Shown in pieces: positions 1 to 64,000 of a stretch of 64,000 nucleotides of DNA. Numbering within the stretch: the first letter of the stretch is position 1; each line of letters starts with the position of its first letter. Origin of the DNA: an uncultured Croceitalea sp. (GTDB lineage: Bacteria > Bacteroidota > Bacteroidia > Flavobacteriales > Flavobacteriaceae); assembly GCA_947495075.1 (NCBI GenBank), contig CANLXH010000001.1, positions 1,550,001 through 1,614,000 of the forward strand. The letters are read 5' to 3'. Position numbers and translations under genes: made by a program. The notes beneath the pieces are model-generated. The model ran no database searches. It was not told the origin of the DNA and saw nothing but the letters and a program-made list of their open reading frames with translations.

Positions 1-46
1 TTTAAAAGGTTTTGAAATTGTTTTTGAGTTTGTACTTGTATTTATT

Positions 47-880
47 CTAATGATACTCTTCACCTCCTGAGACGTTCATTGCCTCACCTGTAATATAATC
101 TGCTTGGTCTGAAGCTAAAAAAGTAACTGCTTTGGCAATGTCTTCCACCAAGCCTGTCCGCTTCAAGGGATTTTTATCTACGATAGCTTGTAGATAGTCA
201 TCATAATCTTGACCTAGTTTTTCGCTAAAAAATTTATTCTGCCAATGTCCTAATCCTGTCGTAATATGATTTGGGCAAACTGCATTTACGCGAATTTTAT
301 GCGCCCCCAATTCTACCGCATTTGAGCGAGTTAAGCCAATCATACCATGTTTTGAAGCAGTATAAGCTGCAGCAAATGGGAATCCTGATTTTGCAGCTTG
401 GCTTGCAATATTAATTATTGCACCACCTTTACCTTGGTCAATCATAGCTATAGCCGCATGCTTGGAACATAGAAAAGCACCTTTAAGATTAACATCTAAA
501 ACGGCATCCCAGCTTTTCTCTTTGAATTCTTGAAAGGGTTCCATTATATAACCCACACCTGCATTGTTCACCATAATATCCACGCTACCAAAGGCATTTC
601 TTGTCTTTTTTACTAAATTTATCACTTGGTCTTCAAAACGAATATCGCAAACAATAGCGGTAGCATTCACCCCTTTGTTTTTCGCTTTTTTGACAATGGT
701 TTCCATATCTTCTGTAGTACCGATATGCTCTTCGCTAAAATTTTCACCTTGCGCAACACCTATATCTGAAATTACAACATTACAACCTTGTTCCGCCAGT
801 TTCAAAACGATAGCTTCACCGATACCATCGATGCGACCAGAGCCTGTAACAATTGCGGTTTTTCCTTTTAAATTATACAT
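47..880 (-). CDS. SDR family oxidoreductase
   Basis: This is a classical short-chain dehydrogenase of 277 residues, likely cytosolic and NAD(P)-dependent. A glycine-rich dinucleotide loop (TGSGRIDGIG, residues 12-21) is slightly longer than the usual TGxxxGIG. The NNAG motif lies near residue 105 and the catalytic YTASK near residue 175. It starts with ATG and is the last gene of a minus-strand unit of aldolase, RedY-like protein and SDR, with only 3 bp to the upstream gene. The unit is preceded by the TTAA operator at 2139-2171. It probably oxidises a hydroxyl or reduces a carbonyl of a pathway intermediate. The exact substrate cannot be read from sequence. Confidence 0.88.
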   Translation of the reverse strand: MYNLKGKTAIVTGSGRIDGIGEAIVLKLAEQGCNVVISDIGVAQGENFSEEHIGTTEDMETIVKKAKNKGVNATAIVCDIRFEDQVINLVKKTRNAFGSVDIMVNNAGVGYIMEPFQEFKEKSWDAVLDVNLKGAFLCSKHAAIAMIDQGKGGAIINIASQAAKSGFPFAAAYTASKHGMIGLTRSNAVELGAHKIRVNAVCPNHITTGLGHWQNKFFSEKLGQDYDDYLQAIVDKNPLKRTGLVEDIAKAVTFLASDQADYITGEAMNVSGGEEYH

Positions 881-883
881 GAA

Positions 884-1195
884 TTATGCGATTTGTTCTG
901 AAATAATGAACATCGGGTTATCGGCGAAAGACTGAAATTGAGCAGCAACTTTTTGCATAGCTTCTGAACTAGCTTCTTCACCCAATTTAGTCATATCATT
1001 GATTTGTAGCACTTCGCAATATTGATAAGGTGACGGATTTTCAGTACCCATTACATTACCTAATCTGAAGACTTTAAAATCATCTACGCAACTCATTTTA
1101 GAAGCCGTAGGAACATCGGTTTCTTTGGCCCACGCTTCGTAGGCTGCCTTTGAAGAGGCATTTTTTAAGTTAAATAATACGACTAGTGCTGACAT
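884..1195 (-). CDS. RedY/HapK-like dimeric alpha+beta barrel protein
   Basis: This is a small 103-residue protein without a signal peptide. Its layout is that of a ferredoxin-like dimeric alpha+beta barrel: an N-terminal LVVLFNLK strand, the motif AYEAWAKETDVP, a central VDDFKVFRLG and a C-terminal FADNPMFIISE. From memory this pattern matches the family named after RedY/HapK, found in prodigiosin (tripyrrole) gene clusters. No search was possible, and an EthD-like assignment is the alternative. It lies between the aldolase and SDR genes in one unit, so it probably assists a small-molecule step. A link to pyrrole chemistry would fit the CpcT/CpeT genes elsewhere in the island, but this is inference. 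Confidence 0.6.
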   Translation of the reverse strand: MSALVVLFNLKNASSKAAYEAWAKETDVPTASKMSCVDDFKVFRLGNVMGTENPSPYQYCEVLQINDMTKLGEEASSEAMQKVAAQFQSFADNPMFIISEQIA

Positions 1196-1212
1196 AATAT
1201 TGTTTTATTTAT

Positions 1213-1250
1213 CATTCTGACTTGCATCTCGACTCAGCTCGATGTGACAG
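1213..1250. repeat. Possible dispersed intergenic TCGA-rich repeat (copy 1)
   Basis: The segment contains CATCTCGACTCAGCTCGATG, an imperfect inverted repeat with TCGA on both sides of the centre. It lies between the aldolase and RedY-like genes, inside a presumed operon. Related segments are at 44667 and 46444. Confidence 0.4.
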
Positions 1251-1263
1251 AAACTCTATTAAA

Positions 1264-2028
1264 CTATTCTTTTCTTGCTTGTAAAAAAGCATTTCCTGAG
1301 GTTTTAATTAATCCTTGAACTGAATTCATTACCATCGAAGCCCCTTTTTCAATAAGCGCTTCAGCTCCAGCTGCGTTACCAGCGACTGTACCAAACCATT
1401 TACCAGAATCTAAAATTGTAGCGAAAATCTCATCTAAAACCTTCTTCACCTCATAATGTCCCGGTCCATCATAAAAGCCCATTGACATTGCTAAATCTCG
1501 AGGACCAATTATAAATCCGTCAACCCCATCAATCTTGCACAATTCAGGAAGGTTCTTTACACATTCCATAGTTTCTATCTGTGGCATGACTAGTGTTTGT
1601 TCATTGGCAAAACTGACATACTCTTCTTGACTCATAGGACCTTGCATATAATCCGCAGCTCTTACTGGACCTAAACCTCTTTTGCCAAAAGGAGGATATT
1701 TTATGGCTTCTACTAATGTTTTTACATCATCAGCATTATCTATCGTTGGCATCATAACACCCATGATACCAGCATCCATATATTGTAAAATCAATTTAGT
1801 ATCAACACTCCTAATTCTAGCCAGTGGAGTTGTATTTCTCAACTCACAAGCACGAACCATATTCGTGACATCAGATGCTGTAATAGCTCCATGCTCACCA
1901 TCAATCATATAAAAATCCATTCCTAGTAGACCTATGTACTCACAAATAGTTGGGTCGATGGTTGGAGAAATAACCCCAAATCCTACCTTGCCTGACTCAA
2001 TTCTTTTTTTAAGTTGGTTTTCTTTCAT
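1264..2028 (-). CDS. HpcH/HpaI family aldolase/citrate lyase
   Basis: This is a TIM-barrel class II (metal-dependent) aldolase-like protein of about 254 residues. Family signatures are IDGEHG with the catalytic-type His near residue 46, ARIRS with the substrate-binding Arg near 71-73, PQIET with a metal-ligand Glu, and GPRDLAMSMG near residue 175. Family members cleave 4-hydroxy-2-oxo acids to pyruvate plus an aldehyde, or act on related malate-type acids. The frame could start at a GTG at 2037, but the ATG at 2028 has an AAAGG stretch just upstream and is preferred. It is the first gene of the minus-strand unit behind the operator at 2139-2171. It is proposed as one of the carbon-carbon cleaving steps of the island. 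Confidence 0.85.
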   Translation of the reverse strand: MKENQLKKRIESGKVGFGVISPTIDPTICEYIGLLGMDFYMIDGEHGAITASDVTNMVRACELRNTTPLARIRSVDTKLILQYMDAGIMGVMMPTIDNADDVKTLVEAIKYPPFGKRGLGPVRAADYMQGPMSQEEYVSFANEQTLVMPQIETMECVKNLPELCKIDGVDGFIIGPRDLAMSMGFYDGPGHYEVKKVLDEIFATILDSGKWFGTVAGNAAGAEALIEKGASMVMNSVQGLIKTSGNAFLQARKE

Positions 2029-2138
2029 GCCTTTCACTATTGTTGGATTGTATGACTATAATTAAGAAATAAGTATATCCATATTTTTTATACTTTTTAA
2101 AAACAATTTCCTTAATCTTGGAACAATTTAAGGAAAAT

Positions 2139-2171
2139 AGTTAATATAATTAATAATTAACATAGTTAATC
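2139..2171. promoter_or_regulatory. TTAA-box operator, copy 1
   Basis: Four TTAA boxes start at 2141, 2150, 2157 and 2166, giving spacings of 9, 7 and 9 bp and an imperfect dyad centred near 2155. It lies about 110 bp upstream of the aldolase start. The same architecture recurs at nine other places, so it is read as a binding site for a common regulator, probably the MarR protein encoded at 52496. Confidence 0.75.
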
Positions 2172-2274
2172 ATTAAAATTATGGAGTATTACCAAAATTT
2201 GAACTGAAGTTCTAAAGAATATAATTGAATACCGACTTAAATTAAGAATACCATGTTCATAACATTAATAAGGT

Positions 2275-2313
2275 AAGAAGAAAAAATAAAAGTCACTTAT
2301 ATGTCGACTTTTA
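2275..2313 (-). terminator. Intrinsic terminator of the leuC-like/oxidase/leuD-like unit
   Basis: An 8-bp stem (TAAAAGTC at 2287-2294 with GACTTTTA at 2306-2313) is followed, on the minus strand, by a run of T (an A-run on the plus strand at about 2275-2286). It sits just past the stop codon of the LeuD-like gene. Confidence 0.6.
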
Positions 2314-2317
2314 CTTA

Positions 2318-2845
2318 TTACTCTATTGGTTCTCCTTTGGCTATTTTGTCACGTACATAGTTCATGAGCCCTCCTGCCTCTCTTACTTCACCAACAAAAG
2401 GTGCAGCCGGCACAGATGTAAACTGGGTTCCTTTTGTGATGTTCTTTATAATTCCTTTATCCGCATCATATTCTAGTTCATCACCAGTCTCACACCCTAA
2501 ATGCATTTCATCATCTGATGTTACAAAAGGAAGACCATAGTTTATAGCATTACGAAATTGCAATCGCGCAAAACTCGTAGCAAATACAGCTTGAGTACCT
2601 GCTCCCATTAATCCTGCAATAACATGTTCAATAGATTTACCTCCACCTGCAAAATTATGGTTCGCAACAATAAAGGTATATCCTCTATCTTTAAAAGCGT
2701 TTTCTTTATTGAACTCTTCTTTTACTCCTGCCATAACCCACTTGCTATTTTCAGTGGAATCGATTGCTGATGTCCAATATTCTTGAATAATAATATCATA
2801 GGCCATCACATAATCGTCAGCGACCCAACAGGTTCCTTTTATCAT
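2318..2845 (-). CDS. Aconitase/IPM isomerase-family small subunit (LeuD-like), divergent
   Basis: This swivel-domain small subunit of 175 residues pairs with the LeuC-like protein at 4208-5476. The family fold is evident from RDRGY-like and FARLQFRNAINYGLP segments. The loop that normally reads GCGSSREHAP is FAGGGKSIEHV here (about residues 65-75), so residues that contact substrate in aconitases and isopropylmalate isomerases are replaced. This argues against leucine biosynthesis, and no leuA or leuB gene is nearby. It is the last gene of the minus-strand unit and is followed by a terminator. A role in hydrating an alkylmaleate-type acid is inferred. Confidence 0.82.
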   Translation of the reverse strand: MIKGTCWVADDYVMAYDIIIQEYWTSAIDSTENSKWVMAGVKEEFNKENAFKDRGYTFIVANHNFAGGGKSIEHVIAGLMGAGTQAVFATSFARLQFRNAINYGLPFVTSDDEMHLGCETGDELEYDADKGIIKNITKGTQFTSVPAAPFVGEVREAGGLMNYVRDKIAKGEPIE

Positions 2846-2857
2846 CTTATATTCAAT

Positions 2858-4204
2858 TTAGCTTATTAATTCTTTATAAACACGATTGGCAGACTCTGCC
2901 GCCGCTTCCATTCCTCTATTTTCGTGTGCCGTATGTTCGCCGGCAAAATGAACATTACCTGCAGGTTTTATCATATCTAAAAACCATTCTGCTTGTCCAG
3001 GAGCAAATTCAACATAAGCGCCTTTATTATATTCGTACTTACCCCAATTTTGAGTACCCAAATATTCCAGTTTACCTTTAGAAGCAGGTCTTATTTCGTT
3101 AATTTTTTTAATTGTGTAATCTGCAATTTCATTTTCAGTCATGGTATCAAAAAAAGCAGTTCCTTTTCCATTAACCCAACAAGCTATTTGCTTCTCTGTT
3201 GGTGACGAACTCATGTTCATGATACGCTCTATAGGGGTATCTGTCCACATATCTAATGGAACATCATCAATCTCCCAATAATTTTCGGTATGTGCTAAAT
3301 GAATTTGAGTAATATTCGTATAGGACAATTTTTTTATTGCCTTACTTTGATTCTTGTTAATCTTAGCATCCATTTTAACATCCCGTAACGTGGTGAAAGG
3401 CAACGTGCAAATGACTTTCTTTGCTTTATAGTTTGAGCCATCTTCACAGTTTACCGTAACACTGGCTCCTGAATCATTGATTTGAGTAATCATTTTGTTA
3501 ATTAGCACAGGCTTTTTGAGCGTATCAACTACTTTATTGATAAAATTAATAGTGCCTCCCTTGAAATTCAATGCTCTTTTAGAACCATTGTATTTACCAA
3601 AAGCTCTACTGTGATGCGCATTGATTGCCGAAGTTTTATAAATATCATTATAATTTAGGCTGATATCTGCCAGTTCAATTTCTTTATCCGAAAGCCCCTT
3701 CTGTTTTAAAAAAGTGGCGTAAGGCTCATCCATGTTTTTATTTTGATACCATTGGTCCAAACCAGATAAATAGTCCGATTTCCCTAATGCCATAAACTGT
3801 TGGATATAAGGTTTGATTTCCCCTTCTGGCCATGGATACTTTAACTCCCCATTCATGTAAACGGCGGTTGGAGCACTCATAAAATCCGTAATATCGATTA
3901 GCTCTGCCCCTACTTCGTTAATTAAAGGGAGTAAATTATCATATTTATCGCCAATACCTCTTCCCCCAACATCTCTATTGATATCGGTTCGTGTAAACAT
4001 TCTGCCACCCAATCGATTACTTCCTTCTAAAAGTATGTAGTCTTTCCCAGCTTTTTCTAGAAGATTGGCCAGAAACAATCCAGAAATACCTCCACCCAAA
4101 ATTAAATACTCTGTATCTGGTGCAGCTTTGGCACAAGATATAGGCAAGATTCCTAAAGCAGCACTTGCCAATACAGTATTTTGAATGAAGATTCTTCTAT
4201 TCAT
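2858..4204 (-). CDS. Exported FAD-dependent amine oxidase-like protein (1)
   Basis: This flavin monoamine oxidase family protein has 448 residues. The N-terminus has a twin-arginine motif (NRRIFIQN) and a hydrophobic stretch ending in a lipobox-like PISC, so Tat export and lipidation are likely. The FAD-binding GGGISG is at residues 37-42 with Glu60 as the ribose ligand, followed by GSNRLGGRM. The C-terminal HFAGEHTA motif, typical of the family, lies near residue 420. It sits between the LeuC- and LeuD-like genes, with only 3 bp to the former. Two paralogues occur at 18919 and 22469. It probably oxidises the pathway substrate or an early intermediate in the envelope. The amine specificity suggested by the family name need not hold. 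Confidence 0.88.
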   Translation of the reverse strand: MNRRIFIQNTVLASAALGILPISCAKAAPDTEYLILGGGISGLFLANLLEKAGKDYILLEGSNRLGGRMFTRTDINRDVGGRGIGDKYDNLLPLINEVGAELIDITDFMSAPTAVYMNGELKYPWPEGEIKPYIQQFMALGKSDYLSGLDQWYQNKNMDEPYATFLKQKGLSDKEIELADISLNYNDIYKTSAINAHHSRAFGKYNGSKRALNFKGGTINFINKVVDTLKKPVLINKMITQINDSGASVTVNCEDGSNYKAKKVICTLPFTTLRDVKMDAKINKNQSKAIKKLSYTNITQIHLAHTENYWEIDDVPLDMWTDTPIERIMNMSSSPTEKQIACWVNGKGTAFFDTMTENEIADYTIKKINEIRPASKGKLEYLGTQNWGKYEYNKGAYVEFAPGQAEWFLDMIKPAGNVHFAGEHTAHENRGMEAAAESANRVYKELIS

Positions 4205-4207
4205 CTA

Positions 4208-5476
4208 TTAAACATCAAAAGTTCTTGGATCAGTAATTTCTCCACGGATAGCCGAAGCAGCAACTACAGAAGGAGAGGTCAAATAAATCTCAGCTTTCTT
4301 ACTGCCCATTCTTCCTGTCATGTTTCGGTTTCCTGCACTTAAAACAATGTCACCATCTCCTGCCACTCCCGTATGTATGCCCGCACAGGCAGCACAACTT
4401 GGGGTATCAATAGCAACACCGGCTTTTATTAAAGTTTCTAAATGGCCAGCTTGTAGCGCCTCAAGGTACACTGTCTGACTGGCAGGCACTAAAATCATAT
4501 TTACGTCTCTATGAACCTGTTTGTCTTTCATGATTTCGGCCATCGTTGCAATATCCTCTAACCGCCCGTTTGTGCATGTTCCCACAAAGGCTTTATTGAA
4601 TTTTTTTCCTAGAAGTTTATCTACGGTAACTGTGTCATCCAGTTTGCCGGGCATTGCCAAGGTCGGTGCTAAATCAGAAATATCAATATCATACACCATA
4701 TCATACTCTGCGTCATCATCACTTGTCAAAAAATCCCATGTATCATTTGTACGATTTCTCAAATATCTTTCAGTAACCTTATCTGGAGCAACAATTCCAT
4801 TTTTCGCCCCAAGATCCACGGTCATATTGCAAAGTGTCATTCTGCCTGCCATACTTAAGCTCTCAATTGCAGGGCCCGTAAATTCTAATGCTTTGTATAA
4901 CAAATGGCCATTCCAATGCATCATCCCCATAATATGGAGACTTAAATCTTTAGCCATTACCCAAGGTTGCCATTTACCAGTAATATTAAACTTAACCGAC
5001 TTAGGAATTCTAAACCAAGCTTTACCTGTTGCCATAGCAACAGCAGCATCTGTTACGCCAATTGCATTACCCATAGCGCCAACTGCTCCGTAGGTATTTG
5101 CATGAGAATCAGTTCCTATACTAATAGTACCAGGAAGCACATGACCTTGTTCCACCATTATCTGGTGCGCAATACCCTGTCTACCTAAATCATAAAAATT
5201 GGTGATATCATGTTGTTTTACCACCTCTCGCCATTCGTTGAGCATATTGGCGAACTTCTGATTAGGGGGAGGCACCAAATGATCAGAAACACAAATTACA
5301 CGGTCTTTATCAAATACTTCAGTCTTGCCTAAAGACCTAAATTTGTCAAAACACGTTTTTCCAAGATAATCCATGGTCATAACTGTATGAATGTCAGTCC
5401 ATACCAATTCTCCTGGCATAACTTTATTTCTGCCGCTACTGCGAGCCATTATCTTTTCTGTAATGGTCATTCCCAT
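4208..5476 (-). CDS. Aconitase/IPM isomerase-family large subunit (LeuC-like)
   Basis: This is a [4Fe-4S] hydro-lyase large subunit of 422 residues. Cluster-ligand cysteines are visible in FVGTCTNGR (about 300) and PSCAACAGIH (about 361 and 364), and GTDSHANTYGA matches the family's GxDSHT motif. It is the first gene of a minus-strand unit with an exported oxidase and the LeuD-like subunit. That order is unusual for leucine biosynthesis. Known relatives include dimethylmaleate hydratase, isopropylmalate isomerase and homoaconitase. The context favours a hydratase for a substituted maleate, but the substrate is inferred. The shared operator at 5532-5564 lies 56 bp upstream. Confidence 0.88.
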   Translation of the reverse strand: MGMTITEKIMARSSGRNKVMPGELVWTDIHTVMTMDYLGKTCFDKFRSLGKTEVFDKDRVICVSDHLVPPPNQKFANMLNEWREVVKQHDITNFYDLGRQGIAHQIMVEQGHVLPGTISIGTDSHANTYGAVGAMGNAIGVTDAAVAMATGKAWFRIPKSVKFNITGKWQPWVMAKDLSLHIMGMMHWNGHLLYKALEFTGPAIESLSMAGRMTLCNMTVDLGAKNGIVAPDKVTERYLRNRTNDTWDFLTSDDDAEYDMVYDIDISDLAPTLAMPGKLDDTVTVDKLLGKKFNKAFVGTCTNGRLEDIATMAEIMKDKQVHRDVNMILVPASQTVYLEALQAGHLETLIKAGVAIDTPSCAACAGIHTGVAGDGDIVLSAGNRNMTGRMGSKKAEIYLTSPSVVAASAIRGEITDPRTFDV

Positions 5477-5531
5477 ATTTTAGAAGATTTATATGATTAT
5501 CTTATTTTGTCTAAGATATTTATTTTATTTT

Positions 5532-5564
5532 AGTTAACAATATTAATTATTAATAAAGTTAATC
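5532..5564. promoter_or_regulatory. TTAA-box operator, copy 2
   Basis: TTAA boxes start at 5534, 5543, 5550 and 5559 (9-7-9 spacing). The site lies between the divergent LeuC-like gene (minus) and the MFS transporter (plus), so one site may serve both promoters. Confidence 0.75.
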
Positions 5565-5725
5565 GTTTTTGCTAAAATAAAATGTTTCCTATTGATTCAT
5601 AGACTTTTAAATAAAAGATAAGTTTATAATCTATAGCAATTTGTTGATTTAGATTAACCAATTTGGTTTTCGTACATTAAATATCTTAGCAGAAATTCAA
5701 TTCAAGAACTACTAAAAAAAACACT

Positions 5726-6997
5726 TTGGAAAAACGAAGCTTTAAGGAATTTAAATTTGGATGGCCTGTTATTTTATCATCAACTTTCGGAATTGGTTTA
5801 GGCATGTCTCCCCTTCCGTTTTACACTATAGGTGTTTTTGCCATACCGTTGACTAAAAACTTTGGATGGGGCATGGATACTGTTATGGGAGGGCTTACCG
5901 TATTTACTTTTGCAGCTTTGGTTGCGAGTCCTTTAGTAGGATATATTGCCGATAAAATTGGAGCACGTAAAACCGCTATGTGGTCTCTATTTCTATTTGG
6001 CCTCACATTTATAGCTTTTAATTTTAATACTGGCTCACCATTGCTATACTATATTTTATGGGGTCTTTTAGCCTTCACAGGAGCAGGAACATTGCCAATG
6101 ACCTGGACAAGAGCTATTAATAATTGGTTTAATGAAAATCGCGGTCTAGCTTTAGGGCTCTCACTCTTAGGTACAGGGTTATTTGGAGCATTTGCCAAAC
6201 TTTACGCTTTTTCACTGATTGAAAATTTTGGGTGGCAAACAGCTTATATCGGTGTTGGTCTTTTACCCATTCTTATCGCTTTACCCCTTGCTTTTTTCTT
6301 TTTTAGAGATACTGATGACCCCAAAGTAGCGAATAAACTAGCCAAACTTAGAGAAGAAGTGCCAAGTCACAAACAAGCAAATAAAGCTGGGCTAACTGTT
6401 AAACAAGCCCTTGCCGATTGGCGTTTTTGGATATTAGCATTTTGTTTTATTCTGATTTCTTTTGGCGTTGGTGGACCAATTCCAAATCTAGAGCGTCTAT
6501 TTAGTTCTAAGGGTTTTGATACTTCTGATGCGGTAATACTGGCAAGTTCCATTGGATATGCAGTCTTAATAGGTAGATTGGTTGGAGGCTATCTTATTGA
6601 CCGTTTTTGGGCACCAGCAGTTGCTTTTATATTATTAAGCATCCCCGCAATTTCATGTGTTTTGCTGCAATCGGCAGACCTAACCTATGCAAATGCTCTA
6701 ATTGCAGTGATTATTTTAGGGTTTGGAGCAGGTGTTGAATATGACCTTATGGCCTATCTGGTCTCTCGTTATTTTGGCATGAAAAATTATGCCGCCATTT
6801 ACGGTTTTCTTTATGGATTCTTTGCAGTAGGAGCAGGTTTTGGACCCGTAATTTTTGGTAAATTCTTTACCGCAAGCGGAAGTTATGATTCTATCTTGGG
6901 TTATGCTGCCATTGCTTTTATAGTTGGATCCATACCTTTGTTATTTTTAGGAAAATATCGTGTTTTTAAACCAGAAGAAGAAGTTTTAAAAGCCTAG
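5726..6997 (+). CDS. MFS transporter (OxlT-like)
   Basis: This major facilitator has 423 residues and about 12 hydrophobic segments. The cytoplasmic loop motif GYIADKIGARK lies near residue 75 after the second helix. The start is a TTG at 5726; no in-frame ATG lies close by, and the next methionine is residue 27, inside the first membrane helix. It is probably an inner-membrane importer of an organic acid or other intermediate. It forms a short unit with the following quinone-reductase-like gene (6-bp gap) and faces the LeuC-like gene across operator copy 2. The substrate cannot be told from sequence. Confidence 0.85.
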   Translation: MEKRSFKEFKFGWPVILSSTFGIGLGMSPLPFYTIGVFAIPLTKNFGWGMDTVMGGLTVFTFAALVASPLVGYIADKIGARKTAMWSLFLFGLTFIAFNFNTGSPLLYYILWGLLAFTGAGTLPMTWTRAINNWFNENRGLALGLSLLGTGLFGAFAKLYAFSLIENFGWQTAYIGVGLLPILIALPLAFFFFRDTDDPKVANKLAKLREEVPSHKQANKAGLTVKQALADWRFWILAFCFILISFGVGGPIPNLERLFSSKGFDTSDAVILASSIGYAVLIGRLVGGYLIDRFWAPAVAFILLSIPAISCVLLQSADLTYANALIAVIILGFGAGVEYDLMAYLVSRYFGMKNYAAIYGFLYGFFAVGAGFGPVIFGKFFTASGSYDSILGYAAIAFIVGSIPLLFLGKYRVFKPEEEVLKA

Positions 6998-7003
6998 TCC
7001 ATT

Positions 7004-7651
7004 ATGAAAGTACTTATTGTGCACGCTCATGAGAATCCAAATTCTTTTTGTTCCACTTTGGCAAATCAGGCAAGAACAAGTTTTGAAACATTAGGGCATA
7101 CTGTAGAACTATCAGATTTGTATCTAAATAGATTTAATCCGGTGGGAGGTAAACACGATTTCCAAAACCTTTCTGAAGCTGATTATTACAAATATGCTAC
7201 AGAACAATTGCATGCCCATAAGCATAACGCATTTGTACCTGAGCTACAAACTGAAATGGAGAAGTTGGTAGATGCAGATCTCCTCATTTTTAATTTTCCT
7301 TTGTGGTGGTTTGATATGCCTGCTATTTTAAAAGGTTGGGTGGACAGAGTTCTTGCATATGGTTTTGCGTACGGCGGTGATTATGGTTTTTTTGATAAAG
7401 GCAGGTTTAAAGGAAAACAGGCTTTTTTATGCGTTACTACAGGAAGCCCAGCGGAATTTTACACTCCGGGCGGAGCACATGGGAGAACACTTACGGATAT
7501 TCTAAAAAATATCCATCAAAGTGTATTGGGGTTGATCGGTTTTACCGTGTTACCCAATTTTGAAGCTTATGGTGTATCTAGAATTTCTAATGAAAATCGT
7601 ACACAGATTCTTGTAGATTATCAGAATTACATTAAAAAGCATTTCACATAA
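7004..7651 (+). CDS. NAD(P)H-dependent flavodoxin-like oxidoreductase (NQO/MdaB type)
   Basis: This is a flavodoxin-fold reductase of 215 residues. It opens with the strand MKVLIVHAHENP followed by SFCSTLA, the phosphate-binding region. It contains the family signature FPLWWFDMPAILKGWVDRVL (about residues 93-112) and a TTGSP segment that contacts flavin. Relatives use NAD(P)H and FAD or FMN for two-electron reduction of quinones and azo compounds. It is co-transcribed with the MFS transporter and ends at a bidirectional terminator. It may reduce a conjugated pathway intermediate in the cytosol. Confidence 0.86.
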   Translation: MKVLIVHAHENPNSFCSTLANQARTSFETLGHTVELSDLYLNRFNPVGGKHDFQNLSEADYYKYATEQLHAHKHNAFVPELQTEMEKLVDADLLIFNFPLWWFDMPAILKGWVDRVLAYGFAYGGDYGFFDKGRFKGKQAFLCVTTGSPAEFYTPGGAHGRTLTDILKNIHQSVLGLIGFTVLPNFEAYGVSRISNENRTQILVDYQNYIKKHFT

Positions 7652-7680
7652 AAAAAGAGACCCTAAAAGTCTCTTTTTAA
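7652..7680. terminator. Bidirectional intrinsic terminator
   Basis: A perfect 10-bp stem (AAAAAGAGAC / GTCTCTTTTT) with a 7-nt loop and flanking A/T runs lies between convergent genes ending at 7651 (plus) and 7698 (minus). Confidence 0.85.
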
Positions 7681-7697
7681 TCTAATTAAAAAATATA

Positions 7698-8210
7698 CTA
7701 GTTATCCGAACGGGACTTTTGTCCGTTTGTTCTATTCTTTGGAAGGTCTACCCAAAATTGAGGATCAATACCATCTTGCCCGCATACTTTGCGTTCTTCA
7801 ATCATGGTTACTCCGTTGAACACATCTCCATCTGACCATTTCCAAACACGAATACGGTGGTCATCGTTCCCTATTAAATCTATTTGCTCGAACAATATCA
7901 TTCCCGGTCTGTGCTTGTATTCCCAAATAAGAACAACACTTCTCCCAGTTTCCCATGCTTTGCCCGAAAGTCTAGGGTTTTCAAAAATGAGGTTGCCATC
8001 ATCATCAAAAGGACATACCCCAAAATCAAGACATTCCTTAAAACCATCATCCCACATATATTCATTTACCTGATGATATTTTCTGTCTGGTAACATGGCA
8101 CAGGTAAGTCTACTATTCCATTGGTCAATAAGTTTACCGTCTGCTCCAATTCTTTTATACGTGCCTTCCCAAATACCCGCATGCTTTGGAAATAGTTTTA
8201 ATTCTTTCAT
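7698..8210 (-). CDS. DUF3598-like calycin-fold protein
   Basis: This is a 170-residue protein with no signal peptide. It resembles the DUF3598 family (recalled, not searched): an N-terminal GIWEGTYKRIGADGKLID, then a beta-rich run of YHQVNEYMWDDG, LIFENPRLSG and VVLIWEY. The family is seen mainly in cyanobacteria and plants and is thought to adopt a lipocalin-like barrel. It is a single-gene unit whose operator (8242-8274) ends only 31 bp before the ATG. A small-molecule or pigment-binding role would fit the CpcT/CpeT proteins nearby, but is inference. Confidence 0.55.
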   Translation of the reverse strand: MKELKLFPKHAGIWEGTYKRIGADGKLIDQWNSRLTCAMLPDRKYHQVNEYMWDDGFKECLDFGVCPFDDDGNLIFENPRLSGKAWETGRSVVLIWEYKHRPGMILFEQIDLIGNDDHRIRVWKWSDGDVFNGVTMIEERKVCGQDGIDPQFWVDLPKNRTNGQKSRSDN

Positions 8211-8241
8211 CGTAATTCGTATTTCAAGTTGTTATAAAAAT

Positions 8242-8274
8242 AGTTAATTATATTAATGATTAATAAAATTAACT
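8242..8274. promoter_or_regulatory. TTAA-box operator, copy 3
   Basis: TTAA boxes start at 8244, 8253, 8260 and 8269 (9-7-9), flanked by TAG and CTA so that the outer arms read TAGTTAA and TTAACTA. It is only 31 bp from the start codon of the DUF3598-like gene, where it must overlap the core promoter. This position favours a repressor. Confidence 0.75.
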
Positions 8275-8322
8275 ATTAAAAAATGTATGAAACCTGATAT
8301 TTATCATAGTTGCTTTAATATT

Positions 8323-9048
8323 TTAGTAGTTTATATAATCCATACTTTCCAGCTCATAGTGTGTTTGCATGTATCCAGCGGCTCCAGCTTTTAGAAAAAG
8401 ATAATCGTCATCTGCTGTAACCCAAACATGGTATGGTGGATGTTCTTCTAACAAACTACCAGCTGTATCACCAACTGAAAAATGTCTTGCTTTAAAGGTG
8501 CCTGCAGCCACAGTGACTTCTTCCTCACCATGATATTCGATACTCATTTTAGCCATTTTAAATAACATTGGACCCGTCGCTCCTCTGTGGTCCGGGGAAG
8601 TAAGTAAAAAATCTTCTATAAGTTGTTTGCCTTTTCCTTTGGATAAATCATATGCCTTCATTAGTAGACCATCTCCTAAAATAGGATGTGCCTGTAGCCA
8701 CTTTACAGGTGTTGCTGTTTCTATACGTTGCGAAATACGCCCATCTTTTGCGTTTATCATCTCGCACTCTGCATAAGTCGAGGTCACTCTAAACCATCCT
8801 GAACCTTCAAATTTATCACCTACCGAAAGTCGTACACTACAATCTAAAGGAGTGCCATCTTTTTCCATGGCAACGATGACATCTCGTACCACATTGGGTT
8901 CATCATCTATTTCACAATGCGCTTGCATTACCACAGTACCATTGCTCTGCGTAGTCAACGTAAAATATTCTCGTCCACGTTCTTGATCCATGCGTTCTGG
9001 TTTCTTACTGGTATATTTTATATGACCTCTAATAATCTTATGTTTCAT
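8323..9048 (-). CDS. Conserved hypothetical protein (DUF3108-like beta-rich)
   Basis: This is a 241-residue soluble protein without signal peptide or membrane segment. Its strand pattern (FEGSGWFRVTS, FKARHFSVGD, YHVWVTADDDYLFLKAG) loosely resembles DUF3108-type beta proteins. I do not recognise a catalytic motif. It is the last gene of the unit aceE, aceF, membrane protein and this gene, 1 bp from the upstream stop. Co-expression with pyruvate dehydrogenase genes in the island suggests a pathway accessory role that cannot be specified. Confidence 0.7.
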   Translation of the reverse strand: MKHKIIRGHIKYTSKKPERMDQERGREYFTLTTQSNGTVVMQAHCEIDDEPNVVRDVIVAMEKDGTPLDCSVRLSVGDKFEGSGWFRVTSTYAECEMINAKDGRISQRIETATPVKWLQAHPILGDGLLMKAYDLSKGKGKQLIEDFLLTSPDHRGATGPMLFKMAKMSIEYHGEEEVTVAAGTFKARHFSVGDTAGSLLEEHPPYHVWVTADDDYLFLKAGAAGYMQTHYELESMDYINY

Positions 9049-9049
9049 A

Positions 9050-9715
9050 CTATCCTATTAAATGTAAACCTAGCGCAGCATTCAACGTTGTTCCAATCCA
9101 AATCCCATAAACATAGGGCATACAATTCCCCATTCTTTTGGTCATAATGGCATTTGCGTTATCTATATCCTTACTCTGCATCAGATTGATGAAGGCTGGT
9201 GTAAATCTTGATAAATGATATCGAATTCCCAATCCAAATAAAATCAATGCACAAACTATCAACAGCTTATAATTTAAATATGGCGCTAAGATAATTGTAG
9301 GATTCATCAATGAATAAATAGCAAAACTTCCTATAGCAATCACAATTACAATACGCGACCAATAATCTATCGCTTTTAGTTTTTTCTTTTGCGTTTCATT
9401 CTTACTAAAATGTAGTGCAAGTACGAGAGTTAACCACAACAAACTGAAGCCCCAGAGTGCCATAAGTCCTAAATCACTGATTTTAACCAATCCTATCATA
9501 AACGCCATATGAATACCTGTTGGAGTTATCAAAGGCATAGCAATTCTAGGTCCTAAATCACAACCTAATAATATCTGTAAAGCAGTAGCTCTCTGGGGAG
9601 CGGATAATTTGGGGTTAATTACGAATTTACTTGAGTAAAACGTACCCATATCGGTACCCAACCAAAATACGAAAAGTAAAATGTGAAATAATTTTAAGAA
9701 TAGAAACCAGTTCAT
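9050..9715 (-). CDS. Small integral membrane protein, CopD/HemJ-like architecture
   Basis: This is a 221-residue protein with about five to six hydrophobic helices. The first helix carries LKLFHILLFVFWLG, with a histidine in the place used for haem by CopD- and HemJ-type proteins. Other histidines and methionines occur in later helices. Homology is not certain. It lies between aceF and a hypothetical gene in the same minus-strand unit. It could be a haem-containing membrane electron carrier, which would suit exported oxidases, but an ordinary DUF2269-like protein is equally possible. Confidence 0.62.
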   Translation of the reverse strand: MNWFLFLKLFHILLFVFWLGTDMGTFYSSKFVINPKLSAPQRATALQILLGCDLGPRIAMPLITPTGIHMAFMIGLVKISDLGLMALWGFSLLWLTLVLALHFSKNETQKKKLKAIDYWSRIVIVIAIGSFAIYSLMNPTIILAPYLNYKLLIVCALILFGLGIRYHLSRFTPAFINLMQSKDIDNANAIMTKRMGNCMPYVYGIWIGTTLNAALGLHLIG

Positions 9716-9745
9716 TTTTAAGTTTTTTATTGGTTATTTATTTGA

Positions 9746-11365
9746 CTACATATTCCAGAGGAACCAATCTTCTAAAAGTTCTTTTATGTATTTTAAAAAA
9801 CGAGCAGCATCTGCCCCATTTATAATCCTATGATCAAAACCGATGGTCAATGGCATGATTAATCTTGGCTCAAAAGCATTATTGACCCATATAGCCTCGG
9901 TGGTACTCGCTGCTACCCCTAAAATAGCAGCTTGCGGATGATTTACCAAAGGAAAAATTGCAGAGGTACCAATTCCACCTAAATTGGAAATAGTGAAAGT
10001 TCCTCCTTGAAGTTCCTCCGGACTTACCTTCTTAGTCTTCACTTTTTCGGACAGTTGTATCAAGTCTTGAGAAATTTCCAGAATCCCTTTTGTATTGGCA
10101 TCTCGCAATACAGGAACCATAAGGCCCCTATCTGAATCTACAGCTACGCCTACATTGATATAATCCTTAAAAATAATCTCGTTTGTATTGCTATCAAGAC
10201 TAGTATTAAAAATAGGAAACTCTTCTAAAGCTTTGCCTACAACTTTTACCAAAATACTGGTAACTGTAAGCGCTCCATCTTTTTCTTTTACCTTATGCTT
10301 ATGAATTTGTCTTTTTGCTTCTAAAGCTGTGATATCAACTTTTTCTTGTAACCAGGCATGTGGAATCTGACTCCATGTAGTTGACATATTTTTACTGGTA
10401 GCCTGGGTAATACCGGCCATAGCTTGCCTTTTAACACTTCCCCACCTACTAAAATCTGGTAGCTCTATTTTTGATGTTGCCGCAACTGCACCTCTATTTT
10501 GGTGTAAAGCTTTGGAATACTCTTTAACATCTTGAACAGATATTCTATTACTACCTTCTGTCAAGGTCATTGTCGTGATATCTATACCTATCTCTCTTGC
10601 TATTTTTCTGGCTAAGGGTGATGATCTAAACTTACCTTTCCTTTCCATTTTCTGTATTGGCGAAGGCGCAAAAGTCACTGATTTTGAAATCTCTGCTGCG
10701 TCTGTGGAAGTTTTCATATTCGCTTCGGATTCTTTCCCCTTTTCAATACTACCTTCTTTAGGGGAATTGACTTCCGCTTTTAGCGAAATAATGGGTGCTC
10801 CCTCTCCTATTTCATCCCCAATTTTCACTAGTACTTTCTCGACAACGCCAGCTGCATCTGCAGGAACCTCAACCACAACCTTGTCAGTTTCTACTTCCAT
10901 TAGTGTTTGCTCTAATGTTATAGTGTCTCCATCTTCTACATGAATGGCTATTACCTTGCCTTTCTCTATTCCCTCACCTAAAGAAGGGAGCTTCAACTCA
11001 GTGATTCCTTGAACACCAGTATTAGCTTTTTTCTCGATTTTTTGTGTTACCTCTGGTTCACTTACAAGAGTCATTACCGCTTGCTTCTGTTCTTCTGAAA
11101 TGGCTACAGGCTCTGAAACAACTAGAGTTTGACCTTCGCTTAATTGAATAATTGGTGTGCCTTCACTTATTTCATCACCAATATTGACCAGCAATTTTTC
11201 CACTGTTCCTGATGCATCGGAGGGTACTTCTACCACTACTTTATCTGTTTCTACCTCCATTAATATTTGCTCTGTAGTAACCGAGTCACCTACTTTGACC
11301 GCGATAGAAATGATAGTTCCTTTCTCTATGCCTTCACCCAAGGATGGTAATTTAAGCTCCGTCAT
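9746..11365 (-). CDS. aceF: Dihydrolipoamide acetyltransferase, E2 of pyruvate dehydrogenase
   Basis: This E2 acyltransferase has 539 residues. It has two N-terminal lipoyl domains (about 1-75 and 118-195), each with the lipoylation motif ETDKVVVEVP. A linker leads to a peripheral-subunit-binding domain (about 246-285, SSPLARKIAREIGID) and a C-terminal catalytic domain with DHRIINGAD near 510. The catalytic His is near residue 512, and the usual Asp four residues on is Asn, as in some proteobacterial E2p enzymes. It lies 21 bp after aceE. No E3 gene is in the window, so a chromosomal dihydrolipoamide dehydrogenase must be shared. It should hand acetyl groups from pyruvate to CoA. Confidence 0.92.
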   Translation of the reverse strand: MTELKLPSLGEGIEKGTIISIAVKVGDSVTTEQILMEVETDKVVVEVPSDASGTVEKLLVNIGDEISEGTPIIQLSEGQTLVVSEPVAISEEQKQAVMTLVSEPEVTQKIEKKANTGVQGITELKLPSLGEGIEKGKVIAIHVEDGDTITLEQTLMEVETDKVVVEVPADAAGVVEKVLVKIGDEIGEGAPIISLKAEVNSPKEGSIEKGKESEANMKTSTDAAEISKSVTFAPSPIQKMERKGKFRSSPLARKIAREIGIDITTMTLTEGSNRISVQDVKEYSKALHQNRGAVAATSKIELPDFSRWGSVKRQAMAGITQATSKNMSTTWSQIPHAWLQEKVDITALEAKRQIHKHKVKEKDGALTVTSILVKVVGKALEEFPIFNTSLDSNTNEIIFKDYINVGVAVDSDRGLMVPVLRDANTKGILEISQDLIQLSEKVKTKKVSPEELQGGTFTISNLGGIGTSAIFPLVNHPQAAILGVAASTTEAIWVNNAFEPRLIMPLTIGFDHRIINGADAARFLKYIKELLEDWFLWNM

Positions 11366-11386
11366 TTTCTTTTGCTTTAAATTGAA

Positions 11387-14065
11387 TTAAATCGCTGCCG
11401 GATTTGTTTTTTTAACATCAATCTGATGCTTCTTTATAAAGTCTTTAACTTCTTTTAAGGTCACTACATCATCTTGATGTAACAGTTGTAATGTGCTCAA
11501 AGCAATGTACTTGGCGCTTATCTCAAAATGATTTCTTAAATCGTTTCTACCTTCACTTAGGCCGTAGCCATCAGTGCCCAATACATGATATCTTTCTGGC
11601 ATCCATTTAGAAATGCCCATACCTAATTGCTTTACATAATCAGAAGCCGAAACAAAAACACCAGATTCGTTTTCCAGTAAAGCTTCTATATAATTCTTTG
11701 GCTTCTTTGCTGCTGTAGATAATAACCTTTCTCTTTCTACATCCAAAGCATCTCTTTGTAATTCTGTATAACTGGTAACGCTCCAGATATCCGTAGAAAT
11801 ATTCATCTCTTCTAACAATGCTTTGGCATCTATTACTTGCATCATTATAGAACCGCTACCCAATAAATGTGCTTTACGCCCTTTTGATACTTTCTTGCTT
11901 GATTTTTGATAACGATACATTCCCTTGATAATACCATCTGCTACACCTTCTGGCATGAGTGGCATTGCATAATTCTCATTGGTCACGGTAATGTAATAGA
12001 AAATCTTTTCTTGCTTTTCGTACATGCGGTAAATACCGTCTTTTACAATCACTGCCAACTCAAAAGCAAAAGTTGGGTCGTAGCTCTTCATGTTTGGTAC
12101 AATACTGGAAAGTACGTGCGAATGTCCGTCTTGATGCTGTACACCTTCTCCATTTAAAGTAGTTCTACCAGATGTACCACCAATTAAAAACCCTTTCACC
12201 ATCATATCGCCACAGGCCCAAATCATATCTCCAACCCGTTGAAAACCAAAGATGGAATAAAAAATATAAAATGGAATCATAGGTAATCCGTGTAGCGAAT
12301 AGGCAGATCCAGCCGCCATAAAAGACGCTAAAGCTCCAGCTTCACAAATACCTTCCTGTAAAATTTGACCATCCGTACTTTCACGATAATAAGATATACT
12401 TCCGGTATCTACTGGCTGGTATAATTGTCCTTTAGGTTGATATATACCTGCATGACGAAACAAACCATCCATACCAAAAGTTCGCGCTTCATCCGGTATA
12501 ATAGGTACGATATACTCTTTTAAGCTCTCATGACGCAACAACTTAGAAATAATTCTAACCAAAACCATGGTGGTTGAAACCTCTCTGTCATCCGTACCTG
12601 CATAAAATTCGTCGAAAAGAGAATCTTCGGGAGTTTTAATAGGCTTGCTTTCGTCTTTACGCTCTGGTAAGTAACCTCCCAATACCTCGCGCTGTTTTCT
12701 TAAGTATTGCATTTCTGGACTGTTGTCCGAAGGTTTGTAGAAAGTAGCTTTCGCAGCCTCTTCTTCACTCAAAGGAATACCAAATCTTTTGGCAGCTTCA
12801 ATACGCTCGTCCGCACTCATGTTCTTCTTTTGATGAGTGGTATTTTTACCTTCGCCTGAACTCCCCATCCCGTAACCCTTTAGTGTTTTCATCAAAATAA
12901 CACTTGGTTTCCCGTTGGGTTTTGCTGCCTTTTCAAACGCAGCGAATATTTTTTTATAATCGTGACCTCCTCTTCTAATGGTTCTTATTTCTTCATCAGA
13001 AAGCGATTGCATTAATTTTTCTAGTTCTGGATTATCTTTAACCCAATGTTCACGTACTTTATCACCCGGTAATACAGAATACAATTGGTAGTCACCATCC
13101 AAAGCTCTTTCCATTCTATCTACCAAAATACCCTTATCATCCCGAGCCAAAAGCTCATCCCATTCACTACCCCAAATTACTTTAGTTACGTTCCATCCGG
13201 CGCCCAAAAAGCTACGCTCCAATTCTTGAATTACCTTTCCATTACCTCGAACTGGACCATCCAAACGTTGTAGGTTACAATTTACTACCAAGACAAAATT
13301 GTCCAGTTGCTCGCGAGAAGCAATATTCAAAGTTCCTAGGGTTTCTGGCTCATCCATCTCACCATCACCTACAAAAGCCCAAACAAGTCCTCCTTTTTTC
13401 GGTTTTAATCCTCTGTTTTCCAAATATTTTTGAAAACGAGCTTGATAGATGGCACTTACTCCAATAAGCCCCATAGAAGCTGAAGGAATTTCCCAAAAAT
13501 CTGGCATTCTTCGTGGATGCGGATAAGAAGGTAAACCTCCCTCTTTCTGTAGTTCGCGTCTAAAATTTTTGAGCTTATCCTCGGTAAGCCTTCCTTCTAA
13601 AAATGCCCTTGCATATACCCCAGGAGAAGCGTGTGGCTGAAAAGAAACCAAATCCCCTCCATAGTCTTCAGATTTCTTCTTAAAAATATGATTTTGACCC
13701 ACCTCATACATACTGGCTGCAGAGGCGTAGGTTGCAATATGTCCACCCAATCCTTCACCGCCGTCATATGCCTGCAACACCATCGCCATAGCATTCCAAC
13801 GATTAATATTCTCAATCTTTTTTTCGATTACTGTATCACCCGGATATGGGGGTTGATCTTTAGGATTAATAGTATTGATATATGGAGAATTTAAAGCTTC
13901 TCCAGCCAGTTTAACACCTTTACGTTGCGCAAAAGAGCGAAGTTCATGAATCAGGCTACTGGTTTTATCATCTCCTTGCTCATCAATAAATTCCTCTAGT
14001 GAAGCAATCCACTCTTCTAATTCTAATTGCCACTCTCGTTTTGTTTCTACAGCTGATGTATTCAT
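11387..14065 (-). CDS. aceE: Homodimeric pyruvate dehydrogenase E1
   Basis: This is a 892-residue E1 of the long AceE type (E. coli AceE is about 887). The thiamine-diphosphate motif GDGEMDE followed by NCN lies near residues 228-260, and transketolase-like domains follow in order. The frame extends to a TTG at 14143, but that codon lies inside operator copy 4. The ATG at 14065 is preceded by AGGAG and is the real start. It is the first gene of a four-gene unit under the island operator. The chemistry is oxidative decarboxylation of pyruvate, which fits pyruvate release by the aldolase/lyase genes of the island. Activity on another short 2-oxo acid is possible. Confidence 0.93.
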   Translation of the reverse strand: MNTSAVETKREWQLELEEWIASLEEFIDEQGDDKTSSLIHELRSFAQRKGVKLAGEALNSPYINTINPKDQPPYPGDTVIEKKIENINRWNAMAMVLQAYDGGEGLGGHIATYASAASMYEVGQNHIFKKKSEDYGGDLVSFQPHASPGVYARAFLEGRLTEDKLKNFRRELQKEGGLPSYPHPRRMPDFWEIPSASMGLIGVSAIYQARFQKYLENRGLKPKKGGLVWAFVGDGEMDEPETLGTLNIASREQLDNFVLVVNCNLQRLDGPVRGNGKVIQELERSFLGAGWNVTKVIWGSEWDELLARDDKGILVDRMERALDGDYQLYSVLPGDKVREHWVKDNPELEKLMQSLSDEEIRTIRRGGHDYKKIFAAFEKAAKPNGKPSVILMKTLKGYGMGSSGEGKNTTHQKKNMSADERIEAAKRFGIPLSEEEAAKATFYKPSDNSPEMQYLRKQREVLGGYLPERKDESKPIKTPEDSLFDEFYAGTDDREVSTTMVLVRIISKLLRHESLKEYIVPIIPDEARTFGMDGLFRHAGIYQPKGQLYQPVDTGSISYYRESTDGQILQEGICEAGALASFMAAGSAYSLHGLPMIPFYIFYSIFGFQRVGDMIWACGDMMVKGFLIGGTSGRTTLNGEGVQHQDGHSHVLSSIVPNMKSYDPTFAFELAVIVKDGIYRMYEKQEKIFYYITVTNENYAMPLMPEGVADGIIKGMYRYQKSSKKVSKGRKAHLLGSGSIMMQVIDAKALLEEMNISTDIWSVTSYTELQRDALDVERERLLSTAAKKPKNYIEALLENESGVFVSASDYVKQLGMGISKWMPERYHVLGTDGYGLSEGRNDLRNHFEISAKYIALSTLQLLHQDDVVTLKEVKDFIKKHQIDVKKTNPAAI

Positions 14066-14134
14066 GTTACTCCTATTTTTGGGGAACACATATTCGATAG
14101 ATTCCCCGATAAAATATCTAAAATATAAAAAATT

Positions 14135-14167
14135 AGTTAACAATGTTAATTATTAATGTTATTAATT
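14135..14167. promoter_or_regulatory. TTAA-box operator, copy 4
   Basis: TTAA boxes start at 14137, 14146, 14153 and 14162 (9-7-9). The site lies between divergent aceE (70 bp) and the amidohydrolase (37 bp). A TATATTTA at 14171-14178 next to it resembles the Bacteroidetes -7 element for the rightward promoter. Confidence 0.75.
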
Positions 14168-14203
14168 AATTATATTTAGAGAGTTGAATCTAAAAATATC
14201 GCA

Positions 14204-15661
14204 ATGCGCATTTCATACTTTTCACGAATCACTTTGATTATGTCATTAATTGTGCTTACGTATTCATGTAATAATCAGCAAAACATAGAAGGTATTCTTA
14301 TTAAAAATGTAACTGCAATAGATGCTAAAAACGGTATTCAAGAGCAAACAAATATTCTTATTCAAGAAAACAAGATAACCAAGATTGGTTCTACAGATGA
14401 CTTTAAGGATATTAAGGTTTCAAATACCATTGATGGCACAGGCAAGTTTCTTATACCAGGTCTTTGGGATACACATATTCATATGGTTTATGACCAAAAT
14501 TTAACTCCTGCCATGTTCGATTTGTTTTTACTTTACGGAATTACTAGCGTTCGTGATACGGGAGGAGAAATAGATTTACTCACCCCATTAAAACAACAGG
14601 CGGATAATAATCCAAAAAATACGCCACGTCTTAAAATCGCGGGTCCTTTGCTAGATGGTGTACCAACCGTATATAATGGAGAGGGGCGACTTCCTAAATT
14701 AGGCGTAAGTATTCCAACATTAGCAGCAGCAAGAGAACAGGTATTGGCCTTACAAAAAGCCGATGTAGATGTTTTAAAGGTTTATGAAATGTTACCTCCA
14801 GAAATTTTTACATCCATTTTAAAACTGGCCGATAGCTTAGAACTTCCTGTAACAGGTCATGTTCCTTTAAGTATGGATGCTACTGAGGCTGCAAATCTGG
14901 GTATGCGTAGTATGGAGCACCTTCGTAATCTTGAATTTGCATTTGTTAAAAATTGGGATAGTCTAAAACTTTCAAGAAGAACCATGCTTAAAAATGAAGA
15001 GCAGTTATCTGGGATAGAATTACGTTCCAACATACACGATGCGCAACGTTCTTTTGCATTTGCCAACGAAGACGCAAAAAGAAAAAAGGAAGTATTAGCA
15101 GCACTTAGAAAAAATCAAACTTGGCAAGTGCCAACACTTACCATAATTACCGTTGCTGCCGAACGCTTTTTTGAAACTCCGGAATGGAGGAAAACTTTTA
15201 ATTTGGTCCCGGATACCGTAGGTAATGGATGGGTCTCTCGATTAGATAAATATGCTGCAACGCCCGTTAAACCAAAATTCCGAGAATATGCGGATTGGAT
15301 GTTTAAAATGATTGGCGAACTAAAAGCTGCAGACGTAAAACTTATGGCCGGAACGGATACACCCATATTTTTTCTCACTCCTGGATATAGCTTGCATGAA
15401 GAATTAGCTTTACTGGTAAAAGGTGGGCTTACACCCATGGAAGCTCTTAACGCTGCAACCTTACAACCCGCTAAATATTTTAGTATGGAAAATGAACTTG
15501 GCAGCATTGAAATAGGGATGCTGGCAGACTTAATTCTTCTAGGAGCTAATCCCTTAAAAAATATCAGAAATACTACCACTATTCAAGCAGTCATTAGAGA
15601 TGGAAAAGTACATGATAAGAAGGCACTTGACAAGCTTAAAAAGAAATTAGAAAGGCTATAA
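14204..15661 (+). CDS. Exported metal-dependent amidohydrolase (imidazolonepropionase-like)
   Basis: This is an amidohydrolase-superfamily lipoprotein of 485 residues. The signal sequence ends in LTYSC with the lipid-carrying Cys near residue 22. The metal-binding HxH is in WDTHIHM (about residue 90). Later ligands appear in TGHVPL, MEHLRN and AGTDTP. The sequence groups with imidazolonepropionase/Xaa-Pro dipeptidase-type hydrolases, which act on cyclic amides, lactams or peptides. It starts a plus-strand unit with a hydrolase-fold protein, a VOC protein and a CpcT/CpeT protein. A lactam- or ester-cleaving role on the imported compound in the envelope is inferred. Confidence 0.86.
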   Translation: MRISYFSRITLIMSLIVLTYSCNNQQNIEGILIKNVTAIDAKNGIQEQTNILIQENKITKIGSTDDFKDIKVSNTIDGTGKFLIPGLWDTHIHMVYDQNLTPAMFDLFLLYGITSVRDTGGEIDLLTPLKQQADNNPKNTPRLKIAGPLLDGVPTVYNGEGRLPKLGVSIPTLAAAREQVLALQKADVDVLKVYEMLPPEIFTSILKLADSLELPVTGHVPLSMDATEAANLGMRSMEHLRNLEFAFVKNWDSLKLSRRTMLKNEEQLSGIELRSNIHDAQRSFAFANEDAKRKKEVLAALRKNQTWQVPTLTIITVAAERFFETPEWRKTFNLVPDTVGNGWVSRLDKYAATPVKPKFREYADWMFKMIGELKAADVKLMAGTDTPIFFLTPGYSLHEELALLVKGGLTPMEALNAATLQPAKYFSMENELGSIEIGMLADLILLGANPLKNIRNTTTIQAVIRDGKVHDKKALDKLKKKLERL

Positions 15662-15684
15662 ATCATTTATAACACCATGGCATC

Positions 15685-16500
15685 ATGTTAACTACAACCA
15701 ATCCACAAATTGAAAAAGGATATATAAAGAGTACCTTAGGAAAAATCCACTATTGGACCATTGGTAAGGGAGATGCATTACTCTTAATACATCAATCCTC
15801 ATCTTCTGGGGAAGAATATGCGGGGCTTATCCCCTATTTGTCCAATAAATACCAACTCATTTCTTTTGATTGGCTTGGTCACGGTAATTCTGATGACCCC
15901 GAACATGAGCTAGGGGTAGAAGAATATACAAAGGCTGCTTTAGTAGTTTTAGACCATTTAAACATTCAAAAGTGTAGTATTCTAGGACATCATGGCGGTG
16001 CGTTATTGGCTATGAATGTTACTTATCTGCAACCAAATAGAGTCCATAAATTGTTACTCTCTGGAACAAGTGGACCTAAAACCAAAGAGGAAGCCGAAGC
16101 TTTTAAAAATAATCTTCCTATAAAACGGCATCAGGAGATTGAAAAAGATGGACAGTCTATTCTAGATACCTGGAAAAGGTACATCCAGTACATTCCTGAT
16201 ACAGATACCAAAAATGTGATGATTGCTTTTATTAATAATCTTCATGCTAAGTTAAGACCATACGATGCGCACTATGGCGTGTTGAATTGGGATAGAAATC
16301 TTGCATTAAAAAGTTTAAAATGTCCTGTTTTGCTTATTCAAGGAGAACAAGACGTTTTTGTGAGCCATCAAGAAAAATTATTGGACATTATACCAAATAG
16401 CGAAAGAAAAGTCTTGGCGAACGCTGGTGCTTTTCTCTTTTTTGAGAAACCAAAAGAATGTAGTGCTTTAATTCACTCTTTTTTAACCAAAACTATATGA
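15685..16500 (+). CDS. Alpha/beta hydrolase-fold protein with His at the nucleophile position
   Basis: This is an alpha/beta hydrolase-fold protein of 271 residues, with no signal peptide. The nucleophile elbow, normally G-x-S-x-G, reads GHHGG at residues 101-105, so the Ser is replaced by His103. The oxyanion region reads HQSSSSG instead of HG. An acid residue is retained in GEQDVF near 230, but the usual late catalytic His is not evident. It may be a non-hydrolytic member, such as a lyase, cofactor-free oxygenase or binding protein. It is in the amidohydrolase unit, and its stop overlaps the start of the next gene (ATGA). Confidence 0.85.
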   Translation: MLTTTNPQIEKGYIKSTLGKIHYWTIGKGDALLLIHQSSSSGEEYAGLIPYLSNKYQLISFDWLGHGNSDDPEHELGVEEYTKAALVVLDHLNIQKCSILGHHGGALLAMNVTYLQPNRVHKLLLSGTSGPKTKEEAEAFKNNLPIKRHQEIEKDGQSILDTWKRYIQYIPDTDTKNVMIAFINNLHAKLRPYDAHYGVLNWDRNLALKSLKCPVLLIQGEQDVFVSHQEKLLDIIPNSERKVLANAGAFLFFEKPKECSALIHSFLTKTI

Positions 16501-17042
16501 AAATGAAAAAAGGTGACTTTATAAAATTTGTTGTAATTCTATTTTTAGCATTTCCAAATCTTATGAATGCCCAAAAGGAAACCTCAACTGCTCAATTTTC
16601 AGATGAAGATTTGTTTTTTAAGCGAACTAACCTTGTTATAAGTAATGCAGAAAAATCTCTTGAAATCTACCGGGATATTTTAGGTTTTTCAATTTTTAGT
16701 AGAAAAAAATCTGCTCCGGACTCTTATTCTTATCCTGTGTTTAAAATTCCGAAAGAAGCAGAGATATCGTTTATAACTTTAAATTCTCCTACCCAAGAAA
16801 GAACACTTGCCCTAACCGAGGTGAAAGGAATTGAACTTCCAAAACCAGGTGTTCCAATAATGACCGCAGCTGTTATAAAGGTTGGGAATTTGAAAAAAGT
16901 AATTGAAAAAATAGAAGCTTTGGGTTTGGAAATTACGGAGCCAAGGAGAGCAAAAAATCATGAATTTTATTTTGTAGAACAGGCTTTTATAGATTATGAT
17001 GGGCATTTAATCGTGCTATATGAACTAGAAAACCTAAAATAA
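16497..17042 (+). CDS. Exported VOC-family protein (1)
   Basis: This is a 181-residue protein with an N-terminal signal peptide (cleavage near MNAQ, about residue 25). It is followed by one vicinal-oxygen-chelate (glyoxalase/extradiol dioxygenase fold) domain: KRTNLVISNAEKSLEIYRDILGF, then YDGHLIVLYEL at the C-terminus. The usual first metal His is not obvious. The start overlaps the previous stop by 3 bp. Export of a VOC protein is unusual. A related exported two-module VOC protein lies at 50201. It may bind or open a ring of the imported substrate. Confidence 0.78.
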   Translation: MKMKKGDFIKFVVILFLAFPNLMNAQKETSTAQFSDEDLFFKRTNLVISNAEKSLEIYRDILGFSIFSRKKSAPDSYSYPVFKIPKEAEISFITLNSPTQERTLALTEVKGIELPKPGVPIMTAAVIKVGNLKKVIEKIEALGLEITEPRRAKNHEFYFVEQAFIDYDGHLIVLYELENLK

Positions 17043-17053
17043 ATCTAACACTA

Positions 17054-18085
17054 ATGAAAACTTTACGTATTTATATTTCTATAATCCTCTTGGCGCTACT
17101 AGCTCCTCTTTATTCACAAAACGAAAACCATAAAGAACGAACTTACACCTATCAAGAACGTGAATTGGAGTACTTGATGAAAATATGGCCTGGAGAATAT
17201 GACAATGTGGAACAAATTGATTTTGATGGTTATTTAAAAAAAGATACCTCAGAAAAAGGAAAACATGAACGGGTTCATAACTTTACAAAAAAAATCACAT
17301 TACCAAATTTTGGAGCTCACGTGCTGTATGTAGAAGAATACCAAAATGATATGCCTTCAAATATTACACGCCAAAGTATTTATAGTTTAGCAGCAGATGA
17401 AGATGCAAAAGCCATACGAATCAAAATCTATCATTTCAAGAATCCCAAACCGCAACTATCCGTTGAAAACACGTTGTCTTTTTTAACTGATCTTTCACCA
17501 ACATCTCCTTTACTAAATAAAGGTTGCGACTTATTAATGCAACGAGAAGGAATGGCTTTCAGAGGAAAAACAGAACAAAAAGACTGTATTTCATCAACAA
17601 ATCCAAATACCACATTGGATTATCAAATTACCGTTGGAGAAAATGACTATACTTTTAAAGAAATCAGATATGATAAAGCAACTGGGAAGCGTTTACAAGA
17701 TTCTGAACAGTTATCTGCATATCTTTTAGAAAAATCCCGTTGTTTTGTATGCATGATAGATTTTCCGAACGCGACGAACGGAAGACCTACCATAACCAAG
17801 TATTACATACCTATACATGACCAAGGGGGCAAATTTGAATTTGATTATGAAGATGGTAGGCATATGGTCTTAGGTATGCGAAACACATGGTCTCTAGGCA
17901 TGCAGCGCGAAACCTTCGTAATATTTATTCAAGAAGATTCTCAAAAAGGTAAAACACTCATTTATTCTTGGGGAAATCCAGGAGCTGACCGAATAGGTTT
18001 TAACCCCGGGTGGATTCGTATACAATGTGATTTGGATACTCCAGAGAACAGAAAGTTACAACATGCTCTAAGGCCAGGTTCTTAA
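17054..18085 (+). CDS. Secreted CpcT/CpeT-family protein with C-terminal IHDQGG domain (1)
   Basis: This is a 343-residue secreted protein with a signal peptide of about 21 residues (LYSQ cleavage). Residues about 40-210 match the CpcT/CpeT family: WPGEYDN (45-51), a conserved HERVHNF, VLYVEEY, TRQSIYS, IYHFKNP and a GCDLL motif. In cyanobacteria this family attaches or binds linear tetrapyrroles. An extra C-terminal domain starts with PIHDQGG near residue 253 and ends with WGNPGADRIGFNPGW. That domain recurs in the proteins at 23985 and 47321. It is the last gene of the amidohydrolase unit. A bilin-type ligand in the periplasm is inferred from the family. Confidence 0.8.
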   Translation: MKTLRIYISIILLALLAPLYSQNENHKERTYTYQERELEYLMKIWPGEYDNVEQIDFDGYLKKDTSEKGKHERVHNFTKKITLPNFGAHVLYVEEYQNDMPSNITRQSIYSLAADEDAKAIRIKIYHFKNPKPQLSVENTLSFLTDLSPTSPLLNKGCDLLMQREGMAFRGKTEQKDCISSTNPNTTLDYQITVGENDYTFKEIRYDKATGKRLQDSEQLSAYLLEKSRCFVCMIDFPNATNGRPTITKYYIPIHDQGGKFEFDYEDGRHMVLGMRNTWSLGMQRETFVIFIQEDSQKGKTLIYSWGNPGADRIGFNPGWIRIQCDLDTPENRKLQHALRPGS

Positions 18086-18188
18086 AGATATATTAATATC
18101 CAATCAATCTTCTGTAACTATAATCTTGCCATTTCGTTGAACTTTATGGCATTCTTTATAATTTATTTAGCATAGTGGAAGTTCTCTA

Positions 18189-18902
18189 TTACTGTATCCT
18201 ATCCAAGTCATGAAACTTATAGTTGGCTGCAGTAGAGATAATAGAATCTGTTTCTTTGTCTGTAATCTTATCTCTATAGGCAAAAACATCTTTGCTTAGC
18301 ATAACCTCGTAATTAAAGATTTTTGTACCAAATGTGCAATCCTTTCCATTCATTCTCATATTGTATTTTCCATCGACCTGTTTTACCATGAGATCACAGA
18401 TATCCGGATAAGGAATAATTTCCTCTACGGAAAGACTATCCAATATCGAAAGATTCTTCCAAGCACCAACATATTTTTTTTTATCCTTAAAAGGCCACAT
18501 TTTCACCCGTATTACACTATCTACTTCACTTATAGTATAAATACGTTGTCTGTAGGTAGAATCTGGTTGGTGATCTCTATACTCCTCAACATACAAAACA
18601 CGCTCCCCAATGTCTGGCCTATCTAATTTGATGTAATGTGATTCTATATTCAGATAACCGTTTTCGCCAGAGTCATCTAATCGCCAAACATCTTCACCAT
18701 TCGCTTCTGCTTCGGCACATTGCTTATCATTGTTATATTTGCCTGGCCACATACGCATAATCTCATCCATCTGTTCATTAAGCGTTAATTCCTTAACTAC
18801 ACGTTCTTCCAGTTCTTTGGTTTGTTTAGCTTTTTCTTTACAACTCGAAGCAACTAGTAATAAAGCAATTAAAAAACCACCATTAAATTTAAAAGTTTTC
18901 AT
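18189..18902 (-). CDS. CpcT/CpeT-family lipoprotein (2)
   Basis: This is a 237-residue lipoprotein with the lipobox VASSC at residue 21. The family core is clear: MWPGKYNN, RVLYVEEY, YRQRIYTI, MWPFKD, and DICDLMVKQ followed by GKDC. There is no C-terminal IHDQGG domain. It is the last gene of the minus-strand unit DUF1838, FAD oxidase and CpcT/CpeT. It is convergent with another CpcT/CpeT gene ending 104 bp away, and no strong hairpin separates them. It probably binds the same class of ligand as its four paralogues, and the different N-terminal acidic insert suggests specialisation. Confidence 0.78.
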   Translation of the reverse strand: MKTFKFNGGFLIALLLVASSCKEKAKQTKELEERVVKELTLNEQMDEIMRMWPGKYNNDKQCAEAEANGEDVWRLDDSGENGYLNIESHYIKLDRPDIGERVLYVEEYRDHQPDSTYRQRIYTISEVDSVIRVKMWPFKDKKKYVGAWKNLSILDSLSVEEIIPYPDICDLMVKQVDGKYNMRMNGKDCTFGTKIFNYEVMLSKDVFAYRDKITDKETDSIISTAANYKFHDLDRIQ

Positions 18903-18918
18903 CTGTATCTATTTCGTG

Positions 18919-20418
18919 TTAAATTAAATTCATTATTTCAAGGGCAGCTCGTTCGCCAGATTCCATCGCGCCTTCCATACCTCTTGCTAATACAGCAGTA
19001 TGCTCACCTGCAAAATGAATTCTGCCATTTGGCTTTGCTATTTCTTTAGAAAAATCGGTGATTTCACCAGGTTTCCAGTAGGCATATGCACCACCTGCAT
19101 ATGGGTTGTTTATCCAAGTCCAGTAGTGTACATATTTAAGAGCTCCTTTTAAACTTGGACGCATCTCTTCTAAAGTTTTGGTAACTGCTGCAATAGCATC
19201 CTCGCGTTTCATTTTATCTACCGATATAGCAACATTGCTATTTAAGTAGGCTACACAACTTGTAACCTTATCAGGGTCATTTATATCATTTTTTAAAGCC
19301 ATAAAACGGCCTGCTAAATTATCACACCACATGCTTGGCGGGAGCCCATCTTCTTCCCAATACTTTTTGGTAGGTACAAAGTGAATTTGAACGCAAGGGG
19401 TATATGATAAGTTTTGAAAGGCTTTCCCTTGTTTTCCTTCTGGGAATGGAGACATTTTTATTCTACGCAATGCAGATGCTGGGAGCGTACACAGTACGTA
19501 CGGTGCTCTTAATTTCTTATCGCTAGTTAAGGTCACAGTTGCACCATCAGCTTCCGAAGCAATAGATTTTACTGGTGATTCCAACAGAATATCTTGTTTA
19601 AAAGCCCCCGCCATAGCTTCTGGAATACGTTGATTTCCGCCTACTGCTGCACCGCCTTTACCTGATGATGCCGCTTGTTGCGTTATAAAATTCAAAATCT
19701 GAAAATACATTAATACAGATATGCTTTTTGCATCTGCCCCATAACTTGAGTTGGTACTTACCGCCAACTTTATCGCTTCATCCGAGAAACCATTTTCTTT
19801 TAAAACTGTATAAACTGATTTGTCCCATTTGGCATATTCTGGGTTTTGCCAAGCTGTTAAATCGTTTTTTGGTAATGGATTTAATTTACTGTAAACAGAC
19901 CATGCCGGAGATGTAGGAGACTCTTTTCTAAATCCTTCAGGCATGGGATTGGCAGCATGTACGTTCCAGTCCTCTGGAAGGATAAGATCATTTTTTACAG
20001 CATACAATATCTCACCTTTTCTGGGTTCTGTTCTAGGTCTATAAGGACCTATCTCAACCCCGTATTTCTGAGCAACATCTAATAGCCTGGCATATCCTCC
20101 GCCAATACCATTAGCACCTAACTCAGGATGACCTGGCACATTGCTCTCCTTAGCTGTATGTACACGACCGCCGAATCTGTCGGTTGCCTCAACAACCATA
20201 ACTTTGTAGCCAATATTCTCCAACGTAAGCGCAGCATTTAGCCCTGAAAGTCCTGCACCAACAATAATAACATCAGCATCAAAAGATTTTTTACCTCCAC
20301 TTACACAAGATTCCAATCCAAAATAAAATGGTGCGGCAGCAAGGGCCAATCCTGTTTTTTGAAGCATCTTGCGACGATTCATATGCTGTTTTTGGTTTTT
20401 GTATTCTTCTTTTTTCAT
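18919..20418 (-). CDS. Exported FAD-dependent amine oxidase-like protein (2)
   Basis: This flavin monoamine oxidase-like protein has about 499 residues. A twin-arginine motif (MNRRKMLQKTG) precedes a hydrophobic stretch and a lipobox-like LESC, so Tat export is likely. The FAD fold follows: VGAGLSG, then DRFGGRV. The C-terminal HFAGEHTA motif is present. Three ATG starts are possible, at 20430, 20418 and 20382. The one at 20418 overlaps the upstream stop as ATGA and is chosen, although the Tat motif itself begins at 20382. It follows a DUF1838 gene and precedes a CpcT/CpeT gene. Envelope oxidation of the pigment-like substrate is inferred. Confidence 0.87.
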   Translation of the reverse strand: MKKEEYKNQKQHMNRRKMLQKTGLALAAAPFYFGLESCVSGGKKSFDADVIIVGAGLSGLNAALTLENIGYKVMVVEATDRFGGRVHTAKESNVPGHPELGANGIGGGYARLLDVAQKYGVEIGPYRPRTEPRKGEILYAVKNDLILPEDWNVHAANPMPEGFRKESPTSPAWSVYSKLNPLPKNDLTAWQNPEYAKWDKSVYTVLKENGFSDEAIKLAVSTNSSYGADAKSISVLMYFQILNFITQQAASSGKGGAAVGGNQRIPEAMAGAFKQDILLESPVKSIASEADGATVTLTSDKKLRAPYVLCTLPASALRRIKMSPFPEGKQGKAFQNLSYTPCVQIHFVPTKKYWEEDGLPPSMWCDNLAGRFMALKNDINDPDKVTSCVAYLNSNVAISVDKMKREDAIAAVTKTLEEMRPSLKGALKYVHYWTWINNPYAGGAYAYWKPGEITDFSKEIAKPNGRIHFAGEHTAVLARGMEGAMESGERAALEIMNLI

Positions 20419-21305
20419 TCTTCGTCCCATTCTAATGGTTCACTAAATATACTTGGTTGCTTTTCTTCGGTTGCCTTCACAAACTCCTTAGGCAAACTAC
20501 TTTTATCATAAAAAGTCTGTCCACTGGAAGTCCATATCATATGTCCAGGAGTTTCTGCCATGTTCAATAGTGATAACCATGAAGTTTGGCTTGTCCAATG
20601 ATAATCCGATGGTATATGCGTAAAAGAACGGTCCCTCAAATAAGCCATATCAAAATCATAGGTATCCAAAGTCATTTCTGTCCGCCATGTCTGCGACCTT
20701 CCCTCAAACCACTTGGTAAAAGCATGCCTTGTTACGTGCATGCGCTCTCCAATTTCGGTAAATTGTAAATTTAAGGGAGCTCCTATTGCCGTACTTTCCA
20801 TTTTAAAATTGGCATCTACTATAGGACCGTTAGGTGTCATAATTCCACCTCTTATTCCTGCCCTAAAAGAAGGAACTTCAATTTCTTCTCCAGTGTACGG
20901 GTTAGTCATTTTACTCAAGAATTCTCCTGTTTTAGGGTCTTGATACAATAACCAACCTTTAGACTTGGTTTCAATATTGCCATTATCCAACTGTTTCATA
21001 ATCTTTATACCACAACCTGTGTATTTAAAGACCTCTTTCCCAAAAACATTTAGGCTATCAGGTCTATCTGTTCGTATGCCAAATACACGTCCTTCGGAAT
21101 AAGAATAGGTTTTTTTTCCAGAAATATCACCTTGCAATTTCTCAAAAATCAGCAATTGATCAACAGGGTCTTCCAAGTTGTAAGCCAGCTCCATCTTTTT
21201 AGTAGAAGGAGCCTCTGGCTTAATAGTTCTTTTACCGCTTTCCATACAACTAAAAGAAAAAGCAGTAAGTAAAGTGCATAAGCAAATTCTAAATATAGTC
21301 TTCAT
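20415..21305 (-). CDS. DUF1838 lipoprotein (1)
   Basis: This is a 296-residue lipoprotein (FSFSC lipobox near residue 20). The body resembles DUF1838: DPVDQLLIFEKLQGDISGKK near the start, a central GWLLYQDPKTGE, and the C-terminal run WTSQTSWLSLLNM...PGHMIWTSSG followed by SLPKEF. The function of this family is unknown. It is first in a minus-strand unit with an exported FAD oxidase and a CpcT/CpeT lipoprotein, divergent from a second oxidase and CpcT/CpeT set across operator copy 5. A second, very divergent DUF1838-like gene lies at 25525. It probably works with the oxidases on the same substrate. Confidence 0.75.
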   Translation of the reverse strand: MKTIFRICLCTLLTAFSFSCMESGKRTIKPEAPSTKKMELAYNLEDPVDQLLIFEKLQGDISGKKTYSYSEGRVFGIRTDRPDSLNVFGKEVFKYTGCGIKIMKQLDNGNIETKSKGWLLYQDPKTGEFLSKMTNPYTGEEIEVPSFRAGIRGGIMTPNGPIVDANFKMESTAIGAPLNLQFTEIGERMHVTRHAFTKWFEGRSQTWRTEMTLDTYDFDMAYLRDRSFTHIPSDYHWTSQTSWLSLLNMAETPGHMIWTSSGQTFYDKSSLPKEFVKATEEKQPSIFSEPLEWDEE

Positions 21306-21349
21306 AATATAGGTGTGTTAGTTCTAAAATGATTTCCAGAGAATAAAAT

Positions 21350-21382
21350 AATTAATTATATTAACAATTAACTAAGTTAACT
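21350..21382. promoter_or_regulatory. TTAA-box operator, copy 5
   Basis: TTAA boxes start at 21352, 21361, 21368 and 21377 (9-7-9). The site lies between the divergent DUF1838 unit (minus, 45 bp) and the SUMF1-like unit (plus, 113 bp). Confidence 0.75.
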
Positions 21383-21494
21383 ATTTATTTTATATCTTGT
21401 ACTTATAAAATCAATTTTGATGGATTTTTTCTTTTTAATATTCTAGCGGACTATCCTTCATATTTTATAAATTAAGTTAATAATTCTGAGTAAA

Positions 21495-22445
21495 ATGGTG
21501 AAAGTATTTAGTGTATTATATACATGTATCTGTTTTCTCATGTGCCAAACAATTATAGGTCAAACCGATAGTATTCTATCTTTTAAAGATTGTAAAAACT
21601 GCCCGGAAATGGTGATAATACCTTCAGGGTCTGTATATATAGGTTCTTATGAAGAAGAAATAGGCAGAAAGAGAGGAGAACGCAATCGCATAAAAGCAAC
21701 TATTAGTTCACCATTTGCCATGGCAAAAACAGAGGTTACCTTAAGGCAATTTAGAGTCTTTATGGAAGAAACCAAATACAAATCCAACGTTCCTATTAGA
21801 AATGGGGAACCTTTGATTGGTTGTAATTACTACGATGGAAAAAGTTATGGCTATATAGCGGAGCATAACTGGGAAAATCCTGGCTATCCACAAAGAGAGG
21901 ATGCTCCTGTAGTTTGTGTAAGTTGGAGCGATGCAAAAGCCTATGCAGATTGGTTAAGCAAAAAAACTGGAAGAAATTATAGAGTTCCATCTACCGTTGA
22001 ATTTGAATACGCAAGCAGAGCTGGAAGTTCCGCTCCTTGGTTTTGGGGTACGAATCCGGAAAAAGCATGTGAATACGCGAATATTGGAGACCGTACTTTT
22101 GGGGATAAATACCCACAGAGACCTACCTTTCCTTGTGATGATGGTTATGTTTATACCTCCAGCGTTGGAAAATTCAAATCCAATCCATTTGGTCTTTATG
22201 ATATGGTGGGCAATGCTTGGGAATGGACCAATGATTGTTTTCATATTGATTTATCCAATGCTCCTGTAGATGGTACCTCGTTAGAAGACAATACCAATAA
22301 CGAATGTATATGGCGTACCCCAAAAGGTGGTAGTTGGATTAGCGGAGTAGCATGGGGAAGAGCAGCTGTACGCTCTAGAGATGGAGCTGACTATAAAAGT
22401 TTTATGCTTGGTTTTAGAGTCGCCGCCACAGTTGAAAAAAAGTAA
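21495..22445 (+). CDS. SUMF1/FGE-fold exported protein lacking the copper cysteines
   Basis: This is a 316-residue protein with a signal peptide (about 22 residues, IIGQ) and one FGE-sulfatase (SUMF1) domain. Visible motifs are MVIIPSGSVYIGS, MAKTEVTLRQFRVFM, YRVPSTVEFEYASRAG, FGLYDMVGNAWEWTND and a final LGFRVA. In formylglycine-generating enzymes two cysteines five residues apart follow GGS and bind copper. Here they are Ser283 and Gly288 (GGSWISGVAWG), so sulfatase activation is unlikely, and no sulfatase gene is in the window. It heads a unit with an exported oxidase, a CpcT/CpeT protein and a cytochrome c. It may be an oxidoreductase or binding module of that system. Confidence 0.88.
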   Translation: MVKVFSVLYTCICFLMCQTIIGQTDSILSFKDCKNCPEMVIIPSGSVYIGSYEEEIGRKRGERNRIKATISSPFAMAKTEVTLRQFRVFMEETKYKSNVPIRNGEPLIGCNYYDGKSYGYIAEHNWENPGYPQREDAPVVCVSWSDAKAYADWLSKKTGRNYRVPSTVEFEYASRAGSSAPWFWGTNPEKACEYANIGDRTFGDKYPQRPTFPCDDGYVYTSSVGKFKSNPFGLYDMVGNAWEWTNDCFHIDLSNAPVDGTSLEDNTNNECIWRTPKGGSWISGVAWGRAAVRSRDGADYKSFMLGFRVAATVEKK

Positions 22446-22468
22446 AAGCCGCAATTAAAAGAATACGG

Positions 22469-23974
22469 ATGAAAACCACCAGAAGAAAGTTTGTAAAAAA
22501 TGTCGCAGGTGCAGCTGCAACCGTCGGTGCTTTAGGTTTAACCTATTGTACTCCAAAGCAGGGAAACAAAGACAAAAAAGAGACTGTATTTTCGCCTATT
22601 CTATCTAAAGGTCCTGCAAAAGAAAAGTATGATGCCATTATTGTTGGTGCTGGACTATCCGGTCTACAAGCGGCTATCTTACTTGAGGAAGCAGGTCTAG
22701 ATGTGTTGGTACTCGAAGGAAGAAAACGTTTAGGGGGACGTGTTTATACTTTAGAAAACATTCCCGGCAAACCAGAGGCTGCGGGTGAATGGATTGGTGC
22801 TAATTACGCCCGGATGATTAGCATGGTAGATAAAATGGGGTTAGAACTGTTTACTCCTGAGATGAACAATGACAATAGACCATGGATGTATCATATTGGA
22901 GGTGAATACATCACCGCTGAAGATTGGCCTAACCATCCTTTAAATCCAATTAAAGGAGAGTTCAGAAATCTATTGCCTAGTCAATTTCTTTCTAAAATAT
23001 CCAATCATAAAAATCCTTTAAAAGACCAACCTCTGGATGCCTGGCTTAAACCAGAATTTCAACAATATGATATTCCACATGATCAGTACCTTAGGGCTAG
23101 AGGGCTGAACGAAGAAACTATACGGTTAATGAATGTCACCATTCATTCTGGAGGTATGCACAGAACTTCTGCCTTAAATGAACTTAGAAGATATCATGTA
23201 AATGAATTTAATGGAAAGCTCAAATTCAAAGATGGTCATAGTTATAAAATGATTAAAGGGGGAAATTCACAGTTACCCAAGTTAATGGCAGAAAGTTTAG
23301 GCAATGAGGTACTGCTTGGGAAAACTGTTGTTGCTTTCAGAGAAAAGAACAATGTAACAGAAATTACCTGTACGGACAATACCACCTATAAAGCAAATCA
23401 TGTAATTTGTAGTATTCCAATTTCGGTTTTAAAAAATGTGACTTTTGAGCCGTTAATAACAGGAATTGCATCTGAAGCTATAGACCAAATAGGCTATGGC
23501 TTATCCATACAAGTACACTTTCAAGTGTTAGAACCCTATTGGGAAAAAGATGGCTTAGCTCCTAGTATCTGGTCAGATGGCGAATTGGAAAGAATTGCAG
23601 TAAGACCAAAGAGAGATAAGTACGGACCCGAAGCTCTTGTTGTTTTTATAAATGGTCCCGAATCTCTTAAATTTAGATTAATGCCAGATGAACAAGTTTT
23701 TGCCTATTGCCAAAAAAAATTAGCAGAAATGAGACCTTCTACAAAAGGTCTTCTCAAACCATTATTAATTCAATCTTGTGAACGTGATATTCACGGTGCT
23801 GGTGATTGGGTATACTGGCAACCAGGACAGGTAACCAAATTTGGTAATCATATGAGACCAAGACACGGAAATATTCATTTCTGTGGAGAACATACAGCAA
23901 TTATGGAACGAGGTATGGAAGGTGCCTTTGAATCTGGGGAAAGAGCAGCCTTAGAAATTATTATGGAAGCTTAA
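22469..23974 (+). CDS. Exported FAD-dependent amine oxidase-like protein (3)
   Basis: This flavin monoamine oxidase-like protein has 501 residues. The N-terminus holds a Tat motif (TRRKFVKN) and a lipobox LTYC near residue 27. The FAD motif VGAGLSG is near residue 57, with RKRLGGRV following, and HFCGEHTA lies close to the C-terminus. It is a paralogue of the proteins at 2858 and 18919. It is co-transcribed with the SUMF1-like gene (23-bp gap) and a CpcT/CpeT gene (10-bp gap). The cytochrome c two genes downstream could take its electrons. The substrate is unknown. Confidence 0.88.
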   Translation: MKTTRRKFVKNVAGAAATVGALGLTYCTPKQGNKDKKETVFSPILSKGPAKEKYDAIIVGAGLSGLQAAILLEEAGLDVLVLEGRKRLGGRVYTLENIPGKPEAAGEWIGANYARMISMVDKMGLELFTPEMNNDNRPWMYHIGGEYITAEDWPNHPLNPIKGEFRNLLPSQFLSKISNHKNPLKDQPLDAWLKPEFQQYDIPHDQYLRARGLNEETIRLMNVTIHSGGMHRTSALNELRRYHVNEFNGKLKFKDGHSYKMIKGGNSQLPKLMAESLGNEVLLGKTVVAFREKNNVTEITCTDNTTYKANHVICSIPISVLKNVTFEPLITGIASEAIDQIGYGLSIQVHFQVLEPYWEKDGLAPSIWSDGELERIAVRPKRDKYGPEALVVFINGPESLKFRLMPDEQVFAYCQKKLAEMRPSTKGLLKPLLIQSCERDIHGAGDWVYWQPGQVTKFGNHMRPRHGNIHFCGEHTAIMERGMEGAFESGERAALEIIMEA

Positions 23975-23984
23975 TAAATTAAAA

Positions 23985-24974
23985 ATGAAACTATTGAAAT
24001 CCATTTTTATTCTATTTTTTTGTTCCGTTTTCTTGATTCTTGGTCTGCAGAAAAGTAATGCACAATTAGATCCAAATACAAGAGACATTCTACTATTAAC
24101 AAAATGGTTCGAGGGTGAATTTGATAATGATTCCCAACTTTGGTTTGAAGGAAGAATGAAAATCAAAGATATGCATGAACGTATACATACGATTCATACC
24201 CGTATTGATGCACCTGAGATTGGAAATCATGTCTTTTATATAGAAGAGTATACTGGTGGCGACACTACAAATATTTCGCGCCAGCGTATTGTTTCTTTTA
24301 AAAGTGATGCCCCTAAAGAGGGTATTGAAATGGAGCTTTATTTTTTAAAGGATGCCAACACGTATACAAGAGCGTACAAAAATCCAGAAGTATTCAAAAA
24401 TTTCACAAAAGAAAAACTCTTTGGTTTAGATGGGTGTAATGTATTCTTTAAAAAGGTTGGCGAGCAATATGAAGGACGTATGAAAGATAAAGCCTGTGTT
24501 TTTGGAGAAAATGATTTAAAACGATATTCCGTTCATAATATGACAATCTCTAAAAATCAGTATTGGAGGGTTGATCAAACCTATTTAGTAAAAGACAACT
24601 CTTTTTATAAAGGCCATCCCAATGACATTCCTCATAAGATGAGACGAGCTGATATGTACTCTTGCGATATAAACTTTTATATAAAATCATACGCAGAGCC
24701 TGATGAGGGAGATCTCGTTATAAAAGGTTTAAAAATTCATGACCAAGGTGGGTTTGCCTGGGTAACCTACCCTAAAGACAATAAGAAATATGGTTTTCAG
24801 CTTCGTGATAAAGAATATCCGTTTTATGCAACAGGCTCAGATTTTTTTATGATGCGTTTCATTGAAGAGGGAAAAACACAATCGAACATTTTGGTAACAG
24901 CCGAACCGGATGCAAAAAAACTATCCTTTAATAGCGGGTGGGTATCCTGTTTTTGTCAAAAAATTGAAGAATAA
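23985..24974 (+). CDS. Secreted CpcT/CpeT-family protein with C-terminal IHDQGG domain (3)
   Basis: This is a 329-residue secreted protein with a signal peptide ending near KSNAQ (residue 26). The CpcT/CpeT core includes WFEGEFDN, HERIHTIHT, VFYIEEY, SRQRIVS and a DGCNVFF motif followed by DKACVFG. A C-terminal domain begins with LKIHDQGGFAW near residue 245 and ends with FNSGWVSCFC. The same domain is on the paralogues at 17054 and 47321. It lies between an exported oxidase and a cytochrome c gene, the tightest link in the window between this family and redox enzymes. Confidence 0.78.
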   Translation: MKLLKSIFILFFCSVFLILGLQKSNAQLDPNTRDILLLTKWFEGEFDNDSQLWFEGRMKIKDMHERIHTIHTRIDAPEIGNHVFYIEEYTGGDTTNISRQRIVSFKSDAPKEGIEMELYFLKDANTYTRAYKNPEVFKNFTKEKLFGLDGCNVFFKKVGEQYEGRMKDKACVFGENDLKRYSVHNMTISKNQYWRVDQTYLVKDNSFYKGHPNDIPHKMRRADMYSCDINFYIKSYAEPDEGDLVIKGLKIHDQGGFAWVTYPKDNKKYGFQLRDKEYPFYATGSDFFMMRFIEEGKTQSNILVTAEPDAKKLSFNSGWVSCFCQKIEE

Positions 24975-25003
24975 CACATTTTACAACTAAAAAGACCTAT
25001 AAA

Positions 25004-25456
25004 ATGAAAAGTTTAAATACAGATTATAAAACCATATTCGTTTTACTTCTCTTGGCAATTATGATTTCTTGTGGAGAAAAAAAAGAAAAAAAGGAAGATT
25101 CTATTATAAAAAGACCGAAGACCGAGGTCGCGAAAAAAGAACCAAAACAAAAAATGTCTGCTGGAGCTAGAGCTTTTATTCAGTGTGCGGCTTGCCATAA
25201 CTTAAAAGAAGGGCAACCTAATAAAGTGGGACCCAACCTTTACGGAATTTTTGGAAGACCTGCAGCATCTCTTGAGAATTTTACCTATTCTGAAGCCTTA
25301 ACAAATTCTGGTATAGTCTGGGATGAAGAAAAAATACGCAATTGGCTTTCCAAACCATCAGATTACGTTCCTGGCACCACAATGGCCTTTATAGGTATAA
25401 AGAATGAAGAACAGCAAATTGCTTTGATAAAATATTTAAAAGAAGAAACAAAATAA
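25004..25456 (+). CDS. Class I cytochrome c lipoprotein
   Basis: This is a 150-residue lipoprotein (lipobox MISC near residue 23) with a charged Lys/Glu-rich linker and one cytochrome c domain. The haem-binding motif is CAACH (about residues 62-66) and the distal Met is in TTMAFIG near residue 125. It resembles cytochrome c2/c550-type electron carriers. It is the last gene of the SUMF1, oxidase and CpcT/CpeT unit and ends at a strong terminator. It is a good candidate for the electron acceptor of the Tat-exported flavin oxidases. Confidence 0.92.
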   Translation: MKSLNTDYKTIFVLLLLAIMISCGEKKEKKEDSIIKRPKTEVAKKEPKQKMSAGARAFIQCAACHNLKEGQPNKVGPNLYGIFGRPAASLENFTYSEALTNSGIVWDEEKIRNWLSKPSDYVPGTTMAFIGIKNEEQQIALIKYLKEETK

Positions 25457-25475
25457 TATTAAAACATAATTGATG

Positions 25476-25504
25476 AAAAAAGGAGGTAATTGCCTCCTTT
25501 TTTA
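25476..25504. terminator. Bidirectional intrinsic terminator
   Basis: A perfect 11-bp stem (AAAAAAGGAGG / CCTCCTTTTTT) with a 6-nt loop lies between convergent genes ending at 25456 (plus) and 25525 (minus). Confidence 0.88.
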
Positions 25505-25524
25505 TTATAGCTCCCAGTACCTTT

Positions 25525-26418
25525 TTATCTACCCCACCCAGCCCCTGCTTCACCATTCTGCAAGGCTCTTACCTCTGCAATATCTTTTGGTGGATTTAAC
25601 CATTTTGGCTTTTCAGTTTTAGCCCAAGCTAATAATTTTGGAGGAAACTCATCATGACTTTCAACACGCCATGAGTGTAATTGTATAATTGCCTTTTTAT
25701 CCGGCATTCCTGCCCAAGGTGGTAAGGCACCATAACGTTGCCATGCCATTTGGTAGGGTTCTTCTACAGAACCTTCTGGATGGATAAAGAAATCATAATT
25801 TTCCCAAGCTTGATATTGTTTTCCTGTTGGTAATGAAAAATCTAAATATACTTGAGCATTATAAATATAGCTTGCTCCCATTTTACGGTAAGGTATTCCA
25901 TCTTCAGATTTTATGACTTGAACACGTTCACCTACTCCTTGCTCCACATCACCGTATATTCTATCATTCTCTAATCTATAGGTAATCATTTGGTAAGGAT
26001 AAGCAATAGGTGTAACAGGCTGACCATTATATTCTTTTAATACTTCACCTGTTTCTGGGTCTGTATAAGCAAATGTTTTCCTAGTCAAATGGGTAATTTT
26101 TCCATTGGGTTCATCTGGCCAAATAATGGTAGAACTATCAAAACCAATCATTCCAAATAGTTTTTTACCTGATGGATACTCATAGACAGCACCATCAGCA
26201 ACCCAGTGAACTGCTTCACCTGTGCCACAACGTGCATCAACCCAGTTCTTCAATACATCAGGGACATTTTGGTAAGAAGCTTTTTCTGCCCATGGATGAA
26301 CAGTTGTCTCCGCCTTTACTAATTTTTGATTAGCTGGCTGTTCGGTTTTTTCTTTACACCCTAAAAACGAGGTCATAAAAAAAATAATCATTAAAAACTT
26401 GATTTGTTCTTTTTTCAT
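25525..26418 (-). CDS. DUF1838-like lipoprotein (2)
   Basis: This is a 297-residue lipoprotein (lipobox FLGC near residue 20). Segments WVDARCGTGEAVHWVADGAVY, FAYTDPETGEVL and QRYGALPPWAG...LHSWRVES suggest a DUF1838-related fold, but it is far from the protein at 20415. The frame could start at TTG 26427; the ATG at 26418 gives a normal signal sequence and is used. It is a single-gene unit convergent with the cytochrome unit and has its own operator at 26501-26533. The function is unknown. Confidence 0.68.
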   Translation of the reverse strand: MKKEQIKFLMIIFFMTSFLGCKEKTEQPANQKLVKAETTVHPWAEKASYQNVPDVLKNWVDARCGTGEAVHWVADGAVYEYPSGKKLFGMIGFDSSTIIWPDEPNGKITHLTRKTFAYTDPETGEVLKEYNGQPVTPIAYPYQMITYRLENDRIYGDVEQGVGERVQVIKSEDGIPYRKMGASYIYNAQVYLDFSLPTGKQYQAWENYDFFIHPEGSVEEPYQMAWQRYGALPPWAGMPDKKAIIQLHSWRVESHDEFPPKLLAWAKTEKPKWLNPPKDIAEVRALQNGEAGAGWGR

Positions 26419-26500
26419 TGTGTTCAATTTAGTCTTCAGTAATTAAAACGAGGGCTTTTAAATTGACAGTTTAAAGTTTATTTAATAGCAATTTACCAAA

Positions 26501-26533
26501 AGTTAATTTAGTTAACTATTAATATAATTAATT
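26501..26533. promoter_or_regulatory. TTAA-box operator, copy 6
   Basis: TTAA boxes start at 26503, 26512, 26519 and 26528 (9-7-9). It lies 83 bp upstream of the leftward DUF1838-like gene. It is one of two copies in the 420-bp gap before the TonB-dependent receptor. Confidence 0.75.
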
Positions 26534-26690
26534 AAAAGTATTCGTTTATGAATTATGCAGCGAAATCTGATTATAGCATCTAAAAAAATAATAAAATCAT
26601 TTTGGAAAAAACGAATCGTTTGATATTTAATCATTTCTTATTGAATTTTTCATCTCCAAAAGAAACAAGTTAAATTTTATTTAAAAAAAT

Positions 26691-26723
26691 AGTTAATTTA
26701 GTTAACGATTAACATAATTAATT
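26691..26723. promoter_or_regulatory. TTAA-box operator, copy 7
   Basis: TTAA boxes start at 26693, 26702, 26709 and 26718 (9-7-9). It lies 118 bp upstream of the TonB-dependent receptor and just upstream of its likely promoter at 26749. Confidence 0.75.
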
Positions 26724-26748
26724 ATTATATTCGAAAAGTAATACTTGA

Positions 26749-26756
26749 TAAATTTG
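26749..26756 (+). promoter_or_regulatory. Putative -7 promoter element of the TonB-dependent receptor
   Basis: TAAATTTG matches the Bacteroidetes -7 consensus TAnnTTTG exactly. It is 26 bp downstream of operator copy 7, so the operator would border or cover the -33 region. It predicts a leader of about 80 nt. Confidence 0.45.
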
Positions 26757-26841
26757 ATGAAAATCAAAAATAACCAACTATAAATCAAGTACTTAAAATC
26801 ATATTAACTAATAGTTAAACGAAGGACTAAAACTTAGAAAA

Positions 26842-29466
26842 ATGAAAAAAATCTTAAATTTTATCTGTTTTGTCAGCTTTATTTGCTGCGCTACAGGGGT
26901 TTTCGCCCAAAGTACAGTTACTGGAAAAGTAACTGATCAAGATGGTATTGGAATCTTGGGTGCCAACGTACAAGTACAGGGAACAAATACAGGTAGTGTA
27001 ACCGACGATGATGGTAACTACTCTATTCAGGCAAGCCAAGGAGATATTTTAATTTTCTCTTACATCGGTTTTCAAACCCAGAGGGTAGAAGTTACTGGAC
27101 TTCAGGTTAATGTTCAACTAAAAGAAAACGTGAGTCTTTTAAATGAAGTTGTTGTTTCTTCAACAAGAAAACCTGTAAGAAAACTACAGGCTACTACATC
27201 TATTAATAGTGTAGGGATTGAGCAGATTGAATCCAAACAACCAGAATCTTTTACCGAAGCTATCGAAAATACGCCGGGTGTAACCGTTGATAATTCTTCT
27301 GGTAGAAAAGGTACTTTTAGAATACGTGGTTTCCCAGGTGGTAATACCTATACCACAACTTTAATAGACGGGTTACCAGCGTCAGGTACTGCGAACCTTT
27401 CTGGGGGTACTCAAGAATTTTATGGAATTGATCCTAACGTTGAAAGAATAGAGGTGGTTCGTGGTGCCGCAGCAACACTTTTTGGTAGAGCAGCCGCTGC
27501 TGGTGCTGTAAATATCATTTCACGAACTGGTGGTGAAAAACACAGTGGTTCTTTTTCCTTTCTAAAATACAATAATGTCGCAGGCGAAGGACACCAGTAT
27601 GATGGGGATGTAGATTTTAGAGCAGACTGGAATTTAAACGGTCCTTTAAGTGATAAACTTCGTTATAATGTGGGTGGTTATGTGATTAACGATTCTGGTA
27701 ACAAAGAACAAGCAAATAAAGACGTTGGTGCGCAAATAAGAGCTAATGTTGATTGGATGATTGGAGAAAATTCCAACATTAGAATTTCTGGTGCTTACTT
27801 CAACAATCAATTTCAGAATGTAACAGATGCTGTATTTGATTTAGAGACTGGAGAAATTGCAGAAGGTTGGAGTACAAGGAATGTGTTTTATAATGACCCT
27901 AGACAATTATTTAATCTTAATGGAATTGTAGCTGCTGGGGGAGAGCCAGTGCTTGATGCAGATGGTGACGTAATCAGAAACAACCCTGCGGACAATAGAG
28001 AGGAAACTACTGGGGGTAATGTAAGTATCGATGGTCTCTTTGATTTGGGTAATGGATGGTCTATTAATCAAAAATTAAAGTATCAAGATATTCAATTCGA
28101 TGATATCAACGAAATTGGTCTTACTGGCTTCTTTACTGCAGAAAGTAGTATTCTTAGATTTCAATCAGGTGCTCGTAACCAAGTAAGAGATATCATTTCA
28201 GAAACTAGATTTTCTAAATTTATTGAAGGAGATAAAACGGACCACAACATTAGTTTTGGATTGTATTTAAGTGATTCTCAAAGAGACAGACTTGGAATCA
28301 ATTATTTATATCGTTCAAACATAAGCCCTAGACCAACATTTTTTGGTGGATTTTTTGGACCACCAGCACCACTTTCTAACAACTCTTCTATATCTGGTAC
28401 TACATCGCATAGAGAAGAAAAAAGTACAGGTATCTTTATAGGAGATGAAATGGTAATAAATGAAAAACTAAGTATCAATGTTGGATTCAGATATGATTGG
28501 CTAACTGCTTCCTTCTCAAATAATCCTGAAAGATTAAGAAGAAGAGATATTGATTTTGATCCAGCTGAAACGCTTGTTAATGAGCAGAAGTTCAATGATT
28601 ATTCTGGTTCTATCGGAGCTAACTATTTAATAGGTGAAAACTCTGCAATTTATGCCAATTACTTAAGAGCTTTCTCACTTAATGCAGTAACCAATATCAA
28701 TCAAGTTGAAATCGAAGACAATGAGGTAATCAATAATCTTGAAATAGGTTACCGTGCCGGTTTGGGTGATTTAACAATAGATGCTACTTTCTTCAATACT
28801 CAAATTGATAATAGGCTTGCCAGTGTATTTGATGCCGATTTAGCTGAATTTGTCCAAAGACCAGCTGGTTCCAATAAAATCATAGGTGGAGAGATTGCAC
28901 TTAGCTATACGCCAAAAGCAATACAAGGCTTATTGATTAGTGGTAGTTATACGAGACAAAACTCAGAGTACGAAGATTTTATAATTCCATTAAGTACGAG
29001 CAGAGCGACAGGTGAGGTTAATGCTGACCTTGATAATTTATTTGGTCTCAACCTAGTGGAGAATGGTACAGCAATTAATGTTGGTGGTTTACAAGTACAA
29101 GAAACACCAAGAAACATCTATAATATTTTGATAGCTTACAATAGAGATAGATGGGGTCTTGATTTTAGTGGATTTAGCTATACTGGAGCATTTGGAGATA
29201 TTTTTAATCTTTATGATAAACCAAACATCTCAATTTTTAATGTTGGAAGTTATGTAACTTTCCCAATGGGAGCAGATGAATTAAGATTGAGTTTAAGAAT
29301 CAAAAATATATTTGACAATGCAAGTCCTCAAGATTTATTTGTATCATCTGCTGATGATAGTGTTCTTCTTGAAAGACAAAATAATCCTGACCCAACGGGC
29401 AGATTGGCATGGTCAACTTTTGTTAACCCAAAAAGAGTATTGTTTACGATTGGATACAAATTTTAA
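26842..29466 (+). CDS. TonB-dependent outer-membrane receptor
   Basis: This is an 874-residue receptor. It has a signal peptide ending at VFAQ (residue 22), then a carboxypeptidase-regulatory-like domain (about 24-105, VTGKVTDQDG). The plug domain spans about 120-230 (FTEAIENTPGV, FRIRGF, IEVVRGAAATLFG), and a 22-strand-type barrel ends in the aromatic FTIGYKF. It is shorter than SusC proteins and has no SusD partner, which fits uptake of a small hydrophobic or chelating compound rather than a glycan. It is a single gene between operator copy 7 and a terminator. It is the probable entry point for the island's substrate. Confidence 0.93.
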   Translation: MKKILNFICFVSFICCATGVFAQSTVTGKVTDQDGIGILGANVQVQGTNTGSVTDDDGNYSIQASQGDILIFSYIGFQTQRVEVTGLQVNVQLKENVSLLNEVVVSSTRKPVRKLQATTSINSVGIEQIESKQPESFTEAIENTPGVTVDNSSGRKGTFRIRGFPGGNTYTTTLIDGLPASGTANLSGGTQEFYGIDPNVERIEVVRGAAATLFGRAAAAGAVNIISRTGGEKHSGSFSFLKYNNVAGEGHQYDGDVDFRADWNLNGPLSDKLRYNVGGYVINDSGNKEQANKDVGAQIRANVDWMIGENSNIRISGAYFNNQFQNVTDAVFDLETGEIAEGWSTRNVFYNDPRQLFNLNGIVAAGGEPVLDADGDVIRNNPADNREETTGGNVSIDGLFDLGNGWSINQKLKYQDIQFDDINEIGLTGFFTAESSILRFQSGARNQVRDIISETRFSKFIEGDKTDHNISFGLYLSDSQRDRLGINYLYRSNISPRPTFFGGFFGPPAPLSNNSSISGTTSHREEKSTGIFIGDEMVINEKLSINVGFRYDWLTASFSNNPERLRRRDIDFDPAETLVNEQKFNDYSGSIGANYLIGENSAIYANYLRAFSLNAVTNINQVEIEDNEVINNLEIGYRAGLGDLTIDATFFNTQIDNRLASVFDADLAEFVQRPAGSNKIIGGEIALSYTPKAIQGLLISGSYTRQNSEYEDFIIPLSTSRATGEVNADLDNLFGLNLVENGTAINVGGLQVQETPRNIYNILIAYNRDRWGLDFSGFSYTGAFGDIFNLYDKPNISIFNVGSYVTFPMGADELRLSLRIKNIFDNASPQDLFVSSADDSVLLERQNNPDPTGRLAWSTFVNPKRVLFTIGYKF

Positions 29467-29493
29467 AATTAAGTTTGAGTTAGTTTAAGTATT

Positions 29494-29526
29494 AGGCATC
29501 ACTTTTTAGTGGTGCCTTTTTTTATT
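29494..29526 (+). terminator. Intrinsic terminator after the receptor gene
   Basis: A 9-bp stem (AGGCATCAC / GTGGTGCCT, one G-T pair) with a 6-nt loop is followed by a T-run. It separates the receptor from a co-oriented six-gene set that has no operator of its own. Confidence 0.85.
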
Positions 29527-29565
29527 ACTTTTTTTCATGGTTTAGAATTATACCTTAAAAAATCA

Positions 29566-30822
29566 ATGAAACCTATAAAAAACTTAAGATGGTATATTAT
29601 TGGAACCATCTTTTTGGCAACAACCATAAACTACATAGATAGGCAAGCTTTATCTGTAGCAGCACCTGTTATAAAAAAAGACTTAGAATTATCTAACGAA
29701 CAATACGGTTGGATTGTTAGTGCCTTTTTATTAGCATATGCCATTATGCAATTGGTTTCTGGTATTATCATTGATAAAATAGGCACAAAAAAGGGTTTTA
29801 GCCTTTCCGTTATATGGTGGTCTATAGCAAACATGCTGCATGCTTTTGGTAGTGGAATGTTAAGTTTAGGTATTTTTCGCTTTTTACTAGGTATTGGTGA
29901 GGCGGGCAACTACCCTTCCGCAATGAAAGCTATATCTGAATGGTTTCCAAAAAAAGAGCGAAGTAAGGCCGTTGGCATTTTGAATATGGGACCAGGCATG
30001 GGTGCAATAATAGCCCCTCCTCTTATGGCGTGGTTAATTATTGCTTATGGTTGGGAAATGGCATTCGTCATAACTGGAGCTATAGGTTTTCTATGGTTAG
30101 TACTCTGGCGGTGGATTTATTATTTGCCGAAAAAACATCCAAGAATTTCAAAAGAAGAATTACTAGATATTCAAGAAGACCAACAAGAAACAATTGAAAA
30201 AAACAAAACACCTTGGTTCAATTATTTTAAATACAAAGAGGTTTGGGGTTTAGCTTTATCACGATTTGTATCTGATGGGGTATTCTACTTTTTTGTCTTT
30301 TGGTTACCCTCTTGGTTATCCGATGAAAAAGGTTTTACCTTAACAGATATCGCCTTATTCGCGTGGATACCTTTTGTACTTTCAGATGTAGGTAGTTTTG
30401 TGGGTGGGTGGACCGGAAGTAGACTTATGAAAAAAGGTTTCTCTTTAGATACATCACGAAAAAGAATTATATGGATAGGTGCCATTTTAGTCGTTCCAAT
30501 CTTGGGCTGTTTGTTCATTGATTCTCCTTATTGGGCAATTGCCTTAATTAGTTTTGCGCTTTTTGCTACCCAATTCAAACAATCTGCTTTATTTACAATA
30601 CCCATAGATTTGTTTTCAAAGAAAGATGCGGCATCGGTTTGGGGAATTTCAGGCTCAGCAGGTAGTTTTGGGGCTATGTTATTTACGCCGGTCATTGGTT
30701 GGTTAGTAGATACAATTTCGTATTCTCCAGTATTCATAATTGTAGCTTTTTTACATATTCTTTCTGCAATTATCATAATGTTTTTTATTCCAAAGATTCA
30801 ATTAATTAAAAGCCATGCGTAG
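29566..30822 (+). CDS. MFS transporter, ACS (anion:cation symporter)-like
   Basis: This major facilitator has 418 residues with about 12 membrane helices. The first helix segment INYIDRQALSVAAP and the loop DKIGTKKG are typical of ACS-family symporters such as hexuronate or phthalate transporters. The open frame begins at 29509, inside the terminator tail. The ATG at 29566 fits the usual N-terminus and is used. It overlaps the next CpcT/CpeT gene by 8 bp. It probably imports an anionic breakdown product across the inner membrane. Confidence 0.87.
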   Translation: MKPIKNLRWYIIGTIFLATTINYIDRQALSVAAPVIKKDLELSNEQYGWIVSAFLLAYAIMQLVSGIIIDKIGTKKGFSLSVIWWSIANMLHAFGSGMLSLGIFRFLLGIGEAGNYPSAMKAISEWFPKKERSKAVGILNMGPGMGAIIAPPLMAWLIIAYGWEMAFVITGAIGFLWLVLWRWIYYLPKKHPRISKEELLDIQEDQQETIEKNKTPWFNYFKYKEVWGLALSRFVSDGVFYFFVFWLPSWLSDEKGFTLTDIALFAWIPFVLSDVGSFVGGWTGSRLMKKGFSLDTSRKRIIWIGAILVVPILGCLFIDSPYWAIALISFALFATQFKQSALFTIPIDLFSKKDAASVWGISGSAGSFGAMLFTPVIGWLVDTISYSPVFIIVAFLHILSAIIIMFFIPKIQLIKSHA

Positions 30823-31507
30823 CTATATTTCTTTTCTTAACATCTTTGTTTTTTTGCTTGCTCCCATTATAACGTGTGCCCAAAATAGTACAGACACATC
30901 CCCTTTAAAGGAAAATCTAAATGAACTTTTAGAATGGTTCCCAGGTGAATATGACAATCATCAGCAAGTTTACCAAGAAGCTATCTCTAAACTTTCAGAA
31001 GAAAAAAAGCATCGACAAACGCATCATATCTTTTATCCTGTTCAACTACACTTTATAGAAGGTAGAACTCTATATGCACAACAATCGCAACACTACGATT
31101 TAGATAATATGTATCGTCAACGTATTTATGCTTTTTCGATAGACGAAAAAGAACAAGCCATTCGTCTAACAATTTACACTCCCAAAAAACCAAACAGGTT
31201 TAAAAATGCCCATTTAGATCCAGCGTTTTTTCAAACGCTATCAAAAGATGATTTCATTTTAAAACCAGGCTGCGATGTATTCTGGAAAAAAAAGGGAAAT
31301 CAGTTTGAAGGGTATTTAAAAGAAAATACATGTAGTTATTTTTCTAAACGTTTTGGCAAACAGGTTTATTTAAATGAAACTCTCATCTTACGAAAAGATG
31401 CCCTTTTATTAAATGATACAGCCGTTGACGAAAATGGCGAACTTATCTTTGGCGTAAACGATAAGGGACCTACTATCAACCTAAAAGAAACACCTTGTAA
31501 AAATTAA
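30815..31507 (+). CDS. Secreted CpcT/CpeT-family protein (4)
   Basis: This is a 230-residue secreted protein with a signal peptide ending near TCAQ (residue 23). The family core is WFPGEYDN, HRQTHHIF, YRQRIYAF, IYTPKKP and a GCDVFWKK motif with ENTCSYF following. There is no C-terminal IHDQGG domain. It overlaps the MFS gene by 8 bp, so the two are translationally coupled. A ligand-binding protein coupled to a transporter gene suggests a role in delivering or processing the imported compound. Confidence 0.78.
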   Translation: MRSYISFLNIFVFLLAPIITCAQNSTDTSPLKENLNELLEWFPGEYDNHQQVYQEAISKLSEEKKHRQTHHIFYPVQLHFIEGRTLYAQQSQHYDLDNMYRQRIYAFSIDEKEQAIRLTIYTPKKPNRFKNAHLDPAFFQTLSKDDFILKPGCDVFWKKKGNQFEGYLKENTCSYFSKRFGKQVYLNETLILRKDALLLNDTAVDENGELIFGVNDKGPTINLKETPCKN

Positions 31508-31516
31508 AATATACAT

Positions 31517-32272
31517 ATGAAATCGATCTACATCATTATCATTTTTTGTTTTGTATTTAACGGTTGTGTAGATAAAAAGTCCAAAAAAAATATAGTAGTA
31601 ACATTAACAGCCACAGAGATTATGCAAAAGGCACATGAAAAGTCTGGCGGAAAGTTTTGGCAAAACCCTAAAAGCTTATCCTTAAAAGGACATGGAATTT
31701 TTTATCAGAACGGCAAGGCTTCGAAACATGAAAAACACAATATGTGGCGCGTTTTTGAAAGTAAAAAAGAAAATGCTCATAAAGCAAATGGAAAAGTTAG
31801 AATAGAATCCTTTAAAAACGGTAATCCTGTTTTTATAGTTACTTATGATGGGCAAAACACTTATGATGCCAATGGAAAACAAGAAAAATCTGAGGCTGAT
31901 AAACGCTGGGCCTCCAATTTCGGGTTTGGCGTTATAAGGCATGCTTTTGATGATGGCTATGTACTACAAAAAATGGAAGATGATACCGTTGGTCAGAAGG
32001 CTGTATATCAGATTAAAATAATTGATAGAAACAAAGGAGAAACCTTTTTTGGTATCGATAAAGAAGAATTTAAAATAGTAAAAGTAGCTTTTCAGACACC
32101 AAAAGGTTGGCACCATCGCATCTATTCCGATTTTTTCACAAAGCCCAAATATTCGTGGCTGCAATCTGGTCGAGTAGATTTGTATTATGACGATGTACGT
32201 TCTAATACTATATTTTGGGAGGATTTTGATGTGAATGAGGACTTATCAGAAGAGCTATTTATTCTTAATTAA
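31517..32272 (+). CDS. Lipoprotein of LolA-like fold (hypothetical)
   Basis: This is a 251-residue lipoprotein (lipobox FNGC near residue 17). A pattern of ATEIMQKAHEKSGG followed by alternating strands (LKGHGIFYQNG, VRIESFKNG, GETFFGIDKEEF) resembles LolA/outer-membrane-lipoprotein-sorting-like folds common in Bacteroidetes. I do not recognise an active site. It lies 9 bp after the CpcT/CpeT gene and 5 bp before a reductase gene, so it belongs to the same unit. A hydrophobic-ligand carrier is a reasonable guess. Confidence 0.65.
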   Translation: MKSIYIIIIFCFVFNGCVDKKSKKNIVVTLTATEIMQKAHEKSGGKFWQNPKSLSLKGHGIFYQNGKASKHEKHNMWRVFESKKENAHKANGKVRIESFKNGNPVFIVTYDGQNTYDANGKQEKSEADKRWASNFGFGVIRHAFDDGYVLQKMEDDTVGQKAVYQIKIIDRNKGETFFGIDKEEFKIVKVAFQTPKGWHHRIYSDFFTKPKYSWLQSGRVDLYYDDVRSNTIFWEDFDVNEDLSEELFILN

Positions 32273-32277
32273 ACCTA

Positions 32278-33300
32278 ATGAAAAACAAACGATTAGTGCT
32301 GGCAAGGCGCCCAGAGGGGCTCTTGGTAAAACAAACTGATTTTAAGTTGGAAGAAGTAGAACTACCACCATTAAAAGAGGGTGAGTTTTTAATTAAAGTA
32401 TTGTTTCTATCCGTGGCTCCTGTAATGAAATTCTACATGCAAGACGGAGCAGGTATTGAAGCACCCTTACAATTTGGAGAAACTATGCGGGGTCGCGGTG
32501 TAGGCGAGGTAATTGAAAGTAAAAATCCTGATTTTGAAGTCGGTAATATTGTACAAGGTAAATGTGGTTGGCAAGAATATAAAATTTGCGATGGAACTCC
32601 CTATCATATGATGTACAAAGTAAAACAAAGAGGTCTGCCCTATTCCACCGCGCTTGGTGTTTTGGGCATGACTGGATTCACTTCCTATTTTGGTTTGTAT
32701 CATGTAGGTAAATTAAAAACTGGCGACAATGTATTAGTGTCCGCAGCAACGGGCGGCGTAGGTTCTAATGTAGGAAACCTAGCCAAAATAAAAGGTGCAC
32801 GGGCTATTGGTTTGGCCAGTACAGACGAAAAATGTCAACTACTGACCGAAAAACTGGGTTACCACGGAGCAATTAATTATAAGAAAGAAAATGTAAGTGA
32901 GCGAATCGACTATTTTTTCCCTGAAGGATTAGACGTTTATTTTGATAATGTTGGTGCCGAAATATTGGATATTGCTTTGAGCAAAATTAGACGATATGCA
33001 AGAGTAGTACTTTGCGGGCGTATTTCACAATATGAAAAGCAACAAGACAACTCAGAATATGCACTAAAAAATTGGTATAAATTAGGATTGAATAGAGCCC
33101 AGATGAATGGTTTTTTTATCTATGATTTTGAAGATCAGTTTAATATGGCTGAAAAAGAAATAGCCCAATGGATTTCTGAAGGCAAACTAACATATCAAGA
33201 AGATATGCTAGAAGGTCTTGAAAATATGCCAACTGCCTTAAATCGCCTCTTCGAAGGCAAGAACAAAGGAAAACAATTAGTAAAGATTGCGAATATGTAA
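32278..33300 (+). CDS. MDR-family NADPH-dependent enone/alkenal reductase (CurA-like) (1)
   Basis: This medium-chain reductase has 340 residues and no zinc-ligand set, as in the curcumin reductase/prostaglandin reductase group. The N-terminal domain carries MRGRGVGEVIESK, and the cofactor loop is AATGGVGSNVG near residue 157. FDNVGAEILD is typical of this group. Family members reduce conjugated C=C bonds next to a carbonyl using NADPH. A paralogue is at 49201. In this island it could saturate bridging or ring double bonds of an unsaturated substrate, which is inference. Confidence 0.88.
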   Translation: MKNKRLVLARRPEGLLVKQTDFKLEEVELPPLKEGEFLIKVLFLSVAPVMKFYMQDGAGIEAPLQFGETMRGRGVGEVIESKNPDFEVGNIVQGKCGWQEYKICDGTPYHMMYKVKQRGLPYSTALGVLGMTGFTSYFGLYHVGKLKTGDNVLVSAATGGVGSNVGNLAKIKGARAIGLASTDEKCQLLTEKLGYHGAINYKKENVSERIDYFFPEGLDVYFDNVGAEILDIALSKIRRYARVVLCGRISQYEKQQDNSEYALKNWYKLGLNRAQMNGFFIYDFEDQFNMAEKEIAQWISEGKLTYQEDMLEGLENMPTALNRLFEGKNKGKQLVKIANM

Positions 33301-33304
33301 TACT

Positions 33305-34312
33305 ATGACCACAAACAAACAACTGGTAATTTCCTCTTTTTCTGATGATATCCGTACTGCGACCAGTATTCTTAAAACCGATATTCCTAAAATTTCTGGA
33401 AATCAAATTTTAATCAAAAATAAATATGTAGGCATTAATGCACTTTACGACCGTGAACTATATCGTGGTAAAGTACCTTACATTAAGGTAAAATTCCCAT
33501 ATGTTTTTGGAGTTGAAGCTGTGGGAGAAATAGTGGAAATGGGCAACACTGTAAATGGTTTTGAAGTTGGTGATACTGTCTCCACGGTAAAAGTGGGTAC
33601 AGCATATCAAGAATTTCAAGTGCTTGAGGCTGCCAATGTTATTCTTATTCCAGAAGCAACTCCTGAATACTTGACAATAAATCCAACCGGAGTTTCTGCG
33701 TATTTAGGATTAAAAAATGTTGCTGAGCTAAAACCAAAAGAAACCATTGTGGTATCTGCAGCGGCTGGAGGTTTAGGACATATAGTAGTACAACTAGCCA
33801 AGCAGAAAGATTGCCATGTAGTGGCTATCTGTGGCACTAAAGAAAAAGAAACTTTATTACAGAGCTTAAATTGCTGTGACCGTATTATTAATCATAGAAA
33901 AGAAAGTATCGATACGATTCTAAGTACTGAATATACCTCTAAAATAGATGTTGCTTTCGATTCTGTTGGCCGGCATATGTTTGATGCCTTTTTAAAAAAT
34001 TTAGCTCCTTTAGGCAGATTAGTAGTTAGCGGGTTAGCCACTGAGATAAACGAAGGTGTGTTTGAAAAAATGAATGCGCCTAGAGTTTATGAAAGTATCT
34101 ATTGGAAAGGAGCCTCCGTTCGATGTTTTATGAATCATTTGTACAAAGACCAGCATCCTGAAGCTAGAAATATATTATTTAAACAATATCAAAAAAAAGA
34201 ATTACAAGTAAAAGTGGACTCCAAAAAGTTTCAGGGAATTGAAGCAATTATTGATGCTTCAGAATATCTATTGGCTGGTAAAAGCTGTGGTAAAGTTGTA
34301 GTGAAATTATAA
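33305..34312 (+). CDS. Quinone oxidoreductase-like zinc-binding dehydrogenase family protein
   Basis: This MDR-superfamily enzyme has 335 residues. The GroES-like half contains FGVEAVGEIVEMGN, and the nucleotide loop is AAAGGLGHIVVQLAK near residue 150, followed by IDVAFDSVGRHMFD. No structural-zinc cysteine cluster is visible, so quinone reductase or enone reductase activity is likely. The frame extends to a TTG at 33287 inside the previous gene. The ATG at 33305 is used. It is the last gene of the MFS unit, and its stop is 9 bp from a convergent gene. Confidence 0.86.
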   Translation: MTTNKQLVISSFSDDIRTATSILKTDIPKISGNQILIKNKYVGINALYDRELYRGKVPYIKVKFPYVFGVEAVGEIVEMGNTVNGFEVGDTVSTVKVGTAYQEFQVLEAANVILIPEATPEYLTINPTGVSAYLGLKNVAELKPKETIVVSAAAGGLGHIVVQLAKQKDCHVVAICGTKEKETLLQSLNCCDRIINHRKESIDTILSTEYTSKIDVAFDSVGRHMFDAFLKNLAPLGRLVVSGLATEINEGVFEKMNAPRVYESIYWKGASVRCFMNHLYKDQHPEARNILFKQYQKKELQVKVDSKKFQGIEAIIDASEYLLAGKSCGKVVVKL

Positions 34313-34321
34313 AAAGACGTT

Positions 34322-35053
34322 TCAATAAATTAGATAACTCTTTAAATCAGGTTCTACCAACCTATTTATAATTTCAATTCCATTTTTTAGAATAATAAAA
34401 CGTGCCGAAGCTTTAACTACACCTACATCCTTTGCATAGTGGTAAACGTTTACTGACTTTGCTTCTGTACCCTCACCTAAATCCCAATACGTATCAAATT
34501 CCACTCTTAGGCAGTTCTTAAACTTACCCGCCAAGACTTCTATATCTTCTTTTTTGATGATTTTTTGTACTATCTCGAAGGTTCCTTTTCGCTGTGTTCC
34601 ATCTACGAAATATCGGATGTAATTCCGTGCTACTTTTAAATCACTACCAATTTCTTCCTCTTTAGAAAACCAAATAAAAGGTTTTTCAAAAACTGCTATA
34701 CTACCATCACTTGCAAAGGTTTCCCCATGATAGGAAATACCATTTTCACTTACTGATAACAATTTAGATGCCTTGGTTGCATCAAAATGTCGATAAGTCT
34801 TCGCTGTTTTGGGTATGGAAAATAATTCGTTTCCATCTTCTCCTTCAATTGTATTAAAAAGTCCAATAAATTCACCTGATTCTTTTTCAATTTTAGAGAT
34901 ATAGTCACCATCTTTCCAGTCATCAGGAGCAGTATATCTCCATTCATTTTTATCGGCGATGGGGTAATAATCGTGTATGGAAAATATATTTTGACCAGAA
35001 GTAGTATACCAACACAATAAAAAAAGAGCGATTGTAACCGTTGTATTTTTCAT
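34322..35053 (-). CDS. Secreted hypothetical protein
   Basis: This is a 243-residue protein with a signal peptide ending at TTSGQ (about residue 21). It has a beta-rich body starting YYPIADKNEWRYTAP, a pattern seen in several secreted Bacteroidetes proteins of unknown function. A later FKNCLRVEFDTYWDLGEG resembles the segment near the end of DUF3108-like proteins, including the one at 8323. No catalytic motif is recognised. It follows the aldehyde dehydrogenase gene by 18 bp in the same unit. Confidence 0.68.
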   Translation of the reverse strand: MKNTTVTIALFLLCWYTTSGQNIFSIHDYYPIADKNEWRYTAPDDWKDGDYISKIEKESGEFIGLFNTIEGEDGNELFSIPKTAKTYRHFDATKASKLLSVSENGISYHGETFASDGSIAVFEKPFIWFSKEEEIGSDLKVARNYIRYFVDGTQRKGTFEIVQKIIKKEDIEVLAGKFKNCLRVEFDTYWDLGEGTEAKSVNVYHYAKDVGVVKASARFIILKNGIEIINRLVEPDLKSYLIY

Positions 35054-35071
35054 CTGTATCAGCTGTGTTTT

Positions 35072-36487
35072 TTAAGATTGGCTTTCTTCAAAATGCGCCA
35101 TTGTTTCAGGATGTACCGTTTGAATCAACAAGGCCTTCTTTCTGAAAAATCGTAAAAACCCAGCATCTCCCATGCGGGAACCATTGATACCTGATTCTTT
35201 AAAGGAATTCTTTTCGGCATCATATACTTTATTAGTCAAACTACCATCATTGATGCTAATGGCGCCAGCTTCAATCTGAGAAGCAATTTCGATAGCCTTA
35301 TCCTTATCTTTTGAAAAAACAGATGCTGACAGACCAAAAACACTATCGTTCGCCCATTCCAAGGCTTGCTCATCTGTACTAAAAGACATAATTGGAATGA
35401 GTGGTCCAAACGTTTCATCAACCATCACATCCATATTGTGATTCACATTGGTCAATACGGTAGGTGCACACCAAAGTCCGCCATTGATATTTTCAACCTT
35501 TCCTCCTGTAAGGATCGTTGCTCCCTTAGCTATTGCATCATCTATCTGCTCTTGAATTTTTTCGGCTTGTTTTTCAAAAATAAGTGGCCCCATTTGCCCT
35601 TCATCCGGATTAGTAGTCAAAGTAACAGCAGTAGCCTTTTTTGTAATATTTTCTATAAAAGCTTCATAGATATTTTCATGAACGTAAATACGCTCTAAGG
35701 ATTGACAAGCTTGCCCAGTTGCACCTACACAACTACGGAGAACGGCATCTGTAGCCACTTCTAAATCAGCATCTTCTAAAACGATAGCTGGGTCCTTTCC
35801 CCCTAGCTCCAAAAAGGCAGGAATAAAACGTTCCGCACAAGCTGCACCAATTTTCTTCCCTGTGGGTACGCTCCCCGTAAAGCAAATCGCATCAGAATTG
35901 CCCACAACCGCTCTACCAGCTTCGGCACCACCACGAATCAGTTTTAAAACTGCAGCTAATTCGGGAACCGCAGTAATACTCTTTTCTAATCCATCCATAA
36001 AGCGAGGTGTAACTTCACTCGGTTTGAGTAACACGCCACATCCGGCAAGTAACGCAGGTATAGTATCGATTAAAGCTAATAGTAATGGAAAATTCCATGG
36101 ACTAATAACACCTACTACACCATAAGGTACCCATTGTTGTCCAATTTGCACTGTCGCCGCCGAGGCGGAAGCTCGTTCTACTGGAGGGTTATACAACTGT
36201 GGCGCACGATAACTCCATGCCTGCATCAAACCAATAATACCACCTGTCTCAACTTTAGAAATTCGTTTTCGTGCTGTATCAATCGCCAACTTCTCGGCAA
36301 TTTCGGTTTGAAATTCCGTAAAACTCTTCAACCATTTTTGCAATACCATAACGCGCTCATCAATAGTTAGGTTTTGCCAAGACTTCTGGGCTATGCGAAT
36401 TTCATCAGCCTTCATTTCAACCATTTTTGGTGTATCTATCATCAACTCGTAATCATACTCGCCTGTTCTAGGATTTCTAATCTTCAT
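35072..36487 (-). CDS. Aldehyde dehydrogenase family protein
   Basis: This NAD(P)-dependent aldehyde dehydrogenase has about 471 residues. The catalytic Glu is in LELGGKDPAIVLE, the nucleophilic Cys in GQACQSLERIYV, and the cofactor motif FTGSVPTGKKIG precedes them. The frame reaches a TTG at 36523, only 14 bp before operator copy 8. The ATG at 36487 is preferred, but the start is not certain. It is the first gene of a minus-strand unit divergent from the HMG-CoA-lyase-like unit. It probably oxidises an aldehyde released by carbon-carbon cleavage to a carboxylic acid. Confidence 0.9.
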   Translation of the reverse strand: MKIRNPRTGEYDYELMIDTPKMVEMKADEIRIAQKSWQNLTIDERVMVLQKWLKSFTEFQTEIAEKLAIDTARKRISKVETGGIIGLMQAWSYRAPQLYNPPVERASASAATVQIGQQWVPYGVVGVISPWNFPLLLALIDTIPALLAGCGVLLKPSEVTPRFMDGLEKSITAVPELAAVLKLIRGGAEAGRAVVGNSDAICFTGSVPTGKKIGAACAERFIPAFLELGGKDPAIVLEDADLEVATDAVLRSCVGATGQACQSLERIYVHENIYEAFIENITKKATAVTLTTNPDEGQMGPLIFEKQAEKIQEQIDDAIAKGATILTGGKVENINGGLWCAPTVLTNVNHNMDVMVDETFGPLIPIMSFSTDEQALEWANDSVFGLSASVFSKDKDKAIEIASQIEAGAISINDGSLTNKVYDAEKNSFKESGINGSRMGDAGFLRFFRKKALLIQTVHPETMAHFEESQS

Positions 36488-36536
36488 ACCTTGGTGTTCA
36501 ATGCTTTTAAACGCTTCTTTCAAATTTACATAAAAT

Positions 36537-36569
36537 AGTTAACTATATTAATCATTAATTATATTAACT
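36537..36569. promoter_or_regulatory. TTAA-box operator, copy 8
   Basis: TTAA boxes start at 36539, 36548, 36555 and 36564 (9-7-9). It sits between the divergent aldehyde dehydrogenase unit and the long HMG-CoA-lyase-like unit, which may run to 46427. Confidence 0.75.
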
Positions 36570-36653
36570 TTTTTTGTACTTTTAATTTTTGATATAGGTA
36601 ATATAGATATTTTAGAAGCACTTCACCAGTACTTCTTAAAAACCAAAGGGACA

Positions 36654-37556
36654 ATGAAGATAATACTCGAAGAACAAGGCTTAAGAGATGGTTTTCAGAC
36701 TTTGGATCAAGTTATACCTACCAAAAAAAAATTAGAATATATCGACCGTTTGGTGGATGCAGGTATTAAGCGTATACAAATCGCATCATTTGTTCACCCA
36801 AGATTAGTACCACAAATGGCCGATGCTGAAGAGGTATGTAGTAAGATAAAAAAGAAAGAAGATGTTATTTATAGCGGGTTGGTACTCAATCTTAAAGGAG
36901 TTGAAAGAGGTCTTGCCGCTGGATTAGACCACTTAGCATGCTCCATTTCTGCTAGTAATACCCACAGTCAAAAGAATGCCCGCCTAACACTTGATCAAGC
37001 CAAATCTGCTTTTAAAGAAATGGTACAGCTTTCCAAATCTAACGGAATTACCGTTCGTGGCGGAATTCAATGTGCCTTCGGATGTCGTTATGAAGGAAAA
37101 ATCGATGCGAATCACGTTCTTGATATGGTCGACCATCATTTAGATACAGGTATAGATGAGTTGGCTTTGGCGGATTCTACCGGAATGGGTAATCCCAAAC
37201 AATTAGGTGAATTGATGCAAAAAGTTGTGGAAAAGGCTGGGGATATTCCCGTAATTCTCCATTTACACAATACAGAAAATAAAGGGTATGCCAATTTTTA
37301 TGCAGCGACCGAGGCCGGAGTCCGCATTTTTGATACTGCATTTGGTGGATTAGGCGGATGCCCTTTCATTAAAAGTGCTACGGGAAATATTGCAACAGAA
37401 GATACCGCTCATGCCGCGCATCAGATGGGCTACGAAACCGGATTAAATATCCATAAAATAGCCAAAATAAGTAGGGAATTGGAATCAACCTTGGGGTATA
37501 AACTACCTGGGCAATTGTATCAATTGATTGATAAAGAAGATATTAAAATGATTTAA
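36654..37556 (+). CDS. HMG-CoA lyase-like DRE-TIM metallolyase
   Basis: This is a 300-residue TIM-barrel lyase. The active-site Arg-Asp pair is in LRDGFQ (residues 11-12), the metal HxH in HLHNT (about 203), and a conserved Cys-containing loop is FGGLGGCPF near 240, as in HMG-CoA lyase. AAAGGG precedes the ATG. Family members split 3-hydroxy-3-methylacyl-CoA thioesters. The following genes are a LeuC/LeuD pair and, four genes on, a CoA-transferase, so its substrate is more likely an alkylmalyl-CoA-type ester than HMG-CoA. It overlaps the next gene by 1 bp (TAATG). Confidence 0.88.
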   Translation: MKIILEEQGLRDGFQTLDQVIPTKKKLEYIDRLVDAGIKRIQIASFVHPRLVPQMADAEEVCSKIKKKEDVIYSGLVLNLKGVERGLAAGLDHLACSISASNTHSQKNARLTLDQAKSAFKEMVQLSKSNGITVRGGIQCAFGCRYEGKIDANHVLDMVDHHLDTGIDELALADSTGMGNPKQLGELMQKVVEKAGDIPVILHLHNTENKGYANFYAATEAGVRIFDTAFGGLGGCPFIKSATGNIATEDTAHAAHQMGYETGLNIHKIAKISRELESTLGYKLPGQLYQLIDKEDIKMI

Positions 37557-38791
37557 TGGGACAGACAATTTCAGAAAAAATTATATCGAATCACGTTGGC
37601 AAAAAAGTATATGCTGGCGAACTCGTGGTTAGTGAAGTAGATGGCTGTATGGCAAGTGATACCACCGGGCCGTTGACTATAAAAGCTTTTCATGAGATGG
37701 GCGGGAAGAAAGTTTTTAATTCGGATAAGTGTGCCTTGATTATTGACCATGCCGCACCATCACCAAATGAACGTATTGCTAACCTTCATAAAATGATGCG
37801 TGACTTTGCCAAAGAACAGGGGATGCGTTTATTTGAAATTGGGGAAGGCATTTGCCACCAAGTCATGGTAGAAAATTCTTATGTAAAACCAGGAGATATT
37901 TTTATTGGAGCGGATTCTCATACACCAACTTATGGAGCTTTGAATGCCTTTGCTTGTGGGGTGGGTTCTACAGATTTAGCAGCCACCATGATGACTGGAA
38001 AAATTTGGTTAAAAGTTCCACAGACCATACAAATCAATTGTTCTGGGAAATTACAAGATGGTGTAACCGCAAAAGACTTGATTCTTTTTTTGGTTGGTAA
38101 AGTAACGGTCTCTGGAGCTACTTATCAAGCAATTGAATTTACTGGGGAAGCATTTGAAGGATTGAGCTTAGCAAGCCGAATGACCATTGCAAATATGTCA
38201 TCAGAAATGGGGGCCAAAACGGGAATCGTACATCCTAAAGGCTTGGAATTAGATTATGATTTTGAAGCGATTGCTCCTGATGCAGATGCCAACTATATCA
38301 AGACTTTTGATTTTGATGTCTCTGGATTAGAACCCCAAGTAAGTGCACCCGAGTCTCCTGATAATGTACATAACATTTCCAATTATGAAGGCACAAAAAT
38401 CAACTACGCTTTTATAGGTACTTGCTGCAATGGTCGATTAGAGGATTTAGACATTGCTGCCGAAATATTAAAAGGAAGGAAAATACATCCTGATGTTCGG
38501 ATGGTGATTGCGCCTGCATCGCAAAGTGTTTTGTTAGATGCTATTAGCAATGGTACAATGAGCGCACTTATTGAAGCAGGGGCCTCATTAATTACCTCCG
38601 GCTGCGGACCTTGCGTAGGCACCCATCAAGGTGTTCCCGCCGATGGCGAAGTTGTAATATCTGCAGCAAATCGAAATTTTAGAGGAAGAATGGGGAATCC
38701 TAATTCCAACATTTATTTAGGGGCACCTTCAACCGTTGCAGCTTCAGCTTTAGAAGGACAAATTGTGAATCCTAAAAAATACTTGGTGTAA
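37556..38791 (+). CDS. Aconitase/IPM isomerase-family large subunit (LeuC-like) (2)
   Basis: This is a 411-residue [4Fe-4S] hydro-lyase large subunit. Cluster cysteines lie in FIGTCCNGR (about 291) and SGCGPCVGTH (about 350 and 353), and GADSHTPTYGA is the canonical family motif. It pairs with the LeuD-like gene that starts 1 bp after its stop. The lyase, hydratase large and hydratase small gene order with CoA-transferase suggests hydration of an unsaturated dicarboxylate before cleavage. Dimethylmaleate hydratase and homoaconitase are known relatives. The actual substrate is inferred. Confidence 0.9.
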   Translation: MGQTISEKIISNHVGKKVYAGELVVSEVDGCMASDTTGPLTIKAFHEMGGKKVFNSDKCALIIDHAAPSPNERIANLHKMMRDFAKEQGMRLFEIGEGICHQVMVENSYVKPGDIFIGADSHTPTYGALNAFACGVGSTDLAATMMTGKIWLKVPQTIQINCSGKLQDGVTAKDLILFLVGKVTVSGATYQAIEFTGEAFEGLSLASRMTIANMSSEMGAKTGIVHPKGLELDYDFEAIAPDADANYIKTFDFDVSGLEPQVSAPESPDNVHNISNYEGTKINYAFIGTCCNGRLEDLDIAAEILKGRKIHPDVRMVIAPASQSVLLDAISNGTMSALIEAGASLITSGCGPCVGTHQGVPADGEVVISAANRNFRGRMGNPNSNIYLGAPSTVAASALEGQIVNPKKYLV

Positions 38792-38792
38792 A

Positions 38793-39302
38793 ATGAGCGA
38801 CGTACAAACAAATATCAAAGCGAAAGCACATGTCTACGGTGACCATATAGACACGGACCGCATCATTCCAGGAAAATATACCAAAACATTAGACATGACC
38901 ACACTCGCCAATCATGTGTTGGAAGATTTAGACCCCAATTTTAATAAGATCGTACAGCAAGGCGATATTTTAGTTGCGGGTATCAATTTTGGTTGTGGTT
39001 CTTCGAGAGAACAAGCACCTTTGGCCCTTAAAAAATCCGGAGTATCTGTGGTTATCGCCAAAGATTTTGCACGCATCTTTTTTAGAAATGCTATTAATAT
39101 TGGACTTCCAGTTTTGGAAATCGCCGACCATAACATTCAAAAAGGAGCCGAACTCAATATTGATTTAAAAGAAGGTATTGTAAAAGATTTGACAGCAAGA
39201 GTTACCTATACCGCTACTAAACTTCCGGATATTATGATTAATATTCTGGGCGAAGGCGGTCTGGTGAACTACCTAACCAAATATGGAGATTACTCCCTTT
39301 AA
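38793..39302 (+). CDS. Aconitase/IPM isomerase-family small subunit (LeuD-like) (2)
   Basis: This is a 169-residue swivel domain with the canonical substrate loop GCGSSREQAP (residues 67-76). GDHIDTDRIIPGKY near the N-terminus and FFRNAINIGLP are family hallmarks. It partners the LeuC-like protein just upstream. The loop is intact here but altered in the first LeuD-like protein at 2318, so the two hydratases probably take different substrates. Confidence 0.9.
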   Translation: MSDVQTNIKAKAHVYGDHIDTDRIIPGKYTKTLDMTTLANHVLEDLDPNFNKIVQQGDILVAGINFGCGSSREQAPLALKKSGVSVVIAKDFARIFFRNAINIGLPVLEIADHNIQKGAELNIDLKEGIVKDLTARVTYTATKLPDIMINILGEGGLVNYLTKYGDYSL

Positions 39303-39304
39303 GA

Positions 39305-39874
39305 ATGAGTAGAATCGAGCCGATTTTGGATTACGAAACCAGTGAGTTAGCGCCACTTTTTAAGCAAGCTGAAAAATGGATGGGCTTTCAACCCAACGAT
39401 GGATTGCTCATGGCACACAAACCAAACCTACTAATCTCATTTTTTAGTTTGGCAAAAGCAGTTTATGACGAAGGTTATGTTGATTCGGGTTTAAAGCGAA
39501 TGATTGGACATATTTCTAGTCTTTCTGCAGGTTGTGAATATTGCAGCGCTCATACCGCTTTTAGCGCTGAAAAGAATGGTATCTCCAATGAAAAAATGAA
39601 ATCTATTTGGGATTTTCAAAACTCACCCCTATTTTCCAAAAAAGAAAAAGTGGCATTAAATCTGGCTTTCAAATCGAGTATGGTTCCTAATCAAACGTCA
39701 GACAAAGACTTTGAGGAATTGAAAAAACATTTTAGTGATGCAGCTATCGTAGAAATCATGGGCGTTATATCGCTCTTCGGATTTTTAAACCGATGGAACA
39801 GTACGTTCAAAACTGAATTAGAAATACAACCAAAAAAAGCATACGAATCTATTAAAACAACCAAAAATGCATAG
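39305..39874 (+). CDS. Carboxymuconolactone decarboxylase/AhpD-like protein
   Basis: This is a 189-residue helical protein of the AhpD-like superfamily. The redox motif is GCEYCSAHTAF (about residues 76-86), a CxxC plus His. Such proteins act as thiol peroxidases/disulfide reductases or as decarboxylases. It lies 2 bp after the LeuD-like gene and overlaps the CoA-transferase gene by 8 bp, so it is tightly bound to the hydratase/CoA-transferase unit. Protection against peroxide from the flavin oxidases is one reading, and a decarboxylation step is another. Confidence 0.82.
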   Translation: MSRIEPILDYETSELAPLFKQAEKWMGFQPNDGLLMAHKPNLLISFFSLAKAVYDEGYVDSGLKRMIGHISSLSAGCEYCSAHTAFSAEKNGISNEKMKSIWDFQNSPLFSKKEKVALNLAFKSSMVPNQTSDKDFEELKKHFSDAAIVEIMGVISLFGFLNRWNSTFKTELEIQPKKAYESIKTTKNA

Positions 39875-41048
39875 TGCACCTTTAAAAGGTATAAAAGTAT
39901 TGGAATTTACACATGCTGTGATGGGACCTTGTACCGGTTTACTACTAGCAGATATGGGTGCTGACGTAATTCATGTAGAACCCACAAAAGGGGATAATAC
40001 CCGAAGGTTAAAAGGTTTTGGAACAGGATATTTTTGGTTTTATAATCGTAATAAAAAGAGTTTGGCCGTTGATTTGAAATCGGATGAAGGCATTCAACTC
40101 ATTTATGATTTGGTGAAGGAATATGATGTTGTCGTCGAGAATTTTGGTCCTGGCACTATGGACCGACTTGGTCTTGGCTACGATAAATTAAAAACGCTGA
40201 ACAGCAAACTTATTTACTGTTCATTAAAAGGTTTTTTGAGTGGTCCATACGAGAAAAGACATGCAATGGATGAAGTTGTACAGATGATGGGCGGTCTCGC
40301 CTACATGACTGGTCGTAAAGGAGATCCACTACGCGCCGGAACTTCCGTGATTGATATTACGGGTGGAATGTTTGGTTATATTGGCATTCTTCAAGCGCTT
40401 TATGAGCGTGAAAAAACAGGTGAAGGCGGCTTTGTAAAATCGGCACTTTTCGAGACTTGCGCTTTTTTGATGGGTCAGCATATGGCCTATGCTTCTCAGA
40501 TTGATTATGAAATTCCTCCGATGCCATCCCGAGTAAGCGCATGGTCCATTTATAAAGTCTTCGATACCAAAGATGACAGTAAGGTTTTTGTAGGTATCAT
40601 TAGTGAAAAACACTGGGTACGTTTGTGCGAGGTGTTTGAATGGAACGATTGGGGAAGCGACGAACGCTTAGAAACAAATAACAAACGGATTGACGAACGT
40701 GATTGGTTCTTGCCTGCACTTGATGAGCGTTTTAAAGCTTTTACAAAGCAAGAAATCATTGACCGTTGTGATAAAGGGCACATTCCGTTTGCACCTATTA
40801 GTCAGCCCGAAGATTTGTTTGACGATGTCCAACTTAACGAAGGAGACAGCCTATTAGATGTCACCATGCCTGATGGAAAAACAACAAAACTTCCTAAATT
40901 TCCATTGGAATATAAAGGAACACGCTCAGGCATTCGTATGAACCCTCCCAAAATTGGAGAACATACCGCAGAAGTTTTAAAAGAATTGAATATTGATGAC
41001 GCTACTATTGCAAAGATGGTATCAGAAGGGATTATTAAAATGAAGTAA
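39867..41048 (+). CDS. CaiB/BaiF (family III) CoA-transferase
   Basis: This is a 393-residue family III CoA-transferase. The start KGIKVLEFTHAVMGPCTGLLLADMGADVIHVE shows the Rossmann-like core (residues about 7-38). The catalytic Asp is in HAMDEVVQMMGGLAYMTG (about 138), and the C-terminal KLPKFPLEYKGT is typical. Known relatives make oxalyl-, succinyl-/itaconyl-, crotonobetainyl- or mesaconyl-CoA. With LeuCD-type hydratase and HMG-CoA-lyase-like genes, it should activate an alkylmalate or alkylmaleate to its CoA ester before cleavage (inference). Confidence 0.9.
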   Translation: MHSAPLKGIKVLEFTHAVMGPCTGLLLADMGADVIHVEPTKGDNTRRLKGFGTGYFWFYNRNKKSLAVDLKSDEGIQLIYDLVKEYDVVVENFGPGTMDRLGLGYDKLKTLNSKLIYCSLKGFLSGPYEKRHAMDEVVQMMGGLAYMTGRKGDPLRAGTSVIDITGGMFGYIGILQALYEREKTGEGGFVKSALFETCAFLMGQHMAYASQIDYEIPPMPSRVSAWSIYKVFDTKDDSKVFVGIISEKHWVRLCEVFEWNDWGSDERLETNNKRIDERDWFLPALDERFKAFTKQEIIDRCDKGHIPFAPISQPEDLFDDVQLNEGDSLLDVTMPDGKTTKLPKFPLEYKGTRSGIRMNPPKIGEHTAEVLKELNIDDATIAKMVSEGIIKMK

Positions 41049-41070
41049 TTACTAGATTAAACACTATAAA

Positions 41071-41505
41071 ATGAGGTTTTTAGCTGTTTTGTTATTCTTT
41101 GTTGGAAATACTTCGCTCTTATCCCAAGAGGTATCCGCCAAGGAACATGATGCCATTTTAAAACAAATAAAAAATCTTCGTACCGCTCATTTAAATAGTG
41201 ATGTGGACCTAGCTGACAAATTATATCACCCGCAATTGATATTAACTTCACAAAGTGGAAAGAAATATAAAAAGGACGTTGCCCTAGAAAATATCAAAAA
41301 CACCTTTGAAATTTATGAAAGTTCAGAAATTGAATTCATAAATATCTCAGATAATGTAGTTTTAACCAATTATATTAATGAGCGTAAGTATAAGGACTTT
41401 GACAAAGGCAAATACCGGCTTACCGTGGTATGGACAAAACATGAAGATGCTTGGAAAATCATATCAATGCAGTCCTCCAAGATTAAAGAAAGAAAAAAGA
41501 ACTAG
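41071..41505 (+). CDS. Secreted NTF2-like (DUF4440) protein
   Basis: This is a 144-residue protein with a signal peptide ending near LLSQ (residue 17). An NTF2-like fold follows: ILKQIKNLRTAHLNSDVDLADKLYHP, a central strand TSQSG, and the C-terminal RLTVVWTKHEDAWKIISMQSS. NTF2-like proteins can be isomerases, dehydratases or plain binding proteins. It follows the CoA-transferase gene by 22 bp. No catalytic residues can be assigned. Confidence 0.8.
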   Translation: MRFLAVLLFFVGNTSLLSQEVSAKEHDAILKQIKNLRTAHLNSDVDLADKLYHPQLILTSQSGKKYKKDVALENIKNTFEIYESSEIEFINISDNVVLTNYINERKYKDFDKGKYRLTVVWTKHEDAWKIISMQSSKIKERKKN

Positions 41506-41552
41506 TGCAAGCAGCAACATTCAAAAGGCATTAATACTAATCAAACTCATGT

Positions 41553-42050
41553 ATGGAACAGAAAAAAGAAACAACTAGAAGTATTTTGAGGAGAGCCACA
41601 TTTGTGGTTCCAGATGCCGAAGTAGCAGCTCAATTTTATATTGATGTATTCCAGTGGAAAGTTTGGTATGACGATATTGTTCATTGTGATGAGCGATTTC
41701 CGCCCTCTGGCGCTCCTCATCTTGCTGAAACAAGGGTAATTATACTTGAATCTGCCGATCCCGCTTTGGGCAAACTTGGATTCATACATTACACCGATGC
41801 CCCTTTTGATACTGGTTTGGTTACAAAACGCACTAAAATAAGAGTTGGAGAACCATTAGTAGTTATAAATACTACAGATATTGATGATATTTATAATAAA
41901 GCTATTGCAGCTGGAGCAACCGTAGTAACAACTCCTGCTAACTGGACAGTACCGGGTGCAGACGGAAAAAAAATACAGTTGCGTTCCTCCTCTATGTTCG
42001 ACCCTAGTGGCATCTATTTAGAGATAAGTCAAAGTGAGTTCTACAAGTAG
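41553..42050 (+). CDS. VOC-family protein (2)
   Basis: This is a 165-residue cytosolic glyoxalase/extradiol-dioxygenase-fold protein. It shows RRATFVVPDAEVAAQFYIDVFQW at residues about 13-35 and a second half beginning VVINTTDIDDIYNKAIAAGATV, ending in the strand DPSGIYLEIS. The metal-binding Glu of such folds may be the Glu in YLEIS. It is unrelated in detail to the exported VOC proteins at 16497 and 50201. It lies in the long plus-strand unit before the amidase and imidase genes. A lyase, isomerase or dioxygenase step is possible. Confidence 0.83.
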   Translation: MEQKKETTRSILRRATFVVPDAEVAAQFYIDVFQWKVWYDDIVHCDERFPPSGAPHLAETRVIILESADPALGKLGFIHYTDAPFDTGLVTKRTKIRVGEPLVVINTTDIDDIYNKAIAAGATVVTTPANWTVPGADGKKIQLRSSSMFDPSGIYLEISQSEFYK

Positions 42051-42117
42051 TTAACCTCTACTTTATAATCCCAAACAACCAGAAAAAATGTTTTAAATCA
42101 CCCTATCAATTAAAAAA

Positions 42118-42780
42118 ATGCAAACAACAGATAAAACTGCCAAAGAACTCTATTTTGAAGTAAAAGCAAACCCTGCAAGAAAGCGTTTTGGCTTTGGCAA
42201 AAAAGCAGCCTTGGTAAATATTGATATTCAAAAAGCCTATACACGAACTGACTTGTTCAAAACGGCATACGAAGCCGACCCCAAGCAATTGGATTATGTA
42301 AATGAGTTAGCAGTAAAATTCAGAAAATTAGGTTGGCCCATAGTCTGGACGAATGTTGCTTATATGGACACCGCTGCCGATGCAGGAATCTGGGGAACGC
42401 GAACAGATACGCCCGATAGTTTACAAAATATCAAATTCGGTTCAGAACGTTCCGAACTCGATGACCGATTGATTTTGGATAAAAGCACCGATGTTTTTTA
42501 CGAAAAGAAAATGCCTTCTCCATTTTTTGAAACGCCCTTACAATCGCTTTTGGTTTGGCATCAAGTTGACACTGTAATTCTAACTGGAGGCTCAACGTCA
42601 GGATGTGTTCGTGCTGCTGGAGTAGACTCCCTTTCGAGAGGGTATCGTACGATTATTCCTGAAGAATGTGTTGCTGATAAACACGAAAGTTACCACTATG
42701 CAAACTTGACCGATTTATCTTTGAAGTATTGCGATGTGATGGAAGTGAAAGAAGTTTTTAGTTGGTTAAACAATCAATGA
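42118..42780 (+). CDS. Isochorismatase-family amidohydrolase
   Basis: This is a 220-residue cysteine hydrolase with a complete triad: Asp36 (VNIDIQ), Lys131 (EKKMPS) and Cys163 (TSGCVRAAG). The sequence looks like the N-carbamoylsarcosine amidase/maleamate amidase branch rather than true isochorismatases. It lies 3 bp before the first of two PuuE-like genes. An imidase followed by a half-amidase is the known logic for degrading cyclic imides such as maleimide or succinimide. It is therefore proposed to convert substituted maleamates to maleates with release of ammonia (inference). Confidence 0.88.
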   Translation: MQTTDKTAKELYFEVKANPARKRFGFGKKAALVNIDIQKAYTRTDLFKTAYEADPKQLDYVNELAVKFRKLGWPIVWTNVAYMDTAADAGIWGTRTDTPDSLQNIKFGSERSELDDRLILDKSTDVFYEKKMPSPFFETPLQSLLVWHQVDTVILTGGSTSGCVRAAGVDSLSRGYRTIIPEECVADKHESYHYANLTDLSLKYCDVMEVKEVFSWLNNQ

Positions 42781-42783
42781 TTT

Positions 42784-43734
42784 ATGAAAGAAGACCCAGG
42801 ATATTATGAGTATTGGCCTTATGAAAATCGACCAAAGATTGAATGGCCCAATGGTGCTAAAGTCGCTTTTTGGGTAGCACCGAATATTGAGTTTTATGAG
42901 TTGAATCCGCCAGATAATCCATTTCGAAAACCTTGGCCGCAACCTAGTCCCGCACTACCAGGTTACACGAGTCGAGACTGGGGGAATCGAGTTGGCCACG
43001 TGCGCCAAATGGAATTATTGGAAAAGTATGGCATTCGAGGTTCCATTTCACTATCAACGGCTTTATGCGACCATCATCCTGAAATTATTGAACTATGTAA
43101 AGAGCGTGATTGGGAATTCTTCAGCCATGGTATTTACAACACGCGTTACACCTATGGAATGACTGAAGCCCAAGAACGGGAAATGATAAAGGATTCTATT
43201 GAAACTATTTACAAACATACAGGGCAAAAATGTGCGGGTTACTTGGCCCCTGCCCTATCTCATTCCGAAAACACTCTGGATTTATTCGCTGAAGTAGGTA
43301 CGGAGCTTTTTGGAGATGAAGCAGGAATTTACTCTTGTGATTTATTCCATGATGACCAACCCACGCCTATTCATTTGAGAAGTGGAAAAAAATTTGCTTC
43401 GATTCCGTATTCACTAGAAATGAACGATACTATCGCCTATTTGGTACAAAAAACTACGCCAAGAAGGTACGGTAAAGAGCTTAAAGATAACTTTGACCGT
43501 TTGTATGCCGAAGGCGCTGAAAGTGGAACGATAATGTGTATTCCTACACATAACTACCAGGTAAGCAATGCCCATAGAATTAAGGCGTATGAAGAGGCAC
43601 TTGAATATATAACAGGACATTCTGATGTTTGGGTAACCACTGGAAAAGAAATCGCACAATACTTTTTAGACAATTATTATGATGACACGTTAGCCGATAT
43701 CAAAACTAAGAACAAGAAATATGGCAATGCTTAA
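42784..43734 (+). CDS. PuuE-like polysaccharide deacetylase-fold cyclic amide/imide hydrolase (1)
   Basis: This is a 316-residue protein of the polysaccharide deacetylase (CE4) fold, close to the PuuE allantoinase branch. IEWPNGAKVAFWVAPNIEFYEL, WGNRVGHVRQMELLEKYGIRGSISL and FFSHGIYN are typical. The TFDDG motif and the HxxxH zinc pair of true deacetylases are absent, as in the metal-independent allantoinase. It has no signal peptide. It overlaps the second copy by 14 bp and follows the amidase gene. No ureide-pathway gene is near, so allantoin is unlikely. A five-membered cyclic imide such as a maleimide is the favoured substrate class. Confidence 0.86.
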   Translation: MKEDPGYYEYWPYENRPKIEWPNGAKVAFWVAPNIEFYELNPPDNPFRKPWPQPSPALPGYTSRDWGNRVGHVRQMELLEKYGIRGSISLSTALCDHHPEIIELCKERDWEFFSHGIYNTRYTYGMTEAQEREMIKDSIETIYKHTGQKCAGYLAPALSHSENTLDLFAEVGTELFGDEAGIYSCDLFHDDQPTPIHLRSGKKFASIPYSLEMNDTIAYLVQKTTPRRYGKELKDNFDRLYAEGAESGTIMCIPTHNYQVSNAHRIKAYEEALEYITGHSDVWVTTGKEIAQYFLDNYYDDTLADIKTKNKKYGNA

Positions 43735-44647
43735 TGACGATTACTTAAAATACCCTGAGCGTTCCTATGGAATGGATCATGGCCGTTACGAGTGGTCAAT
43801 GCTACAGGATAGAAAAACGGTACAGTGGCCCAACGGAAAGAAAATAGCACTTTGGGTCAATGTGGGACTGCAATTTTTTCCGTTGAACCAAAAAGGGGTT
43901 CCCTTTAAAGTTCCTGGTGGCATGACCAAACCATATCCTGATTTAAGACATTACAGTTTGCGTGATTATGGCAATCGGGTAGGTATTTATCGGTTTCTAA
44001 AGGCTTTTGATAAATACAATATCACACCTACTTTCGCAGTGAATACAAGATTGGCAGAACGCATTCCGTATTTGATGAACATGATCAAAGAAAGTGGCGA
44101 TGAAATAATGTGTCATGGGTATACCATGGATGATTTACACTATGGTGGACAAGATATCGCTGAAGAAAAAGAACTGATAAAACGTTCATTAGACGGGCTT
44201 CGGAAATTATCTGGACAAGATATCACCGGATGGATTAGCCCTGCTAAGAATGAATCTGAAAATACTCCAGATATTCTTGCTTCAAATGGAATTAAATATT
44301 TCTGCGATTGGGTAAATGATGATATGCCTTATGATTTTAACACCAAAAATGGTAATTTGATAGCGATGCCATTACCGACTGAATTGGATGATTATTTTAT
44401 TATTAACAATAATTTACATTCTGCCGAAGACTGGGCCGATCAAGTAGAGGATGCCTTTGAATTCTTATTGAAAGAAAGTAAATCTGCTGGTGGACGGATA
44501 TTGGCATTAAATATACATCCATGGGTATTGGGGCAACCTCATCGAATTCAGTATCTTGAACGGGTGCTGGAAAAGTTGGGTAGCCATGCTGATGTATGGT
44601 CGACATCCGTTAATAGTATTGCAAATGCTTGGAAGAATCAACAATAA
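43721..44647 (+). CDS. PuuE-like polysaccharide deacetylase-fold cyclic amide/imide hydrolase (2)
   Basis: This is a 308-residue paralogue of the preceding gene. It has WPNGKKIALWVNVGLQFFPL, RDYGNRVGIYRFLKAFDKYNI and IMCHGYTMDD, again without the zinc motif. The two copies differ in the presumed pocket (SHGIYNTR versus CHGYTMDD; LAPALSHSEN versus ISPAKNESEN), suggesting different ring substituents or a hetero-oligomer. It starts at ATG 43721 within the end of the first copy, so translation is coupled. Confidence 0.85.
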   Translation: MAMLNDDYLKYPERSYGMDHGRYEWSMLQDRKTVQWPNGKKIALWVNVGLQFFPLNQKGVPFKVPGGMTKPYPDLRHYSLRDYGNRVGIYRFLKAFDKYNITPTFAVNTRLAERIPYLMNMIKESGDEIMCHGYTMDDLHYGGQDIAEEKELIKRSLDGLRKLSGQDITGWISPAKNESENTPDILASNGIKYFCDWVNDDMPYDFNTKNGNLIAMPLPTELDDYFIINNNLHSAEDWADQVEDAFEFLLKESKSAGGRILALNIHPWVLGQPHRIQYLERVLEKLGSHADVWSTSVNSIANAWKNQQ

Positions 44648-44666
44648 TTTAAAATCATAAAAGTAT

Positions 44667-44697
44667 CTGGTCGAACTTGGTCGAGACCTCCTTCGAA
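44667..44697. repeat. Possible dispersed intergenic TCGA-rich repeat (copy 2)
   Basis: The segment has two GGTCGA-type repeats with inverted character. It resembles segments at 1213-1250 and 46444-46466 that share a TCGA-N-TCGA core. It lies in the 114-bp gap between the second imidase-like gene and the BASS transporter. It is weak, and chance similarity is possible. Confidence 0.3.
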
Positions 44698-44761
44698 TAT
44701 CTAGAAATAAAAAATAGTTCTTGATTACACTCTAACAGAAATAGTATCAACCAACAACGAA

Positions 44762-45676
44762 ATGACGGAATTCCTTTCAGCTTATATCCCTACCATTCTA
44801 CAAATCCTTCTTTTTTTGGTGATGCTCGGAATGGGAATGACCCTGACCATTCCTGATTTTACAAGGGTAGGTATTGCCCCAAAAGCCGTTTTTACAGGAC
44901 TGGCAAATCAAATTATCATTGTACCACTCATCGCTTATGGCATCGTATTACTAGTACCCATGGAACCTATGATTGCGATGGGATTGATGGTGTGTGCATG
45001 TAGTCCTGGAGGAGCCGTTTCCAATCTCTATTCTTATCTTGCAAAGGGGGATACTGCTTTATCAATTACCTTGACTGCTATTAGTAGTTTAATTACCATT
45101 TTTACAATTCCATTAATCATCAATTTTTCTTTGGATTCAATTCTAGGAGAAGCTGCAAAGAACATACAACTTCCGTTGGGGAGAACCATCTTTAATATCT
45201 TTAAGCTTACCGCACTCCCCGTTTTTTTAGGAATGTTTGTCAATCATAGATTTCCTAGAACAGCGCAAAAAAGCAAGCCTATCATCAAATGGGGTTCTAT
45301 TACAGTAATTGTCATTGCATTGGCTTTTATGGTGATAAAGTTGGAAGAAATTGGGGATAGTTGGATCTATTTAAAAGCTAGTTTTCTAAGTGTGGTTTTA
45401 CTAAATCTGTTAACTTTAGGAATTGGTTTCTTTAGTGCTAAAATTTTGAATTTACCAACTAAACAAGCAGCAACAATTTCTATAGAAAGTGGAATGCAAA
45501 ACAACGTTCTCGGAATGACCTTGGCCATGTCTCCTGCCCTACTCAATTCACCCGAAATGGCAGCTACTCCAGGAGTTTACGGAGTGGTCATGTGTGTATT
45601 TGCCATTGGAGTTATCTATATTTACAAAGGAATGATTGTAAAAGAAGAAAAGCATGAATCTACATTTAACAGATAA
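44762..45676 (+). CDS. Bile acid:sodium symporter (BASS)-family transporter
   Basis: This is a 304-residue membrane protein with about nine to ten helices. Family signatures are the helix-break CSPGGAVSNLYSYLAKGD (about 80-97) and ESGMQNNVLG (about 243-252), both used for sodium and substrate binding. Bacterial members carry many organic anions, including pantoate, pyruvate and steroid acids. It overlaps the following SDR gene by 23 bp. The name should not be taken as proof of bile acid transport. Uptake of a carboxylated intermediate is likely. Confidence 0.88.
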   Translation: MTEFLSAYIPTILQILLFLVMLGMGMTLTIPDFTRVGIAPKAVFTGLANQIIIVPLIAYGIVLLVPMEPMIAMGLMVCACSPGGAVSNLYSYLAKGDTALSITLTAISSLITIFTIPLIINFSLDSILGEAAKNIQLPLGRTIFNIFKLTALPVFLGMFVNHRFPRTAQKSKPIIKWGSITVIVIALAFMVIKLEEIGDSWIYLKASFLSVVLLNLLTLGIGFFSAKILNLPTKQAATISIESGMQNNVLGMTLAMSPALLNSPEMAATPGVYGVVMCVFAIGVIYIYKGMIVKEEKHESTFNR

Positions 45677-46427
45677 ACTATTTTTGGTCGGTGGAGCCAC
45701 TAGCGGACTTGGCAAAGCCATTTTAGAGCAATTAGTGACAGAAGGTGCACAGGTTATTGCGGTAGCGCGAACTAAGGAAAAACTAGAAGCTTTACAAACC
45801 ATTCACAATAGGATTGAAATTATTGCGGGAGATCTATCAAAAGAAGGTGTTTTAGGGAAAGTTTTACAAAAAATAGGAAATCGTGTGCTAACCGGTGCTG
45901 TTATTAATTCTGGTGGACCTCCGGCTATGCCTGCGATGGAAACTCAGCTTTCTGATTGGGATGAAGCGTATAAAACTGTTGTGCGCTGGAAAATTGCTCT
46001 GACTCAAGCATTGCTACCTAAAATGATAGATAACGGTTACGGAAGACTGCTCTATATAGAAAGTGTTTCTACCAAGCAGCCCGTAGAAAATTTGGTATTG
46101 AGCAATGCCATGCGATTAGCGGTCACAGGTTATGTAAAAACCCTCTCACAAGAAATAGGTGGTTCTGGTGTTACCCTTAATATTTTAGGACCGGGATACC
46201 ACGCTACCCAACGAATGGAAAATCTATTTGCAAAAAATAGTGAGCTAAAAGGTATTCCGGAAGCAGAAATCAGAAAAACCTTTTCAGATCAAACTGCCGT
46301 AAAACAAATTGGAAAACCAGCACATTTTGCATCTTTGGCTGTTTGGTTACTTTCGCCATTAAGCAGCTATATTACTGGTCAAACTCTAACGGTAGATGGT
46401 GGTTTGGTCAAGGGTGTAATGGGTTGA
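45654..46427 (+). CDS. SDR-family protein lacking the usual Tyr-Lys pair
   Basis: This is a 257-residue SDR fold protein. The cofactor loop is GGATSGLGKA (about residues 13-22), and the C-terminal ITGQTLTVDGG is normal. The catalytic YxxxK is not present: after the Ser in YIESVSTKQP the segment reads VLSNAMRLAVTG. A known SDR subgroup shares this feature. It may still bind NAD(P) but use other residues, or act as an isomerase or dehydratase-like enzyme. It overlaps the BASS gene and is the last gene of the long plus-strand unit. Confidence 0.87.
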   Translation: MNLHLTDKLFLVGGATSGLGKAILEQLVTEGAQVIAVARTKEKLEALQTIHNRIEIIAGDLSKEGVLGKVLQKIGNRVLTGAVINSGGPPAMPAMETQLSDWDEAYKTVVRWKIALTQALLPKMIDNGYGRLLYIESVSTKQPVENLVLSNAMRLAVTGYVKTLSQEIGGSGVTLNILGPGYHATQRMENLFAKNSELKGIPEAEIRKTFSDQTAVKQIGKPAHFASLAVWLLSPLSSYITGQTLTVDGGLVKGVMG

Positions 46428-46443
46428 TGGTAAAATAAAATAT

Positions 46444-46466
46444 CAGTTCGAGCGCAGTCGAGAACT
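46444..46466. repeat. Possible dispersed intergenic TCGA-rich repeat (copy 3)
   Basis: AGTTC...GAACT ends enclose a TCGAGCGCAGTCGA core. This matches a motif often seen between genes in Flavobacteriia (from memory). It lies between convergent SDR genes. A similar core is at 1213-1250. Confidence 0.4.
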
Positions 46467-46572
46467 AATTTAATGACTCGATGTTGTAAATAGGTTACGA
46501 TTTTAGCTTGTCTTGAATAAATACGAAAGGATCAACCAGACAAATTGAACTTGATTCTTGAATTTGTACTTT

Positions 46573-47319
46573 CTAGTGCATCCCTGCTCCACCATTTGCA
46601 TGTAAACACTGACCTGTCATGTGCGAAGCGCCATCACTTAACAAGAATAGAATTACAGCACTTATTTCTTCCGGTTTTGCTATAGTTCCCAAAGGGACCA
46701 TCTTTGTATATAATTCCTTATCAAATCGTGTAGAACCATCTTCTTTGTAAATAAAATTTGTGTTTACAGCGCCTGGAGCCACGGTGTTTACTCTAATCTC
46801 TGGCGCTAATTCAACAGCCAAGGTTTTACTAAAACTGATAATAGAGGCCTTACTCGCACTATAGGGCCCGTAGTTTTTTTGTCCGATAAAAGCTAGACCT
46901 GATGACATATTTACAATGGAGGCAGTTTTATTACTTTGTAACAATGCACCAAATATCTTACACGAATTGAAACAACTTTGAAAACTGATATCATAAGTTT
47001 CGTTCCAATCCTCAATATCGAGATTGGCTATAGATTTAAATTGCTTTATTGCACCCGAAAGGTTTACTAAACCGTTAATATAAGGCGTATATGTCTTGAT
47101 TTTATCGCGAACTTGCTGTAGTTCCTTTATCTTCATCGGATTTGCTTTAAAATACAAATCGGGCGATAAGACCAAAGGCGAGCAATTATCTTGAATGTCA
47201 ATACCATAGACCTTGGCTCCACTTTCAACCAAAGCCTGAATCAAAGTCTGACCAATACCACTATTGCACCCAACAATAACGACATGACAATCTTTGGCTT
47301 GATATTGTGCCTTAATCAT
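46573..47319 (-). CDS. SDR family oxidoreductase
   Basis: This is a classical SDR of 248 residues. It has VGCNSGIGQT (cofactor loop), a NLSGA segment in place of NNAG, MSSG and the catalytic YSASK (about 150). The frame reaches a TTG at 47334 that would overlap the upstream stop. The ATG at 47319 gives a normal N-terminus with a 1-bp gap and is used. It is the last gene of the unit with a hydrolase-fold protein and a CpcT/CpeT-like protein. Loss of the second Asn of NNAG is unusual. Confidence 0.86.
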   Translation of the reverse strand: MIKAQYQAKDCHVVIVGCNSGIGQTLIQALVESGAKVYGIDIQDNCSPLVLSPDLYFKANPMKIKELQQVRDKIKTYTPYINGLVNLSGAIKQFKSIANLDIEDWNETYDISFQSCFNSCKIFGALLQSNKTASIVNMSSGLAFIGQKNYGPYSASKASIISFSKTLAVELAPEIRVNTVAPGAVNTNFIYKEDGSTRFDKELYTKMVPLGTIAKPEEISAVILFLLSDGASHMTGQCLHANGGAGMH

Positions 47320-47320
47320 A

Positions 47321-48070
47321 CTACTTCTTTTCAAACTTGGTATTATCGGAATTAATAAATCCAGGTTCTATGAAAGTCCAACCTGTAACCACTTTTCTCA
47401 GATTAATTCCAGTTCTCTTAGCACTCGGGTTTAACCAAGTATAACTTATAGAACGACTATTAATTTCAACACTGTCCATGGGCATATCATAAATAGCCAA
47501 TTTCATAATTGGTAATTTATGAGCAAATAATAATTGTGTTAGCTCTGCTGTATATTGTACTCCATCAATATCAATTTCTGCCATTCCACCCTGATCGTGA
47601 ATTGTGAGATTACTATTTCTGTTGATGCTATCTTTATATTTTTGAGAAGGCATTTCAATCCATCCAGAAAACTTTCGCGTTCTAATGAATTTGTAGGGCT
47701 CCTGATTTTTAAAATGCTTCATTCCAGTAACCCACAAGGTGTCCACATCCAATTTAAAAGAAGTTATTAATTCTTCATTCGAAAGTTTTACTTTTTCCAC
47801 TAAAGTCTTCCCATTTCTACCTTCTCGTATCTCTATATAAGGAGCTTCTTCTAACACTTTCGAAATATTTAGAGAGAAATGTCTATGCTTATCATCAGTT
47901 TCTGTTCGATGGATATCATCGGCTGTATTCTCAAGCCAGTATTGTTGAAAGTTATCCCAATGGCCTTCAAAAACTTGTTCCTCGATTTGAACTATAGATT
48001 GTTTGGTTTTTGTCTCCTTACAGCTAAAGAAAAATAAGGTTATAGCTAATAGAATAACTATTTTTTTCAT
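47321..48070 (-). CDS. Divergent CpcT/CpeT-like lipoprotein with C-terminal IHDQGG domain (5)
   Basis: This is a 249-residue lipoprotein (lipobox FFSC near residue 17). The N-terminal third keeps FEGHWDNFQQYW and a DKHRHFSL segment like its paralogues, but the middle of the family core is reduced. The C-terminal domain starts with TIHDQGGMAEID near residue 160 and ends with YTWLNPSAKRTGINLRK, the same signature as in the proteins at 17054 and 23985. It lies between a hydrolase-fold gene and an SDR gene. It may be a shortened ligand-binding protein of the same system. Confidence 0.68.
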   Translation of the reverse strand: MKKIVILLAITLFFFSCKETKTKQSIVQIEEQVFEGHWDNFQQYWLENTADDIHRTETDDKHRHFSLNISKVLEEAPYIEIREGRNGKTLVEKVKLSNEELITSFKLDVDTLWVTGMKHFKNQEPYKFIRTRKFSGWIEMPSQKYKDSINRNSNLTIHDQGGMAEIDIDGVQYTAELTQLLFAHKLPIMKLAIYDMPMDSVEINSRSISYTWLNPSAKRTGINLRKVVTGWTFIEPGFINSDNTKFEKK

Positions 48071-48079
48071 CTTTTAGGT

Positions 48080-49117
48080 TTAGTTATTTGAATACCAGTC
48101 TACAAGATATTCTTGTATGGTAGCAGCATCTGCATCTGGGTTATTTTTTATTAAATCTTCCCATGCTTCTTTTAGGTGTTTACCATCTTCTCGTGCTTCT
48201 GGAGGAAAAGACTCAGGACTTTTATAATAGGGTCTATTTTTTAATGATTTGCGCATCATTTTCAAATTAATATCGAAAGTGCTCAAATTTGCTCTTTTTT
48301 CTATAATGTGAGTTACCATTTTTTGTGTGCGTTCGTTAGCATCACCTTCAATCATAAAGCCTTGTATATGCTTATCAAATCTATGATTCAACAAGGCGTC
48401 AACATATTTTGTAATAATACTATTGTTCCATCTAAAAATGGTAGTAGGTACTCGTAATTGTTGTACATACTTAGCCCGTTCGTGTTGAAAAGCTAGTTTA
48501 TATGCCGTATCATAAGTACTGCCAGCTTTCAAGTAATCCATAGCTATTAAATGTAATACAAAAAGGGGCATCTGAGGACGATTTAGAGCATATTCTTCCG
48601 TAGTAAAACACCATGGAAAATATTGAAAAAGCTTAGATACAATTGTCCATATTTCTGTTAAATGACCACCATCTAAACATGGTGTTAAATCAGGGAAATA
48701 ATGTTCCAAAATCTTATCAGACAAGGCATCATCAAAATGTGCAGAATTATCCAAAAAGATATGTGAAACTTCTTCTGGATATTCCAACCCATAGCGCACA
48801 GCTAATTGTGCGCCGGTGGCTGATCCATAGATGGAGAATTGTTTTAATCCTAATTCACCAAAAGCCAAATGTAAAAAAGAAGTATAGTCTGTTAAACCTG
48901 TAGGATTCTCAACTAAAGCATCCGACTCGCCATAACCTGGGGTATCAATACAAAAAACCATATATTCAGAGGCCAATTGCTTTGCCAAAGGCAACAAGGC
49001 TTCGCCTGTACTTGGTGACGGATGTAGCATAACTAATACTGGTCCTTGACCTAAGGTATAAAAATGAAGTTTTCGTTGGTTTACTTTTATAAATCTCGCA
49101 AAATTCAAAGGCTGCAT
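48080..49117 (-). CDS. Alpha/beta hydrolase-fold protein with Ala at the nucleophile position
   Basis: This is a 345-residue alpha/beta hydrolase-fold protein without signal peptide. The nucleophile elbow reads GSATG at residues 98-102, with Ala100 where Ser is expected. The following AQLAVRYGLEYPE is the normal helix. The oxyanion region HPSPSTG is also non-standard. With the protein at 15685, which has His at this position, the island has two such proteins without a canonical serine. It is the first gene of a minus-strand unit behind operator copy 9. A non-hydrolytic reaction or an alternative nucleophile is likely. Confidence 0.86.
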   Translation of the reverse strand: MQPLNFARFIKVNQRKLHFYTLGQGPVLVMLHPSPSTGEALLPLAKQLASEYMVFCIDTPGYGESDALVENPTGLTDYTSFLHLAFGELGLKQFSIYGSATGAQLAVRYGLEYPEEVSHIFLDNSAHFDDALSDKILEHYFPDLTPCLDGGHLTEIWTIVSKLFQYFPWCFTTEEYALNRPQMPLFVLHLIAMDYLKAGSTYDTAYKLAFQHERAKYVQQLRVPTTIFRWNNSIITKYVDALLNHRFDKHIQGFMIEGDANERTQKMVTHIIEKRANLSTFDINLKMMRKSLKNRPYYKSPESFPPEAREDGKHLKEAWEDLIKNNPDADAATIQEYLVDWYSNN

Positions 49118-49131
49118 TATTTTAAATAATT

Positions 49132-49164
49132 AGTTAATATAGTTAATTATTCATAATATTAACT
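49132..49164. promoter_or_regulatory. TTAA-box operator, copy 9
   Basis: Boxes start at 49134 (TTAA), 49143 (TTAA), 49150 (TTCA, one mismatch) and 49159 (TTAA), again 9-7-9. It lies between the divergent hydrolase unit (15 bp from its ATG) and the reductase unit (37 bp). Confidence 0.72.
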
Positions 49165-49171
49165 AATTTTG
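49164..49171 (+). promoter_or_regulatory. Putative -7 promoter element of the second CurA-like gene
   Basis: TAATTTTG matches TAnnTTTG exactly and directly abuts operator copy 9, so a protein bound there would cover the -33 region. It predicts a leader of roughly 25 nt. Confidence 0.5.
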
Positions 49172-49200
49172 AGTATTTTTAAGTAAAATAAATCATTGTG

Positions 49201-50196
49201 ATGACCAATACACTAGTAACTCTGGAAAGTAGACCTTTAGGAGCTATAAAAGAAAGTAATTTCGGTTTAAAAACTGAAAAAATACGAAAGTTAAAAGATG
49301 ATGAGTTTCTTGTGGCAATTGAAGCATTATCTATGGATCCTGCTATTCGAGGATGGATGAACGCTGGAACAACGTATATAAAAGGTATAGAATTGGGAAC
49401 AGTTATGCGTAGCTTTTCAGCAGGCAAAATTGTTCAGTCAAAAAATGAAGCTTTTAAAGTCGGTGATTATGTCGAAGGAATGTTAGGTGCTCAATCACAC
49501 GCTATTTCAGATGGCAAGGGTATTAGAGTAATTAATATTTCAAAAAGTAAACTCACTCACCATCTTGGGGTATTAGGTATGCCCGGGATGACAGCATATT
49601 TTGGTTTTCTACGAAAAGGAGAGCCTAAAACGGGAGATGTAGTCTACATTTCTGCAGCGTCTGGAGTGGTAGGTTCTACAGTAGGTCAAATTGCAAAAAT
49701 TAAAGGGTGTACCGTTATTGGCTCTGCTGGTAGCGATACCAAGTGCAAATTTTTGACTGAAGAATGTAATTTTGATTACGCAATTAATTACAAGACAGAA
49801 GATTTAAATACAAAACTAAAGGAGTATGCACCTGAAGGTGTTCATATCTACTATGATAACGTAGGCGGTGAGACCTTAGATATAGCATTGTTAAATCTTG
49901 CTCAAGGAGCACGTGTTGTAATCTGTGGAGCGATATCACAATATAATGATATGGCTAATATTTACGGCCCTAAAAACTATATGAAAATTGTAACTGCCAG
50001 AGGGTATTTGACAGGAATTATAGTTTTTGATTATGTAAAAGAATGGTCCAATGCAGCAGATGAAATTGCAGCTTGGATTACCGAGGGAAAAATAAATGTA
50101 AAAGAACATGTTGTTCAAGGCTTAGATAATTATTTCTCAACCTTAGAAATGCTTTTTACAGGTGAAAATTTTGGTAAACTGATTCTATCAATTTAA
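49201..50196 (+). CDS. MDR-family NADPH-dependent enone/alkenal reductase (CurA-like) (2)
   Basis: This is a 331-residue medium-chain reductase, a paralogue of the protein at 32278. It has SMDPAIRGWMN near residue 45, the cofactor loop AASGVVGSTVGQIAK near 156, and YDNVGGETLD near 217. No zinc cysteines are visible. A GTG at 49198 precedes the ATG at 49201, which is taken as start. It heads a plus-strand unit with an exported VOC protein (4-bp gap). Reduction of a conjugated double bond is the known chemistry of the group. Confidence 0.88.
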   Translation: MTNTLVTLESRPLGAIKESNFGLKTEKIRKLKDDEFLVAIEALSMDPAIRGWMNAGTTYIKGIELGTVMRSFSAGKIVQSKNEAFKVGDYVEGMLGAQSHAISDGKGIRVINISKSKLTHHLGVLGMPGMTAYFGFLRKGEPKTGDVVYISAASGVVGSTVGQIAKIKGCTVIGSAGSDTKCKFLTEECNFDYAINYKTEDLNTKLKEYAPEGVHIYYDNVGGETLDIALLNLAQGARVVICGAISQYNDMANIYGPKNYMKIVTARGYLTGIIVFDYVKEWSNAADEIAAWITEGKINVKEHVVQGLDNYFSTLEMLFTGENFGKLILSI

Positions 50197-50200
50197 ATCA

Positions 50201-51319
50201 ATGGTTCGATTAATTTTGATTTCGTTTTGCCTACAGTTACTGCTAGCTTTCACAACAAGTAGAGCTCAAAACATTCCTGATACGGGCATAAGCGGTGTAT
50301 ATGAAGTAATGCTGGGCACTGACGATGTAACTTACGCAAAAAAATATTTTGCCGAGTACGGTTTTAGAGTAATTGACAGCGCAATAATTTCTTCGAAAGA
50401 AGCACAAAAAATTTATGGTGTAAATTCTAGATTAAAATCTTATCGATTACAGAACGGAACAGTAGACAGTCATGGTCTCTTACGTATTTTGGAATGGGAA
50501 AATCCTTTAGGCGAAGGGGTTGGATATACTCCTGTGGAAACCATTGGTTCTCGAATAGCAGTAATGATGACCACTGACATTTTTAGGTTACATGACATCT
50601 ATAAAACCGCTCGCGACACTGGAAAAAAGCCTTGGTTATCTACAGAACCAATAGCGGATGATCTTTTTGGATTGAATACGGGTGAAAAAGACTTTTTTAA
50701 CAGACCAGTTTTAGTAAGGGAAAATGCTGTTTACGGTAAATTCTTTAATCATATTTTCTTTCAGCGGTATGGTTATGAGATTCCAGGGTACGGTACCATA
50801 AATAAGAATTCAAAACTGAAGACCAGTGAGTTTACGCATCATGATTTTGTCATTAATGCAAAAAGTATGAATCAAATATCTTATCTGACTACTGCGTTGG
50901 GCTTAAAAGCCGAAGCTGAACCCACGGTTGATGGAGACTGGCTTAAAGGCCCTAGAAGGGTCTTTCAAATGGAACCCGGATATAGCCATTGGTACCAAGG
51001 TTTTGTTTCGCCAAACAATATTTGTGGAAAATTGAAATTCTTTATTCCCAGAGGGGATAAAACCAACAAATCCAAAAATCAGCGTATTGGAGAAAAGGGA
51101 ATAACACTACATTCATTTTACACCGCCAAATTGAGTTTTGTTCATGATTTAGTCGCATCACATGAAAATCTTACAAGTACAATAATTCAGAAAAATGAAT
51201 TTGGTGAGAAATCTTTCATTTTAAAAGATACTGCCGGTATTAGTTTCCAAATTATTGAAAGAAAAATACTCCCAAAGCTAGCACCCAAAACTGTACTTGA
51301 ATTTGTTTTAAAAGAATAA
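50201..51319 (+). CDS. Exported two-module VOC-family protein (3)
   Basis: This is a 372-residue protein with a signal peptide ending near SRAQ (residue 23). Two VOC (glyoxalase-fold) halves follow. The first starts GVYEVMLGTDDVTYAKKYFAEYGF near residue 30, and the second begins with FTHHDFVINAKSMNQISYLTT near 212. A closing ISFQIIE strand is typical. Two-module VOC proteins include extradiol ring-cleaving dioxygenases. An exported form is rare. It may act on ring intermediates in the periplasm, but metal ligands were not assigned. Confidence 0.8.
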   Translation: MVRLILISFCLQLLLAFTTSRAQNIPDTGISGVYEVMLGTDDVTYAKKYFAEYGFRVIDSAIISSKEAQKIYGVNSRLKSYRLQNGTVDSHGLLRILEWENPLGEGVGYTPVETIGSRIAVMMTTDIFRLHDIYKTARDTGKKPWLSTEPIADDLFGLNTGEKDFFNRPVLVRENAVYGKFFNHIFFQRYGYEIPGYGTINKNSKLKTSEFTHHDFVINAKSMNQISYLTTALGLKAEAEPTVDGDWLKGPRRVFQMEPGYSHWYQGFVSPNNICGKLKFFIPRGDKTNKSKNQRIGEKGITLHSFYTAKLSFVHDLVASHENLTSTIIQKNEFGEKSFILKDTAGISFQIIERKILPKLAPKTVLEFVLKE

Positions 51320-51376
51320 ATCTATACTGTTTTGTTTATCAAAATATGTTGGCAAAGTAGTAAATAATAAAAAAAT

Positions 51377-51406
51377 AGTTAAACAAAATAATTAATCAAG
51401 TTAACT
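51377..51406. promoter_or_regulatory. TTAA-box operator, variant copy 10
   Basis: The outer arms are a perfect palindrome (TAGTTAA at 51376-51382 and TTAACTA at 51401-51407). Inner boxes are ATAA at 51388 and TTAA at 51392, so the central spacer is 3 bp shorter than in the other nine copies (9-4-9). It lies 24 bp upstream of the unit that encodes the MarR regulator, suggesting autoregulation with altered affinity. Confidence 0.65.
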
Positions 51407-51430
51407 ATTTTGTAATTTGCCTTAAGAATT

Positions 51431-52441
51431 ATGATGAGATATAAAGCCTTAGCGTTGCAGACAGAGTGTTTTGCCATTAATAAATGTGTGGACCAATCTT
51501 CGTCTTATGCCACTATGGAAAAATCTTTACAAAAAGTATTGGCTGAAACCAAAGGCTCAAAGGCATTTATAGGCTCTGATTTAAAATTAGTTGTCCTACC
51601 AGAATATTTTTTAACTAGCTTTCCTTTCGGAGAAAGTATGAAACAGTGGAGGGAAAAAGCATGTTTATCTACTAGCGATGATTTGTTTAAGCAGATGATG
51701 GAATTTTGCGCTCAACAATCTATTTTTCTTTCCGGAAATTTTTATGAGCTAGATGATAATTTTCCTGAGCTCTATTTTCAAAGTAGTTTTATTATCGATG
51801 ACAAAGGTGAACTAATCTTAAAATACCGAAGGTTAAATTCGATGTTTGCACCCACTCCCCATGATGTAATGGACGAGTATTTAAAAATTTACGGTTATGA
51901 AGCCTTGTTTCCCGTTGTCGACACCAAATTAGGAAAGTTAGCTTGCATTGCCTCTGAAGAAATATTATATCCTGAAATTGCTAGATGTCTTATGATGAGA
52001 GGTGCCGAAGTTTTTCTACACTCATCATCAGAAGCTGGTAGCCCGCAGCTTACTCATAAAGAAGTTGCCAAAAGAGCAAGGGCTATTGAAAACATATGTT
52101 ATGTAATATCGTCAAATTCTGCAGGTATTTCAGGTATTGATTTTCCTTTTGCAGCAACCGACGGGCTTTCCAAAGTAGTTAGTTATGAAGGTCATATTTT
52201 ATCGGAAGCAGGAACAGGAGGCAGTATGGTAGCTAATAGCTATTTAGATATCGAAGCATTGCGAGATTATCGTTCAAAAGTATCCATGCAAAATTATAAT
52301 GCGAGACAACGTTTTGAATTATATGCACCCTCTTACACAAATTATTCGCATTATCCTGCAAATAGTTTTGTAAAAGAAAAACCATCAAAAGAATTGTTTA
52401 TAAAAACACAGTTAAACGTGATTAAAAAGCTTAAAAATTAA
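51431..52441 (+). CDS. Nitrilase-superfamily protein with substituted catalytic residues
   Basis: This is a 336-residue carbon-nitrogen hydrolase-fold protein. The catalytic Glu remains in LPEYF (about residue 57). The usual Lys (as in YRK) is Arg134 (KYRR), and the nucleophilic Cys (as in ICYEILFPE) is Ser175 in ASEEILYPE. Cys172, three residues earlier, is not in the usual position. It may be a distinct subfamily that is catalytically altered or uses another residue. It heads the unit of nitrilase-like, MarR and class V aminotransferase genes behind operator copy 10. Confidence 0.87.
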   Translation: MMRYKALALQTECFAINKCVDQSSSYATMEKSLQKVLAETKGSKAFIGSDLKLVVLPEYFLTSFPFGESMKQWREKACLSTSDDLFKQMMEFCAQQSIFLSGNFYELDDNFPELYFQSSFIIDDKGELILKYRRLNSMFAPTPHDVMDEYLKIYGYEALFPVVDTKLGKLACIASEEILYPEIARCLMMRGAEVFLHSSSEAGSPQLTHKEVAKRARAIENICYVISSNSAGISGIDFPFAATDGLSKVVSYEGHILSEAGTGGSMVANSYLDIEALRDYRSKVSMQNYNARQRFELYAPSYTNYSHYPANSFVKEKPSKELFIKTQLNVIKKLKN

Positions 52442-52495
52442 ATTGTATTGTTCATTTTTGATAGCTGATTAATCCCCACAAAAGAAGAAGAAATT

Positions 52496-53008
52496 ATGAT
52501 AGAAAAGAGCATTGAAGAGTCAATTGTATTAAGCATTTTTGATTTGGCAAACCAACTTAAAAAAATTGGTGATGAAGTTTATCAAAAAGTAGGTTTAACA
52601 ACGCAACAATGGCTTATTCTTTTACATTTAGCAGATAACCCAAACCTTCCTTTTTTTAAAAGGGAAACTCACAAAAAAGCTTTAATGGCCAGTGAATTAG
52701 CTGATTCTTTGAATGTATCTAGAGCTAATATCACTAATCTTATAAATGTTTTATTAGAAAAAAATTTAGTAAGACAGTATGAAGATGCCAACGATAGAAG
52801 AAAAAAAAGGTTAGAGCTTACCAAAGAAGGTTTAGAATTATTAAACAGGACTCAACCTTCACGTCTTGCGGTTATTATGTATTTGACTGAAGGATTTAGC
52901 CAAGAAGAAAAAGAAACCTTCTTAAGGTTTATAGAGGCATGCATGAATAAGGTGACTAATGAAGATGAAAAAATTAAATCTTTTCACCAATTATTAGTAG
53001 AAGTCTAA
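52496..53008 (+). CDS. MarR-family transcriptional regulator, candidate master regulator of the island
   Basis: This is a 170-residue winged-helix protein. The recognition region is MASELADSLNVSRANITNLINVLLEKNLV (about residues 63-92), and the wing carries DANDRRKKRLELT, the DxR signature of MarR proteins. It is the only transcription factor gene between 47 and 54538. Its operon begins behind a variant of the TTAA palindrome present ten times in the island. MarR dimers bind palindromes and are often released by phenolic or other small ligands, so a pathway intermediate may be the inducer. The pairing of this protein with these sites is inference. Confidence 0.9.
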   Translation: MIEKSIEESIVLSIFDLANQLKKIGDEVYQKVGLTTQQWLILLHLADNPNLPFFKRETHKKALMASELADSLNVSRANITNLINVLLEKNLVRQYEDANDRRKKRLELTKEGLELLNRTQPSRLAVIMYLTEGFSQEEKETFLRFIEACMNKVTNEDEKIKSFHQLLVEV

Positions 53009-53032
53009 GCATTAAAAAAAATACTGTTTCCT

Positions 53033-54538
53033 ATGAATGTTGATGCTCTAATACCAACGGACAACTCCACAGAACTAGAAAATCATTTTAAAGCTTTTAA
53101 AAAGCATATTATCGGAAATGAAGTAAAGTTTGAATCAGTTCATGGTTCAAAAAAGCTACTTTATGCCGATTGGATAGCTAGTGGAAGATTATATGGCCCA
53201 ATAGAAGACAGAATGCGAAATGTAATAGGACCAATGGTTGCCAACACCCATTCTTTTTCAAGTGAAACAGGCAAAGCCTCTACGTATGCTTACAAATATG
53301 CAAGGGAAATTATTAAAAAACACGTAAATGCAAGTGATGCCGACGTCTTAGTTACGTCTGGTACTGGTATGACAGGAGTTCTTTCTAGACTTCAACGTGT
53401 AATGGGTTTGCGTTGGCCAGATTCAGTTAAGAGTAAAATTAAGATTGCCCCAAAAGACAGACCAGTCGTATTCATTTCACATATGGAGCATCACTCAAAT
53501 CATGTTCCATGGATGGAAACCATTGCGGATGTTGTCATTGTTCCCTGTAACGAAAATAATCTTGTTTGCCCTGTAAGTCTTGATAGAGAGGCTAAAAAAT
53601 ATTTAGACAGACCAAATAGAATAGGTGCATTTACGGCATGCTCAAATGTAACAGGAATAATTACACCATACCATGAATTAGCAAAAGTTATGCATCAAAA
53701 TGATGGTATTTGCATTATGGATTTCGCAGCTTCTGCTCCTTATGTAGATATAAACATGCACCCTGAGGACGATGAAGAACGATTAGATGCTGTATGTTTT
53801 TCTCCACATAAATTTCTTGGTGGTCCTGGAACTTGCGGAATACTGGTTTTTAATGAATCTTTATACAACACCAACTGCCCAGATGTACCCGGAGGAGGTA
53901 ATGTAAAATGGACTACACCTAAAGGAGATTATGGCTATCATCCAGATATTGAGACAAAAGAAGATGGAGGTACTCCTGGTTTTTTACAGGTAATGCGTAC
54001 TGCATTGGCAATACGGTTAAAGGATGAAATGGGTACTGAAAATATTGAGAAACGCGAAGAGGAGCTTTTGGCACTTTGTTTTGAAAGATTGAAAAAAATA
54101 CCAAACCTTTTTATCTTAGGTAATAATTCTGAAAAACGAATTGGTGTGGTATCTTTTGGAATTGATGGTATTCATTACAACCTTATTGTTCGCCTACTCA
54201 ATGATATCTATGGTATACAAGTTCGTGGTGGATGGTCTTGTGCAAGTACTTATGGGCATTTTCTATTTAACCTAGATGAGAGTACCTCAAAACAAATAAT
54301 TACTGATATAGAAAATAAAAACTTAACAGATAAGCCTGGTTGGGTTCGTTTATCATTGCACCCAGTCACTACAAATGAAGAATTATTTTTTATTTGTAAT
54401 GCGATAAAAGAGGTATCGGAAAATATTGAAGAGCTACAAAAAGATTATACTTATAATCCAAAAAGTAATGAGTTTGATCATAATAAAATTGGGGATGAAA
54501 AAATTATGCAGACTGTTGAAGAGTGGTTTACCATTTAA
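53033..54538 (+). CDS. Aminotransferase class V-fold PLP enzyme
   Basis: This is a 501-residue class V (cysteine desulfurase/CsdA-like) PLP protein. The PLP Lys is Lys260 in FSPHKFLGGPGTCG, with an Asp in IMDFAAS upstream for the pyridine nitrogen. Long N- and C-terminal parts set it apart from IscS-type desulfurases. GGWSCASTYGH near residue 400 holds a Cys that could serve as an active-site thiol. It lies 24 bp after the MarR gene. The reaction is uncertain: transamination, desulfurisation or C-N lyase activity. Confidence 0.86.
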   Translation: MNVDALIPTDNSTELENHFKAFKKHIIGNEVKFESVHGSKKLLYADWIASGRLYGPIEDRMRNVIGPMVANTHSFSSETGKASTYAYKYAREIIKKHVNASDADVLVTSGTGMTGVLSRLQRVMGLRWPDSVKSKIKIAPKDRPVVFISHMEHHSNHVPWMETIADVVIVPCNENNLVCPVSLDREAKKYLDRPNRIGAFTACSNVTGIITPYHELAKVMHQNDGICIMDFAASAPYVDINMHPEDDEERLDAVCFSPHKFLGGPGTCGILVFNESLYNTNCPDVPGGGNVKWTTPKGDYGYHPDIETKEDGGTPGFLQVMRTALAIRLKDEMGTENIEKREEELLALCFERLKKIPNLFILGNNSEKRIGVVSFGIDGIHYNLIVRLLNDIYGIQVRGGWSCASTYGHFLFNLDESTSKQIITDIENKNLTDKPGWVRLSLHPVTTNEELFFICNAIKEVSENIEELQKDYTYNPKSNEFDHNKIGDEKIMQTVEEWFTI

Positions 54539-54573
54539 ATCAATAAAATAGTGAGTATTTAGTTTTACTAAAA

Positions 54574-54604
54574 AATCTTAAACTTTTATTAAGTTTCTTT
54601 TTAG
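54574..54604 (+). terminator. Weak intrinsic terminator at the end of the island
   Basis: A 6-bp A/T-rich stem (AAACTT / AAGTTT) is followed by CTTTTTAG. It is the first possible stop after the class V aminotransferase gene. Confidence 0.35.
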
Positions 54605-54711
54605 CCCATAGATTAGATTTAAGTTTCTATAAGTGCTGTAAAGTCTATTTTGATAATAATTATAAAATAGAGTGAAAAAATACTGCTCTTAACCAAGTGA
54701 TATGTAAAAAA

Positions 54712-55443
54712 TTACATTTTACTATTTATAAAACCATAGACTTTAGAATTTAGTTCTTCTAGGTCATCAATGATATATTCTGGTTTCAGAAGTTTACTTG
54801 AGTGTACCGATGTTCTCGTAACATCATTGGTTACCGCAAAAACATGCATTCCAGCATCTAGTCCGGCTCTAATACCATTTGTTGAATCTTCAATAACCAA
54901 ACATTCGTCAGAATTTAGATTCAGTTTGGTTTTGGCTTTTAGGTAAATTTCAGGATTTGGCTTTCCTTCAGCAACATCATCCCGCGTTAGTATAAGGTCA
55001 AGTTTATCATTTATCTCCATTAAGGTAACAACTTTTTCCACTTCCTTTAAATGAGACATGGTCGCCAGAACCACATGAAAATCGTCATTACTTGCTTTAT
55101 GCAAAAGACCAAGGTTAAAAGGGCAAAAATGCTGTGCTAAAAGATGCTCGTCATTCAACATTTTATGGTAGAGCGATAGTCTTGTATCTATAATAATTTT
55201 CTTGATGGTATCTGTATCGAGATTTAATAGGTGCTTTTGAAAAGCTGATAAAAATTCTTTATAAATACCTTCTACAACCTCGCTTCTTGAAAGACCCACA
55301 TATTTTCCAAAAACAGTGAGTACTTGATCTTCCGTTATTTCACCTTTAGTAATAGAGTTGACCGCTTTGGCATATGAAGATGCCTTAAGTACTTCTGTCT
55401 GAATAAGCGTTCCGTCTAAATCAAAAATAATAGCTTTTATCAT
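54712..55443 (-). CDS. HAD-family phosphatase (beta-phosphoglucomutase-like)
   Basis: This is a 243-residue haloacid dehalogenase hydrolase. The four motifs are visible: DLDGTL (residues 8-13), ATMS (near 128), the Lys in EGKPNPE (near 160) and IEDSTNG (near 184). A helical cap lies between motifs one and two. Members dephosphorylate sugar phosphates or isomerise beta-phosphoglucose. It is a single gene divergent from the GH26-like gene. No TTAA operator is present, so it lies outside the island. Confidence 0.9.
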   Translation of the reverse strand: MIKAIIFDLDGTLIQTEVLKASSYAKAVNSITKGEITEDQVLTVFGKYVGLSRSEVVEGIYKEFLSAFQKHLLNLDTDTIKKIIIDTRLSLYHKMLNDEHLLAQHFCPFNLGLLHKASNDDFHVVLATMSHLKEVEKVVTLMEINDKLDLILTRDDVAEGKPNPEIYLKAKTKLNLNSDECLVIEDSTNGIRAGLDAGMHVFAVTNDVTRTSVHSSKLLKPEYIIDDLEELNSKVYGFINSKM

Positions 55444-55536
55444 ACATTCGAATTTAGTTAAAATTAGATGAGTATATGATAATGGTATGTAAATTGTAAC
55501 TTATTATAGTTATTCTGACAAAATACAATAAACTCT

Positions 55537-56664
55537 ATGAAGAGACATTTAATAAAAATTGTTTTTAGCCTTCTTTTCTCCCTTGGCTGTAGTACCGATG
55601 ACGGGGATTTATTTGATCCAAATGCAGAAAGAATCCCACCTGAAATAAATAAAAGTGTTTTTGCTGATGCTAATTTAAACGAAGAGGCTAAGGATTTATA
55701 TACTAGATTACAAAACTTAACTCAAAAAGGTATCGCATTCGGACAACAAGAACCTTTTGGTACTGGAAATGATTTTCCCGTTGATAACGAACTAGATAAA
55801 GATTTCAATATAGTAGCAGGGGACTATCCTGCAATAGCTGGTTTTGACCTTGAATTAATCGGCCGAAGTGATATTGACTCTTTTATTGAAAGAGTGACCA
55901 GCGCAGTTGTAGAAGCACATGAAAATGGAAGTATTATTACTATGAGCTGGCATGCTATAAACCCGAATGATGACTCGGCATTTGGTAATTTTGGAGAAAA
56001 AAAAGATGTGGTCTCCAAAATGTTGGAAAATGGAGAGTTTAGAGTTCGTTTTTTAGACCTTTTAGAACGAGTAGCCAAACTGTTTAATAATTTAAAAGAC
56101 TCTGAAGGAAAATCAATACCCGTATTATTTAGACCTTGGCACGAGATGAACGAGGATTTCTTTTACTGGGGGGAAGGTTTTAGAACAACGGAAGAGTATA
56201 TGCAATTATACCGAGATACGGTTAAAATTTTGTCTGAAGACCTAGGTGTGCATAATGTAATTTATATGTATGCTCCAAATTTGGTTTCGAGTCGTGCAGA
56301 ATATTTAAAAAATTATCCGGGAGATGAATATGTAGATATGTTAGGTATTGATGTATATGATTTTAGGAATGGAAACTTTTTAAATAGTGCACTAGAAAAT
56401 TTACAAATTGTAGAGGATATTGCCACCGAGAAAAATATGCTTTTTGCTCTTACCGAAACAGGGTTGGAAAATGTAACCCAAAATAACTGGTGGACAGAGA
56501 ATCTTTATAAAGCTATCAGAAGTAGTGGGCTTACTTATACTTTGGTTTGGCGCAATGATACCACTACCTTTTTTTACGTCCCATTTTTAGGACATCCTTC
56601 AGAAAATAATTTTAAGGAATTTTTAAATAAGGAAAGTATTCTATTAAGTAGCGACATTCAGTAA
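55537..56664 (+). CDS. GH26-family beta-mannanase-like lipoprotein
   Basis: This is a 375-residue lipoprotein (lipobox LGC near residue 18) with a GH26 TIM barrel. The acid/base Glu203 is in RPWHEMN and the nucleophile Glu307 is in ALTETG. WHAINP and YAPNLVSS are further family traits. GH26 enzymes cleave beta-1,4-mannan. It is surface or periplasmic. It is not part of a polysaccharide-utilisation locus here, as no SusCD pair is near. Confidence 0.9.
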   Translation: MKRHLIKIVFSLLFSLGCSTDDGDLFDPNAERIPPEINKSVFADANLNEEAKDLYTRLQNLTQKGIAFGQQEPFGTGNDFPVDNELDKDFNIVAGDYPAIAGFDLELIGRSDIDSFIERVTSAVVEAHENGSIITMSWHAINPNDDSAFGNFGEKKDVVSKMLENGEFRVRFLDLLERVAKLFNNLKDSEGKSIPVLFRPWHEMNEDFFYWGEGFRTTEEYMQLYRDTVKILSEDLGVHNVIYMYAPNLVSSRAEYLKNYPGDEYVDMLGIDVYDFRNGNFLNSALENLQIVEDIATEKNMLFALTETGLENVTQNNWWTENLYKAIRSSGLTYTLVWRNDTTTFFYVPFLGHPSENNFKEFLNKESILLSSDIQ

Positions 56665-56765
56665 AGGGATACGTAATTGTTGTTATAGTGAGAGTATGAT
56701 TATGAAAACTATATTTTTCTAATTTCACTCATGCTACTTTAATTGTTGTAGATTATTAAAAAAAT

Positions 56766-57176
56766 ATGGACAATAGACCTTTTTCTGACAAAGTTCTAAA
56801 ACCCTCTAAAGATTCATTGAAAAAAGTCCTTGGTAAGGGCAACGATTTATATGATGAATTGAATAATCTTACACTTAGATTTAAAAAAGATTGGAATTTT
56901 TCTAAAAGTAGCGGATGGATGCAGAAGGTACATGACGGCAAAAAAGCATTGTACTACTTTATTCCATTAAATGACTCTTTCTTGATAAGTTTAACATTGC
57001 GAGAACAAGAGAAAATAGATTTTCTTTCTGATGACGATTTATCTGAACTTCATAATCGAATTAAAAGTTCAAAAAAATATTCTGAGGGATATGCTTTGCG
57101 ATTCTTAATCAATGACATCGCATCATTTTCCAAGTTTATCATATTAATCAAAAAGTTGATAGAAAAGAGAAAGTAA
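56766..57176 (+). CDS. DUF3788-family protein
   Basis: This is a 136-residue cytosolic protein. FSDKVLKPSKDSLKKVLG at the start, the central WNFSKSSGWMQKVHDGKKALYYFIPL and the C-terminal GYALRFLINDIAS match the DUF3788 pattern, related to DUF1801/YdhG-like folds. Function is unknown. It stands alone between the GH26-like gene and the GH15-like gene. Confidence 0.78.
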   Translation: MDNRPFSDKVLKPSKDSLKKVLGKGNDLYDELNNLTLRFKKDWNFSKSSGWMQKVHDGKKALYYFIPLNDSFLISLTLREQEKIDFLSDDDLSELHNRIKSSKKYSEGYALRFLINDIASFSKFIILIKKLIEKRK

Positions 57177-57327
57177 CAGTCTAAAAAAACAAACATTATT
57201 AAAACGGATGATTATTCAAGCTCTTAAAATCTTAATTTCTGAGTTGTCTCGTTAAACGAACGATTTAAAGGAATTTGAGATTCTTCTATTCCGGTCTCAT
57301 TAAGCTGCTGTTTTATGAAACAAAAAT

Positions 57328-58440
57328 TTATCCTATAAATTTTGATGATCCTTTTTCTAAGTGATACTGTGCAATTAAATACATTGCTTGAGTCCACAAT
57401 AAGGGAGGTGTAACATGAGCACCCCATTTGTCTATCCATTTTTGGGTATGCTCGGGAAATAGTGGTACATCATAATTATTTTCTGGAAAGAACCCATTTT
57501 CATCGGCGACACTTTCAGTCCATTTTATCAGTTCCTCTGCCTCTTCGATTTTTCCTAACTTGATCTTGTACCAAGCCAAGAAAGAGTTCAACAATGGCCA
57601 ACGACCACCCCCGTAATAGGTGTCGTTAGGATATCGATATACTCCATTGTCGATAATCAACCTGGATTCTATTTCTTTTAGAGTAGCTAGCATAGTAGCG
57701 TCTTTAGAATTGAATACATTGAAAGGAACAGATAACCATAAAAAGCTGGTATCGATATCTTCTCCGCTCAAAAACTTTGGAAAAATTCCTTCGCCAGTAA
57801 TGGAATCCGACAAGGCTTTTTTGACGGCTTCAGAGAACCTTCCAAAATTCTCATCTTGGTAAAGTCTACTTGCTGAAGCAAGACCACCCGCGACACATGC
57901 TAATGATGAAGTATGCCTGCGATATTGATGCTCTTCCCAACAATCGAAAGAGGCAAAAGTCCAAACCGTTTTCAAATAAGATATGGTCAGGTTAACAGAA
58001 GACTCAAGTTCAATTAGTATTTGCTCATCCTTGGTAATTTTAACATACTCTTCCAGACACCATAACCAAGTGCCATAACAATCAATTTGAAAATTAGGCC
58101 AATCACTATCTTTCAAAGTGCCATCAAGCTCATATCGAACCGGAAGAAATTCGTTCAGGGAGATGTAATCACTTCCCGAAGCTTTTTTTCTAATAGTTTC
58201 AACTTTATCTGATTGAGAGAGAATGGTCCTATGGCACCATTCAAGAAATTTTCTACATCTTTCCACTTCTCCATACAGTAATAAGGCGTAGGCACAAAAG
58301 CTGGCATCCCTCAAAAAGCAGTAGCGAAATTCATCAAAATTCGGACTGGCAGGAAATGATCCCGTTTCATGCTGATACTTTTTTAGGAGTTCAAGACTTT
58401 TTTCTATTAATTGTGTGCGATTCAGTTTCATATGTTTCAT
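57328..58440 (-). CDS. GH15-like (glucoamylase-type) glycoside hydrolase
   Basis: This is a 370-residue alpha/alpha-toroid protein. FRYCFLRDASFCAYALLLYGE near residue 27 is the GH15 hallmark containing the RD pair. A C-terminal ENGFFPENN near residue 305 may carry the catalytic Glu. It has no signal peptide and overlaps the upstream MFS transporter gene by 4 bp, so it probably degrades an imported oligosaccharide in the cytosol. A trehalase- or phosphorylase-like specificity cannot be excluded. Confidence 0.78.
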   Translation of the reverse strand: MKHMKLNRTQLIEKSLELLKKYQHETGSFPASPNFDEFRYCFLRDASFCAYALLLYGEVERCRKFLEWCHRTILSQSDKVETIRKKASGSDYISLNEFLPVRYELDGTLKDSDWPNFQIDCYGTWLWCLEEYVKITKDEQILIELESSVNLTISYLKTVWTFASFDCWEEHQYRRHTSSLACVAGGLASASRLYQDENFGRFSEAVKKALSDSITGEGIFPKFLSGEDIDTSFLWLSVPFNVFNSKDATMLATLKEIESRLIIDNGVYRYPNDTYYGGGRWPLLNSFLAWYKIKLGKIEEAEELIKWTESVADENGFFPENNYDVPLFPEHTQKWIDKWGAHVTPPLLWTQAMYLIAQYHLEKGSSKFIG

Positions 58441-59618
58441 TTGCTTTTATGGTTTTTGAAGAAAATAAGTGAGAACAGTATCATGATTACGAATAAAATT
58501 AATGTGAACATAAATGAAATCCTGAGCCCATATAAATCTCCTAAATAACCTATCATCGCAGGTCCAACAAAGAAACCGGTATATCCTATTGTGGAAGCCA
58601 TCGCAACTCCCGAACTGGAATCAATTCCCTTAATGTTTCCAGCTGTAGAATATGTAATGGGAGCAACGTTGGCCAAGCCCAATCCTACCAACGAGAAACC
58701 GAAGAAAGGCATCAAGTGAAAAGTAGGCATTACGATAAGGAGCATTCCTGTGAGTGCCAATAGACCAGTGATTTTCAACATTCTTGATTTCCCGATCAAT
58801 CCAATTATATAATCCCCGAATATTCTTCCTAAGGTCATCGTAAGAGCATATGTTCCAAAGGCGAGGGCACTTATAGATTCAGTGGTGCCGATTACCTTAT
58901 TCATATATATCGCCGACCAGTCTACCATAGTGTTCTCCCCGGTCATACCACAAAAGGCAATGATACCATAGGGTAGTATCAATAGTAATTTTCTCCAGAA
59001 ACTACTATGGTCTTTCGACTTCCTTTGGATACTTTTTTGATCAACGCTCACCAGATGGAAACAGCCCCGCACTATGATCATAATACTTAAGGATGCCACA
59101 ATCAAAAAGTGTGAAAACAGGGGCATCGATAATTCTGAAAAAAGAGCTCCCGAACCAGCGCCCAAAACCATACCTATACTGAATAATGCGTGAAAAGAGG
59201 ACATTATGGGTTTTTGCGCCAATCGCTCGACGATAACCGCTTGCGTGTTCATTGACACGTTCAAAGCTCCCAAACATGCACCATAGGCAAAGAAGATTGC
59301 CAAGAGGAAATAAAACTCTTTGGATAGTACCAAAATTGGCACGAGAAAGCAAAATAACAGTCCTGTCAATTGTGTTACTTTATTACTCCCTCTACGACTT
59401 GATAGTAGCCCTGACAAAGGCATTGCTATCAAGGCACCTGTTGCGGATATAAATAGCAATATCCCCAAGCTAGTATTATCAATCTCATAAAACCGTTGCA
59501 TTTCAGGTAGCCTGGCTGCCCAATTCGCACTAAGAAAACCGTTAATAAAGAAAAACAAGGTAACCCCCATTCTTTTCTTTACTATCTCATGTTGCTTGTA
59601 GATTCTAGCTGTGCTCAT
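58437..59618 (-). CDS. MFS transporter (sugar-type)
   Basis: This is a 393-residue membrane protein with about 12 helices. FFINGFLSANWAARLPEM at the start and SGLLSSRRGSNK after the second helix are typical of a FucP/YfcJ-like MFS group. It overlaps the GH15-like gene (4 bp) and is divergent from an AraC-family regulator 117 bp away, which probably controls it. It likely imports a sugar or oligosaccharide. Confidence 0.87.
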   Translation of the reverse strand: MSTARIYKQHEIVKKRMGVTLFFFINGFLSANWAARLPEMQRFYEIDNTSLGILLFISATGALIAMPLSGLLSSRRGSNKVTQLTGLLFCFLVPILVLSKEFYFLLAIFFAYGACLGALNVSMNTQAVIVERLAQKPIMSSFHALFSIGMVLGAGSGALFSELSMPLFSHFLIVASLSIMIIVRGCFHLVSVDQKSIQRKSKDHSSFWRKLLLILPYGIIAFCGMTGENTMVDWSAIYMNKVIGTTESISALAFGTYALTMTLGRIFGDYIIGLIGKSRMLKITGLLALTGMLLIVMPTFHLMPFFGFSLVGLGLANVAPITYSTAGNIKGIDSSSGVAMASTIGYTGFFVGPAMIGYLGDLYGLRISFMFTLILFVIMILFSLIFFKNHKSK

Positions 59619-59734
59619 TCTTTAATTATAGCGCACCCTAAAATTCGATGTCCTTTTCGATATTTCTTTTCAATGGATTATCCATTTAATTCTTTAAATT
59701 GTCCTATTTAAATCTATTAGTGAATATTTAAATT

Positions 59735-60607
59735 ATGTCTAAGCCAAAACTCGAAGAAATCAAACCTATTGATGCCTCCTCATTTTTTATGATCCATCAA
59801 AAAAAACCTACATCCAGATGTCTGGATTTTTGGCATTTTCACCCGGAATTTGAATTGGTATATGTTCCCAGAGGGAAAGGAAGTTGGTATATCGATAACA
59901 AGATCAGCCATTTCGAAAATGGGGATTTAATGATATTAGGCTCGAACATTCCTCATAACACTTATTATTATGGGCAAAAATCGAAGGATGGCGAACAATA
60001 TGTCATTCAAATTAAGGAAGAGAAAATCTTAGGGATGGCAGAACATTTCCAAGAATTCGGAAAGATAAAACACTTGTTACATGACGCGAAAACAGGTATT
60101 TGTATAGCACACGAATCAAAGCACTTGATAGGTAAACTTGTTGCCGAGATGGAAGAACTTGAACCATTTCCCAAGCTTTTAAAATTATTTCAAATCTTGG
60201 AAGAATTGCAAAATTCAAAGCATAGGAAAAGTTTAGACGCAGGTAGAATATTAGAGTTGTCGCCAGCGAACGCACAACGTATTCAAAAAGTATTTGCTAT
60301 AATTAAAAATGAATACCACGAACAATTGACAACAGGAAGAATGGCAAGTGAACTGGCTATGACCGAAAGTTCTTTTTGTCGATTCTTCTTAAAGTCTACT
60401 GGAAAGACCTTCAAGACTTCATTAAACGAGTTTAGGGTACAAAGGGCATGTTATCTATTGTTGAATTCTAGCTTGAAAATAAATGTAATCGCAGTTCGTG
60501 CAGGGTTTAACAGTTTGCCACTCTTTTATAGGTTTTTCAAATCTCAGGTAGGTACTACCCCAGCTGCATATAGAAAAAATCATTTTGAAGACCTAAGAGT
60601 ACCGTAA
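59735..60607 (+). CDS. AraC-family regulator with N-terminal cupin
   Basis: This is a 290-residue regulator. The cupin sensor domain (WHFHPEFELVYVPRGKG near residue 32; NIPHNTYYYG near 71) is followed by a double helix-turn-helix at the C-terminus (RMASELAMTESSFCRFF near 205; NVIAVRAGFNSLPLFYRFF near 254). The architecture is that of sugar-responsive activators such as RhaS/MelR. It is divergent from the MFS/GH15-like unit, its presumed target. Confidence 0.9.
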   Translation: MSKPKLEEIKPIDASSFFMIHQKKPTSRCLDFWHFHPEFELVYVPRGKGSWYIDNKISHFENGDLMILGSNIPHNTYYYGQKSKDGEQYVIQIKEEKILGMAEHFQEFGKIKHLLHDAKTGICIAHESKHLIGKLVAEMEELEPFPKLLKLFQILEELQNSKHRKSLDAGRILELSPANAQRIQKVFAIIKNEYHEQLTTGRMASELAMTESSFCRFFLKSTGKTFKTSLNEFRVQRACYLLLNSSLKINVIAVRAGFNSLPLFYRFFKSQVGTTPAAYRKNHFEDLRVP

Positions 60608-60762
60608 AACGAATGTTTTAGGAGACAAATTATAATTGGGATTATTAAAATGAAAGTTACATTAAGTACCTGAAGAAAATCGTATCTTTTATTTAGGTAG
60701 AGTGTGATTTCAATAAACCTCAGAAAGCTATTGGCTACTTTTAGTTTGTAATAAATTGATAC

Positions 60763-61446
60763 ATGGAAACAAATGTTCTAGAAAAAGAAAAACAACTGGC
60801 CGCTTATAAGTCAATTACCTTTGTAGAAAATGGAATGGTGGTTGGGTTGGGCACTGGTTCGACGGCTTCTTACATGATTAAAGAACTTGGTAATGCTGTC
60901 GCAAAAGGTCTCACTATAAAAGGTGTTGCATCTTCAGAAAAAACAGCTCAACTAGCACGTGAAGTAGGTGTTCCATTAATCACATTAGATAGAGTAGAAT
61001 ATTTAGATATTAATATCGATGGAGCCGATGAATTTGATAGCAAACTACAATTAATAAAAGGCGGTGGCGGTGCCTTATTACGGGAGAAAATCATTGCCCA
61101 CAATTCAAAACTAAATATAATAATAGCCGATTCGGAAAAACAGGTTAGTAGGTTAGGTAGATTCAAACTTCCTCTTGAGACTATTCCTTTCGCAACCAAA
61201 AACATTATAAATGAATTACACAAAATGGATTTAAAACCGATTCAAAGACAACAGGAAGGAAATGTATTTAGAACAGATGAAAATAACTACATCGTCGATA
61301 TCGATATCTCAAAATATGAAGATCTTACTAGTCTAAGTCATAGCCTTATCCACATTCCTGGTATTGTAGAAACGGGACTTTTTCTATCGATAGCCGATAT
61401 TGTACTAATGGGAAAAGGAACTAATACCGTAGTTTTTAAAAAATGA
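60763..61446 (+). CDS. rpiA: Ribose-5-phosphate isomerase A
   Basis: This is a 227-residue enzyme converting ribose 5-phosphate and ribulose 5-phosphate in the pentose phosphate pathway. The phosphate loop GLGTGSTASYM (about residues 28-38), the DGADEFD segment (about 87) with catalytic Asp, and KGGGGALLREKI (about 100) with catalytic Glu and Lys are all present. Length is normal for the family. It stands alone. Confidence 0.95.
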   Translation: METNVLEKEKQLAAYKSITFVENGMVVGLGTGSTASYMIKELGNAVAKGLTIKGVASSEKTAQLAREVGVPLITLDRVEYLDINIDGADEFDSKLQLIKGGGGALLREKIIAHNSKLNIIIADSEKQVSRLGRFKLPLETIPFATKNIINELHKMDLKPIQRQQEGNVFRTDENNYIVDIDISKYEDLTSLSHSLIHIPGIVETGLFLSIADIVLMGKGTNTVVFKK

Positions 61447-61847
61447 TATGCTTTTATAGAGCTGTGGTTTTCTTTTGTTGAGTTTAGCATCTAATTTTTA
61501 ATCTTCCACTAGCATTCCAATAGTTCTAGGCAAAAGACAACAATATCCTGATGCATATTTCATAGCTCTTTTTTGGGAAAATTCTGGGCAAAAGCTTATC
61601 AAAAATCAAACGAATATTTGCTTCGGAAAAAATACAATGAAATCATTTACAGAAAAAAATAAAAAAAATCAACCTTAAATAATATGACACAAATTCTACC
61701 GTTCTCAAGTAAGAGATTACTTTGAAATATGTTAATGGTTCTTTTTTCATTCTCTTCTGTCGTATGGAAGGTAGGTTTGCCTTATTCTTAGGAAGAACAA
61801 CATATTTTAAAAAGGTCTTATAAACGAAATAGAAAAATTTAAACTGT
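61447..61847. other. Intergenic stretch without recognised features
   Basis: These 401 bp lie between rpiA and a lipoprotein gene. No convincing frame, RNA motif, operator copy or strong hairpin was seen on either strand. The minus-strand frame that crosses it runs into the coding region of the next gene. Confidence 0.5.
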
Positions 61848-62837
61848 ATGAAAATGTTAATTGCAAAATCAAGAATCTGGTTGCTAACACTTGCTGTGTT
61901 TTCTTTGTTAATGGTAAATTGTAGCGATGATGGTTCAGATGCTACTGAAAAAGAAATTCCTGAATATGTAAAGGAAACAAAAACAAACCTAGTTGGTGAA
62001 TGGATACTAGTTAGTAGTACAATTAATAATGAAAGTGTAGTTTCGTCAGAGTTCGAGATTTTAAAACAATCAAGAGCTAATTTCTCTGAAGACGATACGT
62101 ATACCATAATCTATAAGACTGGTAGTTCCAACTCTTCAGGTTCTACTGTTTCAACAAGTACGCAAGAAGGAACATATACTGTGGAAGCATTAAATCAAGT
62201 CACTTTTTTTAATTCTACTTCCACCATTGAATTCATTGATGATAAACTCCAACTTACTACTATCATAACAAATAGTAGTGGGATAGAACAAACTCGGATA
62301 GATATTTTCTTAAGAAGTGATAACGAAGAGTTAAAAGCGCCAGAAGACACAGGAGTAGATATATCAGAAGATAGTGATGACCCCATAGACAACACTAATA
62401 CTTATGATGGCACGGCTGTTATTGCCAAGTTACAAGGAAAATGGAACATAAGTGGTGTAACGAATGAGTGTTTGCAAATGAACACAATGGAGTTTAAATC
62501 TGATACTTTACTTGAGTTTATTCAACACAAAACTACTTTTAATAGAAGTGATTTGTTAAATTACAATCTAAGTGTAGGCTATCCTACACCTGCAAATTTC
62601 GCAGCGACCATGACTAGGGGCAACGAAATGGTGAGTTTTGACACTAAAGCTGACTGTCAGTTTGTAAAAACAAGCCAGCTAGAATTTATTGTAAAAAATG
62701 AGAATACGGTTTTAATAAAAAATGTACCACAGGCTGAAATTTTATTGGAGAACGATACCACCCTTAAGCTCATATATACATATTCTGACGCTAATGCTAT
62801 GGAAAAAACAATCGAATTTACATATGTAAAATTATAG
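61848..62837 (+). CDS. Lipoprotein with two lipocalin-like domains
   Basis: This is a 329-residue lipoprotein (lipobox MVNC near residue 25). Two similar beta-barrel-type modules are separated by an acidic linker (DISEDSDDPIDN near residue 175). Each starts with a Gly-x-Trp segment (LVGEWILVSS near 48; LQGKWNISGV near 196) typical of Bacteroidetes lipocalin-like domains. Function is unknown. A perfect terminator follows. Confidence 0.78.
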   Translation: MKMLIAKSRIWLLTLAVFSLLMVNCSDDGSDATEKEIPEYVKETKTNLVGEWILVSSTINNESVVSSEFEILKQSRANFSEDDTYTIIYKTGSSNSSGSTVSTSTQEGTYTVEALNQVTFFNSTSTIEFIDDKLQLTTIITNSSGIEQTRIDIFLRSDNEELKAPEDTGVDISEDSDDPIDNTNTYDGTAVIAKLQGKWNISGVTNECLQMNTMEFKSDTLLEFIQHKTTFNRSDLLNYNLSVGYPTPANFAATMTRGNEMVSFDTKADCQFVKTSQLEFIVKNENTVLIKNVPQAEILLENDTTLKLIYTYSDANAMEKTIEFTYVKL

Positions 62838-62860
62838 ATTAATATAAAGTTATCTATAGG

Positions 62861-62896
62861 CAAAAGGGTACTTTTTAGAGTACCCTTTTGTTTTAT
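62861..62896 (+). terminator. Intrinsic terminator
   Basis: A perfect 12-bp stem (CAAAAGGGTACT / AGTACCCTTTTG) with a 6-nt loop is followed by TTTTAT. It ends the lipocalin-like gene. Confidence 0.9.
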
Positions 62897-63077
62897 AAAA
62901 TAGTCTTATGGTTCATTAATTATAATATTTGCATTTTGATAGTTGCCGGCGAAAGTTTTAAAAACTCAAATTACTTAGTGATATAAATGCGTCTTATAAG
63001 CACATCATCCTCTACTCAACAATTAGTATTTCGCAAACGTCATGATAAAGTATAAACTCTAGAAAAAACTTTACACG

Positions 63078-63380
63078 TTAATCATCACTTTGCGTAAGCA
63101 AACATAAGCTGTCTTTATTAGCTTCCACAGAATGTACAACACCCACAGGAATTTCAAACTCATCATATTGATTAAGTACGGTATTCCCCTTCTCTTCTTG
63201 GTAGGTCACGGATCCTTCTAGTACAGTTAATTTAGATGGCCATTTTGCCGTATGTGATTTCATTACCATACCTTTTCTAAATCCGAGTACCAAGACACGA
63301 AATGTGGCATTATGGTGTAGGGATTTTGCAATTGGGTTTTTTGCTGATTTTAATTCTTCTTTTATCTGTTTTATAATCAT
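63078..63380 (-). CDS. Small cupin-domain protein
   Basis: This is a 100-residue single cupin barrel. HTAKWPSKLTVLEGSVTYQ near residue 43 and the second half YDEFEIPVGVVHSVEA near 73 correspond to the two cupin motifs, with only part of the metal ligands kept. It lies 11 bp after a hemerythrin-domain gene in the same direction. The pair may respond to nitrosative or oxygen stress, but that is a guess. Confidence 0.8.
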   Translation of the reverse strand: MIIKQIKEELKSAKNPIAKSLHHNATFRVLVLGFRKGMVMKSHTAKWPSKLTVLEGSVTYQEEKGNTVLNQYDEFEIPVGVVHSVEANKDSLCLLTQSDD

Positions 63381-63391
63381 TGTGACTCTAT

Positions 63392-63853
63392 TTATAACCA
63401 GAACTCATCTGAGGTATTTTCTATAAATTCTTTTTCTTCATGTGATTTAAATAGCGATGCTAACTGCTCCGCTGTTGCAACCTTCTGAATCTCATTAAAC
63501 AAGAACCTCTCTTCAAACCGAATATGAAGGGAAAGTTCTTTCTCTATTGCCTTTAAAGACTCTTCCACATCTTCGCTGTCAGTAAATAGTTTTATCAGAC
63601 TTTTATGTTGGACAATTGCTTTTTTTACCAGCTCATCATGATTTCCTAAGATGGGAAAAATATGCTGTTCTTCTTTTTCAAAATGTGGTTCAATATGATT
63701 TTCATAAAACCAATCCACATATCTTTTTATACGGTTCAACTCATTTTTTTTTGAAAAACCCATTCTTATCTTCCAACACAAAAGAAGTCCATGATGATGG
63801 TCATGACTCAGCGGGACAAGTGCTTTATGTCTTTTTAAGGGTCGCTTGCTCAT
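63392..63853 (-). CDS. Hemerythrin HHE-domain protein
   Basis: This is a 153-residue four-helix-bundle protein. Di-iron ligand candidates are HDHHHG (residues 17-22), HIEPHFEKEEQHIFP (near 53-67) with an HxxxE pattern, VQHKS (near 82) and HIRFEERFLF (near 109). Such proteins bind oxygen or nitric oxide or repair iron-sulfur clusters. It is the first gene of a two-gene unit with the cupin protein. Confidence 0.88.
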   Translation of the reverse strand: MSKRPLKRHKALVPLSHDHHHGLLLCWKIRMGFSKKNELNRIKRYVDWFYENHIEPHFEKEEQHIFPILGNHDELVKKAIVQHKSLIKLFTDSEDVEESLKAIEKELSLHIRFEERFLFNEIQKVATAEQLASLFKSHEEKEFIENTSDEFWL

Positions 63854-64000
63854 AGATGCGGCTTTTTCAAAAAATACTTTTTTTACTATTTACTAAATTA
63901 AAATTCGTTGCTACAATAGTAATTAGTAGAATAACTTTGATAGCCTCCATACCAACGTAATAAAAATGCATATACGAAGGTTCAGGCTGTATTCTAGCTA

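Follow-up and report, generated by a model that had tools for sequence, protein, structure and literature searches.

Proteins of the CpcT/CpeT type bind bilins in cyanobacteria, and a locus of an uncultured Croceitalea sp. raises the question of why such proteins lie among hydrolases, hydratases and lyases in a flavobacterium. We addressed this question by analyzing a stretch of 64,000 nucleotides (the window) together with related loci in other genomes. Judged from its sequence, the locus of this marine-type bacterium appears, at moderate confidence, to be a regulon for the catabolism of linear (opened) tetrapyrroles, such as remain from chlorophyll, haem and algal bilins, or of fragments formed by their oxidation; the proposal has stronger support for its maleimide core than for a tetrapyrrole substrate.

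The earlier note had described a singly regulated island of 54 kb with a shared repeated operator. The operator, a 31-bp element with the pattern RTTAAY-N3-RTTAAY-N-RTTAAY-N3-RTTAAY, was borne out: a scan of the window allowing up to 3 mismatches found eight perfect copies (2140..2170, 5533..5563, 8243..8273, 14136..14166, 21351..21381, 26502..26532, 26692..26722 and 36538..36568) and one with a single mismatch (49133..49163), compared with 0.02 expected from shuffles, and an extra imperfect copy was observed at 51368. Seven of the nine occupy divergent gene gaps. In the whole genome (3.73 Mb), there are 11 copies with at most one mismatch, all inside 64 kb (C1:1534982-1599163), and beyond that span only a single match with 3 mismatches (at 1644563); for the pattern read backwards, 4 forward matches were obtained with up to 3 mismatches allowed. 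With up to 2 mismatches, the operator was also present in 24 of 25 loci of flavobacterial relatives (L047-L071). Since the operators all fall in this 64 kb of the genome, the island reaches 15-22 kb to the left of the window: operators and gene families continue for 15 kb, or for 22 kb if a divergent acyl-CoA carboxylase/methylmalonyl-CoA mutase operon is included, and one operator sits in the divergent gap between this operon and the island. Thus, the island comprises about 69-77 kb in all, and the extent of 54 kb was too small. A Pfam scan of ten left-hand proteins identified HyuAB and SAM methyltransferase genes. Among the 53 island genes, a DNA-binding Pfam match was observed in one, the MarR regulator g52 (52496..53008, + strand; PF12802), and a 49% identical MarR gene adjoins the core triad (see below) in genome G013. 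Single regulation is plausible, given one common operator and a sole MarR gene, with g52 as the candidate reader.

Four of the five proteins that had been assigned to CpcT/CpeT exceed the Pfam gathering score for PF06206, and they are the only four matches in the genome: the two-domain proteins g17 (17054..18085, + strand; E 4e-19) and g23 (23985..24974, + strand; E 1e-21), together with g18 (18189..18902, - strand; E 3e-19) and g28 (30815..31507, + strand; E 6e-32). Profile A3, listed for g23, matched one sequence in the PDB, the phycocyanobilin lyase CpcT (4o4o; E 1.3e-20), over chain residues 5-198, about 200 residues and thus the whole domain. The CpcT call is therefore correct at the sequence level. 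The fifth candidate, g47 (47321..48070, - strand), was rejected: it has no Pfam match, and with our own profiles it is nearer to the second domain of g17 and g23 (E 3e-24) than to the CpcT domain, for which the match was weak (E 2.6e-8) with a profile partly built from the window's own proteins.

These proteins are accompanied by further candidates for handling a pigment. Three MAO-type FAD oxidases with PF01593 were confirmed as Amino_oxidase flavoproteins: g05 (2858..4204, - strand; E 3e-43), g19 (18919..20430, - strand; 36-37% identical in Novosphingobium clusters) and g22 (22469..23974, + strand; best solved match MAO-B, E 8e-36). All three are probably exported, as had been claimed, and carry an RR motif and lipobox in leaders read by eye; however, g19 and g22 fail the N-terminal hydrophobic-run count, which together with reading by eye, and not a validated predictor, was the basis of all export calls. 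Only 6 of 80 loci have an oxidase of this type at a distance of up to 10 kb from the triad (at least 27% identity), and haem oxygenase of the PF01126 family was not found anywhere in the genome. A cytochrome c (g24; 25004..25456, + strand; PF00034) is a possible electron acceptor, and two DUF1838 proteins (PF08894) are encoded at 20415..21305 (g20, - strand) and 25525..26427 (g25, - strand; 60-68% identical in Henriciella clusters). For import, there are a TonB-dependent receptor (g26; 26842..29466, + strand; PF00593, PF07715), with no SusD-type lipoprotein in Pfam scans of the window genes, and an MFS transporter (g07; 5726..6997, + strand; PF07690; 43% in pTHN). A HapK/RedY-like gene (g02; 884..1195, - strand; PF11639, E 1.4e-8) and an SDR gene (g01; 47..880, - strand; PF13561) form a pair kept across phyla, g01 being 53% identical in pTHN and 51-54% in Halieaceae/Marinicaulis, where it adjoins HapK. 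A DUF3598 protein (g09; 7698..8210, - strand; PF12204, E 4e-5, just above the cut-off) has a homologue beside the first LeuCD set in G013, G131 and G283, and the DUF3108-like g10 (8323..9048, - strand), below the Pfam cut-off, has homologues with identities of 44-66% in several cognate clusters. The earlier assignments of DUF3598, HapK/RedY, cytochrome c and a TonB receptor without SusD were thus confirmed. The window also encodes an SBF-family transporter (g44) and CurA-type reductases, according to Pfam.

The families proposed for the catabolic core likewise held, with candidate roles. A half-amidase candidate of the isochorismatase fold (g41; 42118..42780, + strand) is followed by two PuuE-like candidates, imidase 1 (g42; 42784..43734, + strand) and imidase 2 (g43; 43721..44647, + strand), which Pfam places among polysaccharide-deacetylase/PuuE-type hydrolases. 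The imidases score 103 and 118 bits compared with an allantoinase cut-off of 424.6, and g41 is equally near to N-carbamoylsarcosine amidohydrolase and to 4l07, which we take to be the maleamate amidase of nicotine degradation; their assigned substrates are consequently guesses. In common with 4l07, g41 has an aligned Lys and Cys, presumably the catalytic residues. Both LeuCD-type hydratases were recovered. In the first set, the large subunit g06 (4208..5476, - strand; PF00330) passes generic LeuC/aconitase subfamily cut-offs only, the small subunit g04 (2318..2845, - strand; PF00694) is below NCBIfam cut-offs, and an HpcH/HpaI-type aldolase (g03; 1264..2037, - strand; PF03328), HpaI-like but below NCBIfam cut-offs, is the candidate carbon-carbon lyase, with a homologue kept beside this LeuCD pair in G013, G131 and G283. 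In the second set (g35/g36; 37556..39302, + strand), g35 passes generic LeuC subfamilies and g36 exceeds the LeuD/DmdB family cut-off (198.5 against 108.95 bits); its lyase, of the HMG-CoA-lyase type (HMGL), is g34 (36654..37556, + strand; NF004283, 290.9 against 246 bits). A CoA-transferase III (g38; 39867..41048, + strand; PF02515; about 46-54% in cognate proteobacterial clusters), an AceF/AceE 2-oxoacid dehydrogenase (g12/g13; 9746..14143, - strand; AceE passes TIGR00759, AceF is below its cut-offs) and a nitrilase-superfamily amidase (g51; 51431..52441, + strand; PF00795) complete the gene set.

We collected 80 related loci from Bacteroidota and Proteobacteria via the half-amidase, which is therefore present in 80/80 by construction. 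At 35% identity or more, imidase 1 was found in 79 and imidase 2 in 77; the triad of half-amidase, imidase 1 and imidase 2 is complete in 77 loci and adjacent in that order in 74, and the three loci without imidase 2 are contigs of 3.2-4.0 kb. Beside the triad, at 27% identity or more, LeuC occurs in 60/80 loci, HMGL in 45/80 and an ICL/PEPM-type lyase in 17/80, and a carbon-carbon lyase lies near the triad in 62. The ICL/PEPM-type lyase is also found on pJE1/pTomTYG65b, and one plasmid carries the half-amidase with amidases and without imidases. TRAP-type transporter genes, present in 8 of 60 clustered loci (L080 and seven Halomonas-type loci), adjoin minimal versions of the module. The core is not strain-specific. 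In addition, 10 of 80 loci have, near the triad, a gene for glutaryl-CoA dehydrogenase (GCDH), whose identity was confirmed by PDB 3gnc (E 2.6e-176); these genes are 69-100% identical to the query, and the count includes the query itself and leaves out an 11th match at 27%. In L090, L093 and L094 the gene has the same strand as the half-amidase match and stops 38-52 bases short of it, and the ten loci belong to two lineages on the half-amidase tree. The window's island contains no GCDH, and the nearest copy in the genome, 49% identical, is elsewhere. Hematinic acid, the product of oxidising propionate-bearing pyrrole rings, would be the source of carboxyethyl-methylmaleate. Cleavage of the hydrated form of this maleate to pyruvate and glutarate would need GCDH, which matches its position beside the triad, a fit framed post hoc, after the gene lists.

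CpeT genes were observed in 41 of 80 triad genomes (34/50 and 7/30). With kinship uncorrected, they occur in 13/37 triad genomes of alphaproteobacteria compared with 2/288 in the background (Fisher 6e-12), and in 3/3 compared with 25/392 in the Bacteroidota sample (Fisher 3e-4). In Kordiimonadaceae, Marinicaulis, Halieaceae and two further Bacteroidota families they form part of the cognate clusters, and CpcT-type matches reach 15 per genome. A CpeT match is missing in 39/80 triad genomes, including the sphingomonads, Halomonas-type genomes, Rhodocyclaceae and UKL13-2, so the core by itself does not imply bilins. Twelve stretches around CpeT genes (L159-L170) of G777 and G779, Rhodospirillaceae-type bins in which CpeT copies are most numerous, held no triad and no HMGL/CoA-transferase pair, and some copies lie among housekeeping genes; orphan CpeT genes were found in Bacteroidota as well (L188-L191).

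From these data we infer the following reactions and substrates. The pigment would enter the periplasm through the TonB receptor, and CpcT/CpeT and the other small exported proteins may hold it there; the MAO-type oxidases with cytochrome c, plus the VOC and DUF1838 proteins, would oxidise the pigment and separate its rings, a step with no assigned enzyme. HyuAB and the two imidases would open lactam and imide rings, the half-amidase would release ammonia to leave disubstituted maleates, the two LeuCD-type hydratases would convert these to substituted malates, and the lyases (HMGL with the CoA-transferase; HpcH) would cleave them. Hematinic acid, from propionate-bearing rings, would thereby yield pyruvate and glutarate or glutaryl-CoA, followed by glutaryl-CoA dehydrogenase, and methyl-ethyl or methyl-vinyl rings would yield C3 and C4 acids, which AceEF and the acyl-CoA carboxylase/methylmalonyl-CoA mutase operon could process further. 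The route from pigment through maleimides and alkylmaleates to pyruvate, put forward in the earlier note, is favoured in part: module conservation, GCDH, TRAP transporters, CpeT enrichment and CpeT genes within cognate clusters agree with it, whereas the 39 of 80 core genomes without CpeT, the missing PF01126 haem oxygenase and the unassigned ring separation do not.

The same core could instead serve hematinic acid and alkylmaleimides as free fragments from chemical decay, with the CpcT, oxidase and VOC genes serving another ligand or only mopping up pigment. The Halomonas-type minimal versions, which have TRAP transporters and no CpcT, the GCDH beside the triad in the CpcT-less genomes L090, L093 and L094, and the many CpeT copies outside clusters (L159-L170) would suit this explanation, which we nevertheless regard as unlikely, as CpcT genes are enriched and lie inside cognate clusters of several classes and Bacteroidota families, and the island includes a TonB receptor, a type that usually serves larger substrates. 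Resemblances of single enzymes point towards another N-heterocycle (of pyridine, pyrrolidine alkaloid, hydantoin or pyrimidine type) that ends in a maleamate- or dimethylmaleate-like route, with GCDH incidental: the half-amidase aligns with 4l07 and N-carbamoylsarcosine amidohydrolase, the imidases resemble allantoinase, the ICL/PEPM lyases of relatives resemble 2,3-dimethylmalate lyase, among others, and the plasmid pairing half-amidase with amidases dispenses with imidases. However, Pfam scans covering all 53 island genes plus the ten left-hand proteins found no molybdenum hydroxylase or other pyridine-ring enzyme, two lineages have GCDH beside the triad, and the repeated CpcT association would be left unexplained; we consider such a substrate quite improbable.

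Very little weight attaches to an N-free terpenoid or steroid substrate with CpcT-like proteins as mere small-molecule carriers. It would accommodate g44, the CurA-type reductases and the many sphingomonad hosts, one bearing the species epithet estronivorus (L123), as well as a host isolated from alpha-tomatine-treated soil (H35), but the island combines four unrelated C-N hydrolase families (PuuE-type, isochorismatase-type, nitrilase-type and HyuAB), and neither isochorismatase nor isopropylmalate turned up when passages from the main text of PMC10653915 were searched for these terms. Least credible is a role in the synthesis or modification of a bilin- or prodigiosin-like pigment in place of its degradation, as Pfam scans of the window and left-hand proteins found no polyketide, peptide-synthetase or bilin reductase family. 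The HapK/RedY and CpcT families do occur in pigment pathways, and a SAM methyltransferase is present in the left-hand part; nevertheless, the importers indicate breakdown, as do the sets of hydratases, lyases, CoA-transferase and 2-oxoacid dehydrogenase.

Taken furthest, the preferred reading, catabolism of opened tetrapyrroles, would make this the first complete route to be recognised in bacteria for using the carbon and nitrogen in chlorophyll- and haem-type pigments, a claim we advance tentatively, as close to evenly balanced. The route would be modular and in part plasmid-borne, and would extend across Bacteroidota and Alpha-, Beta- and Gammaproteobacteria; a hematinic acid/alkylmaleimide core would be common to all versions, and in an exported upstream module CpcT-type bilin binders would serve digestion, not light harvesting. 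We know of no enzymes that recycle opened pyrrole pigments, and we found no account of such a pathway in an open-access library, which leaves out most subscription papers and preprints; on this basis, the pathway appears undescribed. According to PMC7318184, chlorophyll, made and degraded on a scale of 10^12 kg per year, and haem decay chemically to propentdyopents, BOXes, maleimides and hematinic acid. Hematinic acid was detected in leaves, and both it and maleimides have been reported from senescent leaves and lake sediments in literature cited there, although maleimides were not detected in that paper's own leaf samples; the fate of chlorophyll products after abiotic decay or herbivory was called largely open (PMC7318184). 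With a defined gene set and a searchable core triad, one could test in leaves, soil, blooms and sediments whether microbes recycle the carbon and nitrogen of pigments. If true, the proposal assigns a second role to CpcT-type proteins and is relevant to the use of maleimides as sediment biomarkers.

Known systems share parts of this island. Nicotinate and nicotine are degraded through a maleamate pathway with a NicF-type half-amidase; the island half-amidase has the same isochorismatase fold and may perform maleamate-type chemistry, but here LeuCD hydratases, lyases and a pair of imidases accompany it, and no pyridine-ring hydroxylase or ring-cleaving enzyme was found in Pfam scans of g01-g53 and the ten left-hand proteins. 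In nicotinate fermentation by Eubacterium barkeri, the dimethylmaleate hydratase DmdAB acts with a 2,3-dimethylmalate lyase. The island likewise has a LeuCD-type hydratase, and its relatives add an ICL/PEPM-type lyase, of which Pfam detected none among the window genes; unlike the E. barkeri branch, the island would be fed by imide hydrolysis and has HMGL with a CoA-transferase, and HpcH, in the window. A HapK domain (g02) is in common with prodigiosin-type clusters, whereas Pfam scans of the window found no carrier-protein, polyketide or condensing genes for tripyrrole synthesis. A SusCD polysaccharide utilisation locus would pair its TonB receptor with SusD, which is lacking here. Chemical breakdown of chlorophyll and haem, as described in PMC7318184, is non-enzymatic and yields compounds that the core would consume. 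Finally, the island proteins have their domain in common with the cyanobacterial CpcT/CpeT lyases (PF06206; PDB 4o4o/4o4s), but, unlike these lyases, they carry N-terminal export signals (by eye) and often a second domain, and occur as several paralogues placed in a catabolic regulon.

The 53 genes g01-g53 of the island (window 47-54538) were annotated with Pfam; their genome comprises 3.73 Mb in 15 contigs, the window being C1:1550001-1614000, and the nearest relatives by the half-amidase candidate g41 are Maribacter, Croceitalea, and other Flavobacteriaceae. The repeated operator proposed in an earlier note on this DNA is real: RTTAAY-N3-RTTAAY-N-RTTAAY-N3-RTTAAY occurs in nine copies in the window versus 0.02 expected, and seven of the nine lie in divergent gaps. 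At one mismatch or fewer, the whole genome holds 11 copies, all within C1:1534982-1599163; outside that range the whole-genome scan returned one poor match (1644563, three mismatches), and the reversed-pattern control gave four forward matches at up to three mismatches. Allowing up to two mismatches, 24 of the 25 loci from flavobacterial relatives carry the operator as well. MarR (g52) was the sole DNA-binding family detected by Pfam among the 53 genes, and a MarR gene with 49% identity lies near the triad of imidase 1 (g42), imidase 2 (g43), and half-amidase in G013, a genome from a second Bacteroidota family. This makes g52 a candidate for binding the operator.

The limit of 54 kb previously set for the island was rejected, because operators continue to the left of the window, where two of the 11 copies are located. 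These operators and the gene families accompanying them indicate a regulon of about 69 kb, which grows to 77 kb if a carboxylase/mutase operon is counted. The left-hand stretch (L180) encodes further VOC-like proteins (one by Pfam, the others by eye), hydantoinase A and B, a FAD_binding_2 flavoenzyme, an MFS-like protein, and a DUF1838 protein (L180:8170-9111; PF08894, E 1.5e-65). Also encoded there are a SAM-dependent methyltransferase, extended by a long N-terminal part, and its 134-aa partner (L180:10610-12198, G000:C1:1543110-1544698); the partner had no Pfam match, and relatives of the methyltransferase were observed in G013 and in 22 of the 60 loci used for gene clustering (L041-L046 and L073-L126, flavobacterial loci being left out). 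The leftmost operator occupies the divergent gap separating these genes from an operon of biotin-dependent acyl-CoA carboxylase subunits and a methylmalonyl-CoA mutase, the mutase scoring over the cut-off. By context, the carboxylase subunits are those of a propionyl-CoA carboxylase; their best NCBIfam models name acetyl-CoA carboxylase and methylmalonyl-CoA decarboxylase subunits. With the two at window 20415-21305 and 25525-26427, the regulon has three DUF1838 proteins; the DUF1838 profile found no relative among solved structures, and the repeated presence of the family in such clusters suggests that it takes part in the pathway. To the right of the island, at window 55537-59618, lie genes for an MFS transporter and for proteins of families GH26 and GH15, without operator.

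By sequence and gene context, the best-supported reading of the core (imidases, half-amidase, LeuCD, and lyase) is a pathway for disubstituted maleimides, with hematinic acid as the likeliest natural substrate. Searches with the FAD oxidase g22 reached Novosphingobium megaplasmids; pTHN, from Novosphingobium sp. THN1 (Lake Taihu), carries a cognate cluster across roughly 388-465 kb, with homologues of g41 (63%), g01 (53%), g38 (52%), g42 (50%), the cytochrome c g24 (48%), g10 (45%), g07 (43%), g31 (41%), g02 (38%), and g43 (36%), together with those of g34-g36 and FAD oxidases at 31-36%; no CpcT was matched on pTHN by tblastn. A search of 84,980 species, one genome per species, using g41 and the THN1 orthologue as queries yielded 236 relatives; the best 80 of these were taken from this one scan, and the sample therefore leans to the kin of the window. 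Locus stretches reached up to 20.7 kb, with more distant parts falling outside; as the ORFs of high-GC loci were chosen by a simple rule and gene strings miss some, the counts given are those of tblastn. With a threshold of 35% identity, 79 of the best 80 of 236 loci have imidase 1 and 77 have imidase 2; the triad was complete in 77, of which 74 keep its genes adjacent and in the same order, and where imidase 2 is lacking (three loci) the contigs measure 3.2-4.0 kb. The neighborhood of the triad in these best 80 of 236 contained LeuC-type proteins (60 loci), HMGL (45), CoA-transferase III (44), and ICL/PEPM-type lyases (17), and MAO-type oxidases lay within 10 kb in only 6. By title, the hosts of the best 80 of 236 comprise Flavobacteriia, Saprospiria, Alpha-, Beta-, and Gammaproteobacteria, and one Marinimicrobia bin; the locus of the latter (L110) groups with Rhodospirillaceae-type loci, an example of how draft bins may contain foreign contigs or miss genes. 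Copies of the core on pTomTYG65b, pJE1, and an Acidiphilium plasmid with insertion sequences nearby (L192, L193, and L194) suggest that it is mobile. The putative imidases and half-amidase are assigned at family level only. On a Terrarubrum plasmid (L196:15001-20771), a relative of the half-amidase (59%) is accompanied by two amidases, ABC transporter genes, and RidA, and no imidase was matched on this plasmid; there, the half-amidase family may work in a different pathway.

Hematinic acid is 3-(2-carboxyethyl)-4-methylmaleimide. Hydrolysis of the imide and half-amide, hydration, and C-C cleavage on the methyl side would convert it to pyruvate and glutarate; the reaction chemistry is general knowledge, and the carbon count balances with these products. 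A glutaryl-CoA dehydrogenase (GCDH) with at least 69% identity was found in 10 of the best 80 of 236 loci (the query L088 itself, L090, L091, L093, L094, L095, L097, L107, L110, and L119), a fit recorded only after the gene lists of the loci existed. The query matched solved glutaryl-CoA dehydrogenases at E 2.6e-176, and in L090, L093, and L094 the gene immediately precedes that of the half-amidase, both on one strand; L098 was dropped as an eleventh locus owing to its weak match (27%). Because the ten loci fall in two lineages on the half-amidase tree, this support is recurrent, not massive. TRAP transporters import carboxylates, and their genes near the triad in eight of the 60 clustered loci (L080 and seven Halomonas-type loci) thus fit uptake of hematinic acid itself. 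No locus among the best 80 of 236 combined HMGL with an ICL/PEPM-type lyase, but pJE1 and pTomTYG65b carry both lyase types and two LeuCD pairs each; the rule that the two lyases exclude each other was therefore rejected, and neither LeuCD/lyase set was assigned to hematinic acid.

The claim that the whole island would feed on linear tetrapyrroles, second to that for the core, draws in part on its CpcT proteins. The gene families named in the earlier note were recovered by Pfam with one CpcT fewer: instead of five, PF06206 (CpeT) was found in g17, g18, g23, and g28. As a fifth, g47 was rejected; it is related to the second domain of g17 and g23, located C-terminal of their CpcT domain. A profile from 26 long CpcT-type proteins matched one solved sequence, the phycocyanobilin lyase CpcT (4o4o/4o4s, E 1.3e-20), so the CpcT call holds at sequence level. 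As a lone query, g23 gave only weak partial matches in four genomes besides its own among 395 genomes of the order, and one weak match among plasmids. Of the 37 loci titled as alphaproteobacterial, 13 come from genomes with CpcT, versus 2 of 288 other genomes sampled, irrespective of triad content, in the class to which G777 belongs (Fisher 6e-12, kinship ignored). Among 395 Bacteroidota, the half-amidase (E≤1e-40) occurred in three genomes, one of them the window's own; all three have CpeT, versus 25 of the 392 others (Fisher 3e-4, kinship ignored). On the half-amidase tree (built by a quick method, with SH-aLRT only, from the window gene and 79 loci, L072 missing), the distribution of CpcT requires at least 11 changes, or six counting starred branches only. 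Cognate clusters with CpcT inside them recur in Marinicaulis (L173 and L174: CpcT with LeuCD, CoA-transferase, HMGL, FAD oxidase, HapK, and SDR), Halieaceae (L175: HapK, SDR, and CpcT in order, with LeuC and FAD oxidase), and Kordiimonadaceae and Emcibacteraceae bins (L177 and L178: FAD oxidase, an unknown gene, CpcT, CoA-transferase, and HMGL in order). The second Bacteroidota family has a compact CpcT-bearing set (G013, G034, and G131); in a third, FAD oxidase and CpcT adjoin LeuCD sets and a long TonB-receptor-like protein (by eye) in G283, and G341 is alike but has no LeuCD sets within the stretch read.

Several observations count against the tetrapyrrole reading. No gene was matched to ring separation. 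PF06206 was present in 41 of the genomes behind the best 80 of 236 loci (34/50 and 7/30), leaving 39 triad genomes without CpcT; the half-amidase occurs without imidases on one plasmid; and the GCDH relative of the window's genome (49% identity) lies outside the island. Orphan, single-domain CpcT in other Bacteroidota (L188-L191) has neither cluster-type nor common neighbors and scores higher on PF06206 than most cluster copies, and PF06206 alone was accordingly rejected as a pathway marker. Five Rhodospirillaceae-type bins (G775, G777, G779, G780, and G1094; loci L088, L091, L095, L097, and L107) have 9-15 CpeT matches on many contigs; in 12 stretches around CpeT from two such bins (L159-L170), neither the triad nor the HMGL/CoA-transferase pair was found, and CpeT lies near some VOC-like and DUF2269-like genes, with some copies among housekeeping genes. 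In favor of linear tetrapyrroles are the importer, the association with CpcT, the oxidases (probably exported) together with cytochrome c, and a pair of LeuCD/lyase sets that would suit pyrrole rings with and without propionate. Candidate pigments are a phycobilin, a phyllobilin, a haem bilin, or oxidation fragments. The window's own genome has no PF01126 haem oxygenase, which favors uptake of a pigment already opened in this organism.

Taken together, and with every function assigned from sequence and gene context, the island described earlier is real, albeit larger and with fewer CpcT proteins, and its interpretation as a route from pigment through maleimides is partly supported and sharpened. 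PMC7318184 reports hematinic acid in leaves, where maleimides were not detected, cites records of maleimides and hematinic acid in lake sediments and senescent leaves, and describes the later fate of chlorophyll products in decay or herbivory as largely open. Searches of an open-access library turned up no account of bacteria catabolizing bilins, hematinic acid, or maleimides; if confirmed, both the pathway and the substrate class would be new. The assigned enzymes all come from known families, and as a catabolic regulon the island follows ordinary logic.
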